Below, in pieces: positions 1 through 64,000 of a stretch of 64,000 bases of DNA. The DNA comes from Roseovarius azorensis (GTDB lineage: Bacteria; Pseudomonadota; Alphaproteobacteria; Rhodobacterales; Rhodobacteraceae). Below the pieces are notes generated by a model, which did not search any database, was not told the DNA's origin, and saw only the letters and a program-made list of their open reading frames with translations. How positions within the stretch are numbered: the first letter of the stretch is position 1; every line of letters starts with the position of its first letter. The position numbers and the translations under genes are program-made. The stretch covers positions 62,001-126,000 of the forward strand of contig NZ_FOAG01000007.1 in NCBI RefSeq assembly GCF_900109455.1, given 5' to 3'.

Positions 1-427
1 GCCCAGGATTGCCACCAACGCGACCTTTGGCGCGCGCAGAGGCCAGCCCGGCCTTGGTGCGCTCGCGGATTAGGGCGCGTTCGAATTCGGCAGCAGCGCC
101 CAAAACCTGCAACGTAAACTTGCCTTGCGGCGATGCAGTGTCGATCGGGTCTTGGAGGGAGCGGAAGAAGGCTCCTTTGCCCTCCAGCCGCTCAATCACC
201 TCCAGCAAGTGCGACAAAGACCGCGCAAGCCGGTCGATCCGTACGACAACCAGCGTGTCGCCGCTCTGGACGCGTTCGAGCACCCGCGCAAGCACCGGAC
301 GCGCGCGATTGCCGCCAGACGCGTGCTCTTCGAAGATTTCGACGCATCCTGCGGCTTGTAGGGCCTCAGACTGGGGCAGGGGGGTCTGATCCTCTGTGGA
401 AACGCGGGCATAGCCAATCAGGGGCAT
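1..427 (-). CDS. Serine resolvase/invertase, 3' end beyond the window
   Basis: Read on the minus strand from the ATG at 427, this open frame begins MPLIGYARVSTEDQ and stays open to base 1, so at least 142 residues are present and the C-terminal helix-turn-helix is outside the window. The N-terminal YARVS block carries the catalytic serine (Ser10). The downstream VVVRIDRLARS and AEFERALIRERT blocks are the other conserved parts of the resolvase catalytic domain. Tn3-family resolvases excise cointegrates at a res site, and a palindrome lies just upstream at 430-442. It is related to, but clearly different from, the resolvase at 35884-36450, so it belongs to another element. The family is clear; whether the gene is intact is unknown. 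Confidence 0.88.
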   Translation of the reverse strand, partial: MPLIGYARVSTEDQTPLPQSEALQAAGCVEIFEEHASGGNRARPVLARVLERVQSGDTLVVVRIDRLARSLSHLLEVIERLEGKGAFFRSLQDPIDTASPQGKFTLQVLGAAAEFERALIRERTKAGLASARAKGRVGGNPG

Positions 428-429
428 GA

Positions 430-475
430 AAACGGGCCGTTTGCAATTTAAGATATCGCAAATAAACGACCATTT
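430..475. promoter_or_regulatory. Candidate res subsites upstream of the resolvase
   Basis: The palindrome AAACGGGCCGTTT lies at 430-442, just upstream of the resolvase ATG, and AAACGACCATTT lies at 464-475. The other resolvase in the window has AAACGACCGTTT at 36461-36472, also just upstream of its start. The recurrence before two diverged resolvase genes suggests resolvase-binding (res) or autoregulatory sites. This is inferred from position and symmetry only. Confidence 0.4.
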
Positions 476-545
476 GCCTGCGGGTGCGGGCCGATTGGTT
501 TTCCCAACCCACCTTAACTACTCTACCCTTTGGGTTGGGTGCGTC

Positions 546-600
546 TTGACATGAGCAAGTTGAGACGCTATTTATCTAGACAGATAGCTAGCTAGGTGAA
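546..600 (+). promoter_or_regulatory. Promoter and palindromic operator of the toxin-antitoxin pair
   Basis: TTGACA at 546-551 and TATTTA at 569-574 are 17 bases apart, a good sigma-70 match. Immediately downstream are two palindromes: TATCT-AGAC-AGATA at 573-586 and TAGCTAGCTA at 585-594. An AGGTG ribosome site at 594-598 precedes the ATG at 603. Palindromes over the transcription start are typical of autorepression by a Phd-type antitoxin with its toxin. Binding is inferred. Confidence 0.6.
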
Positions 601-602
601 AA

Positions 603-848
603 ATGATGTGGACTGTTCAGGATGCAAAAAACAAGTTCAGCGCGGTTGTTGACGCAGCACTTGCCGGCACGCCGCAAGAGGTGACGCGCCGAGGCAAGCC
701 AGCGGTGGTCGTCCTTTCTTCAGATGAGTACCACCGGCTCCTGGAGGGTGCGGTGAAGGCGCGCGAGAGCTTTGCAGAACATCTGATGGCATTTCCCGGT
801 GGGGATATCACTCGCGCCTCGGCCGCACCGCGTGATGTAAGCTTCTGA
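603..848 (+). CDS. Phd/YefM-type antitoxin
   Basis: This 81-residue protein begins MMWTVQDAKNKFSAVVDAAL, the Phd/YefM opening in which the N-terminal fold binds DNA. It continues with the usual RRGKPAVVVLSSDEYHRLL block. The C-terminal 25 residues would wrap and neutralise the toxin. Its stop codon overlaps the start of the PIN toxin gene by one base, so the two are translationally coupled. It should repress its own promoter through the palindromes at 573-594. Such pairs are often carried beside Tn3-family resolvases as stabilising cargo, which fits the resolvase at 1-427. The family call is firm; the toxin partner is inferred from adjacency. Confidence 0.9.
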   Translation: MMWTVQDAKNKFSAVVDAALAGTPQEVTRRGKPAVVVLSSDEYHRLLEGAVKARESFAEHLMAFPGGDITRASAAPRDVSF

Positions 849-1249
849 TGTACATTCTCGACACTAACGTCATCTCGGCCGTGCGCCGCCCGGATCGAGC
901 TCCCCAAGTGGCGGCCTGGTTGCGCGGCAAGGCTGAGCAGGAACTTTTTCTGAGTGTCATCACGCTGGGCGAAATTGAGCGCGGCATTCGCCAGCAGGAG
1001 ACCCGCGACCCTATGTTTGCCAGCGATCTCCGCACGTGGCTCGATCGGACGGTCTTGCTATTCTCGGACCGGCTGCTTGCTTTTGAGGCCGAGGATGCAC
1101 GCATCTGGGGACGGCTCTCAGCCGAGATCGGCCATACCGGTGCTGATCTGATGATCGCCGCGTCGGCGCTACGTCATGGCGCTATCGTCGTGACCGGGAA
1201 TATCAGTGACTTTGCGCCGACCGGTGCTGCGTTGGAGAATCCGTTCTAG
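848..1249 (+). CDS. PIN-domain toxin, VapC/FitB type
   Basis: The 133-residue protein begins MYILDTNVIS, the PIN-domain signature with acidic residue Asp5. Other expected metal-binding positions are Glu42 in LGEIERG and Asp100 in TGADLMIAA, followed by the VTGNISDF block near residue 115 (Asn118, Asp121). PIN toxins are Mg-dependent ribonucleases that cut tRNA or rRNA when the labile antitoxin is lost. The gene starts inside the antitoxin stop codon (ATG 848-850), a standard toxin-antitoxin arrangement. All key residues are present, so it looks functional. The antitoxin is of the Phd class rather than VapB class, a combination common in proteobacterial plasmids. Confidence 0.92.
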   Translation: MYILDTNVISAVRRPDRAPQVAAWLRGKAEQELFLSVITLGEIERGIRQQETRDPMFASDLRTWLDRTVLLFSDRLLAFEAEDARIWGRLSAEIGHTGADLMIAASALRHGAIVVTGNISDFAPTGAALENPF

Positions 1250-1278
1250 GCTGAATGCCCTGTGGTAGGGCAGGGGGG

Positions 1279-2376
1279 TCACAACCCCGCCGCTTTGGTC
1301 AGGTTCACCCGGAACCGATCACGGCGACGTTGATAGCGGCGGGTCATCTCGGCCGAGGCGTGGCCGAGCTGCTTCTGGACATAGCGCTCGTCGACCTCGG
1401 CCGAAGAGGCCAGGCCGGCACGTAAGCTGTGCCTCGAAAACAGCGCCAGCCGTTCTTTCTCGGGCAGGTCTGACCGGATGCTCGTGTCCAGCACGGTGCG
1501 CTTGATAAGTCGCGCAACATGCTTGTCATTGAGCCGCGCCTCCAACGCGCGCTTGCCGTCGCGCGAGGTGCGGACAAAGACCGGCCCGAAGTCGATCTTC
1601 GAGAAATGCAGCCATTGTTCCAGCGCATGGACGGGACAGGTCTGATCTGACGAGCCGCGCCCGATCTCGACCTCGCGCCAGCCGGTCTTGCCGTTCAGGG
1701 TGAGCAGGGTGCCTTTGTCGAAGATCTCGATCCAGCCGCCGCTGCCGGGAGTGTCGTCCTTGTGGACGTCGAGACTGACGATTTCGGACCGGCGCAGACC
1801 ACCGGCATATCCGATCAGCAAGATCGCCCGATCCCTGAGCCCACGCAGGTCGAAAGGAAGGGTGGCGACCATCGCGAGAATATCCTCGGCCAGGAGCGCC
1901 TCCTTCTGCAGCGGCGGGCGCGCGTGCCTGCGTTTGATCCCGGCCAGCACAGTTGCGATGTGACGGTTCATTCGATCGAGGGTGAAACCGCGTTGCGCGT
2001 AATTCCAGGCAAGGCCGGACAAACGGCGGTCGATTGTCGAAACTGATAGGGCAGGGGAGGGGGCCGAACCGGACGCCAGATCGGCCAGGTAGAGCCCAAT
2101 CATCTCGGGAGACGGCGGTAGAGGCTCGGTGCCCTTCATCCGGCACCAGCGCGTGAAATGCGCCCAATCCTTCGCGTAGGCCGTCAGCGTGTTGTCGGAC
2201 GCGGCAGCGCGGGCATAGTCGCGGGCGGTGTCGACCAGGCGATCAAGGCTGCCGGACCCCGCGACATGGGAGGGCAGGGCGATCCCATCGCTTTTTTCTT
2301 GATTTCTCGCGTCGCCCTGAGCATTATGAATTGCATCAGAGTTTGATGAAGTCGGCTTTTCGTCCTCTGAGGCCAT
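1279..2376 (-). CDS. Tyrosine site-specific recombinase (phage integrase family)
   Basis: This 365-residue protein has an N-terminal SAM-like core-binding region (about residues 50-150) and a C-terminal catalytic domain. The catalytic residues are visible: Arg195 in GGLRRSE, His316 and Arg319 in SRHSLRAG, His339 in LGHASAEM and the nucleophile Tyr348 in TRRYQRR. These enzymes cut and rejoin DNA at paired sites through a 3'-phosphotyrosine and do integration or dimer resolution. It is divergent from the DUF1403-scpB pair across 158 bp containing inverted repeats that could be its target (2440-2466, 2478-2510). No attachment site could be proven. The intact active site suggests it works. Confidence 0.92.
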   Translation of the reverse strand: MASEDEKPTSSNSDAIHNAQGDARNQEKSDGIALPSHVAGSGSLDRLVDTARDYARAAASDNTLTAYAKDWAHFTRWCRMKGTEPLPPSPEMIGLYLADLASGSAPSPALSVSTIDRRLSGLAWNYAQRGFTLDRMNRHIATVLAGIKRRHARPPLQKEALLAEDILAMVATLPFDLRGLRDRAILLIGYAGGLRRSEIVSLDVHKDDTPGSGGWIEIFDKGTLLTLNGKTGWREVEIGRGSSDQTCPVHALEQWLHFSKIDFGPVFVRTSRDGKRALEARLNDKHVARLIKRTVLDTSIRSDLPEKERLALFSRHSLRAGLASSAEVDERYVQKQLGHASAEMTRRYQRRRDRFRVNLTKAAGL

Positions 2377-2428
2377 TTTCCAGTGAATCCAGCAATGAAA
2401 TTGAACTGCTTTCCAGCATATATTTTAA

Positions 2429-2510
2429 TGTCCGATAATGCAAACTTATCATTCATTATTGTTTGCCGACAGGCAGGGCGCTTTAGGCATATTATCGTTG
2501 TCAAAAGCGC
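2429..2510. promoter_or_regulatory. AT-rich divergent region with nested inverted repeats
   Basis: Between the recombinase and DUF1403 genes lie GCAAAC (2440-2445) and GTTTGC (2461-2466) around a 15-bp AT-rich spacer, and GCGCTTT (2478-2484) paired with AAAGCGC (2504-2510) across 19 bp. The first has the geometry of a tyrosine-recombinase core site; the second could be an operator for the divergent promoters. Both readings are inference. Confidence 0.35.
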
Positions 2511-2534
2511 CGCCGTGATTCATCCTGCTTTTCG

Positions 2535-3575
2535 ATGATTCTGCGGCCCAAACTCCTCTCGCGCCACCCCGGCAAGCTTCTTGACGCGGTGGCCGTCGCT
2601 CCGGTGGCCCTGGTCCCGGCCTGGCTGCGCCGGGCAATCCCGGATGCGCAAAGCGTTGCGGGAAAGGAAGTTGAGGAGGTCGCGCTTGCTGCCGGTGCTG
2701 CTATCGGCGCCCTCGATGCGGTAGTCCGCCGGCAGGAACGGTGGGCCGGGGTCTGGCGGCAGCGCCTGGCGCTTGTCGCGGCCGCGGTGACGGCACGACA
2801 GGCCGGCCGCGTCGAGGATTCTTTGGCATTGCGCGACGCCGTGCTGCTGACACGCCCCGGCGATTTTTTGTCCGTTGGCCCGGCCGGGCTTTTGCTGCTC
2901 GCCTGGCGCCGGTTGGTCGACACGCCTGCCGAGAAACTGCTGACCGAGCGGAGCATCGGCGCGGTGTTGGAAGAACTCGGCTACGCCCCGGATGAAGAGG
3001 TGGTCAGCGCTCTGGTGGGGGAACTCGGTCAGATCGGCGGCGGGGCAGAGACGGTCGGGATGCTGACCGGTGCTTTTGTGGCCGCCGAACGCTATGGTTT
3101 TGGGCCGGCTTTCGGCGCCTGGCTCGCCGACGGTCTGCTGGCGCAGCGGCTGGCGTGGCCGCATGCAATACCGCTGCTGGGCACCGAAGCTGCTTTTTTT
3201 GGCATGCGTGCCGGGCATTCACGTCGGGCGGCGACCGGTATGGCGGCAGCGGGCCCTGAGACAGAGCCGGAGCGTGCCAAAAAACTGCTGGCGGCACAGG
3301 CGCGGGCGGCGCTGCGCGCCATCGATCTTTTTGCTGAGCTCGGCCGCCGTGCCGAAAAACTGCTGGCCGTCGCGCCGAAACTCAGGGCCAAGGGAGCGGA
3401 CGCGATCGTCGACCGGTTGTTGAACGAAGACGCGCTCATGGCCTCGCGCGGGGACAAAAAAATGGACAAAAAGATGAGTGACCGGGGGCTACGCCGCCTG
3501 TTCGACCGGCTTCTTGTCCTGGGTGCCGTGCGTGAGCTGTCCGGTCGCCCGACCTTCCGCACCTACGGACTGTGA
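2535..3575 (+). CDS. DUF1403-family protein
   Basis: This 346-residue, Ala/Arg/Leu-rich, apparently all-helical protein resembles the DUF1403 proteins that I recall from rhizobial plasmids, always beside an ScpB. The most recognisable part is the C-terminus (about 310-346), starting MSDRGLRRLFDRLL and ending GRPTFRTYGL, which reads like a winged-helix domain. Function is unknown. Its stop codon overlaps the GTG start of the scpB-like gene, so the two are translationally coupled exactly as scpA-scpB often are. That raises the possibility that DUF1403 replaces the kleisin ScpA; this is a guess from gene order and the C-terminal fold. No Shine-Dalgarno is obvious before the ATG at 2535. Confidence 0.75.
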   Translation: MILRPKLLSRHPGKLLDAVAVAPVALVPAWLRRAIPDAQSVAGKEVEEVALAAGAAIGALDAVVRRQERWAGVWRQRLALVAAAVTARQAGRVEDSLALRDAVLLTRPGDFLSVGPAGLLLLAWRRLVDTPAEKLLTERSIGAVLEELGYAPDEEVVSALVGELGQIGGGAETVGMLTGAFVAAERYGFGPAFGAWLADGLLAQRLAWPHAIPLLGTEAAFFGMRAGHSRRAATGMAAAGPETEPERAKKLLAAQARAALRAIDLFAELGRRAEKLLAVAPKLRAKGADAIVDRLLNEDALMASRGDKKMDKKMSDRGLRRLFDRLLVLGAVRELSGRPTFRTYGL

Positions 3576-4300
3576 CGATGGCGGCTCGTTCGACCAAAAC
3601 TCGGCGAGACAATGGGGATGGGCAACGACCGTTGCTTGACCGGGAGCTGGATCACCTGCCGCCGGAGGCGCGCTGGCGCGAATGGATGCAGCGCGTTGAG
3701 GCAACCATTTTTGCCGCCAGCGAGCCGGTGACACGTAGTGTCCTCGCGCGGGTGGTTGGCGCGGATTGCAACCTCGATCTCTTGATCGACGACATTCGCG
3801 AGGAGCTGCGCGGGCGGCCTTACGACCTGGTCGCCGTCGCCGGCGGCTGGAAACATTTGACCCGGCCGACCTATGCCGACGCCATCCGCGCCGCTATGGG
3901 CGGCAGTGAGAAGGCGATGGATCTCACGCAATCCGAGGTGCTGGTGCTGATGTGCGTGGCGTATTTCCAGCCGATCACCCGCGCCGAGTTGTCGTCTTTC
4001 TTCGGCAAGGAGATCAGTCGTGATTTTATTGGTCATCTGCGCGGCGCGAAGCTGATTGCGTCCGGCCCGCGCAGCCCGACGCCCGGCGCGCCCTACACCT
4101 ACGTGACGACCAAAGAATTCCTGTTGGAGTTCGGCCTCGACACGCTGCGCGACCTGCCGGATTTCGAGGCGCTCGAAGACGCCGGGTTGCTGTCGAAGGA
4201 GAAGCTGCTGGCAGGGGATATTCCGATGGGGATTGCGGGCGGTGAAGATGATGGCGAGGACGAGCAGCCGAGCGTCGGTCTCGTCGACGACGCGATGTGA
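3572..4300 (+). CDS. scpB: ScpB-like segregation and condensation protein
   Basis: The 242-residue product matches the ScpB family: tandem winged-helix domains at about residues 25-105 and 110-185, with the conserved LTQSEVLVLMCVAYFQPITR block and the RSPTPGAPYTYVTTKEFL block near residue 170. ScpB binds the kleisin ScpA in the SMC condensin complex that organises chromosomes. Here no smc or scpA is adjacent; the upstream partner is DUF1403, overlapping by four bases (GTG 3572; an alternative ATG lies at 3578). Such orphan ScpBs occur on large alphaproteobacterial replicons. A role in plasmid structure, segregation or recombination with the neighbouring integrase is plausible but unproven. 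Confidence 0.85.
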   Translation: MTMAARSTKTRRDNGDGQRPLLDRELDHLPPEARWREWMQRVEATIFAASEPVTRSVLARVVGADCNLDLLIDDIREELRGRPYDLVAVAGGWKHLTRPTYADAIRAAMGGSEKAMDLTQSEVLVLMCVAYFQPITRAELSSFFGKEISRDFIGHLRGAKLIASGPRSPTPGAPYTYVTTKEFLLEFGLDTLRDLPDFEALEDAGLLSKEKLLAGDIPMGIAGGEDDGEDEQPSVGLVDDAM

Positions 4301-4589
4301 TGAACGGATCATCCTGGTTTTCCTGCGCCCGCCGATGAGAACTCATGACCATGACGACTGATCGTGCGACAGGCGATGACCGGTGAACCTACATGGCGTT
4401 GCCGTCAAGCAGGCTGGCCGGAAATAGCACCAACTTGGTGCCGCCGGCATAGCGTCGCGGCGAGAACAGGATGTCACGAAACCCTGCTGCTTGACCTGGT
4501 CGGCGGGCTTCCAGGAAGATTCTGATGCTGTCCCGTGTCTTCCTGACGACCAGCACGAAAGCGAATTTGCTCGTGCGAACAAGGCCGGT

Positions 4590-4808
4590 CTATGCCGATG
4601 CGTCGTCTGGCGGGGCAGTTCGCTTTGGAGCGGTTTGGTGATCGCTGAGGGTCTGGGAGAGACTGTGCAGCGCCCTCAGCAATTCTCCCATCGCCATACT
4701 GTGGGACAGCCCGTCTTTTTCGACGACCTTGATCAGCGCCTCGATATGGGCGCTGTCGGTATCCCACGGATTCGAAGAAGTTTTCATAAAGCATCGATTC
4801 AGGGGCAA
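4590..4808 (-). CDS. Small hypothetical protein with an open frame after its stop
   Basis: I do not recognise this 72-residue protein (begins MPLNRCFMKTSSNPWD). It is hydrophilic, with a helical centre (IEALIKVVEKDG, MGELLRALHSLSQ), and its composition looks protein-like. After the TAG at 4590-4592 the same frame stays open for 66 more codons to a TAG at 4389-4391, encoding a well-composed peptide that includes FAFVLVVRKTRDSIRIFL. The pair may be one gene split by a nonsense mutation, or two small genes, the second starting at a GTG. No neighbour clarifies its role. Confidence 0.35.
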   Translation of the reverse strand: MPLNRCFMKTSSNPWDTDSAHIEALIKVVEKDGLSHSMAMGELLRALHSLSQTLSDHQTAPKRTAPPDDASA

Positions 4809-5144
4809 CGCGCGGGCGGCCAGGAGCGGGATGCCGCCCGCCGTGTTGCCTGATTTGCGTACTCGTTACCTGGCGCGAATCCCAATCTCGCTGATTATGG
4901 TTAAAATAGCATTACAGACTGCGTTTGAATCAGCACCGAAGCATGCCGCTTTGTCGGGCGGATGCAGCGGCACGAGGGCAATGCCCGTGTCGAACGGACA
5001 CGACAGGATGGCCTGCTCGATTGTCAGAAACTGAAAGCGAACAGTAGATGTCGGTGTGATCGCCAGGACTGCTGAGCGACCTTACGGAATTCGAGGATTT
5101 CGGCTGCCCGCTTTGGCATCGAATGCTCGGTCGTGGTGATTGAG
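4809..5144. other. Noncoding stretch, nothing recognised
   Basis: I see no convincing gene, RNA or repeat between the small hypothetical gene and the first MITE-like element. Short open frames here have poor codon patterns. Confidence 0.5.
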
Positions 5145-5334
5145 TGTGAAATCGCACCGAACAGTAACCCCGCGTCGAGCAGGATTTATCGACCTGATTT
5201 CATTGCGAAAATTAGAATTGTCCAAGGATCTAAGAAGGCGCAAATCGCAACCCTTCGAAAATCTGGGAAAGAGCAGCTGAATCAGACACTTGAGCATGCT
5301 GGTGCTTGGGGTTACTGTTCGGCGCGATTTCACA
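5145..5334. mobile_element. MITE-like element, copy A
   Basis: A 190-bp element is bounded by 27-bp terminal inverted repeats: 5145-5171 starts TGTGAAATCGCACCGAACAG and 5308-5334 is its complement with one mismatch (26 of 27). It carries no transposase. The interior is clearly related to copy B at 7238-7425, including the shared block GCGTCGAGCAGGATTT right after the left repeat. No target-site duplication is visible, which suggests age. Size, long inverted repeats and lack of coding capacity define a MITE; the parent insertion sequence is not identified. Confidence 0.75.
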
Positions 5335-5594
5335 ACGTGTATGCGAAACTGATAAAGGTGAAGGCCGCGCCACCTCGATGACAACCTTGTCCGCTACAAT
5401 GTCGCTTGCACCTATTCGCTGCTGGGCGAGACTGATGGTGCCATCAAATTGCCGGAAATTTGCCTGAAGCAGTTTGGGACCGACATGAAGCAATGGATCA
5501 AAAACGACTCTCGATCTCATCCGGGATCATCCGGCAATCAGACGCTTTTAGCGCCGTATTGATGTCCGTCAGCAATGCTATGTTAGGAAGTCAA

Positions 5595-6383
5595 ATGGCT
5601 GAGCCGCCCTATCGCGTCCAGGCGTTCAACAGCGCCACGCACTCCGAAAACAGGATGCACGATGATGCGGTGGCGCAAAAATATGGCTTCAGCGGCGGCC
5701 TGGTGCCAGGCGTCGATGTCTTTGCGTATATGGTCCACGTTCCGGTGGCGAAGTGGGGACGAGCCTTCCTCGAGCGCGGCCTGATGGAGGTGCGCTTCGC
5801 GAAGCCGGTTTACGATGGCGAAACCGTGGTGGTTACGTCCGAGCCTTCAGACGAAGGCCTAGCGATTGCGCTCAACGGCAGCGACGTTCGAGCTGCCGGC
5901 AGTGCCTCGCTGCCGGACGCGCCACCCCCGATCTCCGTTGGCGATTATCCCGAGACTGCGCCGGTTGCGGTGCGGGGGCCGGTCGATCTCAGGTCTTACC
6001 AGGTCGGCAAATGGCTCGGAACGGCGCCGCGCTCCTGGCCGGGCCAATCTGGAGCGGACTATCGGGCGGAAGTACGCGAAACCGATCCAATCTATGCTCG
6101 CGAAGGGTTGGTGCATCCCGGTATGGTGCAGCGGGTTATGAACCGGGTCTTGATGGAGAACGCTTTACTGGGGCCGTGGATTCATCTCGGCAGCCGCATG
6201 CAGATGCTGTCCACAGCTGCTTGCGATGAAGAGTTGGTCGCGCGGGCACGCGTTACCGCGAACTACGAAAAGAAGGGCAACCGTTTCGTGGAAGTAGATG
6301 CCGTTGTTGTTGCGAACGGCCGGAAGTTGATCGCCCACTGCCAGCACATCGCGATCTATCAACTTCGCGAACGAGCAGCGTGA
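5595..6383 (+). CDS. MaoC-like hot-dog dehydratase-family protein
   Basis: The product (262 residues from ATG 5595, preceded by TTAGGAAG) has two apparent hot-dog halves. The N-terminal half contains FNSATHSENRMHDD followed by YGFSGGLVPG, which resembles the MaoC/hydratase-2 region, but the classic Asp/His hydratase signature is not exact. The C-terminal half contains the GLVHPGMVQRVMNRVL block. MaoC proteins hydrate enoyl-CoA thioesters; non-catalytic relatives exist. An upstream extension of the frame to 5460 lacks a good ribosome site and was not used. The gene stands between the two MITE-like elements, with a dead aldehyde dehydrogenase gene behind it. The fold call is moderate and the substrate unknown. 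Confidence 0.65.
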   Translation: MAEPPYRVQAFNSATHSENRMHDDAVAQKYGFSGGLVPGVDVFAYMVHVPVAKWGRAFLERGLMEVRFAKPVYDGETVVVTSEPSDEGLAIALNGSDVRAAGSASLPDAPPPISVGDYPETAPVAVRGPVDLRSYQVGKWLGTAPRSWPGQSGADYRAEVRETDPIYAREGLVHPGMVQRVMNRVLMENALLGPWIHLGSRMQMLSTAACDEELVARARVTANYEKKGNRFVEVDAVVVANGRKLIAHCQHIAIYQLRERAA

Positions 6384-6586
6384 GGCACAAGGCTGTCGAG
6401 CAGCATCGTCACCGGCGCACCCGGTTCTGCAGGCCGTCAAAACAGATAAGGGAACGCAAGACACGCACGTGACAATCGCTCCACCAGACGCGGACGGGGA
6501 TTCTAGTCGCCTTTCAAGTTTGTCCCCCAGGACAGCCCGTGTCTGCTTCGGCGGCGCGGGCATCCTTACAACGAAAGCAATCAAAG

Positions 6587-7237
6587 ATGCCCAATGCGGC
6601 GCTGGTATATCCCGATACGAAGCTCTTTATTGATGGCGAATGGCGTGAGGGTCGCGAATGCCGGACTATTCCGGTTATTGATCCGGCGACCGAGGAGACG
6701 ATCGGCTCGGTTGCACATACCGCGCGCCGGATCTCGACGCCGCGCTGGCCGCCGCCGATCGCGGCTTCAAACTCTGAAGCTCAACCTCGGCGTTTGATCG
6801 GTCTAAGCTGATGTGCAAGGCCGCCGGCTTGCTGCGAGAGCGCGGAGATCGCATCGCCTGGCTCCTGACGCGCGAGCAAGGCAAACCTTTGGCAGAGGCC
6901 AAGGGCGAAGTGATGGCGGCGCCGACATCATCGATTGGTTCGCTGAGGAGGCGCGCCGCACTTGCGGCCAGGTGATTCCGGCGCGCGCGCGAAGAGCCAT
7001 GCAGATGACGCTCAAAGCTGCCGGTCGGTCCGGTGGCCGCGTTCACGCCCTGGAACTTCCCGTCAATCAAACAGTGCGCAAGCTCTCCGCGGCGCTCGCC
7101 GCCGGCTGCTCGATCATCGAAGGCGCCGGCACCGCCGCCGGCGGCGCCTGCCGAGCTCCTTGGCGCCTTCGTCGATGCCGGCGTGACCGCCGGGGGTCGT
7201 CACTCTGGTCTCTGGCGCGCCGGGGGAGATCTCCGAG
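6587..7237 (+). pseudogene. Aldehyde dehydrogenase pseudogene, cut by MITE copy B
   Basis: The gene starts at ATG 6587 (MPNAALVYPDTKLFIDGEW, then TIPVIDPATEETIGSVAHT), a normal NAD-dependent aldehyde dehydrogenase N-terminus. Homology then jumps between frames: LLRERGDRIAWLLTREQGKP and IIDWFAEEARRTCGQVIPA, then [29 protein letters not shown] and [11 protein letters not shown]. At least four frameshifts are needed. The sequence stops close to the left end of MITE copy B (7238), well before the catalytic Glu and Cys, so half the enzyme is missing. It resembles succinate-semialdehyde-type dehydrogenases. It cannot make an active enzyme. Confidence 0.85.
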
Positions 7238-7425
7238 TGTGAAAATGCGCCGGCCAGTGACCCCGCGTCGAGCAGGATTTGTCGTGCTGATTTCATTGCG
7301 AAGATGAGTGTTGTCCTAGGGATCTCAGAAGGCACGATTGTGACCCTGCGAATCTCACAAAGAGCAGCTGTATCAAACTCTTGAATGTTCCAGTACCTAG
7401 GGTCACTGGCCGGCGCATTTTCGCA
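7238..7425. mobile_element. MITE-like element, copy B
   Basis: A 188-bp element has 27-bp terminal inverted repeats: 7238-7264 starts TGTGAAAATGCGCCGGCCAG, and 7399-7425 is its complement with two mismatches. The interior aligns along its full length with copy A (5145-5334) in the same orientation, with clear divergence. It carries no gene. Its left end coincides with the end of the aldehyde dehydrogenase pseudogene. Confidence 0.75.
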
Positions 7426-7540
7426 GCCGATCGCCTAATCAGATTCACGCGCTCGAAGGCGCACTGAGTCAGTCGGTCTGGTCGGCATCGAGGTATCGTC
7501 CCTCGGTTCATTACGCTTCGGCACCTTGGGGTCGATTGCA

Positions 7541-8269
7541 CTATTTGGTAGTTTGTTCCGGCGCCGCGTGGAGAGTCTGCCATGTGGCCAGGGCTCGGGA
7601 CAAGTGTCGGTCCATCATTCCCACTGCCAAATCGGTTCGACGAGCCTCAATGGCTTCAAGTATCTCACAATGATCGTCGTAAGCTTGCGTGCCCCGTGAG
7701 TAATCTGAAAAGTATATTATGCGACGCTGTTTTGAGAATTCATAAAATAATTTCACCGTGCGAAGCAGTACTCTATTCTGTGTTGAAGCGACGATTCCAA
7801 GATGGAACGCTTCATCCTCAGCCTCAATTGTCTTTTTGCTATCAATTGCAAGCTTCGTTTTGTAGAGGATTTCCCTCAGCCGATCTACGTCCTGATCCCG
7901 CCTTCTATCGCAGGAAATCCGTACGCCCTGCAGCTCCAGAATACTTCGCACTTCAAACACGTCCTTAGTCTCTTCAGGCTGAAACGGCAGGCCAGAAGAC
8001 GCACGAAGAACGAGGGCCTCGATGCTACTTTCCTCAGAATTTCTAAGATAGATCCCAGAGTTAGGCCTTCGCTCAATCACACGCATCGACTCGAGAGCGG
8101 CCAAAGCCTCGCGAACCGCCCCGCGACTGACATTGAACCTGTCGGCAAAGTCACGTTCCGACGGCAATCGTTCGTTCGGCTCATAGCGACGCTCATCAAT
8201 GAATGAGAGTATTTTCCCTACAACGTTCGGGACACCGGCAATCCTATCGCTTTCCGTCTTCTCAAGCAT
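7541..8269 (-). CDS. GntR-family transcription regulator, FadR subfamily
   Basis: From ATG 8269 the product is 242 residues. The N-terminal winged helix-turn-helix contains RLPSERDFADRFNVSRGAVR and EALAALESMRVIERRPNSG, the GntR signature. The C-terminal FCD domain carries the expected metal-binding pattern: EDEAFHLGIV, YDDHCEILEAIEARR and MMDRHLSRAL. FCD regulators sense organic acids or CoA esters and usually repress nearby catabolic genes. A FadR-like palindrome sits upstream at 8399-8412, and similar sites occur before the importer, oxidase and ligase genes. The frame extends to 8368, but the conserved start and the lack of family sequence upstream favour 8269. Family is certain, ligand unknown. 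Confidence 0.9.
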   Translation of the reverse strand: MLEKTESDRIAGVPNVVGKILSFIDERRYEPNERLPSERDFADRFNVSRGAVREALAALESMRVIERRPNSGIYLRNSEESSIEALVLRASSGLPFQPEETKDVFEVRSILELQGVRISCDRRRDQDVDRLREILYKTKLAIDSKKTIEAEDEAFHLGIVASTQNRVLLRTVKLFYEFSKQRRIIYFSDYSRGTQAYDDHCEILEAIEARRTDLAVGMMDRHLSRALATWQTLHAAPEQTTK

Positions 8270-8398
8270 TTTTCGGTCTTTTTTCCAGCCGTCAGTCCAT
8301 CCCAACCAGGTCCATCCCGATACGGAAGGGTCATAAATCATACGCGTTGCTTGGCAACTCGAACCCAAAGTACCAGTGAAACCCTAGCCGGTCTACCA

Positions 8399-8412
8399 AA
8401 TTGGTTAATCCG
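8399..8412. promoter_or_regulatory. FadR-type operator upstream of the GntR regulator gene
   Basis: AATTGG-TTAAT-CCGG at 8399-8412 matches the TTGG-N5-CC core seen at 14206-14220, 23386-23398 and 26043-26059, though its right arm is degenerate. It lies about 130 bp upstream of the chosen regulator start, so autoregulation is likely. The site is assigned by similarity. Confidence 0.5.
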
Positions 8413-8603
8413 GCTCCGCGCTGAAGCTGCCATATGCCCGATGGTTAAGCCACCCGTTCATTAAACTCCCCACGGCATGCCTTGCGCGTAGAGATGGCCA
8501 AGCGCGGCGCCCGGCCAACACCAAGCCGATGGCCTAGCCGTAAACGCCGTCCGCCGTTCAGGGCCTTCCTCTATCGCCACCGCACCCTCGAGACGCAGGT
8601 CGA

Positions 8604-8666
8604 AACTACCTTGCTCTCGTCAAACTCATTTCAGCTAAAATCTAGATGCAATTCATGGGTCGGTGA
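8604..8666 (+). repeat. 63-bp direct repeat, left copy
   Basis: The block beginning AACTACCTTGCTCTCGTCAA and ending TCGGTGA recurs at 9151-9213 in the same orientation, same length, at roughly three-quarters identity. The two copies bracket the EthD-like gene. I do not recognise it as the end of a named insertion sequence. Confidence 0.6.
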
Positions 8667-8718
8667 CCTATAAATGCCCCCGGAACGCTCGGAGAGGCGT
8701 TCAGGTAGGAGCCCGACC

Positions 8719-9033
8719 ATGATCAAGATGAGCGTCTACTATCCGGCCCATGGCGGCTCGAAGTTCGACCACGATTACTACTGTGCCAGCCACCTGCCAC
8801 TGATCAGAGAACGAATGGGCGATGCCTGCCTGCGCTACGAGATCGAGAAGGGCCTAACGGGCCGCGAACCTGGAAGCGCGCCGGAGTTCGTCGCAGCGTG
8901 CCACATCTACTCACCGAGCCTGGGGACATTCCGGGAGGCGTTCGGCCCACACCGCGCGGAGATCGTCGCGGACGTCGCCAACTATACGGACATCGCACCC
9001 ATCGTGCAGATCAGCGAAATCGTTGGAGCGTAA
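8719..9033 (+). CDS. EthD-like small protein
   Basis: The 104-residue product from ATG 8719 begins MIKMSVYYPAHGGSKFDHDY and continues CASHLPLIRERMG, the usual opening of EthD-type ferredoxin-fold proteins. It ends with VADVANYTDIAPIVQISEIV, also typical. EthD was named from ethyl tert-butyl ether degradation clusters, where it is required but its reaction is unknown; relatives occur in many catabolic operons. Here it stands alone between two 63-bp direct repeats, divergent from the GntR regulator. An in-frame extension to 8674 lacks family sequence. The family match is good; a role with the nearby cluster is inference. Confidence 0.8.
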   Translation: MIKMSVYYPAHGGSKFDHDYYCASHLPLIRERMGDACLRYEIEKGLTGREPGSAPEFVAACHIYSPSLGTFREAFGPHRAEIVADVANYTDIAPIVQISEIVGA

Positions 9034-9150
9034 GGGCTTCGGTGCGTCAGGCTTGGCCGTTGTCCGGGATCGGCGTCGTGCTCGCCATGACCAGCTAACC
9101 GGTGCCGAACAGGTCCACGATCAGGAACGTGTCATTGCCATTCATGCGAC

Positions 9151-9213
9151 AACTACTTTGCTCTCGTCAAGCGCGCTTCAGCCAAAATCTGGATGCGCTC
9201 TATGAACCGGTGA
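9151..9213 (+). repeat. 63-bp direct repeat, right copy
   Basis: This copy begins AACTACTTTGCTCTCGTCAA and ends CCGGTGA, aligning end to end with 8604-8666 without gaps. The pair suggests a duplication or insertion event that brought in the EthD-like gene. Confidence 0.6.
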
Positions 9214-9567
9214 AGTAGACCGGCGCTGGCGAACGGTTCCAGAAAGCACCCGAAGCCTGCATCATTAACTCCATCTATCTTCGAAGTAGGGGTCAAAGTT
9301 CGGTCGTGCGGATACCCGCCGGGACCAGCGCCGCGTCGATCATTGCCATGACCATGTTCTGCGGGGCCTTGCCGATGTCGATGACATGTCGGCGGTGTCT
9401 ATAGTGAGGGTGAACATGCGTCTCTCTCCTCACCTGCGAAGAGTAGAGCGAAGGTGCAGCCCGCTCACCGACTTGAGGCCAGCCTGCCGCAAAGTTCATC
9501 GGCAAAACCCGCTTCCAAGCACATTCCGCACGCAAAAGCCGTTTCACGCTTTTGCTTGGAAATGGGG
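9214..9567. other. Noncoding stretch between the repeat and glcG
   Basis: No intact gene is visible. On the minus strand a short peptide-like stretch (KAPQNMVMAMIDAALVPAG, about 9300-9365) looks protein-like and ends at a stop, so it may be the C-terminal stump of a lost gene. I cannot name it. Confidence 0.35.
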
Positions 9568-9999
9568 TTAGCCCTTGTCCGCGGCCAGGCCTACCTGTTC
9601 GACAGCGTGCGCCGCGCAGATTTCGTCGTTGTCCGATGTATCGCCGGAGATTCCGACAGCACCGAGGGTTTCGCCCGCTTCCCCGCGTATCAGGACACCA
9701 CCGGGAACCGGCACGATCTTCCCGCCGGAAACGCCGGACAGGGCTTGGACAAAATGAACACGCTCGGCGGCGGCCGCGTTCAGCCAGCGGGAGCCCGAGC
9801 CGACCGCCAGCGCGCCATAGGCTTTGCCAAAGGCGATCTCGAAGCGGAGCATGGAAGAACCATCCTGCTTCTGGAATGCGATGAGGTGGCCGCCTGCATC
9901 GAGCACCGCGACCGAGAGCGGCTTCAGGTTGAGCTCCCGCCCCCGATCCAGCGCGGATTCGATGATGCGATTGGCGACATTCAACGTGATGGTATTCAT
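9568..9999 (-). CDS. glcG: GlcG/HbpS-family heme-binding protein
   Basis: From ATG 9999 the product is 143 residues and begins MNTITLNVANRIIESAL. It contains the family blocks LSVAVLDAGGHLIAFQKQDG, RFEIAFGKAYGALAVG and VPVPGGVLIRG, ending in the usual GAVGISGDTSDNDEICA segment. GlcG proteins (DUF336) accompany glycolate oxidase genes; some relatives bind heme, but the role in glycolate metabolism is unclear. The gene follows malate synthase G by four bases on the same strand, so both are probably one transcript. In Escherichia coli glcG lies between glcF and glcB, so gene order has changed here, in keeping with the deletion upstream. Confidence 0.88.
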   Translation of the reverse strand: MNTITLNVANRIIESALDRGRELNLKPLSVAVLDAGGHLIAFQKQDGSSMLRFEIAFGKAYGALAVGSGSRWLNAAAAERVHFVQALSGVSGGKIVPVPGGVLIRGEAGETLGAVGISGDTSDNDEICAAHAVEQVGLAADKG

Positions 10000-10003
10000 T
10001 GTT

Positions 10004-12196
10004 TTATCCCGTTCCGAGAACGTTCTCGCCTGCCCCACTGGCCTTCAGCTCCAACCGGCGGGCGTGCAGAACCGGCTCGGTATAGCCGTTCGGCTGGGCG
10101 CGGCCCTGCAGCACCAGATCACACGCGGCCTGGAAGGCGATCGAATTCTCGAAATCCGGGGCCATCGGCCGATAAAGCGGGTCGCCCTCGTTCTGCCGGT
10201 CGACGACCGCCGCCATGCGCTTCATCGTCTCCATCACCTGATCGCGCGTACAAACGCCATGATGCAGCCAATTGGCGATGTGCTGCGAGGAGATGCGCAG
10301 CGTGGCGCGATCCTCCATCAGGCCGACATCGTTGATGTCCGGCACTTTCGAGCAGCCGACACCCTGGTCGATCCAGCGCACGACATAACCCAGGATGCCC
10401 TGGGCGTTGTTGTCGAGTTCCTTCTGGATCTCTTCGGGCGTCCAGTTCGGCCGCAGGGCGACGGGGATCGACAGGATGTCGTCGAGCTTGGCCTTCGGGC
10501 GGTTTTTGAAACCTTCCTGCACGGCGTGCACATCGACCTTGTGGTAGTGCGTCGCATGCAGCGTCGCGGCTGTCGGCGACGGCACCCAGGCGGTGTTGGC
10601 GCCGGCCTTCGGGTGAGCGATCTTCTCAACCAGCATCGCCGCCATCAGGTCGGGCATCGCCCACATGCCCTTGCCGATCTGGGCATGACCGGCAAGCCCG
10701 CACTCCAGGCCGGTGTCGACATTCCACGCTTCATAGGCGGAAATCCACGCCGCCTGCTTCATGTCGCCCTTGCGGATCATCGGGCCGGCTTCCATCGAGG
10801 TGTGGATCTCGTCGCCGGTGCGGTCGAGGAAGCCGGTGTTGATGAAGACGACGCGTTCGCGGGCTGCACGGATGCATTCCTTGAGGTTGACCGTGGTGCG
10901 GCGTTCCTCATCCATGATGCCCATCTTCAGCGTGTTGGGCTGCATGCCGAGCGCCTGTTCGACGCGGCCGAAAAGCTCGACAGCGAACGACACCTCCTCC
11001 GGCCCGTGCATCTTCGGCTTGACGATATAGACCGAGCCTGTCCGCGAATTGGCGCGGCGGCCATTAGGGCCGACATCGTGCAGCGCGATCAGGCTGGTGA
11101 TCATCGCGTCCATGATGCCTTCCGGAACCTCATTGCCGTCGCGGTCGAGGATCGCCGGGTTGGTCATCAGGTGGCCGACATTGCGCACCAGCATCAGCGA
11201 GCGGCCGGGCAGAGTCAGTTTGCTTCCGTCGGGTGCCGTATAGTCGCGGTCAGGATTGAGCTTGCGCGTGAACGTCTTGCCGCTCTTCGAGACCTCTTCC
11301 TCTAAATCGCCCTTCATCAGGCCGAGCCAGTTGCGGTAGACGGCGACCTTATCCTCGGCGTCGACCGCGGCGACCGAGTCCTCGCAGTCCTGGATGGTGG
11401 TAATGGCCGATTCCAGAATAACGTCTGAAATTCCAGCCTCGTCTTGGCTTCCGATGACGTGTTGATCATCAAGGATGATTTCGATGTGAAGGCCGTTTCT
11501 CGATAAGAGCAACGAAGACGGATTGTCGACGTCACCTAGGTACCCCGCGAATTGTGAGGGATCGCGCAACCCACCCTCCGAGGAGCCCGTCATCAGTCGA
11601 AACTGACCATCTTTAATTTGAGAACTGGTCATGTTTGACCAGCTGTCTGTCTTCAACGGCACGCTGTCATCTAAGAATGCTCGCGCCCACGCGATGACTT
11701 TCTCGCCGCGCTTGGGATTGTAGCCATTGCCCTTTTCGGCGCCGTCGGTCTCGGGAATGGCATCGGTGCCGTAGAGTGCATCATAGAGCGAACCCCAGCG
11801 CGCGTTGGCGGCATTCAGCGCATAACGGGCATTCATCACCGGCACGACGAGTTGCGGACCGGCGACGGTGGCGATCTCCGGATCGACGTTTTCGGTGGTG
11901 ACCTTGAAATCCGGACCTTCGTCCAGCAGGTAGCCGATCTCCTTGAGGAAAGCCTTGTAGGCCGCCATGTCGGACGGCGCGCCATTTTCGCGATGCCAGG
12001 CGTCGATCTTCTCCTGAATCTCGTCGCGCTTTTCGAGCAGCGCCCGGTTCTTCGGAGCGAGGTCGCGAACGATCTTGGCGAAGCCGGCCCAGAACTCTGC
12101 GAGCTTGATGCCGGTGCCCGGCATCGCGCGCTTGTTGACGAAATCGTAGAGCCCGCGATCGACCTGCAACCCGCCGACTTCGATTCGATTTGCCAT
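10004..12196 (-). CDS. glcB: Malate synthase G
   Basis: This 730-residue enzyme (start ATG 12196, [19 protein letters not shown]) condenses glyoxylate with acetyl-CoA to malate. Length is normal for the G isoform (about 723-730). Visible family blocks include [55 protein letters not shown], and [19 protein letters not shown] with the downstream [17 protein letters not shown]. The frame is open upstream of the ATG through a glcD remnant to 12538, but the first 114 residues belong to that other protein; 12196 restores the family N-terminus. It would capture glyoxylate from glycolate or from ether or glycol breakdown. It appears intact. Confidence 0.95.
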
Positions 12197-12665
12197 GTCC
12201 AAAGCTCCGTTATGGCGCCCCCACAGGCGCGTATCGTTTCGCGGGTTCGGTGCATAGAAAAACCCTTCCACTTCCAGCTCTGCGCTGACGGAAAGGTTCG
12301 TGACGCCGGTCTGAACCCTGATGAATCGGTTTGCGGTATCAATCTCGCGAACATCCCGCACCACGCTATCGGCCGTCGGAAGTGCGCCGCCTGCCAACGA
12401 TGTCTCCGCACCGCGCGGGATAACCGGAACCCGCAGATTGTGGCAAATTCTCATCGCCGCCGCTACCTCCTCGGTGGTGCGAGGCAGAACCACGGCGAGC
12501 AGCGGACATCGGTACGCCGTCAAACGCGTCGCATTCATATGCCTGGGTTTCCTCCGGGTCCGAGACGATCGCGTCCGCGGGCAGGACGGTACTCAACGCG
12601 GCGACGATCTCGGGCTTATGGGCGATGATCGCGGCGTCGGGAACGGGCATGGCGATGCTGGACAT
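12197..12665 (-). pseudogene. glcD: Glycolate oxidase subunit GlcD, N-terminal remnant
   Basis: Starting at ATG 12665 the sequence encodes [20 protein letters not shown] and [15 protein letters not shown]. It then shifts frame and continues [40 protein letters not shown], and VRVQTGV-like sequence ending FFYAPNP. This is the start of the FAD-binding domain of the glycolate oxidase catalytic subunit. About three-quarters of glcD, and any glcE and glcF, are missing. The last part of the remnant runs in frame into malate synthase G, so a deletion removed the middle of a glcDEF-glcB operon. No functional glycolate oxidase remains here. The stump may still carry the promoter used by glcB. Confidence 0.85.
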
Positions 12666-12915
12666 TGGCTCAATTCCGTCTGACCGAAAGCAGTGAATAA
12701 CCGGACGCTCCTTCGCGCTCGCCTTCATCGAAGGCACACGAGATGCGCAGGCTCGCGACAAGCAGACTCACGAGCATCACAGCTATTTCCCGCGCGCCGC
12801 GCGAGAATCCGGAGCGAAGGGGAAGCGCGATATTCGCTGCGGCGGCTCGCCCGCGATGACCTTGGCGCGTCGAACGGCTGAGACCGAATCCGGAGCGCAC
12901 GCAGCCGGCCCTGAA

Positions 12916-14148
12916 TCATCCGCAATAGATAATCTTGTCCTTCTCAAGTCGCGATATTTCATCGTCGCCGATGTTGAGGATTGAATTGAGGATGTGCTTC
13001 GTATGCTCCCCAAGCATGGGGGGGCTGATGGTGTACTCAATTTCTGTCTGAGAGAATTTGATCGGATTGGCCACGAGCGGCACGGTCTTGCCCGTGGTGT
13101 GGGGAAGATTGATCTGCAATTCGCGATGGACGACCTGCGGATGCACGAATGCCTGGTCGAGTCGGTTGATCGATGCGCATGGTACGCCGATGGGTTCGAG
13201 AAGCGCGATCCAGTGCTCGGTTGGTTCCTGGGCAAGGCGTTCGGCCACGATCGGGATCAGAGCGTCGCGGTTTTCCAAGCGATCCGTGTTTGTGGTGAAA
13301 CGGGGGTCGTCGCAGAGCACTTGCAGCCGGGACGCCGTGCAGAACTTCCTGAACTGCTGGTCGTTCCCCACCGCAAGCACGAATGATCCGTTGCTCGATT
13401 TGAACACCTGATAGGGCACGATGTTCGGATGGGCGTTTCCATATCGGCGCGGCGGCTTCCCCGTGGTCAGATAGTTCAAGTTCTGGTTGGCCAGAGCGGC
13501 AAGCTGGACATCAAGAAGCGCCATGTCGATATGCTGGCCCTCGCCCGTCCGCTCGCGATGCAACAACGCCGACAGCACACCTGTTGCGCTATACATTCCA
13601 GTGAGGAGATCGGAAATCGGGACGCCGACCTTCTGAGGGCCGCCGCCGGGCTTGTCGTCCGCCTCGCCCGTGATGCTCATCAGCCCGGATATGGCTTGGA
13701 TGGCCATGTCGTATCCGGCTACGTTTTTCATCGGGCCGGTCTGGCCGTATCCCGTAATGGAGCAGTACACGATGTCCGGCTTTATGAGCCGGAGCGCTTC
13801 ATAGTCTAGCCCATACCGTTTCATGTCGCCGACTTTATAGTTCTCTATGAGAACGTCGGTCTTCCTGACCAGAGATCGAACGATGTCCGCGCCTGCTTGC
13901 GTGGCGATGTCCACGCAAATCGAGTGCTTGCCGCGATTGGCGCTCAGGAAGTAGGCACTCTCGGTTGTTCCATCAAGATGCGGTGGCCCCCAGTGGCGAG
14001 TGTCGTCGCCGGTGAACGGGCGTTCGATTTTCCAAACCGTCGCCCCTAGATCGGCCAAGAGCTGCCCGAGCCAAGGGCCCGCAAGAATCCTCGATAAATC
14101 GAGAATTTGGTATCCGCTTAACGGTCCTGCCATATCAACAACCCACAT
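12916..14148 (-). CDS. CaiB/BaiF-family (class III) CoA-transferase
   Basis: The 410-residue protein has the family opening SGYQILDLSRILAGPWLGQ. The catalytic aspartate Asp147 lies in NVAGYDMAIQAISG, and the adjacent GLMSITGEADDKPGG and GEGQHIDMALLD blocks complete the signature. Class III enzymes move CoA between carboxylic acids, often from succinyl-CoA or a pathway thioester. Either ATG 14148 or ATG 14133 could be the start; the second gives the more usual N-terminus. It is divergent from the ABC importer operon, and tandem FadR-type palindromes (14193-14220) lie in the shared region, so it is probably controlled by the GntR protein. The substrate acid is unknown. Confidence 0.9.
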   Translation of the reverse strand: MWVVDMAGPLSGYQILDLSRILAGPWLGQLLADLGATVWKIERPFTGDDTRHWGPPHLDGTTESAYFLSANRGKHSICVDIATQAGADIVRSLVRKTDVLIENYKVGDMKRYGLDYEALRLIKPDIVYCSITGYGQTGPMKNVAGYDMAIQAISGLMSITGEADDKPGGGPQKVGVPISDLLTGMYSATGVLSALLHRERTGEGQHIDMALLDVQLAALANQNLNYLTTGKPPRRYGNAHPNIVPYQVFKSSNGSFVLAVGNDQQFRKFCTASRLQVLCDDPRFTTNTDRLENRDALIPIVAERLAQEPTEHWIALLEPIGVPCASINRLDQAFVHPQVVHRELQINLPHTTGKTVPLVANPIKFSQTEIEYTISPPMLGEHTKHILNSILNIGDDEISRLEKDKIIYCG

Positions 14149-14192
14149 TCGAGATTAATAGCTTCTTTACAGAAGCTGTGGGTAATGCGTAA

Positions 14193-14220
14193 CTGGAGTT
14201 ACCAGATTGGTCAATCCAAT
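14193..14220. promoter_or_regulatory. Tandem FadR-type operators between CoA-transferase and importer
   Basis: Two palindromes abut: CTGG-AGTTA-CCAG at 14193-14205 and ATTGG-TCAAT-CCAAT at 14206-14220, the latter a perfect inverted repeat. Both share the TTGG-N5-CCAA plan found at the other sites in this cluster and resemble the TGGT-N3-ACCA core known for FadR-subfamily GntR regulators. The position can control both divergent transcripts. Confidence 0.65.
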
Positions 14221-14267
14221 TTTGGCGCCCACCCATCCGGGGCAATATCAAATCCACGTCGCAGACA

Positions 14268-14331
14268 TTGACGAAACTGCGAATCTGGTCTATACAAATT
14301 GGTCTACAACAAGGCCGCCGGGAGGGCGGCC
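14268..14331 (+). promoter_or_regulatory. Importer operon promoter with overlapping half-site and leader hairpin
   Basis: TTGACG at 14268-14273 and TATACA at 14291-14296 are spaced by 17 bases, a strong sigma-70 pattern. ATTGGTCTACAAC (14298-14310) overlaps the expected start point and looks like a half operator. A GC hairpin, GGCCGCC-GGGAG-GGCGGCC (14313-14331), follows in the leader. AGGGAGG (about 14360-14366) is the ribosome site for the ATPase gene. Confidence 0.6.
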
Positions 14332-14375
14332 TGCGATGCCCGCACTGGGGATCACGTTTAGGGAGGTTTTGCTGC

Positions 14376-15494
14376 ATGGCGCGAATATCGCTCCAAAATG
14401 TCTCCAAGTCGTTTGGTGGCGACCAGGGCCCTTGGGCCGTTAATAAATTCTCCCTAGAGGTAGAAGACGGCGAGCTCGTTGTTTTTGTCGGTCCTTCGGG
14501 ATGCGGAAAATCGACGACACTGCGGATGATCGCTGGCCTCGACGACACCACGTCGGGCACCATCACGATCGGCGGGCGGGATGTCACCGGTCTGCCACCG
14601 AAAGATCGCAATGTTGCGATGGTCTTTCAGAACTATGCGCTGTATCCGCAGAAGTCGGTCTACGACAACATGGCGTTCGGCCTACGGGTGCGCGGTGAAG
14701 CGAAGCAGGAGATCGACCGGCGCGTGAGGGCTGCAGCGGCCAGCCTAGACCTCGAATCCCTGCTCCACCGCAAACCGCGACAGCTGTCGGGCGGGCAGAT
14801 GCAGCGTGTGGCACTCGGGCGTGCGCTCGTGCGGGACCCCGATGTTTTCCTTCTGGACGAGCCGCTTTCCAATCTGGATGCGAAGCTGCGCGTCAAGATG
14901 CGGGAAGAAATCGCGACGCTCCATGCCCGTCTCGGGGCAACGATGATCTTCGTGACACATGACCAGGTCGAAGCAATGACGCTTGGAGACCGTATCGTGA
15001 TCATGCGCGATGGCCTGATCCAACAGGCTGGGAAGCCTCTCGAACTCTACGATCGGCCTGCAAACACGTTCGTAGCCGGGTTTATCGGTTCGCCCGAAAT
15101 GAACCTGATCGACGGGCAGTTGTCCGACGCAAGCGGGCGGCTCGAGGTGCGATCGGGAGACCTTTCGGTAGGCATACCAGAAAAGACCTTCGCCAGGAGC
15201 GGACAGAACGTGACGCTTGGAATCCGGCCCGAGCACCTCGTCATCTCTAACGGCTCGCCGCTTGAGATGACCGTGAACTTGGTCGAGCAGATCGGAGCGC
15301 AGACTTATCTCATGGGCACGCTGGCCGGCCATAAGATGCGTGCCGTCCTCCAGCGTCGTGATGAAATCCGCGCCGGTGACAAACTCCCTATCGCCTTCCC
15401 GAGTGAGCGGCTTCACCTGTTCGACTCCATTAGCGGTGCGTCGCTGCGGATGGCGCAAACGGGCGGCAAAATCGGCGTAATGGAAAATGCGTAA
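14376..15494 (+). CDS. ABC importer ATPase, UgpC/MalK type
   Basis: From ATG 14376 the product is 372 residues. It has Walker A GPSGCGKS (39-46), signature LSGGQMQRVALGRAL, Walker B VFLLDEPLSNLD and a switch histidine in MIFVTHDQ. The C-terminal third is the regulatory TOBE region of carbohydrate-type (CUT1) importers, with the FIGSPEMNLIDG block. It powers uptake through the two permeases at 17112-18938. An upstream frame to 14268 lies over the promoter and was not used. It is the first gene of an operon that runs at least to 22134. Substrate cannot be told from this subunit. Confidence 0.93.
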   Translation: MARISLQNVSKSFGGDQGPWAVNKFSLEVEDGELVVFVGPSGCGKSTTLRMIAGLDDTTSGTITIGGRDVTGLPPKDRNVAMVFQNYALYPQKSVYDNMAFGLRVRGEAKQEIDRRVRAAAASLDLESLLHRKPRQLSGGQMQRVALGRALVRDPDVFLLDEPLSNLDAKLRVKMREEIATLHARLGATMIFVTHDQVEAMTLGDRIVIMRDGLIQQAGKPLELYDRPANTFVAGFIGSPEMNLIDGQLSDASGRLEVRSGDLSVGIPEKTFARSGQNVTLGIRPEHLVISNGSPLEMTVNLVEQIGAQTYLMGTLAGHKMRAVLQRRDEIRAGDKLPIAFPSERLHLFDSISGASLRMAQTGGKIGVMENA

Positions 15495-15703
15495 TGGCCC
15501 CCTGCGAGAGCGGCGGGTCAGGCTGATACTGCGCCCCTGGACCGTGGAGGGCGTCACCGGACTTCAGTAGGAGCTCTGTGTCGCGTCCTAACGATAGCAC
15601 CTCTGGAGCGTCATAAAGGAGGGTCAACGCTATACTCGATACCGGCGACGTTAATTCTTGGCATTTGGCTTGAACTGACAAGTTAACAAGGGAGGAGCAG
15701 GAA

Positions 15704-17053
15704 ATGAGCATTTACATTCCAGGTAGAGTGAGAATGGCGGTAGGCTTGTCCGGCATGACCCGCCGCAACTTTCTTAAATCCGCTGCCGCCGTCGGAGCAG
15801 CAAGCCTCGCGGCGCCTGCGGTGGTGCGGGCCCAGTCCGGCGTCACGCTTCGGTTTCTCAACAACGAAACTTCGGTCGCTAGTCAGGCAGCCCTGAAAAA
15901 AGCGTGCGACGACTACGAAAGCAAATTCGGCGTCAAGATAATCGTCGATTCGAGCCCCATTAGCGGCACGATGCAAAAAGTGATGGCGGCGGTCGCTGCC
16001 GGCCAGCCCTATGACATCATGACTTCCGGGTTCATCGCTGGAATCTTGGAGTATATTCACGCCGGCGCCATCGTCCCGGTGACCGACCTGGTCAAAAAGT
16101 ATGACTGGGGCAAGAAGGCCGCATGGGAGTATCAAGGTGAGAACTGGTACTATCCGTTCGATTACAACCTCGTCGTAAATTATTACCGGAAAGACCTCTA
16201 TGCCCAGAAAGGTCTGAAGATACCGGAGACGTGGGACGACTTCTTGAAGAACTGCCAAGCGCTTACAGTCGTTAATGGTGGAAATGTTGACGTCGGCGGC
16301 TGTGTCATACCTCTTGCAAGCGACAGCTCGACCAACTGGGCGAGCTTCGGCAATATGTTCGCCGAAGGCGCGGAGCTCTTTGACAAAGACTGGAATGTCG
16401 TTTTCGACCAGGGCGAGAACGCTGATCGTGCCACGCGCTTCTTGGATTTCTACGGCGAGTTGTACAAGACGATGCCGCCCGGCATGAACGCCGTGAGTTA
16501 TGCTCAACTAATGAGTCTCTTCGCCACCGGAAAGGCGGCACACAGTGTCTATTCTGGTCGGTTGGTCGAAGCGCTTGAAACGACTAACCCAGAACTCGCC
16601 GATAAGTACGGAATATTCCCCTCGCCTGGTAGTACCGGTCAAAAGGCACTTTCATATGCTTTTGACGGCTTCTGCGTAGGGAAGTCGAACCAAAGCGAGG
16701 AGGCGATTAAGTTCCTTCAGTGGTTTGCAGAAGAGCATTACGTCGATTGGCTGCTTTCAGCATGGATGAACAACCATCCGGCGCGCCTGGACATCTATGA
16801 GAACGAGCGTTGGAAGAGCCATCCCATGATCAAGAAGCATTGGAATACGATGATGACGATGAAGTCCTACATTGAAGGCGACAACATCAAGATCATGGCA
16901 ATCGACACCAGCGGTCCTTCGATCGACATGCGTGCTTGTAACGTATTCAACGCGAATGTCATGCCGGAAATGCTCCAGCAGAAAGTCCTCGGCAACGCCT
17001 CGTCGGCTGATTGCGTCGCCGCGACTGCGCAACGCATTCGCTCCGTCATCTAA
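15704..17053 (+). CDS. ABC importer substrate-binding protein (family 1), Tat-exported
   Basis: This 449-residue protein has a twin-arginine signal TRRNFLK (residues 19-25), a hydrophobic stretch, and a likely cleavage at VVRA-QS (about 43/44). The mature part is a family-1 extracellular solute-binding protein, with DLYAQKGLKIPETWDDFLKN and WYYPFDYNLVVNYYRKDLY typical of the fold. Tat export suggests folding in the cytoplasm. A strong AGGGAGGAG ribosome site precedes ATG 15704; ATG 15755 would remove 17 residues before the signal. A GC hairpin follows the stop codon. The ligand is unknown; these proteins usually take sugars, polyols or related compounds. Confidence 0.92.
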   Translation: MSIYIPGRVRMAVGLSGMTRRNFLKSAAAVGAASLAAPAVVRAQSGVTLRFLNNETSVASQAALKKACDDYESKFGVKIIVDSSPISGTMQKVMAAVAAGQPYDIMTSGFIAGILEYIHAGAIVPVTDLVKKYDWGKKAAWEYQGENWYYPFDYNLVVNYYRKDLYAQKGLKIPETWDDFLKNCQALTVVNGGNVDVGGCVIPLASDSSTNWASFGNMFAEGAELFDKDWNVVFDQGENADRATRFLDFYGELYKTMPPGMNAVSYAQLMSLFATGKAAHSVYSGRLVEALETTNPELADKYGIFPSPGSTGQKALSYAFDGFCVGKSNQSEEAIKFLQWFAEEHYVDWLLSAWMNNHPARLDIYENERWKSHPMIKKHWNTMMTMKSYIEGDNIKIMAIDTSGPSIDMRACNVFNANVMPEMLQQKVLGNASSADCVAATAQRIRSVI

Positions 17054-17058
17054 CTGCA

Positions 17059-17089
17059 GATCGGGGCGGCCTCCGCTGCCGCCCCGATC
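17059..17089 (+). terminator. Perfect intra-operon hairpin after the binding-protein gene
   Basis: GATCGGGGCGGC (17059-17070) pairs fully with GCCGCCCCGATC (17078-17089) across a 7-nt loop. There is no T-run, and the permease gene follows in the same direction at once. Such hairpins usually protect the upstream message from decay or attenuate reading onward, giving more binding protein than permease. Confidence 0.65.
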
Positions 17090-17111
17090 GTTCGTTCAAG
17101 GGATGATTCTT

Positions 17112-17984
17112 ATGGTTCAGGACCGGCGAATTGTTGCATTGTTTATTGGCAGTATCTCCTTGCTCGCATTTATTATTGGCGGCCCGTTGATTTACGCGGT
17201 TATGCTATCATTCTATTCGGCCCGTTCGTTTATGAGCGAACCCGAGTGGGTCGGCCTGAGCAACTACATCAAGGTATTGCAAGATCCTCTTTTCTGGAAT
17301 TCGTTGACGAACGGCCTCACAATCGCGCTTTCGTCGATTGTCCTGCAGGTAGTTCTGGGCGTTGGAATAGCGATGGTGCTTAACAAGCGCTTTGTTGGCC
17401 AGACCATTGCACGTTCGATCGCTATTCTTCCCTACTTCCTGCCGACAGTTGTCGCCTGCCTAGTGGCCCAATGGATTCTCGAGCCAAACTACGGATTGGT
17501 AAAGACCGCTCTGGCATCCATCGGTGTTGGAATGCTCGATTGGAGTTCTCATGCCTTCACGGCCAAAGGCACAATCATACTCGTCAGTGTGTGGTTGTGG
17601 ACACCTTTTGTCGTAACCTGCGTTCTAGCTGGTTTGCAGACGATCCCAACGCAACTTTACGAAGCTGCTCGCGTCGATGGCGCCGGTGCTTGGACGCAAT
17701 TCTGGCACATCACGATACCAGGCTTACGCTCGGTTCTGATCGTGGTCATCCTTCTGCGTGGCATCTGGATGTTCAACAAGTTCGATCTGATATGGCTTTT
17801 GACAAAAGGCGGGCCGCTCAACCAGACAGAGACCTTGCCTACCTTAGCCTATCGGAAGTCGTTTATTGAGTACAACCTGGGCGGGGGCGCCGCTGTGGCA
17901 ACGATCTCCTTCCTCCTGCTCTCAGGCGTCATTCTCATCTATCTGCGCCTGTTCCCCATCGATGATGCAAAGCAAGGGCGATAA
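17112..17984 (+). CDS. ABC importer permease 1 (MalF/UgpA type)
   Basis: The product is 290 residues from ATG 17112, which has an AGGGATG ribosome site; ATG 17103 is an alternative three codons earlier. It has six predicted membrane segments, the first at about residues 8-30 (ALFIGSISLLAFIIGGPLIY). The EAA coupling loop (LYEAARVDGAGAWTQFWHI, near residue 190) contacts the ATPase. An open frame extends upstream into the binding-protein gene but carries no family sequence. Its partner permease starts three bases after its stop. Together with the ATPase and binding protein it forms a complete CUT1-type importer. Confidence 0.9.
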   Translation: MVQDRRIVALFIGSISLLAFIIGGPLIYAVMLSFYSARSFMSEPEWVGLSNYIKVLQDPLFWNSLTNGLTIALSSIVLQVVLGVGIAMVLNKRFVGQTIARSIAILPYFLPTVVACLVAQWILEPNYGLVKTALASIGVGMLDWSSHAFTAKGTIILVSVWLWTPFVVTCVLAGLQTIPTQLYEAARVDGAGAWTQFWHITIPGLRSVLIVVILLRGIWMFNKFDLIWLLTKGGPLNQTETLPTLAYRKSFIEYNLGGGAAVATISFLLLSGVILIYLRLFPIDDAKQGR

Positions 17985-17987
17985 GAA

Positions 17988-18938
17988 ATGAAGAGCCATG
18001 TAGAGCGATTGCCCGTTGATTCCAGTCGCCAGATACCTGAGCGCGAACCGATTCGTCCGAGATCGTCGCTGCAACACGGGAGCAAGGTTCAGGAAAGCAC
18101 TTTCTGGAAACCATTCAAAAAGCTATCGGCAAAAATTGCCCTTTATGCAACCGTACTCGTTATCTGTCTTTATTCACTCTTTCCGATATACTGGATGATC
18201 ATTTCGAGCCTAAGGCCCGCGGAACGCCTTTTTCTCGATACATCTCTCGTTTTCTGGCCGCCGGACCTGACGTCTTACGTCTCCCTCTTCCGGCAGACGA
18301 ATTATATCGTCAATTTTCTGAACAGCGCTCTGATGGCGGTTGCGACGATTACCGTCTCCCTCGTGCTGTCGGCATTTGTCGCTTACGGCGCCACCCGGCT
18401 GCGCTTTCGGGGCAAGACTATGCTCGTTGCATCGATGCTTTTTGCCTACATGTTCCCACCCCTCATGCTGGCCATCCCAATGGCGGCAGCTTTCCGAACG
18501 ATCGGCCTCACCGACACACTGTGGGGGCTGTTGATCGCCCATCTCGCAATTTCGCTGCCGCTGGCGGTGTGGTTGCTCTGGGGTTTCTTCAAGTCAATGC
18601 CGTTTGACCTTGAGGAGGCTGCGATGGTTGACGGCTGTTCTCAGTTCGAAGCGTTCATCAAGGTCGTCTTGCCATTGTCCGCTCCCGGGCTCATCACTGT
18701 CGCCATCTTCTCGTTCCTTCTCTCTTGGGCCGACTATGTGTTCGCGCTGATACTTATTATGAGCGACCAAAGAAAGACGCTCCCCGTTGCTCTGCAGTCG
18801 TTGCTCGGCGCGCATGATTTGCGTTGGGGTGAAGTCTTGGCCGGCGCTTCGCTGATAGCTCTGCCTTTGTTTGTAATATTTATCTTTTGCTATCGGTACT
18901 TCGTCGCCGGGCTGTCAGCGGGTGCGGTGAAGGGATGA
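17988..18938 (+). CDS. ABC importer permease 2 (MalG/UgpE type)
   Basis: This 316-residue inner-membrane protein has a hydrophilic N-terminal tail of about 45 residues, then six membrane segments, beginning with IALYATVLVICLYSLFPIYW. The EAA loop reads DLEEAAMVDGCSQFEAFIKV. The tail is longer than usual for MalG-type permeases, and a later start is possible, but ATG 17988 is close behind the previous gene. It pairs with permease 1 to form the channel. The GMC oxidoreductase gene follows 75 bp downstream in the same direction, so uptake and first oxidation are probably co-expressed. Confidence 0.9.
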   Translation: MKSHVERLPVDSSRQIPEREPIRPRSSLQHGSKVQESTFWKPFKKLSAKIALYATVLVICLYSLFPIYWMIISSLRPAERLFLDTSLVFWPPDLTSYVSLFRQTNYIVNFLNSALMAVATITVSLVLSAFVAYGATRLRFRGKTMLVASMLFAYMFPPLMLAIPMAAAFRTIGLTDTLWGLLIAHLAISLPLAVWLLWGFFKSMPFDLEEAAMVDGCSQFEAFIKVVLPLSAPGLITVAIFSFLLSWADYVFALILIMSDQRKTLPVALQSLLGAHDLRWGEVLAGASLIALPLFVIFIFCYRYFVAGLSAGAVKG

Positions 18939-19013
18939 TCCCGTCAAAAAGCGGCGGAAGATCGGTCGCGTTTTGATCTGGATTCCAAAAGCATCACCAT
19001 CGGGAGAAGGTTT

Positions 19014-20663
19014 ATGGCGAGCTACGACTATATTATCGTTGGTGCAGGTTCGGCCGGATGTGTTCTGGCAACTCGCCTGAGTGAAGACGCTAATGTGAGC
19101 GTATTGCTGATTGAGGCGGGCGGGGGGAAGTCGATGTTTGTCGATATGCCCGCCGGAATCAAGGTTCTCTATACGAGCGGTCGATACAACTGGCGGTTTT
19201 GGACTGAGCCGCAGCAACATCTAGACAATCGCCGGATCTATATCCCCAGAGGGAAGGTCATAGGAGGGTCGTCATCGATCAATTCCATGATCGCTATGCG
19301 CTGCAACCCGTGGGACTACGATTCGTGGGCGTCTCGGGGCATGCCTCAGTGGAGCTTTGCCGCGATGCTCCCCTATTTGCGCAGGATTGAGGATGCGAGC
19401 CTGGTCGCTGAACCTGATAATGGAACGCGTGGGCACACCGGGCCCATTAAGCTTTCCTACGGGCCACGGCGCCCGACCGCCCAGGCGTTTGTCGACAGCC
19501 TCCTCGCCGCCGGTTTACCAGAGAACCATGGATTCAATGGACCCTCGCAGATAGGCGCAGGTTTCTACGAACTTACGATAGCAAATGGAAAGCGGTCCGG
19601 CTCATTCAAGTACCTGGAACGCGCCAAGGGACGCCCGAACCTCACCATCCTCTCCAATAGTCATGTTCGTCGCATTAACGTTGAAAGAGGTGGTGCCCGT
19701 GGCATCGTCCTGGTCCAGAACGGCCGCGAGAAGACGATCAACTGCGATCGAGAGGTTCTGCTGACGGCAGGCGCGATCGGATCGCCGCAGCTTTTGATGC
19801 TGTCTGGTATTGGGCCTGCTGATCATATGAAGTCTTTCGGCATCAAACCCGTTCACGATCTTCCGGGCGTGGGCGAGAATCTTCAGGACCACCTGGACCT
19901 CGCGGTTCGCTTCGAGTCATCGCAACCGACGACGTTGACCCCCTATATGGGCCTCCTGAGGGGCGGCATGGCCGGCGCTCGGTATATTCTCAAAGGCGAT
20001 GGTCCGGCCGCTTCGCAGGCCGTGGAGGCGGGAGCGTTTTGGGGCCCTGACCGATCATCTCCGTTGCCGGAGTGGCAGGCACACTTTGCCAACGTCCTCC
20101 GCAATCCGCCGGCCGGCGAGCGTATCGCTCACGGTTTCGCTGTTCGCGTATGTCAGCTCAGGCCACAAAGTCGCGGTACGGTAAGATTGCGAAGCGGAGA
20201 CCCCGCCGTTCCACCGGCGATCGACCCGCGTCTTGCTTCCGAACGTGCAGACCTCGAGAGCCTGAGAGATGGCACGCGCGATATGTGCGATATGATGATG
20301 CGCGGACCACTCAAGAACTTCATAAAACGTCCGTTGGATGCGGAAGTGTTCGGCAATCTCTCCGAGCAGGAGGCTTTCCTGCGAGCGCGGGCCGAGACGG
20401 TGTATCACCCCGTAGGGACCTGTCGCATGGGCGCTGACGATGCATCGGTCGTGGACCCGAGCATGAAAGTCCGCGGTGTTGATGGTGTACGGGTGATCGA
20501 CGGTTCGGTGATGCCAACGCTTCTAAGCGGCAATACGAACCTGCCGATTATGGCGATCGCCGAAAAAATCGCTGACGAACTCATCCACGGCGAAAGCGTT
20601 TCGCGTGATCACCCGATCGCTGGGGAGATGCTTGCGCACGGGCGCCACGCGCCCTCCTCCTGA
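19014..20663 (+). CDS. GMC-family FAD oxidoreductase (alcohol/choline dehydrogenase-like)
   Basis: The 549-residue enzyme starts with the FAD-binding motif YDYIIVGAGSAGCVLATRLS and has the GMC signature GKVIGGSSSINSMI near residue 85. The active-site His465 lies in YHPVGTCRMG, and the second catalytic position is Asn507/Asn509 in SGNTNLPIMA. GMC enzymes oxidise primary alcohols to aldehydes with FAD, including choline, glucose and polyethylene glycol. It lies directly after the importer permeases, so it probably performs the first oxidation of the imported compound. The aldehyde dehydrogenase at 27734 could take the next step. Substrate is not determined by sequence. Confidence 0.92.
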   Translation: MASYDYIIVGAGSAGCVLATRLSEDANVSVLLIEAGGGKSMFVDMPAGIKVLYTSGRYNWRFWTEPQQHLDNRRIYIPRGKVIGGSSSINSMIAMRCNPWDYDSWASRGMPQWSFAAMLPYLRRIEDASLVAEPDNGTRGHTGPIKLSYGPRRPTAQAFVDSLLAAGLPENHGFNGPSQIGAGFYELTIANGKRSGSFKYLERAKGRPNLTILSNSHVRRINVERGGARGIVLVQNGREKTINCDREVLLTAGAIGSPQLLMLSGIGPADHMKSFGIKPVHDLPGVGENLQDHLDLAVRFESSQPTTLTPYMGLLRGGMAGARYILKGDGPAASQAVEAGAFWGPDRSSPLPEWQAHFANVLRNPPAGERIAHGFAVRVCQLRPQSRGTVRLRSGDPAVPPAIDPRLASERADLESLRDGTRDMCDMMMRGPLKNFIKRPLDAEVFGNLSEQEAFLRARAETVYHPVGTCRMGADDASVVDPSMKVRGVDGVRVIDGSVMPTLLSGNTNLPIMAIAEKIADELIHGESVSRDHPIAGEMLAHGRHAPSS

Positions 20664-20751
20664 AAGCCTCCGTTTATCGTCCGAGGAACGCTGTAGCGGT
20701 GCGAAAAGCGCCCAGGCTGTTTTCGCAAATTTTTTGAACTCGCAGGGTACG

Positions 20752-22134
20752 ATGGCCGATTTTGATGTTGACTTGGCAGTAATTGGTGGTGGTTCAGGCG
20801 GGGTCCGCGCCGCACGGGTCGCTGCTAGCTATGGAGCCAAGGTCATCGTTGCTGAAGGAGATCGGGTCGGCGGCACCTGCGTTATCCGTGGCTGCGTACC
20901 AAAAAAGCTTATGGTCTACGCTTCAGATCTCCAGAAAGAGATCGGGAACGCGGCTGGCTTCGGATGGTCGGTCCCCCCAGCAAAATTCGATTGGGGAGTA
21001 TTGACGGCAAACAGAAACAGGGAAGTCGCCCGTCTCGAGATGGCATATACGTCGACGATCGAACGTTCGGGAGCGCGCCTAGTGAAAGAGCGCGCAACGT
21101 TCCAAGACGCACGCACCTTGCGTCTTGCCAATGGGGAGACGGTGCGCGCTCGAAATATACTTATTGCCACTGGCAGCACGCCGAACCACGGGGAGGCAAT
21201 ACCTGGCATCGAGCATGTCATCTCGTCCGACAAGGTCTTTGAGCTTCGTGAACTGCCGCAGCGGATCCTAATTCAAGGAGGGGGCTACATTGCGGTTGAG
21301 TTCGCATGCATATTCGCCGGTCTCGGTTCGAAAGTGACCTTGGTTTGTCGCAGCGACAACATCCTGCGCGGTTTTGATGAAGACGTAAGGGCACATGTTC
21401 GTCGTGCTCTGGAGGAGCAGGGAATTCTGGTCGTCACCTCCTGCTGGATCAACAGGGTTGACAGGATTGACGAAAGCAGCGGGCTATTGAAAGCTAGTCT
21501 TTCAAACGCTGAACAGCTCGTCGCAGACCAAGTCATGTTTGCGATTGGACGAAAGCCCAACACGCAGGACCTAAATCTCCAGAATTCTGGCGTTGCGCTA
21601 AGCCCTGACAGCGGCGGCGTCGCGGTCAACGAGAACTCGCAGACCAATGTGCCCCATATCTACGCGGTCGGCGACGTGACAAACCGCGTAAACCTTACCC
21701 CTGTAGCGGTGCGCGAGGGCCAGGCCTTTGCAGATTCGGTATTTGGCGAGCGTCCCACGCAGGTCGACTATGCGGATATCCCGACTGCGGTTTTCTCGCG
21801 TCCGGAAGTCGGATCCGTTGGGCTATCAGAGGCACAAGCCTGTGCCCTGTTTGAAAGGGTGGACATCTACAAAACGGATTTTCGGCCCATGAAGGTCGCC
21901 CTCTCCCACAGCTCCGAACGAATGATGATGAAGCTCGTCGTAGATGCAGATTCCGGGAGGGTTGTCGGCTGCCATATTGTCGGATCAGGCGCGGCGGAGA
22001 TCATCCAGGCAGTTGCGATTGCGATAAGAATGAAAGCCGTAAAGGAGGACTTTGATGCAACAATGGCTCTTCATCCAACAGCGGCGGAAGAACTTGTCAC
22101 GATGCGGACACCGACCAAGCGCTGCGTTCGATAA
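20752..22134 (+). CDS. gor: Glutathione-disulfide reductase
   Basis: From ATG 20752 the 460-residue flavoprotein has an N-terminal FAD motif (AVIGGGSGGVRAAR), the redox pair Cys43/Cys48 in GGTCVIRGCVPKKL, the NADPH-binding ILIQGGGYIAVEFACIFAGL, and the C-terminal HPTAAEE with His441 and Glu446. GCVPKK and HPT-x-EE are marks of glutathione reductase rather than lipoamide dehydrogenase. It would regenerate GSH with NADPH, matching the glutathione transferase gene at 25135. The open frame extends to 20605 but the FAD motif fixes the start. It is the last gene of the importer operon before the IS graveyard. Confidence 0.9.
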   Translation: MADFDVDLAVIGGGSGGVRAARVAASYGAKVIVAEGDRVGGTCVIRGCVPKKLMVYASDLQKEIGNAAGFGWSVPPAKFDWGVLTANRNREVARLEMAYTSTIERSGARLVKERATFQDARTLRLANGETVRARNILIATGSTPNHGEAIPGIEHVISSDKVFELRELPQRILIQGGGYIAVEFACIFAGLGSKVTLVCRSDNILRGFDEDVRAHVRRALEEQGILVVTSCWINRVDRIDESSGLLKASLSNAEQLVADQVMFAIGRKPNTQDLNLQNSGVALSPDSGGVAVNENSQTNVPHIYAVGDVTNRVNLTPVAVREGQAFADSVFGERPTQVDYADIPTAVFSRPEVGSVGLSEAQACALFERVDIYKTDFRPMKVALSHSSERMMMKLVVDADSGRVVGCHIVGSGAAEIIQAVAIAIRMKAVKEDFDATMALHPTAAEELVTMRTPTKRCVR

Positions 22135-22559
22135 TGCATTTGTGTAGTCAGTCGGACTCTTCTTGCTTCACCTCAATGCGCTGGGAAGACCATGCTGAGG
22201 CGGTCGAACTTCGGTCTTAGGGGTGCTCGCAGCTCTCATCTTTGCTACCATGAAAGCTAATAACGGCTAATCACATGAACAGCCCCTCTAACCGCGTGTG
22301 GATAATAGTCAACGATGGATTCGAAGGCGTTGCGATAAGCTATTTGGACGTCTCAGCTGCTGGCAACTTCCAGCAGCCTTCAACTCATCCATTTTCACTC
22401 GTGAGAACAATTCGTCGATTTATCAGCAATTTATGTCGATCAGCATTCACGAGGACATATTAGCACATGCCTCTGTCGAGCCACGCATTTCCTAATCGAA
22501 GTGCTCTGAGTCAACCGCAGCACTCTGAATAGCCACAGGATCTCGGAGGCTCCATGTGC
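22135..22559. other. AT-richer noncoding stretch before IS remnants
   Basis: No gene is convincing. The base composition is lower in GC than the flanking operons. A short inverted repeat, GTGCT (22501-22505) and AGCAC (about 22518-22522), is the only structure I noticed. Confidence 0.45.
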
Positions 22560-22810
22560 GGATGTATATGGACCCCGCCCAATTGCAACAGTCGGCTGGA
22601 TCAGGATCGATGGTCACAACTGCTGATGTATATCCGGCTGCGTGATGCGGCTGGACAACGTCTTCGCCGCGAGCCTCGATGGGTTGATGGGTTTTCGCCG
22701 CTTCCACCTCAAAGCCCCGATGACATTGGTTAACGCCATGCCGGTCCACACATCAGGTTCTGGAAGCGACGGGGTGACCGTTTCGCCATCTCCTGCCATT
22801 GGCTGCAATT
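22560..22810 (-). mobile_element. Right-end remnant of an IS1111-type element
   Basis: This segment is the reverse complement of a sequence closely related to the noncoding right end of the IS1111-type element at 42453-43813. Shared blocks include TATGGACCCCGCC (22567-22579), CTGATGTATATCCGGCT and CCACACATCAGGTTC. No transposase is attached in this orientation. It records an older insertion of a sibling element. Confidence 0.75.
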
Positions 22811-22814
22811 GGCG

Positions 22815-23330
22815 GGGTGGGACCTCCTTTAGTTATTGGCCGCTTCTATTCAGGCCGCCTTCACCGACAGCGCGGCCCCTTTGCGGAAGTCGACCGGCGT
22901 GCTCGCAACATAAACCGTCACGCCCGAAGGGATGCTTGAGTACGTTCAGCTGGCGTATCTGGTCTGGTCGGTGCAGGTGCGCCAGCGGACGCAGCTGATC
23001 GACGCTTTGCGCGGGCATCTTGCCGAACGCGGCATCATCGCACCACAAGGTCCGGCTCACCTGAAAACCTTAGCTGCCGCGATTGATGCCGCCGAACCAG
23101 CGATGCCCCAACTGGTCCTCGACCTTGGTCGCGTACCTCGAGCAGGTCGACCGGTTGAGCCGCGAAGATTGGAGAGCTGGAGAAATCCTTCGCCGTGAAG
23201 CCCCACGCGGGGAGGATACACCCACCTTCGGACCACGCCGGGAATTGGCCCGATCACGGCCATGGCGGTGGAAGCGTGTGCGCCCCCAATGGCGACCTTA
23301 AGCGAGGTCGCGACTATAGCGGTGGCGCAG
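22815..23330. mobile_element. IS66 and IS110 transposase fragments
   Basis: On the minus strand about 22845-22930 encodes a piece like IS66 TnpB (VTVYVASTPVDFRKGAALSV). On the plus strand from about 22932 the peptide VRQRTQLIDALRGHLAERG and IIAPQGPAHLKTLAAAID is the middle of an IS110-family transposase. GPITAMAVEACAPPMAT (about 23249-23300) in another frame is its C-terminal part. Frameshifts and missing ends mean nothing here is functional. Confidence 0.8.
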
Positions 23331-23358
23331 TTCGGAGCGTGATCTGCTCCGAGAGCCA

Positions 23359-23400
23359 TTGACTGAGAAAACTGGATATGCCAAATTGGTCAAACCAGAT
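23359..23400 (+). promoter_or_regulatory. Promoter-like sequence with tandem FadR-type operators
   Basis: TTGACT at 23359-23364 could be a -35 box. CTGG-ATATG-CCAA (23372-23384) and TTGG-TCAAA-CCAG (23386-23398) follow in tandem, the same arrangement as at 14193-14220. TGGTCAAACCA exactly fits TGGT-N3-ACCA. They lie about 70 bp before the FAD oxidase start, a natural place for repression. Confidence 0.62.
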
Positions 23401-23468
23401 CGCGATGTTTTCCCAAACGATGCGCACCTGGATGGTTGGACGTCGAAAATCTCGAAGGAGGAAGCGCC

Positions 23469-25121
23469 GTGGCGAAGGAAAAGAGCGGCTACTATGGCAC
23501 GCGAAGGAAATTCTGGTCGTGGGGATATGAAGGTGAAGATAACTCCCAGGACGAAATCCGTACCATGCGAGACCGCGTGGAGCAGCGGCTTGGGATTAAG
23601 GATATCGAAGTTCTCTCGGACCCGACCCTTGATGAGATTGAACTTTATCCGTCGCGCATAAAGATCCCGCGAACGCTGGAAGATTTCTGCACCACGGAAA
23701 AGTGGGACAGAGTTGTCCATACCTACGGTAAGGGTTTTAAGGACATGACCCTTATCTACCGGCGCGATTTCAAGAAGGCTCCGGACGTCGTGGCCTATCC
23801 GCGCGACGAAGAAGATATTGCCGCCATCTTCGACTGGTGTGGCGAAAACGGCTATGCATGCATACCGTATGGCGGTGGATCGAGCGTCACAGGAGGCTTC
23901 TGGGGTCCCGAGCGCGACGCCTTTCCCGGCGTGGTCGTTATTGACCTGGGCAACCTCAACCAGATTCTCGAAATCGACCCTGTGTCACGCTGCGCGCGGA
24001 TCCAGGCAGGCATTCTCGGGCCGGCTCTGGAAGAACAACTGAAGCCGCACGGCCTCACCCTGCGCCATATTCCGCAATCGTGGGAATTCTCATCGCTGGG
24101 CGGCTGGATCGCAACCCGGTCGTCCGGTCACTATGCGACCCATCTCACGCATATCGACGACATGGTGGAAAGCCTGCGCGTCGTCACGCCAGCGGGGACG
24201 ATCCAGAATCGCCGGCTGCCTGCCTCAGGTGCGGGACCAAATCCGGATCGCATGTTCATCGGGTCTGAAGGCACGATGGGCATCATCACTGATGCATGGA
24301 TGCGTCTGCAGGGGCGTGTGAAATTCCGTGCGAATGCATCGATCTCCTTCAAGTCGTTCTATGAGGGTGCCAAGGCCGTCCGTCAAATCACCCAAGCGGG
24401 ACTGTTCCCGGCGAACGCTCGCTATCTCGACGAGCAGGACGCCAAATTCTACGGCGCTGGAGACGGCACCGATTCCGTCTTGCTGCTGGGCTTCGAATCC
24501 GCCGACCATCCGGTGGACGCATGGCTGGAGCGTGGTCTCGAAATCTGCAAGGACTTCGGTGGCGTCGTGAAGCAGCGCGCGGGAACAGCAGACAACGCGC
24601 TGGAAACCAGCCGCAGCGGGCCGCAGGGTAACTGGCGGCACCAGTTCAGGTATCTGCCCCGGCTGATGCATACGCGCGCTGCGATGGGAATCGTGAGCTT
24701 CACGTTCGAAACCGCCTATACTTGGGATCGGTTCGAAGAAGTCGATACCGAGATCATGCGTCGCGTGCGAACGGCCCAGAAGGAACATCTTGGCGGTGGC
24801 ATCGTCTGCCGCAGGTTCTCCTTCCTGTATCCGGACGGTCCGGCTCCATACTACTCGATCATGGCTCCTTCGACACATGCCAACAGCCTCGAAGCCTATT
24901 CGATGCTCCACGACGTGGCGTCGGACGCCCTAATAGAGCTCGGCGCCACCATCACGCACCATCATGCTGTCGGCAAATCGTTCCGTCCTTGGTACGACAA
25001 AGAAGTCGATCCGTTGTTCCGCCGTGTGCTGGCAGCCGCCAAGACCGAGCTGGACCCGAAGTGGATGTTGAATCCTGGGCTGATCGTCGACAAGCCCACA
25101 GGGCTCAAGATCGTCGGATAG
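23469..25121 (+). CDS. FAD-linked oxidase, alkylglycerone-phosphate synthase (AGPS)-like
   Basis: From GTG 23469 (AAGGAGG seven bases upstream) the product is 550 residues. The FAD-binding half has IPYGGGSSVTGGF and the AGPS-type block PQSWEFSSLGGWIATRSSGH, then RMFIGSEGTMGIITDAW. The C-terminal half ends with a three-histidine motif, THHHAVGKSFRPWYDKE (His497-499), which matches the active-site histidines of AGPS. AGPS exchanges an acyl for an ether-linked alkyl group; the wider family (GlcD, D-lactate dehydrogenase) oxidises 2-hydroxy acids. With the GST gene 13 bp behind, I infer an ether- or hydroxyacid-cleaving oxidase. Family is firm, reaction uncertain. Confidence 0.88.
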   Translation: MAKEKSGYYGTRRKFWSWGYEGEDNSQDEIRTMRDRVEQRLGIKDIEVLSDPTLDEIELYPSRIKIPRTLEDFCTTEKWDRVVHTYGKGFKDMTLIYRRDFKKAPDVVAYPRDEEDIAAIFDWCGENGYACIPYGGGSSVTGGFWGPERDAFPGVVVIDLGNLNQILEIDPVSRCARIQAGILGPALEEQLKPHGLTLRHIPQSWEFSSLGGWIATRSSGHYATHLTHIDDMVESLRVVTPAGTIQNRRLPASGAGPNPDRMFIGSEGTMGIITDAWMRLQGRVKFRANASISFKSFYEGAKAVRQITQAGLFPANARYLDEQDAKFYGAGDGTDSVLLLGFESADHPVDAWLERGLEICKDFGGVVKQRAGTADNALETSRSGPQGNWRHQFRYLPRLMHTRAAMGIVSFTFETAYTWDRFEEVDTEIMRRVRTAQKEHLGGGIVCRRFSFLYPDGPAPYYSIMAPSTHANSLEAYSMLHDVASDALIELGATITHHHAVGKSFRPWYDKEVDPLFRRVLAAAKTELDPKWMLNPGLIVDKPTGLKIVG

Positions 25122-25134
25122 GGGTTCTTCAGCG

Positions 25135-25824
25135 ATGATTGATCTATACTTCTGGCCAACCCCCAACGGGTATAAAGCCGCTATAATGCTTGCAGAGCTG
25201 GACTTGGAGTACCGTGTTATTCCGGTTGATATAACCGCAGGAAAGCAATTTGAGCCGGAATTCCTGAAGATCAATCCAAACAACAAAGTGCCGGCCATCG
25301 TTGACCACGATGGCCCGCACAACAAGCCTTACGCTGTTTTTGAATCGGCGGTTGTTCTACTCTATCTTGCGGAAAAGTCCGGAAAGTTCCTTTCTCAGGA
25401 CCCGGAAAAACGATACGATACGCTAAAGTGGCTTGTGTTTCAGAATACCACGATGGGCCCAATGCTGGGCCAAGCACATCATTTCATGGTGTATGCGACT
25501 GAGAAGATCGATTACGCCATCGAACGTTACGACCGGGAAGTTGGTCGAATATACAACATTCTCGAGAAGCGCCTTGCCGAATATGAATATCTCGCCGGCG
25601 AGTATTCTATCGCTGACATCAGCACATTCCCTTGGGTTCGCACGCGGAAATTGCATCGACGCGACCTGTCGGAGTACCCGAACATTGATCGTTGGTACCA
25701 GGCGATCAAAGACCGTCCGGGGGTTCGTGCGGGCATAGACACATTGTCCGACAGCAAGCAGTGGGAAGCGAAGCCGGGCACCGACGCTTGGAAGAATATG
25801 TTCGGAAAGAACGGCAGTTCGTAA
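25135..25824 (+). CDS. Glutathione S-transferase, Nu-class (YfcG/YghU) like
   Basis: The 229-residue protein begins MIDLYFWPTPNGYKAAIMLA, with Thr9-Pro10-Asn11 at the glutathione site as in YfcG. NPNNKVPAIVDHDGP and FESAVVLLYLAEKSGKFL complete the thioredoxin-like half, and MLGQAHHF is the YfcG-type helix. Nu-class enzymes bind two glutathiones and act as disulfide reductases; other GSTs in ether catabolism cleave beta-aryl ethers. It starts 13 bp after the FAD oxidase, so the two are one transcript, and a glutathione reductase lies in the upstream operon. A strong hairpin follows. The glutathione link is clear; the substrate is inferred. Confidence 0.9.
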   Translation: MIDLYFWPTPNGYKAAIMLAELDLEYRVIPVDITAGKQFEPEFLKINPNNKVPAIVDHDGPHNKPYAVFESAVVLLYLAEKSGKFLSQDPEKRYDTLKWLVFQNTTMGPMLGQAHHFMVYATEKIDYAIERYDREVGRIYNILEKRLAEYEYLAGEYSIADISTFPWVRTRKLHRRDLSEYPNIDRWYQAIKDRPGVRAGIDTLSDSKQWEAKPGTDAWKNMFGKNGSS

Positions 25825-25845
25825 CAATCACACAAAATCCTCCCA

Positions 25846-25884
25846 GGCCTCAGGCGCGGCGGTCTATTCGTCGCGCCTGAGGCC
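25846..25884 (+). terminator. Long hairpin after the GST gene
   Basis: GGCCTCAGGCGCG (25846-25858) pairs perfectly with CGCGCCTGAGGCC (25872-25884) across 13 nt. There is no T-run, but the position, 22 bp after the stop codon and before a new promoter region, suits transcript termination or 3'-end protection. Confidence 0.6.
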
Positions 25885-26016
25885 GCGTAGGGGCAGTTGA
25901 TGCAGGGCGGTCCCTATGGGGCTGGCGCAGGATCTTGGAAATTTTGCGCGGCCGAAATGCCGTTTGAAATCGCCCAATACGTGACCACGAACTCGGCTGA
26001 TGGATCCACTATCTAC

Positions 26017-26059
26017 TTGACAGCCAGTAAATTGGATGACCAAATTGGATATACCAATT
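26017..26059 (+). promoter_or_regulatory. Promoter-like sequence and FadR-type operators before the CoA ligase
   Basis: TTGACA (26017-26022) is followed by TTGG-ATGA-CCAA (26032-26043) and the perfect palindrome AATTGG-ATATA-CCAATT (26043-26059). These have the same architecture as the sites at 14193-14220 and 23372-23398 and lie 35 bp before the ATG. Confidence 0.62.
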
Positions 26060-26093
26060 GCCGCGCAGGCTATCAGGATTTGGGGAAATTGAG

Positions 26094-27608
26094 ATGGATT
26101 TTTTGGCCGAGCTGCCTCGTCGCATTCATATGATCTTGGAGGAAGGGGCAACGTTCGGCGACTCCCGTATCGCCTTTACAGATGAAAACGGGATTGATTG
26201 GTCCTTCCGCCGGCTGATCGACACGGTCGCAGCTGTCTCTGATGAAATGCGACAACTCGGGGTTCGGCAGGGTGATCGGGTGATGATCATCTGCGAAAAC
26301 TCGATCAGGGCTGTGGTTCTAATGTATGCAGCAAGCCGGTTGGATGCATGGGCGGTGCTAGCGAATGCCCGGCTCAGCAAGCATGAACTTGCCCTTATTG
26401 AAGAGGATTGCCAGCCGCGGCGTATATTTCGCACCGATTCCAACTTGTCTGCACAAAATGCGGACGACGGCAATGCTGATGTTCGGCTCTTTACTGATAT
26501 CGGCGCCGTAACGGTTGGTCCGTTAAATGAGAACAGCCAGCCGGAAGAAGTTCACGAAGGATCCGCAGAGCAAGTCGCCGTTCTGATCTATACTACCGGG
26601 ACCACGGGGCGCCCTAAGGGCGTCATGCTTAGCCATCGCAATTTGATTTTCGTCTCAAGCAGGGGAAGACGAACACAGTCTCTCGCTCCCGATGATGTCG
26701 CCCTGTGTGTCATGCCGATATCTCATTCGTACGGGCTCGTGTTGATGCAAGGCATGTTGTACGCTGGCGCGCGTATGAAAATTATGCCACGATTTTCACT
26801 ACAGGAGGCCCTAGATGCTGTTCGCAGCGGAGAGTTGACGGTTTTCAACGCCGTTCCAGCCATGCTGACACGGGTGGTGGCACATGTTGAACAGACGGGC
26901 GAAAAGCTCACGCCAAATAACCTCCGGTACGTCTACACGGGCACCGCGCCGCTCGACCTGTCACTGCGTAAAAATGTCGAACGGCTGTTCGGCGTGGTCT
27001 TACAGAACGGATACGGATTGACTGAAACGTCGCCGACGATCAGCCGGTCTCACTATTCGATTGGCACCGACGACATCCATATTGGTCCACCGATAGAAGG
27101 GGTCGAGATCCGGATCGTCGGGCCTGACGGTCTCGATGTCCCAGAGGGAAAGCCGGGAGAATTGCTGGTCCGGGGCCCCAATGTGATGTTGGGATACTAT
27201 CGCCAGCCGAAAGCGACCGCCGAAGTTATCGACGAGGATGGCTATCTTCACACAGGCGATATCGTCAGTCGCAACGAACGCGGCGAACTGGTTATTCAAG
27301 GCCGATCAAAGGAATTGATCATTCGCTCCGGCTTCAATGTCTATCCTCCGGAAGTCGAAGCCGCCCTGAATGCACATCCCAGCATTCTAAATTCCGCCGT
27401 GCTCGGACGTCCTGTTGAGGGAAATGAGGAAATTATTGCCTTCGTTGAAATGTTGCCTGAACGGCAGTGCGAGGTGGATGAGATTAAGTCCTTTCTGAAG
27501 AGCCGCCTTGCCCAGTATAAGCTGCCGCAACAGATTATCGTTATGCACGATTTGCCGGTCGCTCCGAATGGAAAGATAAAGAAGAACGACTTGAAGAAAT
27601 ATCTCTAG
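26094..27608 (+). CDS. AMP-forming acyl-CoA ligase
   Basis: From ATG 26094 (GGGGA ribosome site) the enzyme is 504 residues. It shows the adenylation motifs LIYTTGTTGRPKGVMLSH, QNGYGLTETSPTISR, YLHTGDIVSRNERGELVIQG and RSGFNVYPPEVEAAL. The catalytic lysine lies in APNGKIKKNDLKKYL at the C-terminus. It activates a carboxylic acid with ATP and CoA. FadR-type palindromes lie just upstream, and the aldehyde dehydrogenase gene follows 125 bp downstream. It could activate the acid made by that dehydrogenase, as acyl-CoA ligases do in polyethylene glycol catabolic operons. Specific substrate is unknown. Confidence 0.9.
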   Translation: MDFLAELPRRIHMILEEGATFGDSRIAFTDENGIDWSFRRLIDTVAAVSDEMRQLGVRQGDRVMIICENSIRAVVLMYAASRLDAWAVLANARLSKHELALIEEDCQPRRIFRTDSNLSAQNADDGNADVRLFTDIGAVTVGPLNENSQPEEVHEGSAEQVAVLIYTTGTTGRPKGVMLSHRNLIFVSSRGRRTQSLAPDDVALCVMPISHSYGLVLMQGMLYAGARMKIMPRFSLQEALDAVRSGELTVFNAVPAMLTRVVAHVEQTGEKLTPNNLRYVYTGTAPLDLSLRKNVERLFGVVLQNGYGLTETSPTISRSHYSIGTDDIHIGPPIEGVEIRIVGPDGLDVPEGKPGELLVRGPNVMLGYYRQPKATAEVIDEDGYLHTGDIVSRNERGELVIQGRSKELIIRSGFNVYPPEVEAALNAHPSILNSAVLGRPVEGNEEIIAFVEMLPERQCEVDEIKSFLKSRLAQYKLPQQIIVMHDLPVAPNGKIKKNDLKKYL

Positions 27609-27733
27609 ATAGTTTGAGCTGTCGGTTCGACACTTCCTTCCGAAGCGCTCTGGACCATGAGTCCGACCCATATAGTATCTCCGACAAGGTCCGCAATCCC
27701 GCAAAAAACTCGATATGGAGAACCCGCCTCGCC

Positions 27734-29170
27734 ATGACAACCTTGCATGCTAACCTGATCGATGGAGCTTGGGTCGAAGGCGAAGCCGCGCCGAACATTA
27801 ACCCCTCCAACACCAACGAAGTCGTCGGCACCTATGCGCGTGCTACTCGAGCTGACTCCCAAGCCGCGATCGCCGCCGCTAAACGTACGTTCCCGACATG
27901 GTCGCGCACGAGCCCTTTGGAGCGTCACGCGGTGTTGCGCAAGGCGGCAGACGAAATTCTCGCCCGCAAGGACGAACTCGGCCGACTTTTGTCGCGCGAG
28001 GAAGGCAAATCGTTGGCCGAAGCAGTCGGCGAAACGATTCGTGCGGCCCAGGTTTTCGATTACTTCGCGGGCGAAACGCTACGGCTGGCCGGCGAAACGT
28101 TGCCCTCTGTGCGTCGGGGTGTCGTGGTGGATGTGACGCGTGAGCCGGTCGGCGTGATCGCTATCATCACGCCGTGGAACTTCCCAATCGCCATTCCGGC
28201 GTGGAAAATTGCGCCGGCGCTCTGCTACGGCAACACTGTGGTATTCAAGCCGGCTGATCTCACCCCTGGCTGCGCTTGGGAGCTGGTTGACATTCTCCAC
28301 CGCGCCGGGCTGCCAAAGGGCGTACTCAATCTCGTAATGGGCCGTGGTTCGGTCGTCGGCCAGACCATGCTCGATAGCCCCGACGTAGATGCGATAAGCT
28401 TCACAGGCTCAGTGGAGACCGGCCGGCGTGTGGCGGCCTCCTGCGTCGAACACGGCAGGAAGTTCCAACTCGAGATGGGCGGTAAGAATCCGCTGGTCGT
28501 GCTCGATGATGCGGACCTCAACGTGGCGGTCGACTGCGCCGTCAACGGTGCATACTTCTTAACTGGCCAGCGCTGCACGGCTTCCTCACGGCTGATCGTC
28601 ACCGAAGGCATCCACGATCGTTTTGTCTCGGCAGTTACCGAAAAGCTTAGGAGCCTCGTCGTCGACGACGCGCTCAAGCCGGGAACGCAGATCGGTCCGG
28701 TGGTGGACGAGAACCAACTCAGTCAGGACGAGAAGTATATCGCCATTGGCCGTGAGGAGGGCGCTAAGCTGGTGTGTGGAGGCGAAAGGCTGAACCGTGA
28801 GACGCCCGGCTTCTTCTTGCAGCCTGCCTTGTTCACCGAGGCAACCAATAATATGCGCATCAGCCGCGAAGAGATTTTTGGTCCCGTCGCGGCGGTAATT
28901 CGTGTCAAGAATTATGAAGAGGCGCTGGAGACCGCGAACGATACGGCATTCGGCCTGTCCTCGGGGATCTGCACGGCCAGCCTGAAACATGCGACGCACT
29001 ATAAGCGCAATGCCGACGCCGGCATGATTTTTGTCAATCTGCCCACTGGCGGCGTCGACTTCCATGTGCCGTTCGGCGGCCGCAAGGCATCGAGCTTCGG
29101 CCCTCGCGAACAGGGCCGCTACGCCGCCGAGTTCTACACGACCGTCAAAACGGCCTATACGCTGGCCTGA
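27734..29170 (+). CDS. NAD(P)-dependent aldehyde dehydrogenase
   Basis: From ATG 27734 the enzyme is 478 residues. The general base Glu247 lies in LEMGGKN, the nucleophile Cys281 in TGQRCTASSR, and Asn149 in TPWNFP. FLTGQRCTASSRLIV and the C-terminal FYTTVKTAY resemble alpha-ketoglutaric-semialdehyde dehydrogenases, so a short-chain oxo-acid or hydroxyaldehyde substrate is possible. It is unrelated in detail to the broken dehydrogenase at 6587-7237. An upstream in-frame extension to 27614 lacks family sequence. It stands after the CoA ligase and would oxidise the aldehyde from the GMC enzyme. The activity class is firm; the substrate is inferred. Confidence 0.92.
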   Translation: MTTLHANLIDGAWVEGEAAPNINPSNTNEVVGTYARATRADSQAAIAAAKRTFPTWSRTSPLERHAVLRKAADEILARKDELGRLLSREEGKSLAEAVGETIRAAQVFDYFAGETLRLAGETLPSVRRGVVVDVTREPVGVIAIITPWNFPIAIPAWKIAPALCYGNTVVFKPADLTPGCAWELVDILHRAGLPKGVLNLVMGRGSVVGQTMLDSPDVDAISFTGSVETGRRVAASCVEHGRKFQLEMGGKNPLVVLDDADLNVAVDCAVNGAYFLTGQRCTASSRLIVTEGIHDRFVSAVTEKLRSLVVDDALKPGTQIGPVVDENQLSQDEKYIAIGREEGAKLVCGGERLNRETPGFFLQPALFTEATNNMRISREEIFGPVAAVIRVKNYEEALETANDTAFGLSSGICTASLKHATHYKRNADAGMIFVNLPTGGVDFHVPFGGRKASSFGPREQGRYAAEFYTTVKTAYTLA

Positions 29171-29499
29171 CGGGCTAATGCCGGTCCGCTTACCAGCCCC
29201 GAGGTGCCCGCGCCGTGACGGCTTCGCCCATGGCGCAGGCCGCTGGAACGATCCCGCCGGGGCGACCTTGCCTCGCTCGGCCGCGCGAGAGTCGAATAAC
29301 ACCTGCCGCGATTGCCAGGCAGGTACTGGCGGCGCCAATTACTCAGGGAAGAAGCAGCTCGTGCAGCCGGAACGCTTCGTGAGGTCGAAGCATGCTCGGG
29401 ATCTGCCAAATAATGCACTCTGCGATACTACGAGGTCGGCGCCTGAACTAGAGCAAGAGATGTTCCCACGGGCCTCCTAGGAAGCCGTGATAGCGGATC
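29171..29499. other. Noncoding stretch after the aldehyde dehydrogenase
   Basis: No complete gene or RNA is recognised. It separates the catabolic cluster from a regulator stump and the iron alcohol dehydrogenase. Confidence 0.45.
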
Positions 29500-29628
29500 A
29501 ACCACCAGTTCCTGCTGTTCGATCAGCCGGCGAAAATTCTGCTTGTGGACCAGACGGCCGGCATGCGCCTCCACCGCGCGCTGCTGCAACTGCAGCAGCG
29601 TAAACTGCGGCGGCATCAGTTTGAACAC
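29500..29628 (-). pseudogene. C-terminal stump of a Nudix/NrtR-type regulator
   Basis: On the minus strand, FKLMPPQFTLLQLQQRAVEA and GRLVHKQNFRRLIEQQELVV match the winged-helix C-terminus found after the Nudix domain in NrtR-type regulators. The Nudix domain is absent upstream and the conserved end is missing downstream. It is a dead fragment, divergent from the alcohol dehydrogenase gene whose regulator it may once have been. Confidence 0.6.
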
Positions 29629-29687
29629 GCGTGATCTGGTCGAAAAGCCAGTCGTTCCGGCCGTCTGACTCTAGAGGAATTCGCCCG

Positions 29688-30848
29688 ATGCAAGCCTTCA
29701 CCTTCAATACGACCCCCTCGATCGTCTTCGAAGCCGGTTCGGCCAAGCGCTTCGGCGCGATCGCAGGCAAACGGCTGGGCCCGACGGTGCTGTTCGTGAC
29801 CGATCCCGGCCTGCGCAAACTCGGCCTGTGCGACGCAGCCATCGCCTCACTGGAAAGCGTCGGAGCGTCGGTTGCGATTTTCGATTCCGTTGAAGCCGAT
29901 CCTTCGCTGGCGACCGTGATGAAGGCGGTGGAAAATGGTCGTTCAGCCGGCGCGACCGGCGTCGCAGGCTTCGGCGGCGGCTCGTCGCTCGACGTGGCGA
30001 AAGTGGCCGCACTTCTTCTCGGCTCCGGCGAAGACATCGACGGCGCCTGGGGCGTGGCGCAGGCGAAGGGACCGCGCCTGCCTCTGGTGCTGGCGCCCAC
30101 CACGGCAGGAACAGGCTCGGAAGTCACCCCGGTTTCAATCATTACCGTCGGTGACGAGGAGAAGCGCGGCGTGTCCAGCGCTATCATCCTGCCGGACATT
30201 GCGGTGCTCGATCCGGAACTAACGCTGGGCCTGCCGCCGGCAATCACCGCAGCCACCGGCGTCGACGCGATGGTGCACGCAATCGAAGCCTATGCCTCGA
30301 AGAACGCCAACAACAATCCGCTGTCGAAGATGCTGGCCAGACAGGCCCTGCAACTCATCGGCGCCAGCATCGAAAAAGCGGTGCTTGACGGTAAGGATGT
30401 CGAGGCGAGGGGGGCGATGTTGCTCGGCTCCATGCTCGCCGGTCAAGCCTTCGCCAATTCGCCGGTGGCCGCCGTCCACGCGCTTGCCTATCCGATCGGG
30501 GGGACGTTCCATGTCCCGCACGGCCTCTCGAACGCACTTGTCCTGCCGCATGTCCTGTGCTTCAACGCGCCCGACGCCGCCCATCTCTACGCCGAGATCG
30601 CCACGGACGCTTTCCCACGTCTCGCACAAGAGGAAGGTGTGCAGGGGCGCTGCGCGGCGTTCATTGAGGAACTGGCCTCGCTATCGAAAAGACTTGGCCT
30701 GCAGCCGCGCCTGCGGGATGTCGGCATCGGCGAAGAGCATCTGAAAAAGATGGCGGCGGATGCGATGAAGCAGCAGCGGTTGTTGGTCAACAATCCGCGC
30801 AATGTCTCGGAGCCGGATGCGCTCGCCATCTATCGCGCGGCATGGTGA
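29688..30848 (+). CDS. Iron-containing alcohol dehydrogenase
   Basis: From ATG 29688 (AGAGGA ribosome site) the product is 386 residues. The N-terminal half binds NAD(P) with GFGGGSSLDVAK and LAPTTAGTGSEVTP. The metal ligands are Asp193 and His197 in GVDAMVHAIEAY, His264 in AVHALAYPIGG, and His278 in HVPHGLSNA. Class III dehydrogenases interconvert alcohols and aldehydes; maleylacetate reductases are distant relatives. An upstream frame to 29631 is not supported. It is followed within five bases by a broken thioesterase gene, so it probably once headed a short operon. All ligands are present, so it should be active. Confidence 0.92.
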   Translation: MQAFTFNTTPSIVFEAGSAKRFGAIAGKRLGPTVLFVTDPGLRKLGLCDAAIASLESVGASVAIFDSVEADPSLATVMKAVENGRSAGATGVAGFGGGSSLDVAKVAALLLGSGEDIDGAWGVAQAKGPRLPLVLAPTTAGTGSEVTPVSIITVGDEEKRGVSSAIILPDIAVLDPELTLGLPPAITAATGVDAMVHAIEAYASKNANNNPLSKMLARQALQLIGASIEKAVLDGKDVEARGAMLLGSMLAGQAFANSPVAAVHALAYPIGGTFHVPHGLSNALVLPHVLCFNAPDAAHLYAEIATDAFPRLAQEEGVQGRCAAFIEELASLSKRLGLQPRLRDVGIGEEHLKKMAADAMKQQRLLVNNPRNVSEPDALAIYRAAW

Positions 30849-30852
30849 GACG

Positions 30853-31218
30853 ATGAGCGAGCGGTCTTCACCCACGTCGCGCAATGCCTACAACGCGTTT
30901 CGCACAATCACCACGGCTGGATGGATAACGACATCTATGGTGACATGAACAAATGCGGTGCATTATTCGCTGTTCGACACTGCGGTGAATGGCTGGCTGA
31001 TCGGCGAGGGCCTGCTGGACATCCATGGCGGCGACCAGATTGGGCTCGTCGTCGAAACCGGGTGCCGCTATTTTTCTGAACTTGCTTTCCCCGATAAGGT
31101 AACGGCCGGTATCCGCGTCGCCAGGCTCGGAACGTCCTCCGTTCGCTATGAGGTTGCCCTGTTTCGGAATGAAGAAGAGATCGCCGCGCTGAAGGCTTCT
31201 TCGTCCACGTCTAGCTAG
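30853..31218 (+). pseudogene. Acyl-CoA thioesterase (4-hydroxybenzoyl-CoA thioesterase family) pseudogene
   Basis: The gene begins MSERSSPTSRNAYNAFRTIT and then must change frame to read WMDNDIYGDMN, change again to VHYSLFDTAVNGWL, and once more near 31190 to recover FFVHV. The middle, GGDQIGLVVETGCRYFSELA and ARLGTSSVRYEVALF, is typical hot-dog thioesterase. At least three frameshifts and loss of the last 20 or so residues make it non-functional. It directly follows the alcohol dehydrogenase. Confidence 0.8.
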
Positions 31219-31659
31219 GGAAGGAGGTCGGCAACGCTCCTCACTGTGCGGTCAGAATACCGGCACCAGGGAGACATCTCCAAGACGCCGTCAGCTTGTC
31301 AGCAATCAGTCTGCTTGCCGTCCCCGGGCCCAGCAATCGCAGAAGCTACCCCACGCTCCAGTTTACCCGGAATGGCGCTGTTGTAGGGGTCAGAACAAGC
31401 ACCGCAATCAGATCCACGTTCACTTCGTGGCCCTGGTCCCGTTTTCTGGTTCTCCTCAGTGTTTTTGGAGGGAGTATCTTCCATTGCGTACGGCTTGTGT
31501 CCGAAGCCTCCGTCGAGGCTGATTGGTTCAACTTCCGACGAACGTGGACTGCCCCCGACCAGCCGTCAACGTCTCCGGCGACATGAAGTTTTTGTTCTTC
31601 GCATCTGCACAAAATTGTGCCAAACGCCCTCAGGCGGTTAACGTAAGGGAAGGAATGCC
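31219..31659. other. Noncoding stretch before panB
   Basis: No gene or RNA family is recognised. The last bases, GTAAGGGAAGG at about 31643-31653, are the panB ribosome site. A promoter for panB must lie here but no strong consensus pair stood out. Confidence 0.45.
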
Positions 31660-32505
31660 ATGAGCGCGACAGGTGAAGTGAAGGCCCTGACGCCCCCCGA
31701 TATCGTGTCACACAAGGGTGGGACGCCGCTGGTTTGTCTCACTGCCTACACGACACCGATGGCGAGGCTTGTCGATACCACCTGCGATATCGTGCTTGTC
31801 GGTGACAGCGTTGGCATGGTGCTGCACGGCTTGCCGTCCACGCTGGGCGTCACGCTCGACATGATGATCATGCACGCACAAGCGGTGCGCCGTGGCATCG
31901 AGCGGGCACTGATGGTTGTGGACATGCCGTTCGGGTCCTATGAGGAAGGGCCCGAACAGGCCTTTCGCAATGCCGCCCGGCTGATGGCCGAGACCGGCTG
32001 CGCCGCCGTCAAGCTCGAGGGCGGCGAGAGTATGGCGGAGACGATCCAGTTCCTGGTCGCGCGCGGCATTCCGGTGATGGCGCATGTCGGCCTGACACCA
32101 CAGGCAGTCAATACTTTTGGCGGCTACAAGGTGCAGGGGCGTGGCAACGATGCGGAACGCATCTTGCGCGATGCCGACGCGGTTTCAAAAGCCGGCGCGT
32201 TTGCCGTTGTGCTGGAGAAGGTGCCGGAAGCGCTCGCTCGCAGGATTACCGCCGACATTGCCATCCCCACCATCGGTATCGGCGCCTCGTCAGCCTGTGA
32301 CGGCCAAATCCTGGTGGTCGACGACATGCTTGGCATGTTCACGGACTTCCGGCCGAAATTCGTCAAGCGCTACGCTGAACTCGGGGAGCGGGCACAAGCC
32401 GCGATCGCAGCCTACGCAAACGAAGTGCGCGAGCGGCGCTTTCCAGGTGCAGAGCATGTCTTTCGCGATCAGCCCAAAACGATCAAGGGTGGAGAAGCGG
32501 CATGA
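31660..32505 (+). CDS. panB: 3-methyl-2-oxobutanoate hydroxymethyltransferase (ketopantoate synthase)
   Basis: The 281-residue enzyme adds a hydroxymethyl group from 5,10-methylenetetrahydrofolate to 3-methyl-2-oxobutanoate, the first step to pantothenate and coenzyme A. It has [14 protein letters not shown], the metal-binding [24 protein letters not shown] and GHVGLTPQ-like [20 protein letters not shown], all normal for PanB, and is of normal length. The stop overlaps the panC start (ATGA), so the pair is translationally coupled. panB and panC are carried on large plasmids in some rhizobia, which supports a plasmid or chromid location here. Confidence 0.96.
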
Positions 32506-33368
32506 ATGTTCCGATTGTCAGGGCCGTGGCGGATCTTCGCACGATCGTTGCGGGATGGCGTCGCGAAGCAGCCAGCATTGCTGTGGTGCCCACTATGGGT
32601 GCCTTGCATGAAGGGCATCTCAGCCTGGTGCGTGCCGCGCTCGAAAAGGCCGACCGGGTGATCGTGACGCTGTTCGTCAATCCAAAGCAGTTCAACAGCG
32701 CAGCCGATCTTGCCGCCTATCCGCGTACCGAGGTGGAGGACGCTGCAAAGCTGGCGCCACTGGGTGCGCATCTGCTTTACGCGCCGGACGCTGCTGAAAT
32801 CTATCCGGAGGGTTTTGCCACCGCGGTTTCGGTCGGCGGCGTCAGCGAGGGCCTGTGCGGCGCGTTTCGGCCGGGTCATTTCGATGGCGTCGCCACCGTC
32901 GTCGCCAAACTGTTCCTGCAGACCGGAGCCGATCTCGCGTTTTTCGGCGAGAAGGATTTCCAGCAGCTTCATGTGGTTCGCCGCATGGCGCGGGATCTGG
33001 ACATTCCGATCACCGTCATCGGCTGTCCGACAGTCCGCGAAGAAGACGGGCTGGCGCTCTCTTCGCGCAACGTCCGGCTCTCACTGGCGGAGCGACTGGC
33101 TGCACCGAAGCTCGCGTCGATTCTGCACACAGCAGCCGGACAGATCGCCAACGGAGCGCCGGTCAGCCTGACACTGGCTGAGGCGCGCGCTGCCATCCTT
33201 TCGGCAGGCTACCGGGAGGTGGAATATCTGGAATTGCGAGCAGACGCCGATCTTCGGCCTTTGAACGCACTTTACTGTCCCGCGCGTCTGCTGGTGGCCG
33301 CCTGGCTCGGCAACACACGACTGATCGACAATGTCGAAGTTGTTCCCCTGCTGTCGCTTAGCAGTTAA
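32502..33368 (+). CDS. panC: Pantothenate synthetase
   Basis: The 288-residue enzyme joins pantoate and beta-alanine with ATP to pantothenate. The nucleotidyl-transfer motif is [14 protein letters not shown] near residue 30, with [18 protein letters not shown], the [16 protein letters not shown] block near 155, and [12 protein letters not shown]. It overlaps panB by four bases and is the last gene before the convergent SRAP gene. Both enzymes look intact and are likely housekeeping; together they would feed CoA demand, including that of the ligase and CoA-transferase genes in the catabolic cluster. Confidence 0.96.
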
Positions 33369-33439
33369 CCGAAAGAATGCGCCGGTTTGGTTCGGGTTGA
33401 CCATTTAATCATGAGAATATGGGCTGCGGGATTCTCAAA

Positions 33440-34015
33440 TTAACTGCAATTGCAGGGAAGGCCTCGGCCGGTGGGCTTGAGCAGTTCGCCCTGCGGCTTG
33501 GTTAAACGGAGCCAGTCCGCCCAGTTATCTGGCTGGAGCACGACCACCTGACGATCATGGTAGGGCGCGACGTCCGGCCCTGGACTCGTCGTCAGCATCG
33601 TGAAGGAGGCTGGGTGATTGCCCTGGGCCTCACGCCATAGCCCGGCGATGGCCATGAAGGGGGCTCCGATCAGGCTGAAGCGATGTTTGGTTTTGGGGTA
33701 CTTCTTGCCGGTGAATTCGTAGAATCCCGATGCCGGGATCAGGCAGCGCTTGCTGTCGGCGAAGTCTCGCCCTTCCGATCTAAAATTGAAGACCGGCCCA
33801 CCCCTGGGCCCCGATGGCGGGAAGCTGAAGTTCATCTGGACGAGTTCGATCATGTCGCCGGCCGCACGCATGACCGGTCCCATATCGTTGATCCTGATAT
33901 CGTCCGCCTGGGGCAGATCGAGTTCTGTCTGTTGCGTTGGTATCTCCAGCTCCAACGCCTGCATCATCTGGCAGTATTCAACCCAGCGAACGTGTTGCTC
34001 ATAGGCATTGCACAT
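33440..34015 (-). CDS. SRAP-family protein (YedK/HMCES-like, abasic-site shield)
   Basis: The 191-residue protein begins MCNAYEQHV, so Cys2 becomes the N-terminal nucleophile after Met removal. The other catalytic positions are Asn77 in VFNFRSEG, Glu100 in ASGFYEF, and His153 in APYHDRQVVVL. SRAP proteins form a stable thiazolidine link with abasic sites in single-stranded DNA to prevent breaks. The last dozen residues (PTGRGLPCNCS) do not look like the family; reading one base over gives a more normal tail, so a late frameshift is possible. It is convergent with panC. Confidence 0.9.
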   Translation of the reverse strand: MCNAYEQHVRWVEYCQMMQALELEIPTQQTELDLPQADDIRINDMGPVMRAAGDMIELVQMNFSFPPSGPRGGPVFNFRSEGRDFADSKRCLIPASGFYEFTGKKYPKTKHRFSLIGAPFMAIAGLWREAQGNHPASFTMLTTSPGPDVAPYHDRQVVVLQPDNWADWLRLTKPQGELLKPTGRGLPCNCS

Positions 34016-34182
34016 CCGGTAAGGATAGCGTGAACTTCAAAATCTTTCGAGGGGTGGGGCGTCTTCCTCCGGAACCGGACTGTCGGCGAAGCTGAAGCCC
34101 CGCGGTGCGGGTCTTCACCCTCCGGGCGTCCATCCCTGACGCGGGCAGGGGCATTCGTGCAGTTGGGGGGAGTGCTTCTGAG

Positions 34183-34470
34183 ATGCTGAGGGCGATTTTG
34201 GCGTGGGTAGAGAGGCGGCGTGCGATCCGTCGCCGATGGCGGGAAGACGCCAGGCGCCTCGTCCGTCTCCACGGCCCGACTGCCTATTATGAGGCACAAC
34301 GGCTTGCCGCAACATCCCGCGCGATCGAAGACGGCCAGTTCCTCCACTGGGCAAAGGTAGCTGCCGAGGTGGCGCGGATAGAACCGTCGGCCGAGATGGA
34401 TATCGACGTCGTCCGGTCGATTGTCGATCACGAACTTCGTCATCGAGTTCATTCGGATCCTGAGCCATGA
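34183..34470 (+). CDS. Conserved-looking small hypothetical protein
   Basis: From ATG 34183 this would be a 95-residue basic, helical protein (MLRAILAWVERRRAIRRRW, then LVRLHGPTAYYEAQRLAATS). I recall similar Arg-rich small proteins beside DUF3991/TOPRIM genes on rhizobial plasmids but cannot name a family. The frame is open upstream to 34105; the first strong start is uncertain. It lies in a plasmid-maintenance-like neighbourhood with the two genes that follow. Confidence 0.5.
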   Translation: MLRAILAWVERRRAIRRRWREDARRLVRLHGPTAYYEAQRLAATSRAIEDGQFLHWAKVAAEVARIEPSAEMDIDVVRSIVDHELRHRVHSDPEP

Positions 34471-34766
34471 CACGAAGAGGCGGGTCGCCGCGACAATACT
34501 GAGGGCACGTCAAGCCCGGTCTCTGCAATGGCTCTCTGCTACCGGGAAGGATGCGACTGGGTGCGGATCCATCCACGCGCAGGTCCGCCCCCGCTTGCTG
34601 TGCTGGCTTCCTGGTCCAGGTCCGTCCTCCTCCAATCAACCCACAAGGGGTCCGCTACGCGAGCGTGCGGCCGCTGCGGCTTCGCCTGCGCGGTGATTGC
34701 GGCCGGGCCCCGGACCCGACGGGCACCAGAGCGGGGATCGGCCCCGCCCATGGACGGAGCCCTTCA

Positions 34767-34952
34767 ATGTCGCACGATCTTTCACTCGCACAGAACCATG
34801 CCTGGAACCTCGCCCGCACCCTGATGGTGCCGGTTATTCTCTTCAAGGTCGACGACGAATACGGCGTCATGCCCGCCGACGAACTCGACGACGCCGAAAT
34901 CGAGCCGCTCTTCGAATACGATCCCTACCAGGGCGGTCGGCCGGCTCATTGA
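34767..34952 (+). CDS. Small acidic hypothetical protein
   Basis: This 61-residue protein (MSHDLSLAQNHAWNLARTLM, then VDDEYGVMPADELDD) is acidic at its C-terminus and looks like short plasmid-borne proteins of unknown function. The frame is open upstream to 34551, but the part before ATG 34767 is low-complexity and Arg/Pro rich. No function can be given. Confidence 0.5.
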   Translation: MSHDLSLAQNHAWNLARTLMVPVILFKVDDEYGVMPADELDDAEIEPLFEYDPYQGGRPAH

Positions 34953-35235
34953 GCCGGCCTTCCTCGCGCGCCAAGCGCCCGGCCGTCTGAAGGCCGGGTT
35001 GCGCGTCGCATCGTCCTTTCCCTGCTGGTGGCGGGACGCCACGAGCCCTTATTGGGACGAGGTTTTGCCGCTTGCGCCGGGAAGCCCGCAAGGGAGGCTG
35101 CGCCGCCCCGGCAAGCCGGTGCGCCCCTGCGGCCTTCCGGCTTCGCGGCCGACCTCGAGGCCTGCCGGAAAGGTAGACAAACAGATCTGGACAAGGAAAG
35201 GGCCGGACGCCCCGCGGCGCCGGCGGGATTGACCC

Positions 35236-35859
35236 ATGGAGCAGCATGAAATCGAGACATTGCGAGACAAGGTGCCCTGCGCCGCCGTGCTCGAGCGCGA
35301 GGGCTGGACGGTGGACGTCAAGGAGAGCACCACACGCGCCGTGAAGTACCGGCGCGGGGCAGGCGAGATCATCATCGTCATCCACAATGGCAGGGGCTGG
35401 TTCGATCCACTCTCGGATGCCAAGGGCGACGTCTTCACCCTCGCCGGTCACCTGGCCGGTATCGCCTTTCCGGCGGCCGTCGAGGCGGTTCGCAGTCTCG
35501 TCGGCTATGTTCCGGCCACGCCGTCCTGGAATTGCCCGAAGCGCACAGGCATTCCACTTTCGATCACCGACCGATGGCGGCGCCGACGACCTCCAACCAT
35601 CGGGTCTCGCGCCTGGCGATATCTGGCAGATGAGCGTGCGATCCCAGTATCCATTCTGCAGGCCGCTATCGCACAAGGCCTGCTGCGCGAGGGGCCGAGC
35701 GGCAGCATCTGGACGGCGCATGTCGACCAAACCAGGCAACTGATCGGTTGGGAAGAACGCGGCCCCCAGTGGCGCGGCTTCTCCACCGGCGGCAGCAAGC
35801 AACTGTTCCGTCTCGGCAACGAGGCCCCATCGGAAGGTTTCTTCGTAGAACCACGCTAA
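35236..35859 (+). pseudogene. DUF3991/TOPRIM-type protein cut by a Tn3 transposon
   Basis: The first 195 residues (MEQHEIETLRDKVPCAAVLE, then VIHNGRGWFDPLSDAKGDVF, AGHLAGIAFPAAVEAVRSLV) match the N-terminal DUF3991 zone of plasmid proteins that carry a TOPRIM domain, related to primases. The frame enters the Tn3 inverted repeat at 35823 and ends at a stop inside it (35857-35859), adding a foreign tail GFFVEPR. The TOPRIM catalytic half, which should follow GGSKQLFRLGNEA, is absent on the far side of the transposon too. The product is probably inactive. Confidence 0.75.
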
Positions 35860-35860
35860 G
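35823..35860 (+). repeat. Left 38-bp terminal inverted repeat of the Tn3 unit
   Basis: It is identical to the reverse complement of 39565-39602. It ends TAAG on the inner side, as in Tn3. It supplies the stop codon of the interrupted TOPRIM-type gene. Confidence 0.9.
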
Positions 35861-35883
35861 GAAGAACGAAGCATAAACATGGC

Positions 35884-36450
35884 TTATGGCGTGGTGTTTC
35901 TGATCACCTTGTAAGCTGTTGATCTGCCTATGCCGAGGTGTTTTGCGGCCTGGGCGACGGATTTTCCGGCGCTGACGAGATCTTGAAGGGCTGAGATTGT
36001 CTCGGGCTGCAATGGCGGCCGCCCCGGGGTGCGGCCATGCTTTCGAGCGTTGATCAGGCCGTCTTTGGTGCGCTCTGAGATCAGGCGGCGCTCGAAATGC
36101 GCAATGGCCCCGAAGACGTGGAATACGAGTTCGCCAGCGGCGGATGTCGTGTCGATCCGCTCCTCAAGGCTGATCAGATTGATCTCTCTGGCCTTGAGGT
36201 CATCGACGGATTCCAGAAGCTCTTTGAGCGAGCGGCCCAAGCGATCTAGGCGGATGACAGCGAGAGTATCGTTGGGCCTGGCCTGATCAAGCAAGGCCGC
36301 CAGACCGGGCCGGTTGAACGTCTTGCCGGAGATCACGTCTTCGAACACGCGAATGGCACCGTGTTGCAGCAGTCGGTCTTTTTGGCCGGACAGGTCTTGG
36401 TCGGCGGTTGAGACCCTTGCGTATCCGAGGATGTCGCCGGTGCGTGGCAT
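35884..36450 (-). CDS. tnpR: Tn3-family serine resolvase
   Basis: From ATG 36450 (GGGAG ribosome site) the product is 188 residues. The catalytic serine lies in GYARVSTADQ, followed by VIRLDRLGRSLKELLE and AHFERRLISERTKDGL. The C-terminal helix-turn-helix is KSVAQAAKHLGIGRSTAYKV. It resolves cointegrates formed during replicative transposition and probably represses tnpA from res in the divergent region. A longer frame begins at a TTG at 36462 and is not preferred. It lies entirely within the Tn3 inverted repeats. Confidence 0.94.
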   Translation of the reverse strand: MPRTGDILGYARVSTADQDLSGQKDRLLQHGAIRVFEDVISGKTFNRPGLAALLDQARPNDTLAVIRLDRLGRSLKELLESVDDLKAREINLISLEERIDTTSAAGELVFHVFGAIAHFERRLISERTKDGLINARKHGRTPGRPPLQPETISALQDLVSAGKSVAQAAKHLGIGRSTAYKVIRNTTP

Positions 36451-36460
36451 GGTGTCTCCC

Positions 36461-36590
36461 AAACGACCGTTTTGTAGCCTGACTTCACGTGATCGCTGTG
36501 ATCCTGAATTGGCGCAGCAAATCTGTCTTTTTATTGGTCTCTATAATATTCGAGGTCTTCAAACTTGCAACTACGTTTTGAGGACACTTT
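36461..36590. promoter_or_regulatory. Candidate res site and divergent promoters
   Basis: The gap between tnpR and tnpA starts with AAACGACCGTTT (36461-36472), a palindrome also seen in similar form at 464-475 upstream of the other resolvase. An AT-rich stretch (about 36530-36560) could hold the tnpA promoter. Resolution sites of Tn3 units lie in this position. Boundaries of subsites are not defined. Confidence 0.45.
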
Positions 36591-39542
36591 ATGGCCCGCC
36601 GACTACTTTTTTCCCGCGCGCATGCAGACCTCTTCGAGGTGCTGACGGATCCTGATGCTTTGATCCGCCATTATCTGCTGAGCCGGGACGACATTGACCT
36701 GATCCGTACCCGACGTCGCGCCGAAAACCTCCTTGGTGTCGCGGTGCATATTTGTCTGCTGCGCTACCCGGGCTTCGGGTGGAGCGACGGCATCATGCCG
36801 CCAGCGGAACTGATCGCTTGGCTTGCTGAACAGCTTCAGGTGGAGGCCTGTACTCTCGACGATTATGCCATCAGGCGGAATACGCGGCACGAACATCATG
36901 CCCTCGCGATGCGCCACTTGGGGCTTTCCCCTTTCGGACCTGAACATGTGCAGCAAGCGGAGGATATCGCCACGATGGCGGCCTTCGCGACGGATCACGG
37001 CGTGAAGATTGTTGAGACGCTGGTTGCGGAGCTGCGCAAGCAGCATCTGGTGTTACCGAGCGTGGACACGCTTGAGCGTCTTGCCCTGAAAGGGCGGGCA
37101 CGCGCCCGGCGCGAGGCTGCCGCAGCGCTGTTTGATGCTCTCTCTCCGGGTCAACGTGTCCAGTTGCAGGCGCTCTTGGTCAACGATCCATCTGTTGGGC
37201 AAACGCGGCTCACGTGGCTGCGTGGCTATCCGCATTCCGCCAGCCCGGCCAGCATGACCGCGCTTCTGGATCGCCTGAAATATCTGCGATCGCTGAACAT
37301 GCCGCCAAACCTTGGGCACGGCCTCCACCCTGACCGGCTGCTCAAGTTCGCGCGCGAGGGCGCTGTGGCGCCTGTGAGCTTGCTGAACGATTTTGGTGAA
37401 CGGCGGCGGATCGCTACGGTCGCGGCGCAGATGGCGGATTTATCCATCACGCTCACCGATGCGACGATCGCCATGTTCGAGCGACTGACCGGCCAGCTCT
37501 TCTCAAGATCCCGCAATCGCCAGGAGGAGGTCTGGCGTATGGGCAAGACCAAGGTTGGCAAGCTGATGCAGCTCTTCGGCGCGTCCATTGATGCCATGGC
37601 CCGCGCACAAGATTTGGGGCAAGATCCCTTTGCTGCGTTGGATGCGGATGTCGGGTGGGAAACGCTCTTGGGCAAGCGTGACGAAATCGCTGGCTTTGGA
37701 GAGCTGGCAACCAGTGATCCGCTCGCTCTGGCGGCTGAGCGCTATGCCTATATGCGCAAGTTTGCCCCGGCCTTCCTTGAAGCGTTCGAGTTCAATGCCA
37801 CCGATGCGGGGGATGACCTCAAGGAGGCAATTGCCTTGCTGCGCGACCAAAACCGCACAGGCAAACGCAAGTTGCCCGACGATCCTCCCATGCCGTTCGC
37901 GGCCAAGCATTGGCCATCGCTGATCATTCAGGATGGTCAGCCACAACGGCGCGTGTACGAGACTGCGGTTGTGTCAACCTTGCGAGAGCGCCTGCGCGCC
38001 GGGGATGTCTGGGTTGACGGCAGTCGTGATTATCGCCGGTTCGACAGCTACCTGAAGCCCCGGGACAAAGCCGAAATCATCATGCGGGACGCGGGATTCG
38101 AAACCGATCCAGACGCATGGTTGTCTGACCGGCGGGCTACGCTGGCGAAACGCCTTGAGCAAGTTGACCGCGCCCTGAAGCGCAATGCGCTCCCTGGTGT
38201 CCGCATTGAACACGGGCGGTTGAAGATTACGCCGCATGACGCGGTCACACCGCCCGCAGCGATGCGTTTGGAACGGGCGATCGATGCCGTGATGCCGCGC
38301 ATCCGCATCACGGAGTTGCTCTGGGAGGTGAATGCGCAGACCGGGTTCCTTGATGCCTTCACCGACCTGCGGTCTGGCAAGCAGCACGATGAACCCGCCG
38401 CCGTTCTGGCCACGATCCTGGCCGGGGCCACCAATCTTGGTCTCGAGCGGATGGCGCATGCCTCATCGCGCGTCAGCCATGCGCAGCTGACCTGGGCGCA
38501 GACATGGTACCTTCGGCCGGAGACATTCGCGGATGCCTTGGGCCGTATCGTCGACGCCCATCATGGCCTGCCCTTTGCGCAGCACTGGGGCGCGGTGGAG
38601 CACAGCTCATCGGATGGGCAGTTCTTCGCTGCCAATCGTGGCAGTGGGCTCATCAACGCCAAATACGGACCCGATCCCGGCCTGAAGATCTACTCCTTCT
38701 TGTCGGGTCAGTACGGATCGTTCCATTCCAGTGTCATCGGGGCGACCGCAGGCGAAGCCCCCTTCGTGCTTGATGGCCTCCTGAGCAATCCGGCCAGCTT
38801 CGACCCTCTTGTGCATTACACAGATACCGGTGGCGTATCGGACCACGTCTTCGCCCTGTTCCATCTCTTGGGGATGACATTCGCCCCGCGCTTGCGCGAC
38901 TTTCCCGACCGGCGGCTGGCATGCTTCGGAAGCGCGAAGGCGTGGCCCACCCTGTCATCCCTCATCGGGAAGCCCATCAACGAAGAAGTGATCCGGCAGC
39001 ATTGGGGTGACATCATGCGTCTCGCCGCCAGCATCCGCGACAAGTCTCTCAAACCGTCTGAAATCCTGCGCAAGCTTGGAGCGTACCGCCAGCAAAACCG
39101 GCTCTACCTTGCCTTGGGTGAAATCGGCCGGATCGAGCGCACGCTCTTCATGCTCGACTGGATCGAAAACGCCGACCTGCGCATGGAATGCCACGCAGGC
39201 CTCAACAAGGGTGAAGCGCGACACTCGCTGGCTCGGGCCGTCTTTGCCCACTCACAAGGGCGCATTCATGATCGCTCTGATGCCGCCCAACAGAAGCGGG
39301 CCATGGCGCTCAACCTCGTCATCGCCGCCATCACGTTCTGGAATACGATCTACATGGACAAGGCCGCCAGCCACCTCGCGCAGACCACCCAGATCTACGA
39401 CGTCAAGCTGCTTCCTCACACATCGCCCCTCGGGTGGGAGCACGTCATTCTATCCGGCGACTTCGATTGGCATTCTGGAGCCGCAGACCGCAAAATTGCG
39501 CGACCACTGAACATCAGGCCAGCCAGAGACTGGGGAACCTGA
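36591..39542 (+). CDS. tnpA: Tn3-family transposase
   Basis: This 983-residue DDE transposase is of full family length. It begins MARRLLFSRAHADLFEVLTD; an N-terminal DUF4158-type DNA-binding part is followed by the catalytic region with GAVEHSSSDGQFFAANRG and KYGPDPGLKIYSFLSGQYG, then VHYTDTGGVSDHVFALFHLL and the C-terminal AITFWNTIYMDKA block where the catalytic glutamate region lies. It binds the 38-bp ends and drives replicative transposition. The frame is unbroken, so the unit may be active. Confidence 0.95.
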   Translation: MARRLLFSRAHADLFEVLTDPDALIRHYLLSRDDIDLIRTRRRAENLLGVAVHICLLRYPGFGWSDGIMPPAELIAWLAEQLQVEACTLDDYAIRRNTRHEHHALAMRHLGLSPFGPEHVQQAEDIATMAAFATDHGVKIVETLVAELRKQHLVLPSVDTLERLALKGRARARREAAAALFDALSPGQRVQLQALLVNDPSVGQTRLTWLRGYPHSASPASMTALLDRLKYLRSLNMPPNLGHGLHPDRLLKFAREGAVAPVSLLNDFGERRRIATVAAQMADLSITLTDATIAMFERLTGQLFSRSRNRQEEVWRMGKTKVGKLMQLFGASIDAMARAQDLGQDPFAALDADVGWETLLGKRDEIAGFGELATSDPLALAAERYAYMRKFAPAFLEAFEFNATDAGDDLKEAIALLRDQNRTGKRKLPDDPPMPFAAKHWPSLIIQDGQPQRRVYETAVVSTLRERLRAGDVWVDGSRDYRRFDSYLKPRDKAEIIMRDAGFETDPDAWLSDRRATLAKRLEQVDRALKRNALPGVRIEHGRLKITPHDAVTPPAAMRLERAIDAVMPRIRITELLWEVNAQTGFLDAFTDLRSGKQHDEPAAVLATILAGATNLGLERMAHASSRVSHAQLTWAQTWYLRPETFADALGRIVDAHHGLPFAQHWGAVEHSSSDGQFFAANRGSGLINAKYGPDPGLKIYSFLSGQYGSFHSSVIGATAGEAPFVLDGLLSNPASFDPLVHYTDTGGVSDHVFALFHLLGMTFAPRLRDFPDRRLACFGSAKAWPTLSSLIGKPINEEVIRQHWGDIMRLAASIRDKSLKPSEILRKLGAYRQQNRLYLALGEIGRIERTLFMLDWIENADLRMECHAGLNKGEARHSLARAVFAHSQGRIHDRSDAAQQKRAMALNLVIAAITFWNTIYMDKAASHLAQTTQIYDVKLLPHTSPLGWEHVILSGDFDWHSGAADRKIARPLNIRPARDWGT

Positions 39543-39564
39543 TTGTGTTCGCTGAAAGTTCTTC

Positions 39565-39602
39565 CTTAGCGTGGTTCTACGAAGAAACCTTCCGATGGGG
39601 CC
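39565..39602 (-). repeat. Right 38-bp terminal inverted repeat of the Tn3 unit
   Basis: It starts CTTAGCGTGG on the inner side and ends GGGGCC. It is a perfect inverted copy of 35823-35860 and abuts an IS6-type transposase fragment. Confidence 0.9.
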
Positions 39603-39905
39603 TAATGCACAAAGTCGAGCTTAGAGCCCGATTTGAAACTGATTGAACGATCCCGATGATCCGGCCAGTTCCCGTGAATCTGAGGATAACATTGAGACTT
39701 TGCTGGCCAGCCGAATTGGCACCGCTTTTGTCGATGGCAATGCGATCGGGGATGCCATTTGTACCAACTGCACACTTAAAGAACCGCCGTGCAGCAGAAG
39801 TATTTCGGCGTTCTGACAGCATAAAATCAAGGGGTTGCCCGTTGCGATCAACTGCGCGGTACAGATAAGTCCATTTGCACCGAACCTGGTTCTGCCTCAA
39901 TCTGT
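39603..39905 (-). pseudogene. IS6-family transposase fragment
   Basis: On the minus strand CKWTYLYRAVDRNGQPLDFM and IAIDKSGANSAGQQSLN are the central catalytic part of an IS6 (IS26-like) transposase, including one DDE aspartate in AIDKSGAN. The N-terminus is missing beyond about 39905, and the C-terminus is cut by the Tn3 end at 39602. It is a dead remnant. Confidence 0.82.
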
Positions 39906-39949
39906 GTGGCGCCACTATCCTGAAACGGGATGATTCAGGAGGGATAGGC

Positions 39950-40364
39950 GTGAGTTCGAAGAAGCACTGGTCGCCCGGGAGCGAAGTTTTGGTTCAAAGT
40001 GTTGAGCGAAGTGATTCCGGGGGGTGGATTGTATCCGGCAATCTGGCACCAAATGGCATCTGCCCAGACTGTGGATTGCATTCGCGACGTCGTCACGGCT
40101 GGCGGCGTCGGCGGCTGCAGGATTATCCCGCCCATGGAGACGGGGTTACGGTGGCTCTCTGGGTTTGCCGCTGGCGATGTTTGGCGCCCGCTTGTCCGCG
40201 CCGGACGTTCTCGGACCAGATCGCCTCGGTTGCGCGTCCGTTTGCGCGGCGCACCTCGCGTGTCGGGGAGATTGTCAGTCATCTTGGGCATGCGACCGGC
40301 GGGCGGCCTGCCGAGCGGCTCTTGCACCGTTTGGGCCTTGGGGTCAGCGATGACACGGTGCTTA
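39950..40364 (+). pseudogene. ISL3-family transposase, N-terminal part
   Basis: From GTG 39950 (CAGGAGGG upstream) the frame encodes an N-terminal zinc-binding zone, NGICPDCGLHSRRRHGWRRR and WRCLAPACPRRTF, followed by RPAERLLHRLGLGVSDDTVL, typical of ISL3 transposases. The sequence stops where the IS701-type element begins (about 40365). The catalytic DDE domain is not found on the other side, so the rest was deleted. Confidence 0.8.
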
Positions 40365-41795
40365 GTACTACAGTTGCGCTTGTTGTAGATTTCTGATTCA
40401 TCTTTCCCAAAGATGGGAGGATGTGTCATGACTGTTTCGGATTGGGCGGGCTGCGTTTCGGATTGGTCGCATGCGCTTGCTGGCTTGAAAGAATTCATCG
40501 CCCCTGTGTTCAAACGTTCCGAGCAAATTGGCTCCGCTGGGGTGTTCATTGACGGCCTTTTGTCCGGTGTGGAGCGCAAGACGGGCTGGATGCTTGCGGA
40601 AGAGGCTGGGTTGGCGCGACCCTATCGGATCCAGTCTTTGCTGGGCAGGTCATCCTGGTCGGCAGATACGCTCTGCGAGCGGGTTCGGAGCTATGCGATT
40701 GAGGCGCTTGGCGACCCGGACGGCGTGCTGGTCGTGGATGAGACCGGGTTTCTGAAAAAGGGTACACATTCCGTCGGCGTCGCTCGGCAGTATTCCGGCA
40801 CGGCGGGGCGGATCGAGAACTGCCAGATCGGCGTGTTCGCGAGCTATGCCAGCCGCTGGGGCCATGCGTTGATTGATCGGCGGCTTTATCTTCCCAAAGC
40901 CTGGGCAAATGACCCCGACCGCCGCGCCAAGGCGCATGTGCCGGAAGACGTGGCCTTCGCCACCAAACCCGCCATGGCAAGCGAGATGATAGCAAACCTG
41001 CTGGACGAGGGCACGCCCTGTGCCTTCGTGCTGGCCGATGCGGTCTACGGGTCCGATTCCCGGTTTCGCCGGATGCTGGAGACACGTGAGCAGCCTTATG
41101 TTCTGGCCGTGCGTTCGACCCACAGCTTGCGGTTTCTCGAGGAGTGGCACCTCGTTCAGACCGACCCCGCCACAATGATCGCAGAGCTGCCACCCGAGGA
41201 TTGGCAGGCGCTCAGCGCGGGCGAAGGTGCCAAGGGACACAGGCTCTATGACTGGGTTCGGGTGCCAATCAACCATACGGCCGGGACAGGGTTTTCCCGT
41301 TGGCTGCTTGCCCGTCGCAGCCTGCGTGACCCGCAGGCCATCGCGTATTACTTCGCTTATGCCCGCTCGGATGCGACGCTACCGGAACTGGCGGCTGCCG
41401 CCGGATTGCGCTGGACCATCGAGGAATGCTTCCTGCGCGCCAAGGATGATCTCGGTCTTGATCATTGCGAGGCCCGCTCCTGGCACGGATGGCATCGACA
41501 CATGCGTCTGGTGATGGCCGCTGCCGCGTTTCTCTCACACCTCAGCGCTGATCAGCGTCGCACGGCATTCAGCAAACCGAACAAAACGAGTCCGCGGGGT
41601 CAGCCGGAAGCAGCGTGATCTTCAGGCTTCGAAATACCCTGACCACAGCGGAAATCCGTCACCTGATCGCTCGCCTCTTGCTGCGGCCAATACTGACCGT
41701 CGCCTTCATCTGGGATTGGTCGCGATGGCGCCGCGAACACCAAACCGCCGCCGCCATCGCTCATCGGAAACGTCGCCTCCATCCGCAACTGTAGT
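40365..41795 (+). mobile_element. IS701-type insertion sequence, complete
   Basis: The element of about 1.43 kb has inverted ends ACTACAGTTGCG (40367-40378) and CGCAACTGTAGT (41784-41795). CTTA occurs at 40361-40364 and 41796-41799, consistent with a 4-bp target duplication if the left end has two extra bases. It sits between an ISL3 and an IS110 remnant. Confidence 0.75.
40428..41618 (+). CDS. IS701-family transposase
   Basis: The 396-residue protein starts MTVSDWAGCVSDWSHALAGL. The DDE region shows VLVVDETGFLKKGTHSVGVA, SGTAGRIENCQIGVFASYAS, FVLADAVYGSDSRFRRMLE, and the Glu region LRWTIEECFLRAKDDLGLD, as expected for IS701 enzymes. It lies between matching inverted ends. An ATG 15 bp upstream is less likely. 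The frame is unbroken and the enzyme probably active. Confidence 0.92.
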   Translation: MTVSDWAGCVSDWSHALAGLKEFIAPVFKRSEQIGSAGVFIDGLLSGVERKTGWMLAEEAGLARPYRIQSLLGRSSWSADTLCERVRSYAIEALGDPDGVLVVDETGFLKKGTHSVGVARQYSGTAGRIENCQIGVFASYASRWGHALIDRRLYLPKAWANDPDRRAKAHVPEDVAFATKPAMASEMIANLLDEGTPCAFVLADAVYGSDSRFRRMLETREQPYVLAVRSTHSLRFLEEWHLVQTDPATMIAELPPEDWQALSAGEGAKGHRLYDWVRVPINHTAGTGFSRWLLARRSLRDPQAIAYYFAYARSDATLPELAAAAGLRWTIEECFLRAKDDLGLDHCEARSWHGWHRHMRLVMAAAAFLSHLSADQRRTAFSKPNKTSPRGQPEAA

Positions 41796-42215
41796 CTTAA
41801 GCTGGTCGCCAAGGAAGATGCGCGGGTCCGCTTGTTGCGCACCATACCGGGCGTCGGCGCTGTGACTGCCTCGGCAATCATCGCCAGCATTGGGGATGGT
41901 CATCAGTTCAGCAATGGCCGCGAGTTTGCAGCATGGCTCGGCCTGACGCCTGCGAACAAATCCAGCGGCGGCAAAGAGAAGCTTGGTCGCATTACAAAAA
42001 TGGGTGATCAATACTTACGATCATTACTCGTTGTTGGCATGACATCGCTCGTCCGACAGACCAAGTCGTACCCAGAACGCGCAAGTAAGTGGCTGATATC
42101 GCTGCTGGAGAGGAAACCTGCGCGCTTGGCGACTGTCGCCATGGCCAACAAGACCGCTCGGATCGTCTGGGCCGTTCTGACCCGCAACGAACCATATACG
42201 CCGCACACGGCCTAA
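41796..42215 (+). pseudogene. IS110-family transposase, C-terminal part
   Basis: The frame KLVAKEDARVRLLRTIPGVG, then ASIGDGHQFSNGREFAAWLG and SGGKEKLGRITKMGDQYLRS is the C-terminal serine-containing Transposase_20 domain of IS110 elements. The RuvC-like N-terminal DEDD domain is missing because the IS701-type element abuts it. The following 240 bases include hairpin-forming sequence that resembles an IS110 right end. Confidence 0.85.
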
Positions 42216-42512
42216 AGGAGGAAGCACAACGAGTTAGCAAGACCCGCGAGATGATGGTGCATAAGTCTGCCGCCAAAACCAAGACACCCCGCCGAAGGTC
42301 CCGGGCGACATAGCCCGCTAAGCTGTAAGGGACTTGGTTTGCGGAACCCATCAGGGCCAGCGGTCAAAACCGCACAAACAGGCCGGACACATGACTGCTT
42401 CTGACAAATGCACAAATCAGATCAAAAATGTCTTGCTATGCAGGAGCAATGGTATGGACCCCGCCGACCTCGGGCGGTGTATCTTGGAAAGGCAAACAGG
42501 AGGGTGCATGCC

Positions 42513-43535
42513 ATGGAAATCAAAAGGATCGGCCTTGATCTGGCCAAGTACGTTTTTGAAGTTCACGCCGTCGACAACGACGAAAATGTTGTGCTTCGAA
42601 AGACTCTGAGACGCGAAGCCGTTGCGCAGTTCTTCGCTGAGCTTGAGCCTTGCGTTGTCGGGATGGAGGCTTGTTGCGGATCGCACTATTGGGCGCGTGT
42701 TCTGACTGATCTGGGGCACGAGGTCCGGTTGATCTCGCCTCAGTTCGTGAAGCCGTATGTCAAGTCGAACAAGAATGACCGCAATGACGCTGAAGCTATT
42801 TGCGAGGCGGTTGGCAGGCCGTCGATGCGGTTTGTACCGCCGAAGTCGCCGGAGCAGCTGGAAATCCAAGCGGTCCACCGTATCCGCCAACGTGTGGTTG
42901 CAAATCGTACCCGGCTTGTGAACCAGGTCCGAGGTTTGCTTGGGGAGCACGGTGTCGTGGTGCCGCGAGATATCAACCGCATTCGGCGCACCCTTAGTGA
43001 AATTGCGGACGGTCAGTCGGGAGGCTTTGGTGGGCTCTTTGTCGAGATGCTGCGCGACATCCGGGAGGAGCTGGCCGAACTGGATGCGCGCCTCGCGGGC
43101 TACAATCAGCGGATTAAAAGCCTCTACCGCTCCAATGAAATGTGTCAGCGTATCAGCCAAATCGAGGGGATTGGTCCGATTACCGCAACGGCGCTCGTCG
43201 CCGCGGTCGGCGATAAATCCTGCTTCAGAAATGGCCGCCAGTTTGCTGCTTGGTTGGGCCTGGTGCCAAAGCAGCATTCAAGCGGCGGAAAAGCGCGGCT
43301 GTTCGGCATAAGCAAACGGGGCGACAGGTACTTGCGGACGATGTTGATCCACGGTGCGCGCGCGGTACTGGGCCGCTCGGCCGGAAAAACCGACACGCGA
43401 AGCCAGTGGATCAACCGGATGCGGGAAAGGCGTCATCCGAATGTCGTCGCGGTCGCCTTGGCAAACAAGAACGCACGGATCGTTTGGTCGCTTCTGTCAA
43501 ACGATCAGGAATACAGGCGGGGACACACCGTCTGA
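42513..43535 (+). CDS. IS110-family (IS1111-group) transposase
   Basis: From ATG 42513 the 340-residue enzyme has the RuvC-like DEDD half with GLDLAKYVFEVHAV, GMEACCGSHYWAR and NKNDRNDAEAICEA. The C-terminal Transposase_20 half has IEGIGPITATALVAAVGD and SSGGKARLFGISKRGDRYLR, including the reactive-serine region. Recent work shows that IS110 enzymes are guided by a bridge or seek RNA; in the IS1111 group it comes from the right noncoding end, here 43536-43813. All catalytic blocks are present. Confidence 0.93.
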   Translation: MEIKRIGLDLAKYVFEVHAVDNDENVVLRKTLRREAVAQFFAELEPCVVGMEACCGSHYWARVLTDLGHEVRLISPQFVKPYVKSNKNDRNDAEAICEAVGRPSMRFVPPKSPEQLEIQAVHRIRQRVVANRTRLVNQVRGLLGEHGVVVPRDINRIRRTLSEIADGQSGGFGGLFVEMLRDIREELAELDARLAGYNQRIKSLYRSNEMCQRISQIEGIGPITATALVAAVGDKSCFRNGRQFAAWLGLVPKQHSSGGKARLFGISKRGDRYLRTMLIHGARAVLGRSAGKTDTRSQWINRMRERRHPNVVAVALANKNARIVWSLLSNDQEYRRGHTV

Positions 43536-43813
43536 GCCAGACTACGAGCGACCAAGTCAAGGAGGACTGAAAGGAATATTGCAACATCTGCCAGGAGATG
43601 GAGAAGGGTCACGCCCGTTGCTTCTTGAACCTGATGTGTGGATCGGCAAGGTCAGCACCAATGCCTTAGGGGCGATGAGGGAGAAGCAAGCGGAAATCCA
43701 TCGGGGCTCGCGGCGATGATCTATCAGGCCGCCCTAAGAAGCCGGATATACATCAGCAATCGCGACTTTCGATCCAGAGCCAAACAGACCGTTGCAATTA
43801 GGCGGGGTCCATA
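43536..43813 (+). ncRNA. Candidate bridge (seek) RNA region of the IS1111-type element
   Basis: This noncoding right end is conserved with the inverted remnant at 22560-22810 in several blocks (GATGTGTGGATCGG-like, CGGATATACATCAGC-like, and the terminal repeat) while intervening bases differ. Conservation without a gene, in the place where IS1111-group elements encode their guide RNA, supports an RNA function. Loops were not folded here. Confidence 0.4.
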
Positions 43814-43962
43814 TACATCCACACATGACCTTCGCGCAAGCAAGAAATGTTGATGGTCTAAAGAAAATATCGCCTGCCTTCGCAACGATTTAGAAGCTGG
43901 CGCTACTCTACAAGGGCATTTTGTTCAAGGGGTGATCCTACCTACTTGAAGCATGAACCACT

Positions 43963-46900
43963 TCAACCAGAGGCTGTTCCGGTTTTCGAGTCGGTGCTTT
44001 CTTCTTTTGGTGGACGGATGCGGAAAAGAAGTGCGTAAAGCACCGGCACGGCGACAAGGGTCAGCACCGAGGCAAACGCGAGGCCACCCATGATCGTCAC
44101 CGCCATAGACGCGAAAAACGCATCCGGCAGCAGCGGTATCATGCCGAAGATCGTCGTGCCGGCGGCGAGCACCACAGGGCGTAGACGGCTGACCGAACCG
44201 TCAATCACTGCCTTGTAATCCGCCACACCCTCTGCGCGCTGAACGTCGATCTCTTCGACCAGAACGATCGCGTTCTTCATCAGCATTCCCGAAAGCGACA
44301 GGAAGCCGAGCAGAGCCGTGAAGGTGAAAGGCAGGCCGGTGAAGAGCAACCCGAGCACCATGCCCGTCACGGACATCGGCACGACAAGCCAAAGGATGAG
44401 CGGCTGGCGCACCTTGTTGAACATCAGGATGGAGATTGTCAGCATGACAAGGAAGCCGAGGGGAAGCTGTTTGCCAAGGCTGGTCTGGGCGTCGGTTGAA
44501 CTTTCATACTGGCCGCCCCACTCCATGCTGTAGCCATCGGGAAGCGGGAGGGCCTCGATCTCGGCCCGCACGCTTTTGAAGGCCTCATCGGCGGTGAGAT
44601 CCGCCCGTGCGCCGCCAAGGGCAGTGATGGTACGTTCGCGGTTGCGCCGGTGAATCAGCGCCTCGACGAGGCGCGGCTCGAACCGTTCCACAAGGTTGGC
44701 CATGGGAACGTAGGCGCCAGCCCCATCGGACCAGGCCGACAGGTCACGAACGCGGTCAACCCCGTCGCGTTCGTTGGCGGCCAGCCGCAGGTGGATTGGA
44801 ATGACCTCGTCGCCTTCGCGCAATTCACCGACTCGCAAGCCCGAGGTTCCATAGCGGATGGTATCGGCGATCGCGCCGCGCGTGGTCCCGGCCAGCCGCA
44901 TGCGCGACTCGTCAATGATCGGCTCGATCAGGATCTCGCGCTGCCGCCAATTGGTGCGTGAATTGGTGATTGTGTCTGCGGCCTCGTATATCCGTGTTGC
45001 ATCATCGGCGAGTTGGCGCAGAATGACCGGATCGGGACCGGAGAAGCGGACTGCCACATCGGCACCGGAGGGCGGGCCGAAGACGAGTTCTTCGACCCGG
45101 ACAAGCGCGTTGGGAAATGCGGCGGGCAGATCGCGGTTCAACCGGCTTGCCATGGCCGGGATCGCCTCGGCGTCGGCCACCCGGACGATCAGCTGGCCAT
45201 AGCTGGCATCCGCCTGCTCCGGGCTGTAGGTCAGCATGAAGCGGCTTGCGCCACGCCCCACCAGGGTCGTCACGTCGGTAACCTTGTCCTCAGACAGGAT
45301 CAACTGCTCGAGCCGTTTCATTTCACGGTCGGTGACGTTGATGTCGGTCCCTTGCGGCATCTGGAATTCGACATAGAAAAGCGGGGTATTCGACGCGGGA
45401 AAGAACGCCTGCTTGACCTGTCCGAAGGCCATCACCGACACAACCGTGATTCCCACGATTATAAGCACAACCAGCACACGCGCGCGCAGCACGATCCAGA
45501 GCAACCCGCGATAGATCCCGTAGAACGCGCCCTTGTAAGGATCGTCCGAGGTGTTTTTGGGGGCCTTGAGCAGCAGCTTGCCGAGATAGGGCGTGACCGT
45601 AACGGCCAGAATCCAGCTCATCAGCAGCGAGATGGTGATCACCGCGAAGAGCGAGAACAGAAACTCGCCGGTGGCATCCGGCGACAGACCAATCCCGGAA
45701 AAGGCCATGATCCCGATCACGGTCGCACCAAGAAGCGGAATCGAGGTCGAGGTTTCGGTTTCGGCGGCGGCGTCTTCGGCGCTTTTGCCGCGCGCCATGC
45801 CGATCACCATCCCCTCGGTGATCACGATGGCGTTGTCCACCAGCATCCCCATCGCGATGATCAGGGCACCAAGGCTGATCCGTTCCATTGCGATCCCGAA
45901 GACCGACATGAAGAACAGTGTCACGAAAACCGTAAGCCCGAGCGTCGCGCCCACCACGAGGCCCGCGCGCCAGCCCATTGTCAGCATCAGCGCCCCGACA
46001 ACGATGGCGACCGACATCGCAAGGCTCAGAAGAAAGCTGGAGACGGCCTGATCAACGACGACGTGCTGTTCGTAGATCGGCGTGACTTCGACACCTTCCG
46101 GCAACTCAGCCTTCAACGTCTCAAGCCGGGCCGAGACTGCCGCGCCAACTTCGACCACGTTTCGGTTCGTCAGCGCCGACACCCCGAGGGTGAAGGCCGC
46201 GGTGCCGTTCTGCCGGATGATCTGACTGGGCTGTTCCGCCTCGTCGCGGGCGACGCGGGCAATATTATGGATCGCGACCTGCCCAACCTCTCCGGCCGCG
46301 CCAAGCCGCAACTCCTCGATCCCTTCGGGGGTCACGTAACCTGGCGGCACGGACAGTCCTATCCGGGCCGGCCCCTCGGTGATCTCGCCATTATCGAAGA
46401 CAAGGTTCTCATCGTTCAGCACGCTCAGAACCTGGTTGGGCGGAAGGCCCAGCTCTGTCAGGCGCGCGGATGGAATCGAGATCGTGATCACCTCTTCGGT
46501 GAGGCCCTGAACCTCGACCTTGGCGACACCGTCGACGGTCACCAGCCCCAGCCGCAATCGCGTAGCCAGATCCCGCTCTTCGCGCGGGGTCAGACCTTCG
46601 GTTTTCACCGCGTAGAACATGCCGTAAACATCGCCGAAATCATCGTTGACGATGGGCGCGCGTGCGCCTTTCGGAAGGTCACCCTCCACGTCGCGGATGC
46701 GCAGGCGCATCTCGTCCCAGACCTGCGGAATCTCATCCGGGCCATATGTGCCCTCGATCTCCACGGTGATTTGCGCCATGCCCGGCATCGACTTGGATTC
46801 GACCCGGTCAAGCTGCTTCATCTGCTGCAGCGCGTTTTCGATGACGTCAGAGACCTCTTCCTCGACCTCGACTGCTGTCGCGCCGGGATACGGCACGAAG

Positions 46901-47046
46901 ACTAGCGCGGTCTTGAGCGTGAAACTCGGGTCTTCAAGGCGGCCCACGGTGTTCAGCCCCCAATACCCGCCAAGAAGGCAAAAAAGGATGAGGAGCCAGA
47001 CCGCCACGGGCCTCTGGATGCTTGCGCCGGAAATGCTGAATGCCAT
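43963..47046 (-). CDS. RND efflux transporter, inner-membrane pump (HAE1 type)
   Basis: The 1027-residue protein is of AcrB/MexF size, with an N-terminal membrane segment (VAVWLLILFCLLGGYWGLNT), a large periplasmic loop, the central membrane bundle from about 335, a second periplasmic loop and a C-terminal bundle. The proton-relay helix reads GMLVDNAIVITEG with Asp404 but Asn405 in place of the second Asp of AcrB, a variation seen in other subfamilies. The partner lysine region is GMLMKNAIVLVEEID. It pumps drugs or other lipophiles with the adaptor at 47079-48227. An outer-membrane channel is not encoded nearby. Confidence 0.94.
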   Translation of the reverse strand: MAFSISGASIQRPVAVWLLILFCLLGGYWGLNTVGRLEDPSFTLKTALVFVPYPGATAVEVEEEVSDVIENALQQMKQLDRVESKSMPGMAQITVEIEGTYGPDEIPQVWDEMRLRIRDVEGDLPKGARAPIVNDDFGDVYGMFYAVKTEGLTPREERDLATRLRLGLVTVDGVAKVEVQGLTEEVITISIPSARLTELGLPPNQVLSVLNDENLVFDNGEITEGPARIGLSVPPGYVTPEGIEELRLGAAGEVGQVAIHNIARVARDEAEQPSQIIRQNGTAAFTLGVSALTNRNVVEVGAAVSARLETLKAELPEGVEVTPIYEQHVVVDQAVSSFLLSLAMSVAIVVGALMLTMGWRAGLVVGATLGLTVFVTLFFMSVFGIAMERISLGALIIAMGMLVDNAIVITEGMVIGMARGKSAEDAAAETETSTSIPLLGATVIGIMAFSGIGLSPDATGEFLFSLFAVITISLLMSWILAVTVTPYLGKLLLKAPKNTSDDPYKGAFYGIYRGLLWIVLRARVLVVLIIVGITVVSVMAFGQVKQAFFPASNTPLFYVEFQMPQGTDINVTDREMKRLEQLILSEDKVTDVTTLVGRGASRFMLTYSPEQADASYGQLIVRVADAEAIPAMASRLNRDLPAAFPNALVRVEELVFGPPSGADVAVRFSGPDPVILRQLADDATRIYEAADTITNSRTNWRQREILIEPIIDESRMRLAGTTRGAIADTIRYGTSGLRVGELREGDEVIPIHLRLAANERDGVDRVRDLSAWSDGAGAYVPMANLVERFEPRLVEALIHRRNRERTITALGGARADLTADEAFKSVRAEIEALPLPDGYSMEWGGQYESSTDAQTSLGKQLPLGFLVMLTISILMFNKVRQPLILWLVVPMSVTGMVLGLLFTGLPFTFTALLGFLSLSGMLMKNAIVLVEEIDVQRAEGVADYKAVIDGSVSRLRPVVLAAGTTIFGMIPLLPDAFFASMAVTIMGGLAFASVLTLVAVPVLYALLFRIRPPKEESTDSKTGTASG

Positions 47047-47078
47047 GGATCTGTTCGTGTCCTGTCAAGGGGGCGGGA

Positions 47079-48227
47079 TCAGAGCCCCGCAACCGTCACG
47101 GTCTGATTGTCGCGAAGCCGCCACCACCCGCCGGAGACGACCAGTTCATCGCCTTGGAGACCTTCCAGAACCACGATCTCGTTATCGACGGGAAGGCCCA
47201 GACGCACGGTCCGGCGCGTGACCTGCCCCGACTCTTCGTCGTAAATCCAGACCGAAGGCTCGGTTCGGCTAGAGGTATCGATCGCCGACACGGGGACCAT
47301 GGCGGATTGTGCACTGGCTTCGGCCGCCGCATTTGAAAGACGCACCCTGGCCGTCATCCCCGGCAGAAGACGCGAGTCGACATCACCCCGGATGGCAAAT
47401 TCCACATCGTAGGTCTGCGCCGTGCGGTCGGCATCGGTTGCAAAAGACCGAAGCATGAGCGGAGCCGTGTAGCCGGGCACGGCTGGAAAACTTGCCACGA
47501 GATCGAAGGCGTCGGGTGCGCTGCGTGCGACCGCCGCCAATTCTTCCGGCAGAGAGATCATGATCCGCATCTCGCTGACATCCTGAAGACGCGCAACCGG
47601 CGCCGCGGAGGTGACGTTGACATATTCCTCGATGAAGGTGCGCGCCACGATTGCATCGAAAGGCGCGATGATCTGCGTCTGTGAGAGGCGCCGCTCGGCC
47701 TCGCGCAGCGCAACTTCGGCCTGCGCGTATTCGGCGCTGGCCGTTTCGAAGCGCGCTTCGGCCGCAACCCCCCGTTCGGCAAGGCTTTTCGCGCGCTCGA
47801 GCTCGGATTTCGCCAGGTCAAAGGCGGCCCGCGCCCGATCCACCGCAAGTTCGAAATCGACCGGATCGAGTTCCGCGATCAGATCGCCTTCGCTGATCTT
47901 GTCGCCCGGATCCACCTCGAGGCGCAGGACCTGTCCAGAAACCTGGAAAGCGATGTCTACGGTGCGGGCTGGCGCGACCCGCCCGGCAACGGTGCGGCCA
48001 CGCGTGACGGTGCGACTTGTTGCTCGGGTCACTTCTACTGTGACCTTCCGGTCGTGTTCAGCCCCCTCGCTGGTTTCGGCCGCAGGCTTTGTCGCGTCAG
48101 TCGTTGTCTGGGCCCGGACATCGGTCCGGAGCGCCGGAAACACCGACAAAACCAGCAGCGCCGCAGCCGCGATCACGGTAACCGATGCGATCCGTTTCCA
48201 GCTCTGCTTCATTCTATTCGAGTTCAT
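47079..48227 (-). CDS. RND efflux periplasmic adaptor (membrane fusion protein)
   Basis: The 382-residue adaptor has an N-terminal membrane anchor (ASVTVIAAAALLVLSVFPAL). It continues with the first barrel-sandwich strand RVAPARTVDIAFQVSGQVLR, a coiled-coil hairpin rich in Ala/Glu/Arg (about 125-200), and the second lipoyl half near IIAPFDAIVARTFIEEYVNV. It links the RND pump to an outer-membrane channel. The gene overlaps the upstream tetR gene by 14 bases and is 32 bp from the pump gene, so all three form one operon. Confidence 0.93.
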   Translation of the reverse strand: MNSNRMKQSWKRIASVTVIAAAALLVLSVFPALRTDVRAQTTTDATKPAAETSEGAEHDRKVTVEVTRATSRTVTRGRTVAGRVAPARTVDIAFQVSGQVLRLEVDPGDKISEGDLIAELDPVDFELAVDRARAAFDLAKSELERAKSLAERGVAAEARFETASAEYAQAEVALREAERRLSQTQIIAPFDAIVARTFIEEYVNVTSAAPVARLQDVSEMRIMISLPEELAAVARSAPDAFDLVASFPAVPGYTAPLMLRSFATDADRTAQTYDVEFAIRGDVDSRLLPGMTARVRLSNAAAEASAQSAMVPVSAIDTSSRTEPSVWIYDEESGQVTRRTVRLGLPVDNEIVVLEGLQGDELVVSGGWWRLRDNQTVTVAGL

Positions 48228-48756
48228 CGATCAGGGTCCTTAATCTTTCGATGACGCGACCACGGAGATCCGCCCCGCCGTCTGGCAGCTTGAGAAGTTT
48301 CTGGAAGCGCACCCCCTGAATCGCCCAAAAAACCACCATGGCACCCTGCGGGTCTTGTGTGTCGGACAGGATACGCCCGATGTCGTCGCTCAATTCTCCC
48401 CGCAGCGGATCGAGCAGTTGCGGATCTGACGCCGCTGTCGCGAGGATCGCCATCGACAGGTCATCATCCACCTCTTGCGATTGCAGAACCGTTTCGAGAT
48501 GACCACGCAGGGTTCGCGCGGGGTGCCGCTCCGGCACGCTCTCCAGCAGCTCCCGGTGTTCGGCCAACATCGCATCGAGCAGCCCCGAGAGCAGGGCCTT
48601 CTTTGTCGGGTAATTGTAAAGCACGCCCCCCTTGCTGAGGCCCGCCTCCTTTGCAACCGCGTCGATCGTTATCTTTCCCGCACCTGCACGCGCGGCGATC
48701 ACGCGCGCAGCAGACAGTATCCTGCGAGACGCGCTTCTGGTTTCTGCTGGGGTCAT
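48214..48756 (-). CDS. TetR-family regulator of the RND operon
   Basis: From ATG 48756 the protein is 180 residues. The N-terminal helix-turn-helix is KITIDAVAKEAGLSKGGVLY followed by NYPTKKALLSGLL, the TetR signature. The C-terminal half would bind a pump substrate. It overlaps the adaptor gene and heads the operon, so it is most likely its local repressor. ATG 48792 gives a longer form with no family sequence. No operator was identified. Confidence 0.9.
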   Translation of the reverse strand: MTPAETRSASRRILSAARVIAARAGAGKITIDAVAKEAGLSKGGVLYNYPTKKALLSGLLDAMLAEHRELLESVPERHPARTLRGHLETVLQSQEVDDDLSMAILATAASDPQLLDPLRGELSDDIGRILSDTQDPQGAMVVFWAIQGVRFQKLLKLPDGGADLRGRVIERLRTLIDELE

Positions 48757-48911
48757 GTGTTCACTCAAAACTGTACCGTCCGGTCGGTGCATCTGCGTGG
48801 GTAGCTAGTGTCCGGCACCATCCGGGTCAAGTGTTCAACCGGATCCGTCACCTTGAGGCGCGGCATGGCACCTGTCGAAGCACCAGAAGGCAAGCTGTTG
48901 GGCCTCCCACG

Positions 48912-49508
48912 CTATAAGTCATTGCGTCGGCCATATACCCCCAGAAAAGCGTCAACCGCCCTCTTTGAATGCTCAGATGCATCGACGGGCTGGTCGACGG
49001 CCAGCAATCGCGGCATGATGACGCCGGAGATGGACAGGTGAATGAACTGACTGGCGGCGTTTTGAACGTTTTCAACGTTCAGTGATTTCGTTTCGTGCAA
49101 GTCTTTGAGTATTTGCGCGACGTGTGTGATGGCGCGCGTCGGGCCTGCATCCATGTATATTTCGCCTGCCTCCGGCAGAACCGGAACCGCGCCGATGCAA
49201 ACGCGAAGGAGACGAATGTAACCCTCATCCATGACCAGCCCGATCATGCGCCGCGAGAGTTCTTCAAGGGCACCTCGTGCATCGCCCAAGCTTGAAAGCG
49301 GACGACAGATTTCTTCTGAAAGTTTGTCGCATTCAGCTTGTAAAACGCTTAAGAAAAGCCTGTCTTTGCTTGGGAAATGCGCATAAAGGGTCGCCTTCGA
49401 AACCTTGGCTTGTTCGGCAATGGCATCGACACTGGCGCCTTCGAAGCCGCACTTCAAGAAGACCTCCCTCGCCCCTCTAAGCACATCGGCAACTTTACTT
49501 TCTCTCAT
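48912..49508 (-). CDS. TetR-family regulator
   Basis: From ATG 49508 the 198-residue protein begins MRESKVADVLRGAREVFLKC and has the helix-turn-helix ASVDAIAEQAKVSKATLYAH followed by FPSKDRLFLSVL. The C-terminal ligand domain is of AefR type, with ALEELSRRMIGLVMDEGY and RLLRVCIGAVPVLPEAGEI. It is separate from the other tetR gene and lies between it and the HxlR gene on the same strand. Its target genes are not evident. Confidence 0.88.
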   Translation of the reverse strand: MRESKVADVLRGAREVFLKCGFEGASVDAIAEQAKVSKATLYAHFPSKDRLFLSVLQAECDKLSEEICRPLSSLGDARGALEELSRRMIGLVMDEGYIRLLRVCIGAVPVLPEAGEIYMDAGPTRAITHVAQILKDLHETKSLNVENVQNAASQFIHLSISGVIMPRLLAVDQPVDASEHSKRAVDAFLGVYGRRNDL

Positions 49509-49701
49509 GGCGATCACCTGGTTCCAAAACGTGATAACGAACGCACAGTGCAACATGACTGGCCGCGCTCAAAGGCGTCCAACAGGTCCATCAACTGTCA
49601 TTCGCAAAAGCCGAGCGGCGCTGCGTAGCTCACAAACACAACCGTCATGAATCGGCACCGCCCAAAGCTGGTAAACGCACGCGTTTTTCGGGCTGGCGCA
49701 G

Positions 49702-50052
49702 TCAAACAGCGCCCAAGTCATCGTCCTGAAACACCCCCTCAGCTTTCCAGCGTTCCGCGATAGTTCCCAGTGCGTCCAGAACGCTTCGCAGGTCGTTCCC
49801 GCGTGGCGTCAAGCCATAGGTGACCGCAGGCGGGATCGTCTCGGCCTGTTCGCGCCAGATGACCCCGGCACCTTGCAGCATCCGCAGACGCTCGGTCAGC
49901 ATTCGGGTCGATATCCCCGGCACAGAGCGCTTCAGCACCCCGAACCTTTGCGGCCCCTGATCGTTCAGGACCCAGATGATGTAGGTGGTCCACGGCCCCA
50001 TGAGCAGCCGCAGGATCGCATCCATCGGGCACTGTGGCGGCGTTTTGGACAT
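49702..50052 (-). CDS. HxlR-family regulator
   Basis: This 116-residue single-domain regulator (MSKTPPQCPMDAILRLLMGP, then RFGVLKRSVPGISTRMLTER and YGLTPRGNDLRSVLDAL) belongs to HxlR, a winged-helix group that often senses quinones, aldehydes or oxidants. Cys8 is near the N-terminus, where redox cysteines lie in QorR and YodB. It is divergent from the dioxygenase-reductase-DUF5519 genes, mirroring the ytfH-ytfG pair of Escherichia coli, so it probably represses them. Confidence 0.92.
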   Translation of the reverse strand: MSKTPPQCPMDAILRLLMGPWTTYIIWVLNDQGPQRFGVLKRSVPGISTRMLTERLRMLQGAGVIWREQAETIPPAVTYGLTPRGNDLRSVLDALGTIAERWKAEGVFQDDDLGAV

Positions 50053-50180
50053 CGCTGTGCGCTTCCTTCCCAGATGGTTACTTTATCGTCCCTACTTTAA
50101 TTTTTTCCATAACTCAACTATTACACCTCCTGATACAGGCACTCGAGGGTTACCTTGGCAACCGGGAGGGACAATCGGAC

Positions 50181-50993
50181 ATGGCCCGCCAGCCCACGCT
50201 CTTCATTCCCCACGGGGGCGGCCCCTGCTTCTTCATGGACTGGACTCCGCCCGATGAATGGGACCGACACCGGCAGTTTCTGGAGAATCTTCCGGGCACA
50301 CTGCCTGAGCGCCCCAGGGCGCTTCTGGTGATCTCGGGTCACTGGGAGGAACCCGCGTTTACCGTGCAGACAAGTCCCACCCCGCCGCTTCTGTTCGACT
50401 ATGGCGGTTTTCCGCCGCATACCTACGAGTTGACCTGGCCCGCCCCCGGCGATCCGGCGCTGGCCGATCGCGTGCATGACCTGATCCGCGCCGCCGGTCT
50501 TGCCGCCGCGAAGGATGCCGCACGGGGTTTTGACCACGGCGTCTTTGTGCCACTCAAGGTCGCCTTTCCAGAGGCTGACATTCCCTGCGTCCAGCTGTCG
50601 GTTGCCAGCGATCTGGACCCCGCGCGCCACATTGCGCTCGGTCAGGCCCTGGCCCCCCTGCGCGATGATGGCGTGCTGATCCTCGGCAGCGGCAACACCT
50701 ATCACAACATGGGCGTGCTGATGCAAAGCCTGCGTGGCGGGCCGCGCGGCCCCGTCGTTGGCGGCGCGTTCGACGCCTGGCTGACCGAGGTGATGACCTG
50801 TCCCGATCCCGAGGAACGCAACCGCAGGCTCGTGCACTGGTCAGACGCACCGGGCGGTCGCGATGCCCATCCGCGCGAAGAGCATCTGATCCCACTGCAT
50901 ATCGTGGTGGGCGCGGCGGGCAACGATATCGGTCGCAAGACGCTGGAGGATCACGTTCTTGGCGCTGTCGAAAGCGCCTTCCGCTTCGGTTGA
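50181..50993 (+). CDS. DODA-type extradiol dioxygenase-family protein (YgiD-like)
   Basis: The 270-residue protein (ATG 50181) begins MARQPTLFIPHGGGPCFFMD. Metal-ligand candidates are His11 in IPHGGGP, His54 in ISGHWEEP, His119 in GFDHGVFVPL, and His235 in HPREEHLIPLH. YgiD/DODA relatives use Zn or Fe to open catechol rings such as DOPA. An open frame upstream to 50034 is not used. It is first in a three-gene run under a divergent HxlR regulator, consistent with catechol/quinone handling. Confidence 0.9.
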   Translation: MARQPTLFIPHGGGPCFFMDWTPPDEWDRHRQFLENLPGTLPERPRALLVISGHWEEPAFTVQTSPTPPLLFDYGGFPPHTYELTWPAPGDPALADRVHDLIRAAGLAAAKDAARGFDHGVFVPLKVAFPEADIPCVQLSVASDLDPARHIALGQALAPLRDDGVLILGSGNTYHNMGVLMQSLRGGPRGPVVGGAFDAWLTEVMTCPDPEERNRRLVHWSDAPGGRDAHPREEHLIPLHIVVGAAGNDIGRKTLEDHVLGAVESAFRFG

Positions 50994-51021
50994 ACAGAAA
51001 ACGCAAAAGGAGAACCACAAG

Positions 51022-51915
51022 ATGTCCGATAGCATCCAAGGCCCCTTCATCGTCACCGGCGCCTCCGGTCAGCTTGGCCGTCAGGTCGTCGAGAACCTGC
51101 TTGCGAAGGGCGCGAATCCCGTTGTCGCCATCACCCGCACGCCCGACAAGCTCGCCGATTTGCGCGCGCGCGGGGTTGAGGTCAGGGCGGGCGATTTCAA
51201 TGATCCGGCCACGCTTGGCGCGGCCTTTGCCGGTGGCGGGCGGCTGCTGATCATCTCGACGGACGACCTTGAGCCGGGCAAGCGGCTTGCCGCGCATCGC
51301 AATGCAATCGCCGCCGCGCAGGAGGCCGGTGTAACGCATATCGTCTATACGTCGCTCACCAATCCAGATGAAAGCAGCCCGATCACCTTTGCCGCCGATC
51401 ACCGCGAGAGCGAGGCGCTGATCAAGCAGACCGGCCTCCCGCACACGATCCTGCGCAACTGTCTTTACGCCGATCTCTTGCTGATGAGCGGGGCGCAGGC
51501 GATTGGCGCGGGGGCGCTTTACGCGGCGGCGGGTGACGGCAAGGCGGGCTATGTCACGCGCGCCGATTGCGCCCGCGCCGCCGCAGCGGCCCTGTTGTCC
51601 GAGATCGGATCGACCCTGCGCGACATCACCGGACCCGAGGCCGTCGGCCATGCCGAGATCGCCGCGATACTGTCCCAAGTTGCCGGCAAGGAGATCCCCT
51701 ACGTCCCGATCACGCGCGACGCCTTGGTTGAGGCGATGAAGGAACACGGCCTGCCGGAGTTCATGGCGAATGTCTTCTCCTCCTTCGATGTCGCCGTTGC
51801 CAAGGGGAATCTCGACGTGGCCTCGGATGACGTGAAAAAGCTGACCGGGCAAAAGCCACAATCGGTCCGCGATTTCCTGCTGGCCAACACGCCCGCACTG
51901 AGCGGGCAGGCGTAA
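51022..51915 (+). CDS. NmrA-type NAD(P)H-dependent (quinone) oxidoreductase, YtfG/QorB-like
   Basis: From ATG 51022 (AAAAGGAGA ribosome site) the product is 297 residues. It has a Rossmann start IVTGASGQLGRQVVENLL and the NmrA/QorB blocks ARGVEVRAGDFNDPATLGAA, HIVYTSLTNPDES and HTILRNCLYADLL. QorB reduces quinones with NADPH. The pair hxlR-ytfG is conserved in enterobacteria as quinone detoxification, and here it is joined by a catechol dioxygenase homologue. An upstream in-frame start at 50959 is inside the preceding gene. Confidence 0.9.
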   Translation: MSDSIQGPFIVTGASGQLGRQVVENLLAKGANPVVAITRTPDKLADLRARGVEVRAGDFNDPATLGAAFAGGGRLLIISTDDLEPGKRLAAHRNAIAAAQEAGVTHIVYTSLTNPDESSPITFAADHRESEALIKQTGLPHTILRNCLYADLLLMSGAQAIGAGALYAAAGDGKAGYVTRADCARAAAAALLSEIGSTLRDITGPEAVGHAEIAAILSQVAGKEIPYVPITRDALVEAMKEHGLPEFMANVFSSFDVAVAKGNLDVASDDVKKLTGQKPQSVRDFLLANTPALSGQA

Positions 51916-51938
51916 ACGACACCCAAGGAGGCCCCGTC

Positions 51939-52427
51939 ATGCTGAAGATACCGCCGCGCGAGGGGCCTAGGCCTGCGACCACGCCTTGTGCCCCGCATAC
52001 CCAGATTTCCCAGAACCCGGATGCCGCAACGGTTCGGGCGTTCAGGGAACGGGCCTTTGATTTTCCCTTTGTCATCCGCCAGCCCTCGATGATCTCGGTG
52101 CCGGGCGCAGAGGCGCTCTGCCTCGAACACGGGCGCGGATGCGGTTGCCGTGAGGCGTTCATGGTCGGCAGGGAATTCGCCCATGTCCATCCACCGCAGG
52201 ACGGCAGCCTGCACATGATGCTGCCCGAGGACGCAGTGCCGAAAATCATTGATCTGGGCTGGGCAGAACCGCATCCGATGGCCGCGGCGGGCATGATCCC
52301 GCCAACCGCTGTCATGGTCTATGCGCCCAGAAACGCAGCAGAAATCGAAACCGTTCTCGGCCTTCTGGGCCTGTCCTATGACTTTGCCAGTGGTCGGCTC
52401 GGACGGGTGGACAACGTCGTTCTGTGA
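51939..52427 (+). CDS. DUF5519 (luciferase-domain) protein
   Basis: This 162-residue protein has the block GREFAHVHPPQDGSLHMMLP and GWAEPHPMAAAGMIPPTAVM followed by VYAPRNAAEIETVLGLL, which I recall from small proteins annotated as luciferase family or DUF5519. The histidines suggest ligand or metal binding, but no reaction is established. It starts 23 bp after the reductase, so it is part of the HxlR-linked unit. The N-terminal 40 residues are proline-rich and not conserved in my recollection. Confidence 0.7.
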   Translation: MLKIPPREGPRPATTPCAPHTQISQNPDAATVRAFRERAFDFPFVIRQPSMISVPGAEALCLEHGRGCGCREAFMVGREFAHVHPPQDGSLHMMLPEDAVPKIIDLGWAEPHPMAAAGMIPPTAVMVYAPRNAAEIETVLGLLGLSYDFASGRLGRVDNVVL

Positions 52428-52537
52428 CGGGATGCGCCGTTCAATCCGGTTGTGAAGCCCTATGCGGATGATCTAGGGTTCAAGCGCGTCGCAAGAACAA
52501 TAAGGACGCCCGAATCATCACAGCAAGCGAGTATACA

Positions 52538-53605
52538 GTGGCAAAACCCAGCCCCGTTATCATAGCCGCGATCGTCATCGCTGTCGCCGTATCCGGCTTT
52601 TTGCTCTGGCAAAGCACCCGCTCCGATACGGACGCGGAAGGATTCGCGCGCGGCAACGGGCGGATCGAAGCGGTCGAAATCGACGTTGCGGCCAAGCTGC
52701 CCGGGCGGATTGACACCGTGCTTGTGAACGAAGGGGAACTCGTCGCGGCGGGCGCGCTGCTGGCCGAGCTCGACACGCGGCAATTGCAGGCCAATCGCAA
52801 CCAGATGGTGGCAGAACTGCGCCGCGCCGAAATCGCCGTGGAAAACGCTACGCTGCTTGTCGAACAGCGCGCGGCCGAAGTGCGCGCGGCCGAGGCCGTT
52901 CTGGAACAGCGCCGCGCGGAGGAGGATGTCGCGCGGCGCCAGTATGAGCGCTCCGAGTCTCTGACGCAGAACAGCATCACATCCGAACGGCAGTTCGAGA
53001 TCGATCGGGCCAATGCCTTTGGCGCCGCGGCGGCGGTTGCCTCTGCACAGGCGTCGCTTGCGGCGGCGCGGGCCGGGGTCTCTTCGGCGAAAGCCTCGGT
53101 CATTGGGGCCGAAGCTTCGGTGACCGCGGCCCGGGCGACGATCGAGGCAATCGACGTGCAGATTGAGGACAGCACATTGAAAGCGCCGCGTGCCGGACGG
53201 GTGCAATATATCGTCGCGCGTGCGGGCGAAGTCGTGGGGGCCGGCGGTCGCGTTGTCAACATGCTGGACCTCAACGACGTTTACATGACGTTTTTCCTTT
53301 CGACGGCGGATGCGGGGCGTATCGGGCTGGGAACCGAGGTGCGCTTGCTGCTGGATGCGGCACCCGGCATCGTCATCCCCGCCAGCGTTTCCTTCGTGTC
53401 GGACGTGGCGCAGTTCACGCCCAAGACGGTCGAGACGGAAATCGAGCGCGAGAAGCTGATGTTCAGGGTGCGGGCCAGGATCGCGCCGGAGCTGCTGGCG
53501 CGGTATCTCGATCAGATCAAGACCGGGCTTCCCGGCGTCGCCTGGGTGCGGCTTGACCCGACCGCGCCCTGGCCGGCGGCGGCGCAGGGCAAGGTGCTGG
53601 AATGA
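52538..53605 (+). CDS. HlyD-type adaptor of an RbbA-like ABC exporter
   Basis: The 355-residue adaptor (GTG start 52538) has an N-terminal anchor ([18 protein letters not shown]). Next come a lipoyl half with [20 protein letters not shown], a long Ala/Arg/Glu coiled coil (about 85-205), and the second half near [20 protein letters not shown]. It matches the YhiI type. Its stop overlaps the ATP-binding gene by four bases. It would link the inner-membrane ABC exporter to an outer-membrane channel such as TolC. Confidence 0.92.
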
Positions 53606-56343
53606 CCGATTCCATGCCTGCGGTGCGTGCCGAGGGGCTCTCGCTCCGCTATGGCAAGACCCGGGCCGTGGACGATGTTTCGATCGACCTGCCGTCAGGC
53701 CGTTCCGTCGGCGTCATCGGGCCGGACGGCGTGGGAAAGTCGAGCCTTCTGGCGCTGATCGTCGGGGCGCGGCGGATGCAGAAAGGGCGGCTCGAGGTGC
53801 TGGGGGGCGACATGGCCCGCGCCGGGCATCGCGCGCGCATCGCCCCGCGCATCGCCTATATGCCGCAGGGGCTGGGGCGGAACCTTTACCCGACGCTTTC
53901 GGTCCGCGAAAATGTCGATTTTTTCGGGCGCCTTTTTGGCGAGGGCGCGCAGGAACGCGCGCAGCGGATCGACGAACTGCTCAAGGCGACCGGTCTCGCC
54001 CCGTTTGCCGACCGCGCGGCGGCCAAGCTTTCGGGCGGGATGAAGCAGAAGCTGGGCCTGTGCTGCGCGCTGATCCACGACCCCGACCTTCTGGTTCTTG
54101 ATGAGCCGACCACCGGCGTCGATCCGCTGTCGCGGCGCGAATTCTGGGCCCTGATCGACCGAATCCGCGCTGATCGCCCACATATGAGCCTGCTGGTGTC
54201 GAGCGCCTATATGGAAGAGGCCGCGCGCTTCGATCACCTGGTGGCGATGGACGCGGGCAAGGTTCTGGCGACCGGCAGCACGGCCGAAATCCTGGAACGC
54301 ACCGGTGCCGCTGATCTGGATGCGGCCTTCATCGCACTTCTGCCCGAGGAAAACCGCAGCCGCCACAAAGACCTGAGCATCCCGCCGCGCGATCCGGCGT
54401 CCGACGGGGAAAACGTCATCGAGGCCGAGAACCTTACCGTGCGGTTTGGCGATTTCACAGCTGTGGACCAGGTGAGCTTTCGCATCAAGCGGGGCGAGAT
54501 CTTCGGCTTTCTGGGCTCCAACGGGTGCGGCAAGACCACCACCATGAAGGCGCTGACCGGGCTGCTGGATCCGAGTGACGGCACCACGAAGATTTACGGT
54601 CGCAAGGTCGATGCCCATGACATGGCCACCCGCAAGCGCATCGGCTACATGACGCAATCCTTCTCGCTTTATTCCGAGCTGACGGTGCGGCAGAACCTTG
54701 ATCTGCACGGGCAGCTTTTCGACATGACATCCGCAGAGATCGTGCCGCGGATCGCGGAACTCGCTGAGCGGTTCGATCTTGAAGACGTGCTCGACAGCCT
54801 GCCGATGCGCCTGCCGCTGGGTATTCGTCAGCGCCTGTCGCTGGCGGTCGCGCTGATCCATCGCCCCGAAATCCTGATCCTAGACGAGCCGACATCGGGG
54901 GTGGACCCTGTGGCGCGCGATATCTTCTGGCAATCGCTGATAGATCTGTCCCGAAACGATGGCGTGACGATCTTCATCTCCACCCATTACATGGCCGAGG
55001 CCACGCGCTGCGACAGGATTTCGCTGATGCACCAGGGCCGCGTGCTTGTAAGCGACACGCCCGAAGCGATCCGCGAGGAGGTCGGCGCAGAGACGCTGGA
55101 CGATGCCTTTGTCCACCATCTGCAACGCGCGCAGGATCAGGATACCCCGCCTGCGCCCGAGATGAAAGAAGAGCTTTCCGCCGGGCCCGCCACCTCCGCC
55201 CGGCGGCGGCGCGGGGGGTTCAGCCTGGCGCGGCTGCTGAGCTTTTCATGGCGCGAGTCGCTGGAGTTGCGCCGCGATCCGATCCGCCTGACGCTTGCCA
55301 GCCTCGGCAGCGTGATCCTGATGATCGTGCTGGGCTATGGCGTGTCCATGGATGTCGAAAACCTCAAATTCGCGGCACTCGATTTCGATCGGAGCATCCT
55401 TAGCCAATCCTATGTCAACGACCTGGCCGGGTCGCGTTACTTTGACGAGGAACCGCCGCTTGTCGATCATGCCGATCTTGACTACCGGATGCGGGCGGGT
55501 GAAATCAGTCTGGCTCTGGAAATTCCGCCGGGGTTCGCCGCGGATCTTGAACGCGGCCGCCCCGTCGCCATTGGCGCGTGGTTCGACGGGGCCATGCCGA
55601 TGCGCGCCGATACGGTGCGCGGGTATATCCAGGGGATGCACGCCCACTGGCTGACCGAGCAGATGCGTCAGGTCTTTGGCGATCAAGCGGTGGCGGGTAA
55701 CTTCACGCTTGAGGTGCGCTACCGCTACAACCCCGATGTCGAGAGCCTGGCGGCCATGGTGCCCGCGATGATCCCGCTGTTGCTGATGCTGATTCCGGCC
55801 ACGCTGGCCGTCCTGTCCGTGGCCCGCGAAAAGGAAACGGGTTCGATCGTCAATCTTTATGTCACCCCGGCGCGACGGCTGGAATTCCTGCTGGGCAAAC
55901 AGGTGCCCTATGTCGTTCTGGGTTTCATGAATTACCTTTTGCTGTTGGCGCTGGCGGTGGTGGTCTTCGGGGTGCCGGTCAAGGGCAGCCTGCTCGCGCT
56001 TTCGCTCGGGGCGCTGATCTATGTCGTGCTGGCCACCGGGCTGGGCCTGCTGATTTCCGCCTTCACCCAAAGCCAGGTCACGGCGCTGTTCTTCACCTTC
56101 ATGGCGACGCTTATCCCGGCGATGCAATATGGTGGCATCATCGATCCGGTTGCGTCAATGGACGGCATGGGTCGGGTGATCGGTGAAATCTATCCCACCA
56201 GCCATTTCGTCACCATCTCGCGCGGGACCTTTTCCAAGGCACTGGGGTTCGATGATCTGGGCGGGTCTTTCCTGCCGATGCTGGCGCTTGTGCCCGTGGT
56301 GGTGCTGCTGGGTGCCATCTTCGTGCGCAAACAGGAGAAATAA
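53602..56343 (+). CDS. rbbA: RbbA-like ABC protein: two ATPase domains fused to a permease
   Basis: The 913-residue protein has NBD1 (Walker A GPDGVGKS at 40-47, signature [11 protein letters not shown], Walker [14 protein letters not shown]) and NBD2 (Walker A GSNGCGKT at 305-312, degenerate signature [11 protein letters not shown], Walker [14 protein letters not shown]). An ABC-2 membrane domain follows (about 540-913), with the [20 protein letters not shown] segment. The order and the LPLGI signature match Escherichia coli RbbA/YhiH, once described as ribosome-associated. The context here, between an HlyD adaptor and a permease, points to export. Confidence 0.93.
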
Positions 56344-56346
56344 CCG

Positions 56347-57459
56347 ATGCGGCTCAGGCATGTTCTGCAACTGTCGTTGAAGGAAATTCGCGGGCTGTTG
56401 CGCGATCCGCTTCTGATGGTGCTGGTCGCCTATGCCTTCACGCTCGACGTCTATGTCAGCGCGACCGCCATCCCCGAATCGCTCAACAGCGCCACGATCG
56501 GGATCGTGGACGAAGACGCCTCGCCGCTGTCGCGGCGGGTGGCCGATGCGTTCCTGCCGCCGTATTTCATGCCGCCCGCCCAGATCGACATCGCGCAAAT
56601 GGATGCGCGGATGGATGCCGGGATCGACACCTTTTCGCTGGTGATCCCGCCCGAGTTCCAGCGCGACCTGCTGGCCGGGAACCGGCCCGAATTACAGCTC
56701 AATGTCGATGCGACACGGGTCAGCCAGGCCTTTACCGGGGCGGGTAGTATCAGCGCCATTGTCAATCAGGAGATTGCCGGATGGCTGGCACGCGATGCCG
56801 CCCCGGTCGGGATGCCGGTTGATCTGGCCGTTCGGGCCCGTTTCAACCCCTCGCTCGACCCGGCCTGGTTCGGGGCGGTGACCTCGGTCATCAGTACGGT
56901 GACCATGCTGTCCATCATCCTTTCGGGTGCCGCCCTGATCCGTGAGCGCGACCACGGCACGTTGGAACATCTGCTGGTCATGCCCGTGACCGCCGCCGAG
57001 ATCATGACGAGCAAGGTGCTCAGCATGGGCAGCGTGGTGCTGGTGGCGACGGCGCTTTCGCTCACTCTGGTGGTTCAGGCGGGGATGGGTATCCCGATCG
57101 GGGGATCGGTTGCGCTCTATCTTGTGGGCGCGGCGTTGCACCTTTTTGCAACGACCTCGATGGGCATCCTGCTGGCCACCATCGCAGGCTCTATGCCGCA
57201 GTTTGCCATGCTGCTTTTGCTGGTGCTGTTGCCGCTCGATATCCTGTCGGGCGGCGTCACCCCGCGCGAGTCGATGCCCCAAGCCGTGCAATACATCATG
57301 CTCGCGGCCCCCAACACGCATTTCATCGCGCTGGCACAAGGGGTCTTGTTCCGCGGGGCCGGGCTGTCCGTGGTCTGGCCGCAACTTGTGGCGCTGATGC
57401 TGATCGGGTCGGTGATGTTCGCCTTCGCCCTGCACCGGTTCCGCGCCTTTCTGCGCTGA
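56347..57459 (+). CDS. ABC-2 permease, YhhJ type
   Basis: The 370-residue permease starts three bases after the RbbA-like gene. It has one N-terminal membrane segment, a periplasmic loop of about 150 residues containing SATIGIVDEDASPLSRRVAD, and five C-terminal membrane segments. RERDHGTLEHLLVMPVTAAE is the ABC-2 family block. It pairs with the membrane half of RbbA. The operon ends here; an IS5-like remnant follows. Confidence 0.92.
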   Translation: MRLRHVLQLSLKEIRGLLRDPLLMVLVAYAFTLDVYVSATAIPESLNSATIGIVDEDASPLSRRVADAFLPPYFMPPAQIDIAQMDARMDAGIDTFSLVIPPEFQRDLLAGNRPELQLNVDATRVSQAFTGAGSISAIVNQEIAGWLARDAAPVGMPVDLAVRARFNPSLDPAWFGAVTSVISTVTMLSIILSGAALIRERDHGTLEHLLVMPVTAAEIMTSKVLSMGSVVLVATALSLTLVVQAGMGIPIGGSVALYLVGAALHLFATTSMGILLATIAGSMPQFAMLLLLVLLPLDILSGGVTPRESMPQAVQYIMLAAPNTHFIALAQGVLFRGAGLSVVWPQLVALMLIGSVMFAFALHRFRAFLR

Positions 57460-57541
57460 CTGCGGGGGCGGCGTAACCGCTTTTCGGCTATACTTGTTCA
57501 GCCTTGGTGGAAAGCTCAGACTCCTTGACGACCTTTTGCGA

Positions 57542-58321
57542 CTCTGTTGCACAAATCGGCTGATGGCCGAGGGGCCCCTTTCCCTGGGCAGACTCATCCT
57601 GCGGCCTCTGTGATGGGTATGCCGAGCGCGGAGAAGCCGTTCAGCATGGCGACGCGGACCTGGAACTCAGCGACTTGACGGTCAAAACCCCTCGCGCTCA
57701 AGCGTTGGCCGAGCTGCTTCACGCAATGCATCTTTGTTTCGACGCGGCTTCGGCGGTGATAGCCGCTCCATCGTCGCCAGATGGTCCTTCCGCCGCGCTT
57801 CGATCTCCGCAGGATTTCGTTACGGTCGACTGCGCCGACGGTGTCGGGTTTCTAGGATTTGACGTTCTTGCGGGGCGGGAGTGAGGGCACGAACGCCACT
57901 GGTTCGAGACGTCAGGGTTTTCTGGCGACGTGACAGCGTGCTGAAATCGGGCACCGCCCAGTCAAGGCCGATCAGGCGCAGAAGGCTCTCGACAAACCCG
58001 GTCGTCTGCCTGAGCGCCATGCCGAACAGAACTTTCATCGTCAGGTAGGTCTGGATCGGGTTCGTCGGGAAGCAGTCCCCCGGACTGTTTCCGACCCTCC
58101 TCACCGCTGTAGTCGGGCGGGCGACCACGCTTACCGTTGGGCGCGGCTTCCCAGGTCATGGCGGGATCGAACCAGATCGATAGCGAGCCACGGCGCTTGA
58201 GCGCTTCGTTATAGGCCGTCCAGTTCCTGGTCTTGTAGGCGGGGGGATGGGTCTGCTCATGCAGTCCAGCTACCACACTGGATTCACAAGATGAATCCCT
58301 CACGGAATTTGTGCAACAGAG
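57542..58321 (-). mobile_element. IS5-family element, inactivated
   Basis: Inverted ends CTCTGTTGCACAAAT (57542-57556) and ATTTGTGCAACAGAG (58307-58321) bracket minus-strand transposase fragments. YKTRNWTAYNEALKRRGSLS and SIWFDPAMTWEA (from about 58235) are followed, one frame over, by TYLTMKVLFGMALRQTTGFV and LIGLDWAVPDFSTLSRRQ. The homology then ends in scrambled frames before the left end. It is dead but well delimited. Confidence 0.82.
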
Positions 58322-58993
58322 CCGGTCGCGGGTCTCTCACGTATGACGGAATACGAACTGGATCGTATCGCAATCGGCAGGGGCGCTTCCAGCGTCGCCG
58401 GAAGCACCGCGCCGGAACAGCTGGCACCCGACATGCAGTGACCTGACGGACTGCTTGCAGGAGCCGCTGACCTATCCACATGCCGGTCAAGCGACGCGCC
58501 TACAATAGGTCGGATGACACCGACGCCTCGTCGTTGTGGATCTGGCCCAACGTCGCCGAAACCACCATGGCCACAACGATGAGAAAGTGCAGCACCGGCG
58601 ATCTTGCCGACAGCACTTTCTTCAAGGACAAGGTGATGCGTCGTCCCGTCATGGCCGACCCGGAATCTCCCCTCGCCCCTATGTTATCATAAGGCTTTCG
58701 ATTGCGCAGGTATTAATCTGGATCAATGTTCGCGCGTTACATTCGCCCCGGCGTCATGTGCGCCTGCACCTCACGGCCCCGCGAATACCCGGACCATCAG
58801 CAGCCCGGCAGCAAGCGCCAGGACGGAAAGCCCGGCCATGGCCCAGATTGGTGGCGCATGGGAAGTCGTGCCTCTTCGCTTCCTGGAGACATCGCGCCGG
58901 GAACCGTGAGTGAGTTCGACACGGAATACGATCACGCATAGTAACAATTCCCTGGCGCTGATATAAACAAGGAGAACGAAGGAGGACGCCCGC
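58322..58993. other. Noncoding spacer with possible tiny membrane ORFs and an FNR-like box
   Basis: No established gene is visible. On the minus strand 58500-58652 could encode a 50-residue protein with one membrane segment (VLHFLIVVAMVVSATLG), and 58771-58935 (GTG start) a 54-residue one (MAGLSVLALAAGLLMVRVF). Both are weak calls. TTAAT-CTGG-ATCAA at 58713-58726 resembles an FNR/FnrL site. GGAGG about ten bases before GTG 58994 is the next gene's ribosome site. Confidence 0.35.
58713..58726. promoter_or_regulatory. FNR/FnrL-like box
   Basis: TTAAT-CTGG-ATCAA matches TTGAT-N4-ATCAA in nine of ten positions. It sits upstream of the minus-strand mini-ORF ending at 58500 and 270 bp upstream of the second exporter operon. 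Oxygen control of either is conjecture. Confidence 0.35.
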
Positions 58994-59953
58994 GTGAGAA
59001 ATACATGGCTCTTGAGCGCGCTGTTGCTGGCCATCATTGCTGGCGGCTCTTATGGCTTGTTCCTCTATTTGCGGCCAGCGCCGCTTCCTGAACAGTTGCT
59101 TTACGGCAACGGCCACATCGAAGGTACGGAAGTGCGGGTGGCCGTCGAGGTCGCGGGCCGTGTCGTCGAGAGTGGGATTGACGAAGGTGTAACCGTCACC
59201 AAAGGCGACCTCCTGCTTCGACTCGATGACGCCGATTTCATCCTGCGCAAAGAGCAAGCCGAGGCCGGGGTCGAGGCGCGACGGCGGGAGCGCGAACAGG
59301 CGGAGCGCGAGCTGCAGGTCTGGCGCCATCACTATGAGATTGCCGAGCGTGAGCTCTCCCGCTACCGGGAACTTGGCAGGCGGGGTACCGTGACGCCACA
59401 GCGGGTCGAGCAGGCGGAAAACGCGTTCCGGAATGCCCAGGGCCGGGTTGGCGCTTTGGAAGCGGAGATCGGCGCCACCGAAGGCCGGATCGAAGCCGCG
59501 CGCAAGGAGCTTGCCGTTGTGGCGAACCAACTGAAAAAGACGCGCGTTTTCACACCGGTCTCCGGGACCGTTCTGGCGAAGACGATAGAGGTGGGAGAGT
59601 TCGCCCAGCAAGGTCGAACGGTGGCTATCCTGGCCGACCTTTCTCGCATCGAACTCAAGGTTTTCATTCCCGAGAAGGACATCGGCAAGGTCAAGCTCGA
59701 CGCCTCCGCGCGCGTTCGGGTGGACGCCTTTCCCGACCGTCTGTTCGAAGGGCGGGTTGCGCGGGTCGATCAGCAGGCGCAGTTCACGCCCCGCGATATC
59801 CACATGCCGGAGGAGCGGACGCGCATGGTTTTCGGCCTGACGCTCGTTCTTGGCAATCCTGATGGTGTGCTCAAGCCCGGCATGCCTGCTGATGCCTGGA
59901 TACTTTGGGATTCCGGCACGCGATGGCCACCGCAACTCTTCGTTCCGCAGTGA
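58994..59953 (+). CDS. HlyD-type adaptor of a YbhGFSR-like exporter
   Basis: The 319-residue adaptor starts at GTG 58994 behind a GGAGG ribosome site. It has a membrane anchor (LLSALLLAIIAGGSYGLFLY), the lipoyl segment GNGHIEGTEVRVAVEVAGRV, a coiled coil (about 85-175) and KKTRVFTPVSGTVLAKTIEV. It matches YbhG more than the adaptor at 52538. The ATPase gene follows ten bases after the stop. It would connect the exporter with an outer-membrane channel. Confidence 0.92.
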   Translation: MRNTWLLSALLLAIIAGGSYGLFLYLRPAPLPEQLLYGNGHIEGTEVRVAVEVAGRVVESGIDEGVTVTKGDLLLRLDDADFILRKEQAEAGVEARRREREQAERELQVWRHHYEIAERELSRYRELGRRGTVTPQRVEQAENAFRNAQGRVGALEAEIGATEGRIEAARKELAVVANQLKKTRVFTPVSGTVLAKTIEVGEFAQQGRTVAILADLSRIELKVFIPEKDIGKVKLDASARVRVDAFPDRLFEGRVARVDQQAQFTPRDIHMPEERTRMVFGLTLVLGNPDGVLKPGMPADAWILWDSGTRWPPQLFVPQ

Positions 59954-59963
59954 GGCGGGGGCG

Positions 59964-61718
59964 ATGAGCGGCGCGGGCGACAACATGATTGAAACCGAGG
60001 GACTGGGCCGGCGGTTCGGCCACGCTCGGGCCATCAGTGCAATCGATCTGCGAATTGCGCGGGGCGAGATCTTTGGTCTCGTCGGGCCTGATGGGGCGGG
60101 CAAGACGACACTCCTTCAACTCTTGGCCGCCATTCTCGATCCGAGTGAGGGCAACTGCCGGGTCCTCGGCTTCGACACAGTACGGCAAGCCTCCGAAGTC
60201 ACGTCCCGGATTGGCTACATGGCGCAAGGCTTCACGCTCTATGATCACCTGACCGTCGCGGAGAACCTGGCCTTCGCCGGCAAGGTGCGCGCCGTGCCTC
60301 GGGCTGTGTACGCCGCAAGGAGCGAGCGCCTCCTCGCGATGGCCGCGCTCACCCCCTTTCTTCATCGCCGGGAGGGCACACTGTCGGGCGGCATGCGCAA
60401 GAAGCTCGCCCTCTGCACCAACCTGATTCATCAGCCGCCCCTGCTTCTCCTCGACGAGCCCGGCCTTGGGGTGGACCCGCTCTCGCGCCGCGAACTCTGG
60501 CGGATGCTGGAAGACTTCCGGCACGAGGGTGCGACGATTGTCTTTGCAACATCCTACATGGACGAGGCGGAAATGTGCGATCACGTCGCTTTCCTCGACC
60601 ACGGTTCGATAACCGCGCAAGGGACGCCCGACGCGCTGCGTGCTCGCGCGCAGGGAGCTGTCTTTCAGGTGGAAACGGACAATCCGGTCGCGGTCGAGGA
60701 TGTCTTGAGTGAGGCTCCGGAGATGCTGGGAAGCCAGTGGCGGCCGACGGACCTCCGCTTTGTTGTGGAGTCGGCCAAGGGTCTTTCGAACGAGTTACGC
60801 AAACAGCTCGAACAGCTCGGACGGGTGGAACCGGCCACGCCTTCGATGGAGGATGTCTTCGTTGTCCTGCGCAAGGGCGAGCGTACCGAGGTTCCGACAG
60901 GCATTGCAGAAGTCGCCCGGCTTGCCGCTTCGAAGGGTCATCGCGAACCGGCCCAGAGTGTGGAAACGCGCCGGCTGACCCGCCGCTTTGGTGATTTTGT
61001 CGCTGTAGACGATGTCACCTTCGAGGTGAACCCCGGAGAAATCTTCGGCCTGCTCGGCCCGAACGGCGCCGGCAAGACCACACTCATCCGCATGCTCTGC
61101 GGCCTTTTGCCGCCTTCGAGCGGGACCGCGCGCGTCGTGGGTATCGACATTGCTTCGCAACCGCGCCGTTTGCGCCAGCGTATCGGCTACATGTCCCAGC
61201 GTTTCTCGCTTTACCACGATCTCACCGTGCATGAGAATCTTGCATTCTTCGCCAGCGCCTACGGGATAAAGCGCCGCCCGGCCCGAGAGGCCATAGCCTG
61301 GGCAAGCGCCGTCACCGGGCTCCATGGCCTCGCGGACGAAAGTGTCTCCGGCCTTTCCGGCCCCGTGCGCCAGCGGCTTGCACTCGCCTGCGGCATCCTG
61401 CACCGTCCGGCCGTCCTGTTCCTTGACGAGCCGACCTCCGGGGTCGATCCCCAGGCGCGTTCCCGCTTCTGGCGTCTCGTCAACACGCTGGCTGCGGCCG
61501 GCACAGCTGTGCTCGTTACGACGCATTATCTGGAGGAGGCCGCCTACTGCCACCGCCTCGGGCTCATGTACGAGGGCCGCCTGATCGCGGCGGGCGACCT
61601 CGCGGCCTTGCGCGCCGGCCTGCCGCAAGATGGTCTGGAAACGATCGAGGACGTGTTTCTTGCCTATATCGAGCGGGAGCGCACGCAGGCAGTTCGGCCA
61701 ATCGAGGAAGCAGGATGA
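59964..61718 (+). CDS. ABC exporter protein with two ATPase domains, YbhF type
   Basis: From ATG 59964 the 584-residue protein has two ABC domains and no membrane part. NBD1 has Walker A GPDGAGKT, signature LSGGMRKKLAL and Walker B LLLLDEPGLGVDP. NBD2 has GPNGAGKT, signature LSGPVRQRLAL and [13 protein letters not shown]. Length and order match YbhF (578 residues in Escherichia coli). It overlaps the first permease gene by four bases. It drives the two ABC-2 permeases that follow. An in-frame start at 59850 lies inside the adaptor gene and is not used. Confidence 0.93.
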   Translation: MSGAGDNMIETEGLGRRFGHARAISAIDLRIARGEIFGLVGPDGAGKTTLLQLLAAILDPSEGNCRVLGFDTVRQASEVTSRIGYMAQGFTLYDHLTVAENLAFAGKVRAVPRAVYAARSERLLAMAALTPFLHRREGTLSGGMRKKLALCTNLIHQPPLLLLDEPGLGVDPLSRRELWRMLEDFRHEGATIVFATSYMDEAEMCDHVAFLDHGSITAQGTPDALRARAQGAVFQVETDNPVAVEDVLSEAPEMLGSQWRPTDLRFVVESAKGLSNELRKQLEQLGRVEPATPSMEDVFVVLRKGERTEVPTGIAEVARLAASKGHREPAQSVETRRLTRRFGDFVAVDDVTFEVNPGEIFGLLGPNGAGKTTLIRMLCGLLPPSSGTARVVGIDIASQPRRLRQRIGYMSQRFSLYHDLTVHENLAFFASAYGIKRRPAREAIAWASAVTGLHGLADESVSGLSGPVRQRLALACGILHRPAVLFLDEPTSGVDPQARSRFWRLVNTLAAAGTAVLVTTHYLEEAAYCHRLGLMYEGRLIAAGDLAALRAGLPQDGLETIEDVFLAYIERERTQAVRPIEEAG

Positions 61719-62809
61719 AATTCAGCCGTATAGCCGCTATTGTTGAAAAGGAAACGACCGAGATAGTTCGCGATCCCATCACGGTCGTGATCGCCCTTCT
61801 CATGCCGTTACTGATGCTCTTCCTGTTTGGTTATGCGATCTCGCTCGACGTGGACAACGTTCCCATGGGGGTTTTCGACCAGGACCGGTCCCCGGACAGC
61901 CGGGCACTGGTCGATCGTTTCATTCAGAGCGGCTACTTCCAGCTCGCACAGGATTTCACTGATGATCGGGATGTCGAGAAGGGGCTGCAGCGTGGCACAG
62001 TCAAACTCGCGCTCGTTATCCCGCCGAAGTTCCAGAACACCCTCGCCCGCGATGGAACGGCACCTGTCCAGGTGCTCGTGGACGGCACTTATTCCGCCAC
62101 TGCCAACCTCGTCGCAGCCTACGCAGCAGCCATCGTCTCGGATTTTCATAGTGAGGCGTCCCCGAGCGTCCACGTTGAGGCCCGCGTCTGGTATAACCCG
62201 GCGTTGCGCAGCGTAACTTTCGTGATTCCAGGCTTGTTCGGCGTGATCTTGATGGCGTTTCCACCTCTTCTGACGGCGCTTGCCATCACCCGTGAAAAGG
62301 AAAGCGGTTCGATTCAGCAGATCTTCGCATCACCACTTACGCCGGCTGAGTATCTGACCGGCAAGCTCGTGCCCTATGGCCTTATTGCCTTTGTTCAGAT
62401 CGTCATGGTTATCGCCGTGGGCTTCCTGTGGTTCGATGTTCCGCTGCGTGGCAGCATCGGCCTCCTGCTTCTGGTGGGACTCGTCTATGTCTTTTGCACC
62501 GTCGGCATTGGGCTCCTGGTTTCCACGGTCACCAATAGCCAACTCGTCGCCATGTTACTGGCGCTTATCGTGACGCTGATGCCGTCGTTTCTGTTCTCGG
62601 GATTCCTGTTCCCAATATTCACCATGCCATATGTCCTCCAGCTCTATACGCGCCTGTTCCCGGTGCAATATTTCGTGGACTTCTCGCGGGGCGTCGTGCT
62701 CAAGGGCGCTGGGTTGCCGGAACTCTGGCCCTCGGTCCTGCTTCTCTTCGCCTATACGGCGATCATCTTCGCGCTCGCAGTGTGGCGGTTTCGAAAGAAG
62801 GTGGTGTGA
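61715..62809 (+). CDS. ABC-2 permease, YbhS type
   Basis: The 364-residue permease has an N-terminal membrane segment (ITVVIALLMPLLMLFLFGYA), a periplasmic loop with DNVPMGVFDQDRSPDSRALV, and five C-terminal membrane segments. ITREKESGSIQQIFASPLTP is the family block. It overlaps the genes on both sides (four bases with the ATPase, one with the second permease), so the operon is tightly coupled. It likely pairs as a heterodimer with the next permease. Confidence 0.92.
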   Translation: MKFSRIAAIVEKETTEIVRDPITVVIALLMPLLMLFLFGYAISLDVDNVPMGVFDQDRSPDSRALVDRFIQSGYFQLAQDFTDDRDVEKGLQRGTVKLALVIPPKFQNTLARDGTAPVQVLVDGTYSATANLVAAYAAAIVSDFHSEASPSVHVEARVWYNPALRSVTFVIPGLFGVILMAFPPLLTALAITREKESGSIQQIFASPLTPAEYLTGKLVPYGLIAFVQIVMVIAVGFLWFDVPLRGSIGLLLLVGLVYVFCTVGIGLLVSTVTNSQLVAMLLALIVTLMPSFLFSGFLFPIFTMPYVLQLYTRLFPVQYFVDFSRGVVLKGAGLPELWPSVLLLFAYTAIIFALAVWRFRKKVV

Positions 62810-63912
62810 TGGGCACGCGGCTTGCGGGCCTCCTTGTAAAGGAGATGATTCAGTTGCTGCGCGACCGCGTGATGCTGGTCTTGATCCTCTGGCTTTACAC
62901 GATCGAGGTGGTCATCTGCGCCTACGCCCTGTCCTTCGAAGTCAATGACATGCCGCTCGCCGTCGTCGACCTCGATCAGACATCAGCGAGTCGCGCCCTG
63001 GTCGAAAGCTTTATGGTAACAGACGCGTTCGCGCCCGCCGGGTATCCCGCCAGCGCGCCTGCGGCGACAGATTGGCTTCAGACGGGCCGGGCCCGTGTTG
63101 CGCTCGTCATCCCGGAACGCTTCCAGCATGATCTGGCGCGGGGCGACGCGCCTACCTTGCAGGTAATCCTTGACGGGACCAATTCTAACATGGCGGCACA
63201 GGCCCGCGGTTATGCGCTTGAGATCGTCAACCGTTTCCGGGCGGCTCCGACAATCGCAGCGGTGTCCGGAGGGGGTGTCCAGCCGGTCGTCCGGGTCTGG
63301 TACAACCCTGACCAGACCTACACCTCATTCGTGGTGCTCTCCATGATTGCGCTTGCCGCCATGATGGTGGGGGTGATCCATCCAGCGGCCTCCATCGTCC
63401 GCGAAAAAGAAACCGGCACTATCGAGCAGCTCCAGGTGACGCCGATCGGCACGGCGGAGCTCTTCGTCGCCAAGACCTTCCCGACACTCGTTATCGGGCT
63501 CCTCTCGATATTCCCGAGCCTCTTGATCGTCTGGTGGTTCGGCGTGCCCATGCGGGGCAGCATCCTTCTCTTCCTTGCGCTCACTGCCGTATTCCTTGTG
63601 AGCGCGATTTCGCTGGGCGTGCTGATCGCAAGCGTGAGCCGAACATTGCAGCAGGCCCTTTTGCTAAGCTTTTTCAGCTTGTTCCCGTTGATGTTCCTCT
63701 CCGGGACACTTGCACCCGTTGAAAGCATGCCCGCGCTGTTGCAGACTCTCTCTCTCGGGAGCCCGCTGCGCCATTACATGGACGTGATCCTCGGCGTGTT
63801 CCTGAAAGGGATAGGCCTGTCCGAGCTTTGGCCGCAGGCGCTCGCGCTCCTGGCGATCGGCGCGCCTCTTTTCGCCATAGCGATGCTCATCTTTCGGCGC
63901 GGCAAGCCATAG
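62809..63912 (+). CDS. ABC-2 permease, YbhR type
   Basis: From ATG 62809, overlapping the previous stop by one base (TGATG), the product is 367 residues. It has an N-terminal membrane segment (VMLVLILWLYTIEVVICAYA), a periplasmic loop starting DMPLAVVDLDQTSASRALVE, and five C-terminal segments with VREKETGTIEQLQVTPIGTA. YbhFSR exporters in Escherichia coli have been linked to drug and cation export. The frame beginning at 62782 is inside the previous gene. Confidence 0.92.
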   Translation: MGTRLAGLLVKEMIQLLRDRVMLVLILWLYTIEVVICAYALSFEVNDMPLAVVDLDQTSASRALVESFMVTDAFAPAGYPASAPAATDWLQTGRARVALVIPERFQHDLARGDAPTLQVILDGTNSNMAAQARGYALEIVNRFRAAPTIAAVSGGGVQPVVRVWYNPDQTYTSFVVLSMIALAAMMVGVIHPAASIVREKETGTIEQLQVTPIGTAELFVAKTFPTLVIGLLSIFPSLLIVWWFGVPMRGSILLFLALTAVFLVSAISLGVLIASVSRTLQQALLLSFFSLFPLMFLSGTLAPVESMPALLQTLSLGSPLRHYMDVILGVFLKGIGLSELWPQALALLAIGAPLFAIAMLIFRRGKP

Positions 63913-64000
63913 TGGTCTGGCGATCGGACGCGTATCTTTCGACCGCTGGGTCGTCTTCGTCTGGCCCTTGCTGCTGATCCTCGTCGTTTTCATCTCGGCC
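63913..64000 (+). other. Right edge, possible start of another gene
   Basis: One frame encodes a membrane-like peptide (VSFDRWVVFVWPLLLILVVF) that runs off the window without a clear start codon. It may be the beginning of a next exporter-related gene. Confidence 0.25.

Follow-up and report, generated by a model that had tools for sequence, protein, structure and literature searches.

The window, the whole 64-kb stretch of DNA analysed here, carries the gene of a 242-residue regulator together with enzyme genes, an importer and five candidate operators (Table 1). Its regulator had been assigned to the FadR subfamily of GntR proteins by an earlier sequence-only reading, and the assignment is borne out by a GntR domain (PF00392, 56.2 bits against a cut-off of 27, 2.7e-15), an FCD domain (PF07729, 84.7 bits against 24.3, 8.8e-24) and the annotation of the identical copy on an Aminobacter plasmid as a FadR/GntR family transcriptional regulator. 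The residues of a predicted Asp/His metal site are kept in the FCD domain: D152, H156, H200 and H222 align with the zinc ligands D172, H176, H222 and H244 of NanR, R108 aligns with its carboxylate-binding R128, and all five are invariant in 5/5 homologues. A search of 100 relatives at E<=1e-40 returned the regulator from the window's own genome only (1/100), as did a search of 385 genomes of the class at E<=1e-50 with at most seven candidates per genome (1/385).

Table 1. Genes, candidate operators and a possible promoter in the window
Feature	Position	Strand	Basis or remark
GntR/FCD (FadR-subfamily) regulator, 242 aa	7541..8269	-	Pfam GntR + FCD
Operator D (putative) CCGGTCTACCAAATTGGTTAATCCG	8388..8412	.	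centre ~130 bp upstream of regulator start; weakest site
Malate synthase G, glyoxylate sink	10004..12196	-	Pfam, annotation
CoA-transferase family III	12916..14133	-	PF02515 3.3e-121, annotation
Operator A (putative) TGGAGTTACCAGATTGGTCAATCCA	14194..14218	.	before CoA-transferase
Possible importer promoter TTGACG-N17-TATACA	14268..14296	+	by eye; second hexamer inside operator E
Operator E (putative) TGGTCTATACAAATTGGTCTACAAC	14286..14310	.	before importer; fourth in both outside-trained matrices
ABC importer: UgpC-like ATPase, solute-binding protein, two permeases	14376..18938	+	Pfam, annotation
GMC alcohol oxidoreductase, PegA-like	19014..20663	+	Pfam
Glutathione-disulfide reductase	20752..22134	+	Pfam Pyr_redox domains, annotated gorA
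Operator B (putative) TGGATATGCCAAATTGGTCAAACCA	23373..23397	.	before FAD oxidase; highest score
AGPS-like FAD-linked oxidase	23469..25121	+	Pfam
Glutathione S-transferase (GST)	25135..25824	+	Pfam; 93% identical to EY-1
Operator C (putative) TTGGATGACCAAATTGGATATACCA	26032..26056	.	before CoA ligase; left spacer 4; second-ranked
AMP-forming acyl-CoA ligase	26094..27608	+	Pfam; 66% identical to EY-1 ligase
Aldehyde dehydrogenase	27734..29170	+	Pfam, annotation
Iron-containing alcohol dehydrogenase, downstream	29688..30848	+	Pfam, annotation

The sequence-only reading had placed these genes in one pathway, and domains, annotation and identities to Sphingopyxis macrogoltabida EY-1 proteins agree: alcohol oxidase, aldehyde dehydrogenase, FAD carboxylate dehydrogenase, GST and acyl-CoA ligase together make up the gene set of polyethylene glycol (PEG) and ether-glycol clusters. 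Judged by their sequences, the genes look like a pathway for ether-type glycols such as PEG, whose route to glyoxylate runs via PegA, PegC and PCDH in the parts of PMC7299911 consulted. The GMC protein is 63% identical to that of EY-1 and 70% to that of Xanthobacter dioxanivorans. The FAD oxidase, 91% identical to the EY-1 protein and with alkyldihydroxyacetonephosphate synthase as its best solved-structure match, is likely the ether-cleaving carboxylate dehydrogenase. An N-terminal piece of the malate synthase frame gave no match to the GlcE-like protein of Pseudorhizobium. The IS debris said by the sequence-only reading to split parts of the pathway is putative; 22120-23180 was the interval inspected. 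That the regulon is real but serves some other compound yielding glycolate or glyoxylate is unlikely; for the seven enzymes scanned, NCBIfam showed no family above its cut-off (among the best 25 matches for the ligase and the aldehyde dehydrogenase), but the oxidase and GST share 91-93% identity with their counterparts in a PEG/PPG degrader, the cluster is syntenic with a plasmid of a dioxane degrader, and Ancylobacter has a second copy with alcohol dehydrogenase and 2Fe-2S genes ~5 kb away.

Seven palindromes of the type TTGG-N5-CCAA had been proposed as the shared regulatory element. All seven are present and six coordinates are exact, while the degenerate copy placed at 8399-8412 is better read as TTGGTTAATCCGG at 8401-8413. 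TGGTCAAACCA at 23387-23397 also stands as claimed, an exact fit to TGGT-N3-ACCA, the operator pattern of the FadR subfamily. This exact fit alone is not diagnostic. It is found in one of the five window operators (B) and in four sites of a paralogous cluster (see below); as for the remaining units of the window, some match TGG-N5-CCA and others are degenerate or carry a 4-base spacer. Across the genome TGGTNNNACCA occurs 18 times against 57 for a reversed control; TTGG-N5-CCAA has three copies in the window, where 10 resamplings average 1.0, and 28 against 21.7 with one mismatch allowed; and an 11-bp matrix did not single out the operator sites in a scan of the 64-kb window. The isolated palindrome, at background by each of these measures, was therefore dropped both as evidence and as the unit of recognition.

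The signal lies instead in a composite of two TGG-N5-CCA palindromes with centres 14 bp apart, joined in CCAAATTGG. Such a composite is shared by the window's units, starting at 8388, 14194, 23373 and 26032 and, in a fifth copy before the importer that the earlier site list lacked, at 14286 (kept in 3/3 aligned relatives). Tandem copies had been seen at three of four places; all five sites can be read as pairs, with A and B fitting exactly, C and D having a left spacer of 4 bases, and D and E mismatched in the outer arms. CCAAATTGG was found three times in the window against 0.2 in 10 resamplings, and TGGN5CCANATTGGN5CCA with at most one mismatch three times against 0, both patterns having been derived from the very sites counted. 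Relaxed further, the counts fall to background (CCAAATTGG with one mismatch, 12 against 7.4 resampled; the composite with three mismatches, 6 against 3.0).

Matrices trained outside the window were used to rank the sites, all with fixed site registers set by eye. Aligning nine outside sites with MAFFT shifted some of the copies by a 14-bp period, and no model was built from that alignment. Training material for the first matrix came largely from a paralogous cluster on contig C13 of the same genome, whose regulator is 42-43% identical to that of the window; there, oxidase, transporter, alcohol dehydrogenase and regulator units are preceded by three composites in all and a lone palindrome. A 25-bp matrix trained on these four sites and one from Methylobacterium gnaphalii ranked the five window sites 1 to 5 in the 64 kb (B 29.5, C 29.2, A 23.1, E 15.2, D 13.4), and the next match, in other DNA, scored 12.5. 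A, B and C exceeded all 60 shuffled maxima (top null 20.3); E and D fell within them (mean 12.4, 95th percentile 16.6). A second matrix from nine outside sites gave ranks 1 to 5 again, with 4/5 above the maximum of 20 nulls. None of the matrix matches gives the iron-containing alcohol dehydrogenase a separate operator. Genome-wide, a sequence-only model of the five sites reported no further site in 3.86 Mb at E<=10, and thus not the C13 sites either. A one-mismatch pattern gave 12 strand matches at nine places, of which five lie in one or other of the two clusters (window and C13); with 9 strand matches for the reversed control, this is weak on its own.

Related loci with regulators 56-91% identical to that of the window carry the composite operator. 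At the same promoters in X. dioxanivorans, operators A, E and B are 77-79% identical against 44-46% for their flanks (A and E keep 49/62 bases, flanks 78/179; B keeps 24/31, flanks 66/145), with A conserved at L044:7358. A window-trained matrix placed the counterpart of E there only eighth in 42 kb (13.1), below a match of 14.1 elsewhere. Operator E is also kept in Nitratireductor and a Mesorhizobium MAG, B in that MAG and Pseudorhizobium, and C in 23/23 core bases in both aligned relatives. Operator D, fifth in both outside-trained matrices, keeps 22/23 core bases in the MAG, and the Pseudorhizobium regulator promoter carries CGGAGTTACCAATTTGGTAGACCGA. Operators also stand at loci left out of training: this Pseudorhizobium promoter, Variovorax and, in Ancylobacter, upstream of a second pair of FAD oxidase and GST genes.

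Twelve loci were then scanned with a matrix trained on the window, C13 and L022. They included seven loci from the 132 plasmid records with a regulator match (25 of them listed): six with a GntR match (L044, L046, L053, L054, L055 and L056) and L057. Clear operators were found in L044, L046, L053, L045, L058 and L055, and in the training locus L022; L046 is a near copy of L044 and lies on the same plasmid as L058, and L053 and L045 likewise come from one plasmid. Results were borderline for L057 (17.6, top null 16.8) and L056 (14.8, top null 12.5), and the scan found no operator in L043, L018 or L054, whose regulator is 44% identical. The Shinella homologue, 44% identical, has no operator close by. 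In EY-1 no operator rose above its null, despite the close likeness of oxidase and GST; that cluster has an AraC regulator, and the annotation of the stretch, which is incomplete, shows no GntR gene. The shared operator thus goes with the regulator family and is absent from the AraC-regulated Sphingopyxis cluster. Regulators ~41% identical lie near a Rieske oxygenase gene in Variovorax and Cupriavidus with a similar operator; the code is therefore a mark of the regulator family rather than of the ether pathway. The ~230 bp upstream of the X. dioxanivorans regulator contain no operator, and the top matrix matches include none for it, so autoregulation is not general. In tables of PMC8508750, genes of X. 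dioxanivorans YN2 that are probably the syntenic cluster, mapped by gene order, rise 1.3- to 4.3-fold on dioxane; the authors there term those aldehyde dehydrogenases constitutive. This induction is modest.

With the composite common to five promoters and linked to the regulator family, the comparisons support the GntR/FadR regulon first suggested for four units. One regulator very probably controls the whole mobile pathway through five paired sites. We are fairly confident that a FadR-subfamily repressor acts at the five composites and is released by an early ether-glycol carboxylate. Since the paired palindromes have centres 14 bp apart, two dimers probably bind side by side on each composite at the core promoter. 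They would repress five starts: regulator; CoA-transferase, perhaps with malate synthase; importer-GMC-gor; FAD oxidase-GST; and ligase-aldehyde dehydrogenase. The ether alcohol would be oxidised to the acid and cleaved to glyoxylate, which would pass to malate synthase; an early carboxylate (PEG-carboxylate, hydroxyethoxyacetate or glycolate) would enter the metal-containing FCD pocket, and the repressor would leave the DNA. We infer operator binding, repression, two dimers per site and the effector, as well as operon limits and substrate.

The same operators might serve an activator or dual regulator, which we consider rather unlikely. FadR-subfamily proteins work both ways, since in the parts of PMC11323563 consulted Escherichia coli GlcC activates glcDEF and GlcR is a repressor, and the spacing of ~40-140 bp to the annotated starts suits either mode. 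Against activation, site E overlaps a possible -10, and conserved TTGAC motifs stand immediately upstream of B and C (promoter calls by eye), a placement expected for occlusion. The TTGAC of the possible importer promoter is kept in 4/4 aligned loci; a consensus promoter scan called a sigma-70 site at none of the operators, the importer promoter included.

It is also doubtful that the window sites mainly serve the C13 regulator, or both regulators. The same operator unit does stand at C13 promoters within one genome, and the DNA-binding domains of the two proteins have many residues in common; but a window-type regulator adjoins the syntenic cluster in relatives (the search covered the window-type regulator), and the window-trained matrix scored the C13 sites 14-16, while the top three X. 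dioxanivorans sites reached 41.1, 33.1 and 19.2, though others there also score 13-14. Chance or inherited likeness, with short palindromes kept by recent island transfer, is hard to credit: single palindromes are at background, 23 kb of the window is 100.0% identical to three Aminobacter plasmids and D and E taken alone stay inside the null maxima, but the composite exceeds the shuffles at A, B and C and the X. dioxanivorans operators outlast their flanks, making chance an unlikely source of A, B and C, though still a thinkable one of D.

The five composites and their probable repressor make this a new regulon of an already known GntR/FadR type. Among the matches listed, the open-licence literature contained no description of the regulator or of a GntR operator for an ether-glycol pathway. 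A defined operator and regulator offer a direct test of pathway membership, a search route to unlinked pathway genes and a candidate biosensor part. More tentatively, and with less than even confidence, the regulator may sense ether carboxylates directly through its FCD metal pocket and move between orders of Alphaproteobacteria with the pathway and its 14-bp-phased multi-dimer operator. If so, it would be a ready-made biosensor for ether pollutants, of which PEG, diethylene glycol and dioxane intermediates are common, and the second, diverged regulator-operator pair of the genome would serve another ether.

Several known systems resemble parts of this one. The Sphingopyxis PEG operon, pegBCDAE with the AraC-type PegR, shares the GMC alcohol oxidase, aldehyde dehydrogenase, acyl-CoA ligase, FAD carboxylate dehydrogenase and GST, but EY-1 has an AraC regulator, a TonB receptor and an MFS transporter where the window has GntR and an ABC importer. 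Caulobacter VanR, a GntR repressor of the FCD group that adjoins a Rieske O-demethylase and has a TTGG..CCAA inverted repeat, resembles the Variovorax and Cupriavidus loci and differs from the window in its single short palindrome and aromatic substrate. The YN2 plasmid cluster (NZ_CP063363) is similar in gene set and order, with operators at the same promoters and a regulator 60-63% identical; unlike the window, it has glcDEF after the GST, no malate synthase within the stretch, the ligase plus an aldehyde dehydrogenase ahead of the oxidase, as many as four phased units preceding the oxidase and a regulator with no operator seen upstream. Paracoccus denitrificans GlcR, compared by description only, is likewise an alphaproteobacterial FadR-subfamily regulator adjoining glyoxylate-forming oxidase genes; in the parts of PMC11323563 consulted it is a repressor whose DNA binding is weakened by glycolate and, unlike the window regulator, it is described for glcDEF. 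NanR is the regulator's best NCBIfam match, but NanR identity was rejected (NF003011, 114.3 against a cut-off of 260 bits; GGTATA absent from the five composites). E. coli NanR binds GGTATA repeats by adjacent dimers, with a 32-residue N-terminal extension for cooperativity, in the parts of PMC8012715 consulted; in the window, TGG-N5-CCA palindromes spaced by 14 bp form the units, and by alignment the regulator's N-terminus is ~20 residues shorter, while the metal and arginine positions of the two proteins are the same.

The sequence-only reading proposed one shared palindrome before several transcription units, and all the palindromes that it listed were found in the window sequence. Taken one by one, these palindromes are ordinary, and it is their pairing that is not. 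Three copies of TTGG-N5-CCAA are present in the window, where 10 first-order resamplings gave 1.0 on average; when one mismatch is allowed, the count is 28 and the average 21.7. The 3.86-Mb genome contains 18 copies of TGGTNNNACCA and 57 of its reversed control. The operator unit approximates TGG-N5-CCA-N3-TGG-N5-CCA, a palindrome pair with a centre spacing of 14 bp and the junction CCAAATTGG. In the window, the junction was found three times (0.2 in 10 resamplings), as was the full composite when no more than one mismatch was allowed (none in 10 resamplings); both are at background once matching is loosened. The shared element before several units was upheld, with the composite replacing the single palindrome as the unit and with five operators, one of them previously overlooked.

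Proposed paired operators before the putative ether-glycol genes (window coordinates)
Operator	Position	Remarks
D	8388-8412	4-base left spacer; outer arms mismatched
A	14194-14218	Exact fit to the composite
E	14286-14310	Outer arms mismatched; absent from the sequence-only reading
B	23373-23397	Exact fit to the composite
C	26032-26056	4-base left spacer

The operators were assessed using a symmetric 25-bp matrix from outside the window, made from four sites of the cluster on C13 (another contig of this genome with a paralogous regulator) and one Methylobacterium gnaphalii site. With this matrix the five operators ranked 1 to 5 in the 64 kb (29.5, 29.2, 23.1, 15.2 and 13.4), and the top unrelated match scored 12.5. 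Since the maxima of 60 second-order shuffles averaged 12.4 and reached 20.3, B, C and A are significant on matrix score alone and E and D depend on comparative evidence. A second matrix from nine outside sites, Xanthobacter dioxanivorans included, again placed the operators at ranks 1 to 5; a single-palindrome matrix did not single them out in the 64 kb. Conversely, a window-trained matrix gave the five highest ranks on C13 to the sites of its cluster (14.0 to 16.0 against a null maximum of 14.3) and gave 41.1, 33.1 and 19.2 for the best X. dioxanivorans sites, with the counterpart of E ranking only eighth. A sequence-only profile of the five operators, which recovers these by construction so that only the absence of others is informative, yielded no additional site anywhere in the genome (E<=10) and missed those on C13. 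The genome has 13 occurrences of CCANATTGGNNNNNCC (reversed control 0), one of them on C13 and five in the window; one of the latter, near 6037, is outside the five operators.

Comparison with X. dioxanivorans YN2 showed 49 of 62 bases kept in A and E together (flanks 78/179) and 24 of 31 in B (flanks 66/145). Against a Mesorhizobium MAG the operators are 85-94% kept and the flanks 70-81%; Nitratireductor is nearly identical along the whole alignment and hence uninformative on operator conservation. In X. dioxanivorans, the promoter of the oxidase gene contains as many as four phased units, and that of the ligase gene has two of the form TGGTATACCA.

The second system (C13, 1-17610) encodes a regulator 42-43% identical to that of the window and an FAD oxidase 78% identical to its window counterpart, along with a CoA-transferase, GST, P450, ferredoxin reductase, aldehyde dehydrogenase, ligase, zinc alcohol dehydrogenase and TRAP transporter. 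Its three composites precede the oxidase, transporter and alcohol dehydrogenase genes, and one single palindrome precedes the regulator. The substrate is probably another ether-type compound. In our view, recurrence of the arrangement with a diverged regulator is the best evidence for function.

Similar composites were seen at other loci. In Variovorax sp. PDNC026 (plastic debris) and Cupriavidus metallidurans CH34, whose regulators are approximately 41% identical, a Rieske oxygenase gene lies close to the regulator and has a composite just before or at its start (L055:5559-5596, strong, and L057:5606-5643, borderline, respectively). In Sinorhizobium meliloti RCAM1115, whose regulator is 42.7% identical, a borderline composite on plasmid p_1 (L056:15744-15768) lies upstream of an ABC-importer solute-binding protein gene. 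On plasmid pA of Ancylobacter polymorphus ZM13 (L058:1-13076), the operator accompanies a second FAD oxidase-GST pair, after which comes malate synthase G. Approximately 5 kb away are 2Fe-2S and alcohol dehydrogenase genes, which may belong to a cyclic-ether monooxygenase cluster.

The putative regulator of the window (7541-8269) has GntR and FCD domains and is 91%, 60% and 56% identical to its homologues in the Mesorhizobium MAG, X. dioxanivorans and M. gnaphalii, respectively. Genes for an EthD-domain protein (8674-9033) and an HbpS-like haem-binding protein (9568-9999) adjoin it. Residues D152, H156, H200 and H222, invariant among the homologues compared, match D172, H176, H222 and H244 of NanR in a phmmer alignment, and R108 matches NanR R128; the NanR report describes the former as zinc ligands and R128 as salt-bridging sialic acid (PMC8012715). 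Because these positions are kept, the effector is likely a carboxylate. A candidate importer promoter, TTGACG-N17-TATACA, has its second hexamer within operator E and its TTGAC kept in 4/4 aligned loci; a consensus promoter scan did not call it. This overlap, together with the GlcR precedent (PMC11323563), suggests that the regulator would act as a repressor. Most likely, each operator would accommodate two adjacent dimers, which would block the core promoter until released by an ether-carboxylate intermediate.

The pathway genes encode a CoA-transferase, ABC importer, GMC oxidase, glutathione reductase, AGPS-like FAD oxidase, GST, acyl-CoA ligase, aldehyde dehydrogenase and malate synthase G. 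PEG-carboxylate dehydrogenase (PCDH) and GST were reportedly treated in PEG metabolism by Somyoonsap in 2008. We infer that the window FAD oxidase is a PCDH. According to PMC7299911, alcohol oxidase and aldehyde dehydrogenase convert PEG to PEG-carboxylate, and PCDH splits the ether to give glyoxylate. The malate synthase G frame (10004-12538) is open for 844 aa with an FAD_binding_4 piece at its N terminus, which may be a glc remnant, since Pseudorhizobium has glcDEF between CoA-transferase and regulator; the piece had no match to the GlcE-like protein of Pseudorhizobium. Directly downstream of the pathway, and on the Aminobacter plasmid too, are panB and panC for pantothenate synthesis (31660-33368).

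The syntenic YN2 cluster is plasmid-borne. In the YN2 transcriptome report, GE05986-88 (glcF, glcE, glcD) and the aldehyde dehydrogenase genes GE05991 and GE05994 stood at 1.32- to 4.27-fold relative to citrate in five samples, the aldehyde dehydrogenases being regarded by the authors as constitutive though upregulated (PMC8508750). This numbering exactly fits the plasmid order (glcF, glcE, glcD, two aldehyde dehydrogenases), and we infer that these are the genes of the syntenic cluster. The GMC, ligase, FAD oxidase, GST and importer genes do not appear by those names in the tables consulted.

Three Aminobacter plasmids (MDW-2, NyZ550 and SR38) share a 23-kb stretch with the window (7301-30300) at 100.0% identity, and Nitratireductor arenosus and a Rhizobiaceae MAG each have a regulator 100% identical to that of the window. 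An RND and RbbA/HlyD efflux gene block occupies 34000-58000, a region with best matches of 96-99% over 36-59% to plasmids of Roseovarius, Tritonibacter and Octadecabacter. The island therefore probably crossed orders recently, as judged from these different plasmid affinities. Outside its own genome, the regulator was found in none of 100 relatives (E<=1e-40) or 385 class genomes (E<=1e-50, at most seven candidates scored per genome), and it is present in plasmids and contigs of other bacteria. At the cut-offs used, it is rare.

Among the open-licence papers listed in literature searches, none was seen to describe this regulator. With the corrected unit and the fifth site, the finding stands: the regulon is new, and its regulator is of a known kind. 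It is of moderate interest, as a mobile pathway for pollutants would be under its control and its predictions are testable. Sphingopyxis macrogoltabida EY-1 grows on PEG and PPG (PMC4669395). An FAD oxidase and a GST encoded on one of its plasmids share 91% and 93% identity with those of the window, and its GMC protein and one of its ligases share 63% and 66%. A matrix scan found no composite operator scoring above its null in the EY-1 cluster, which has an AraC-family regulator, whereas the window cluster has one of the GntR/FCD type.
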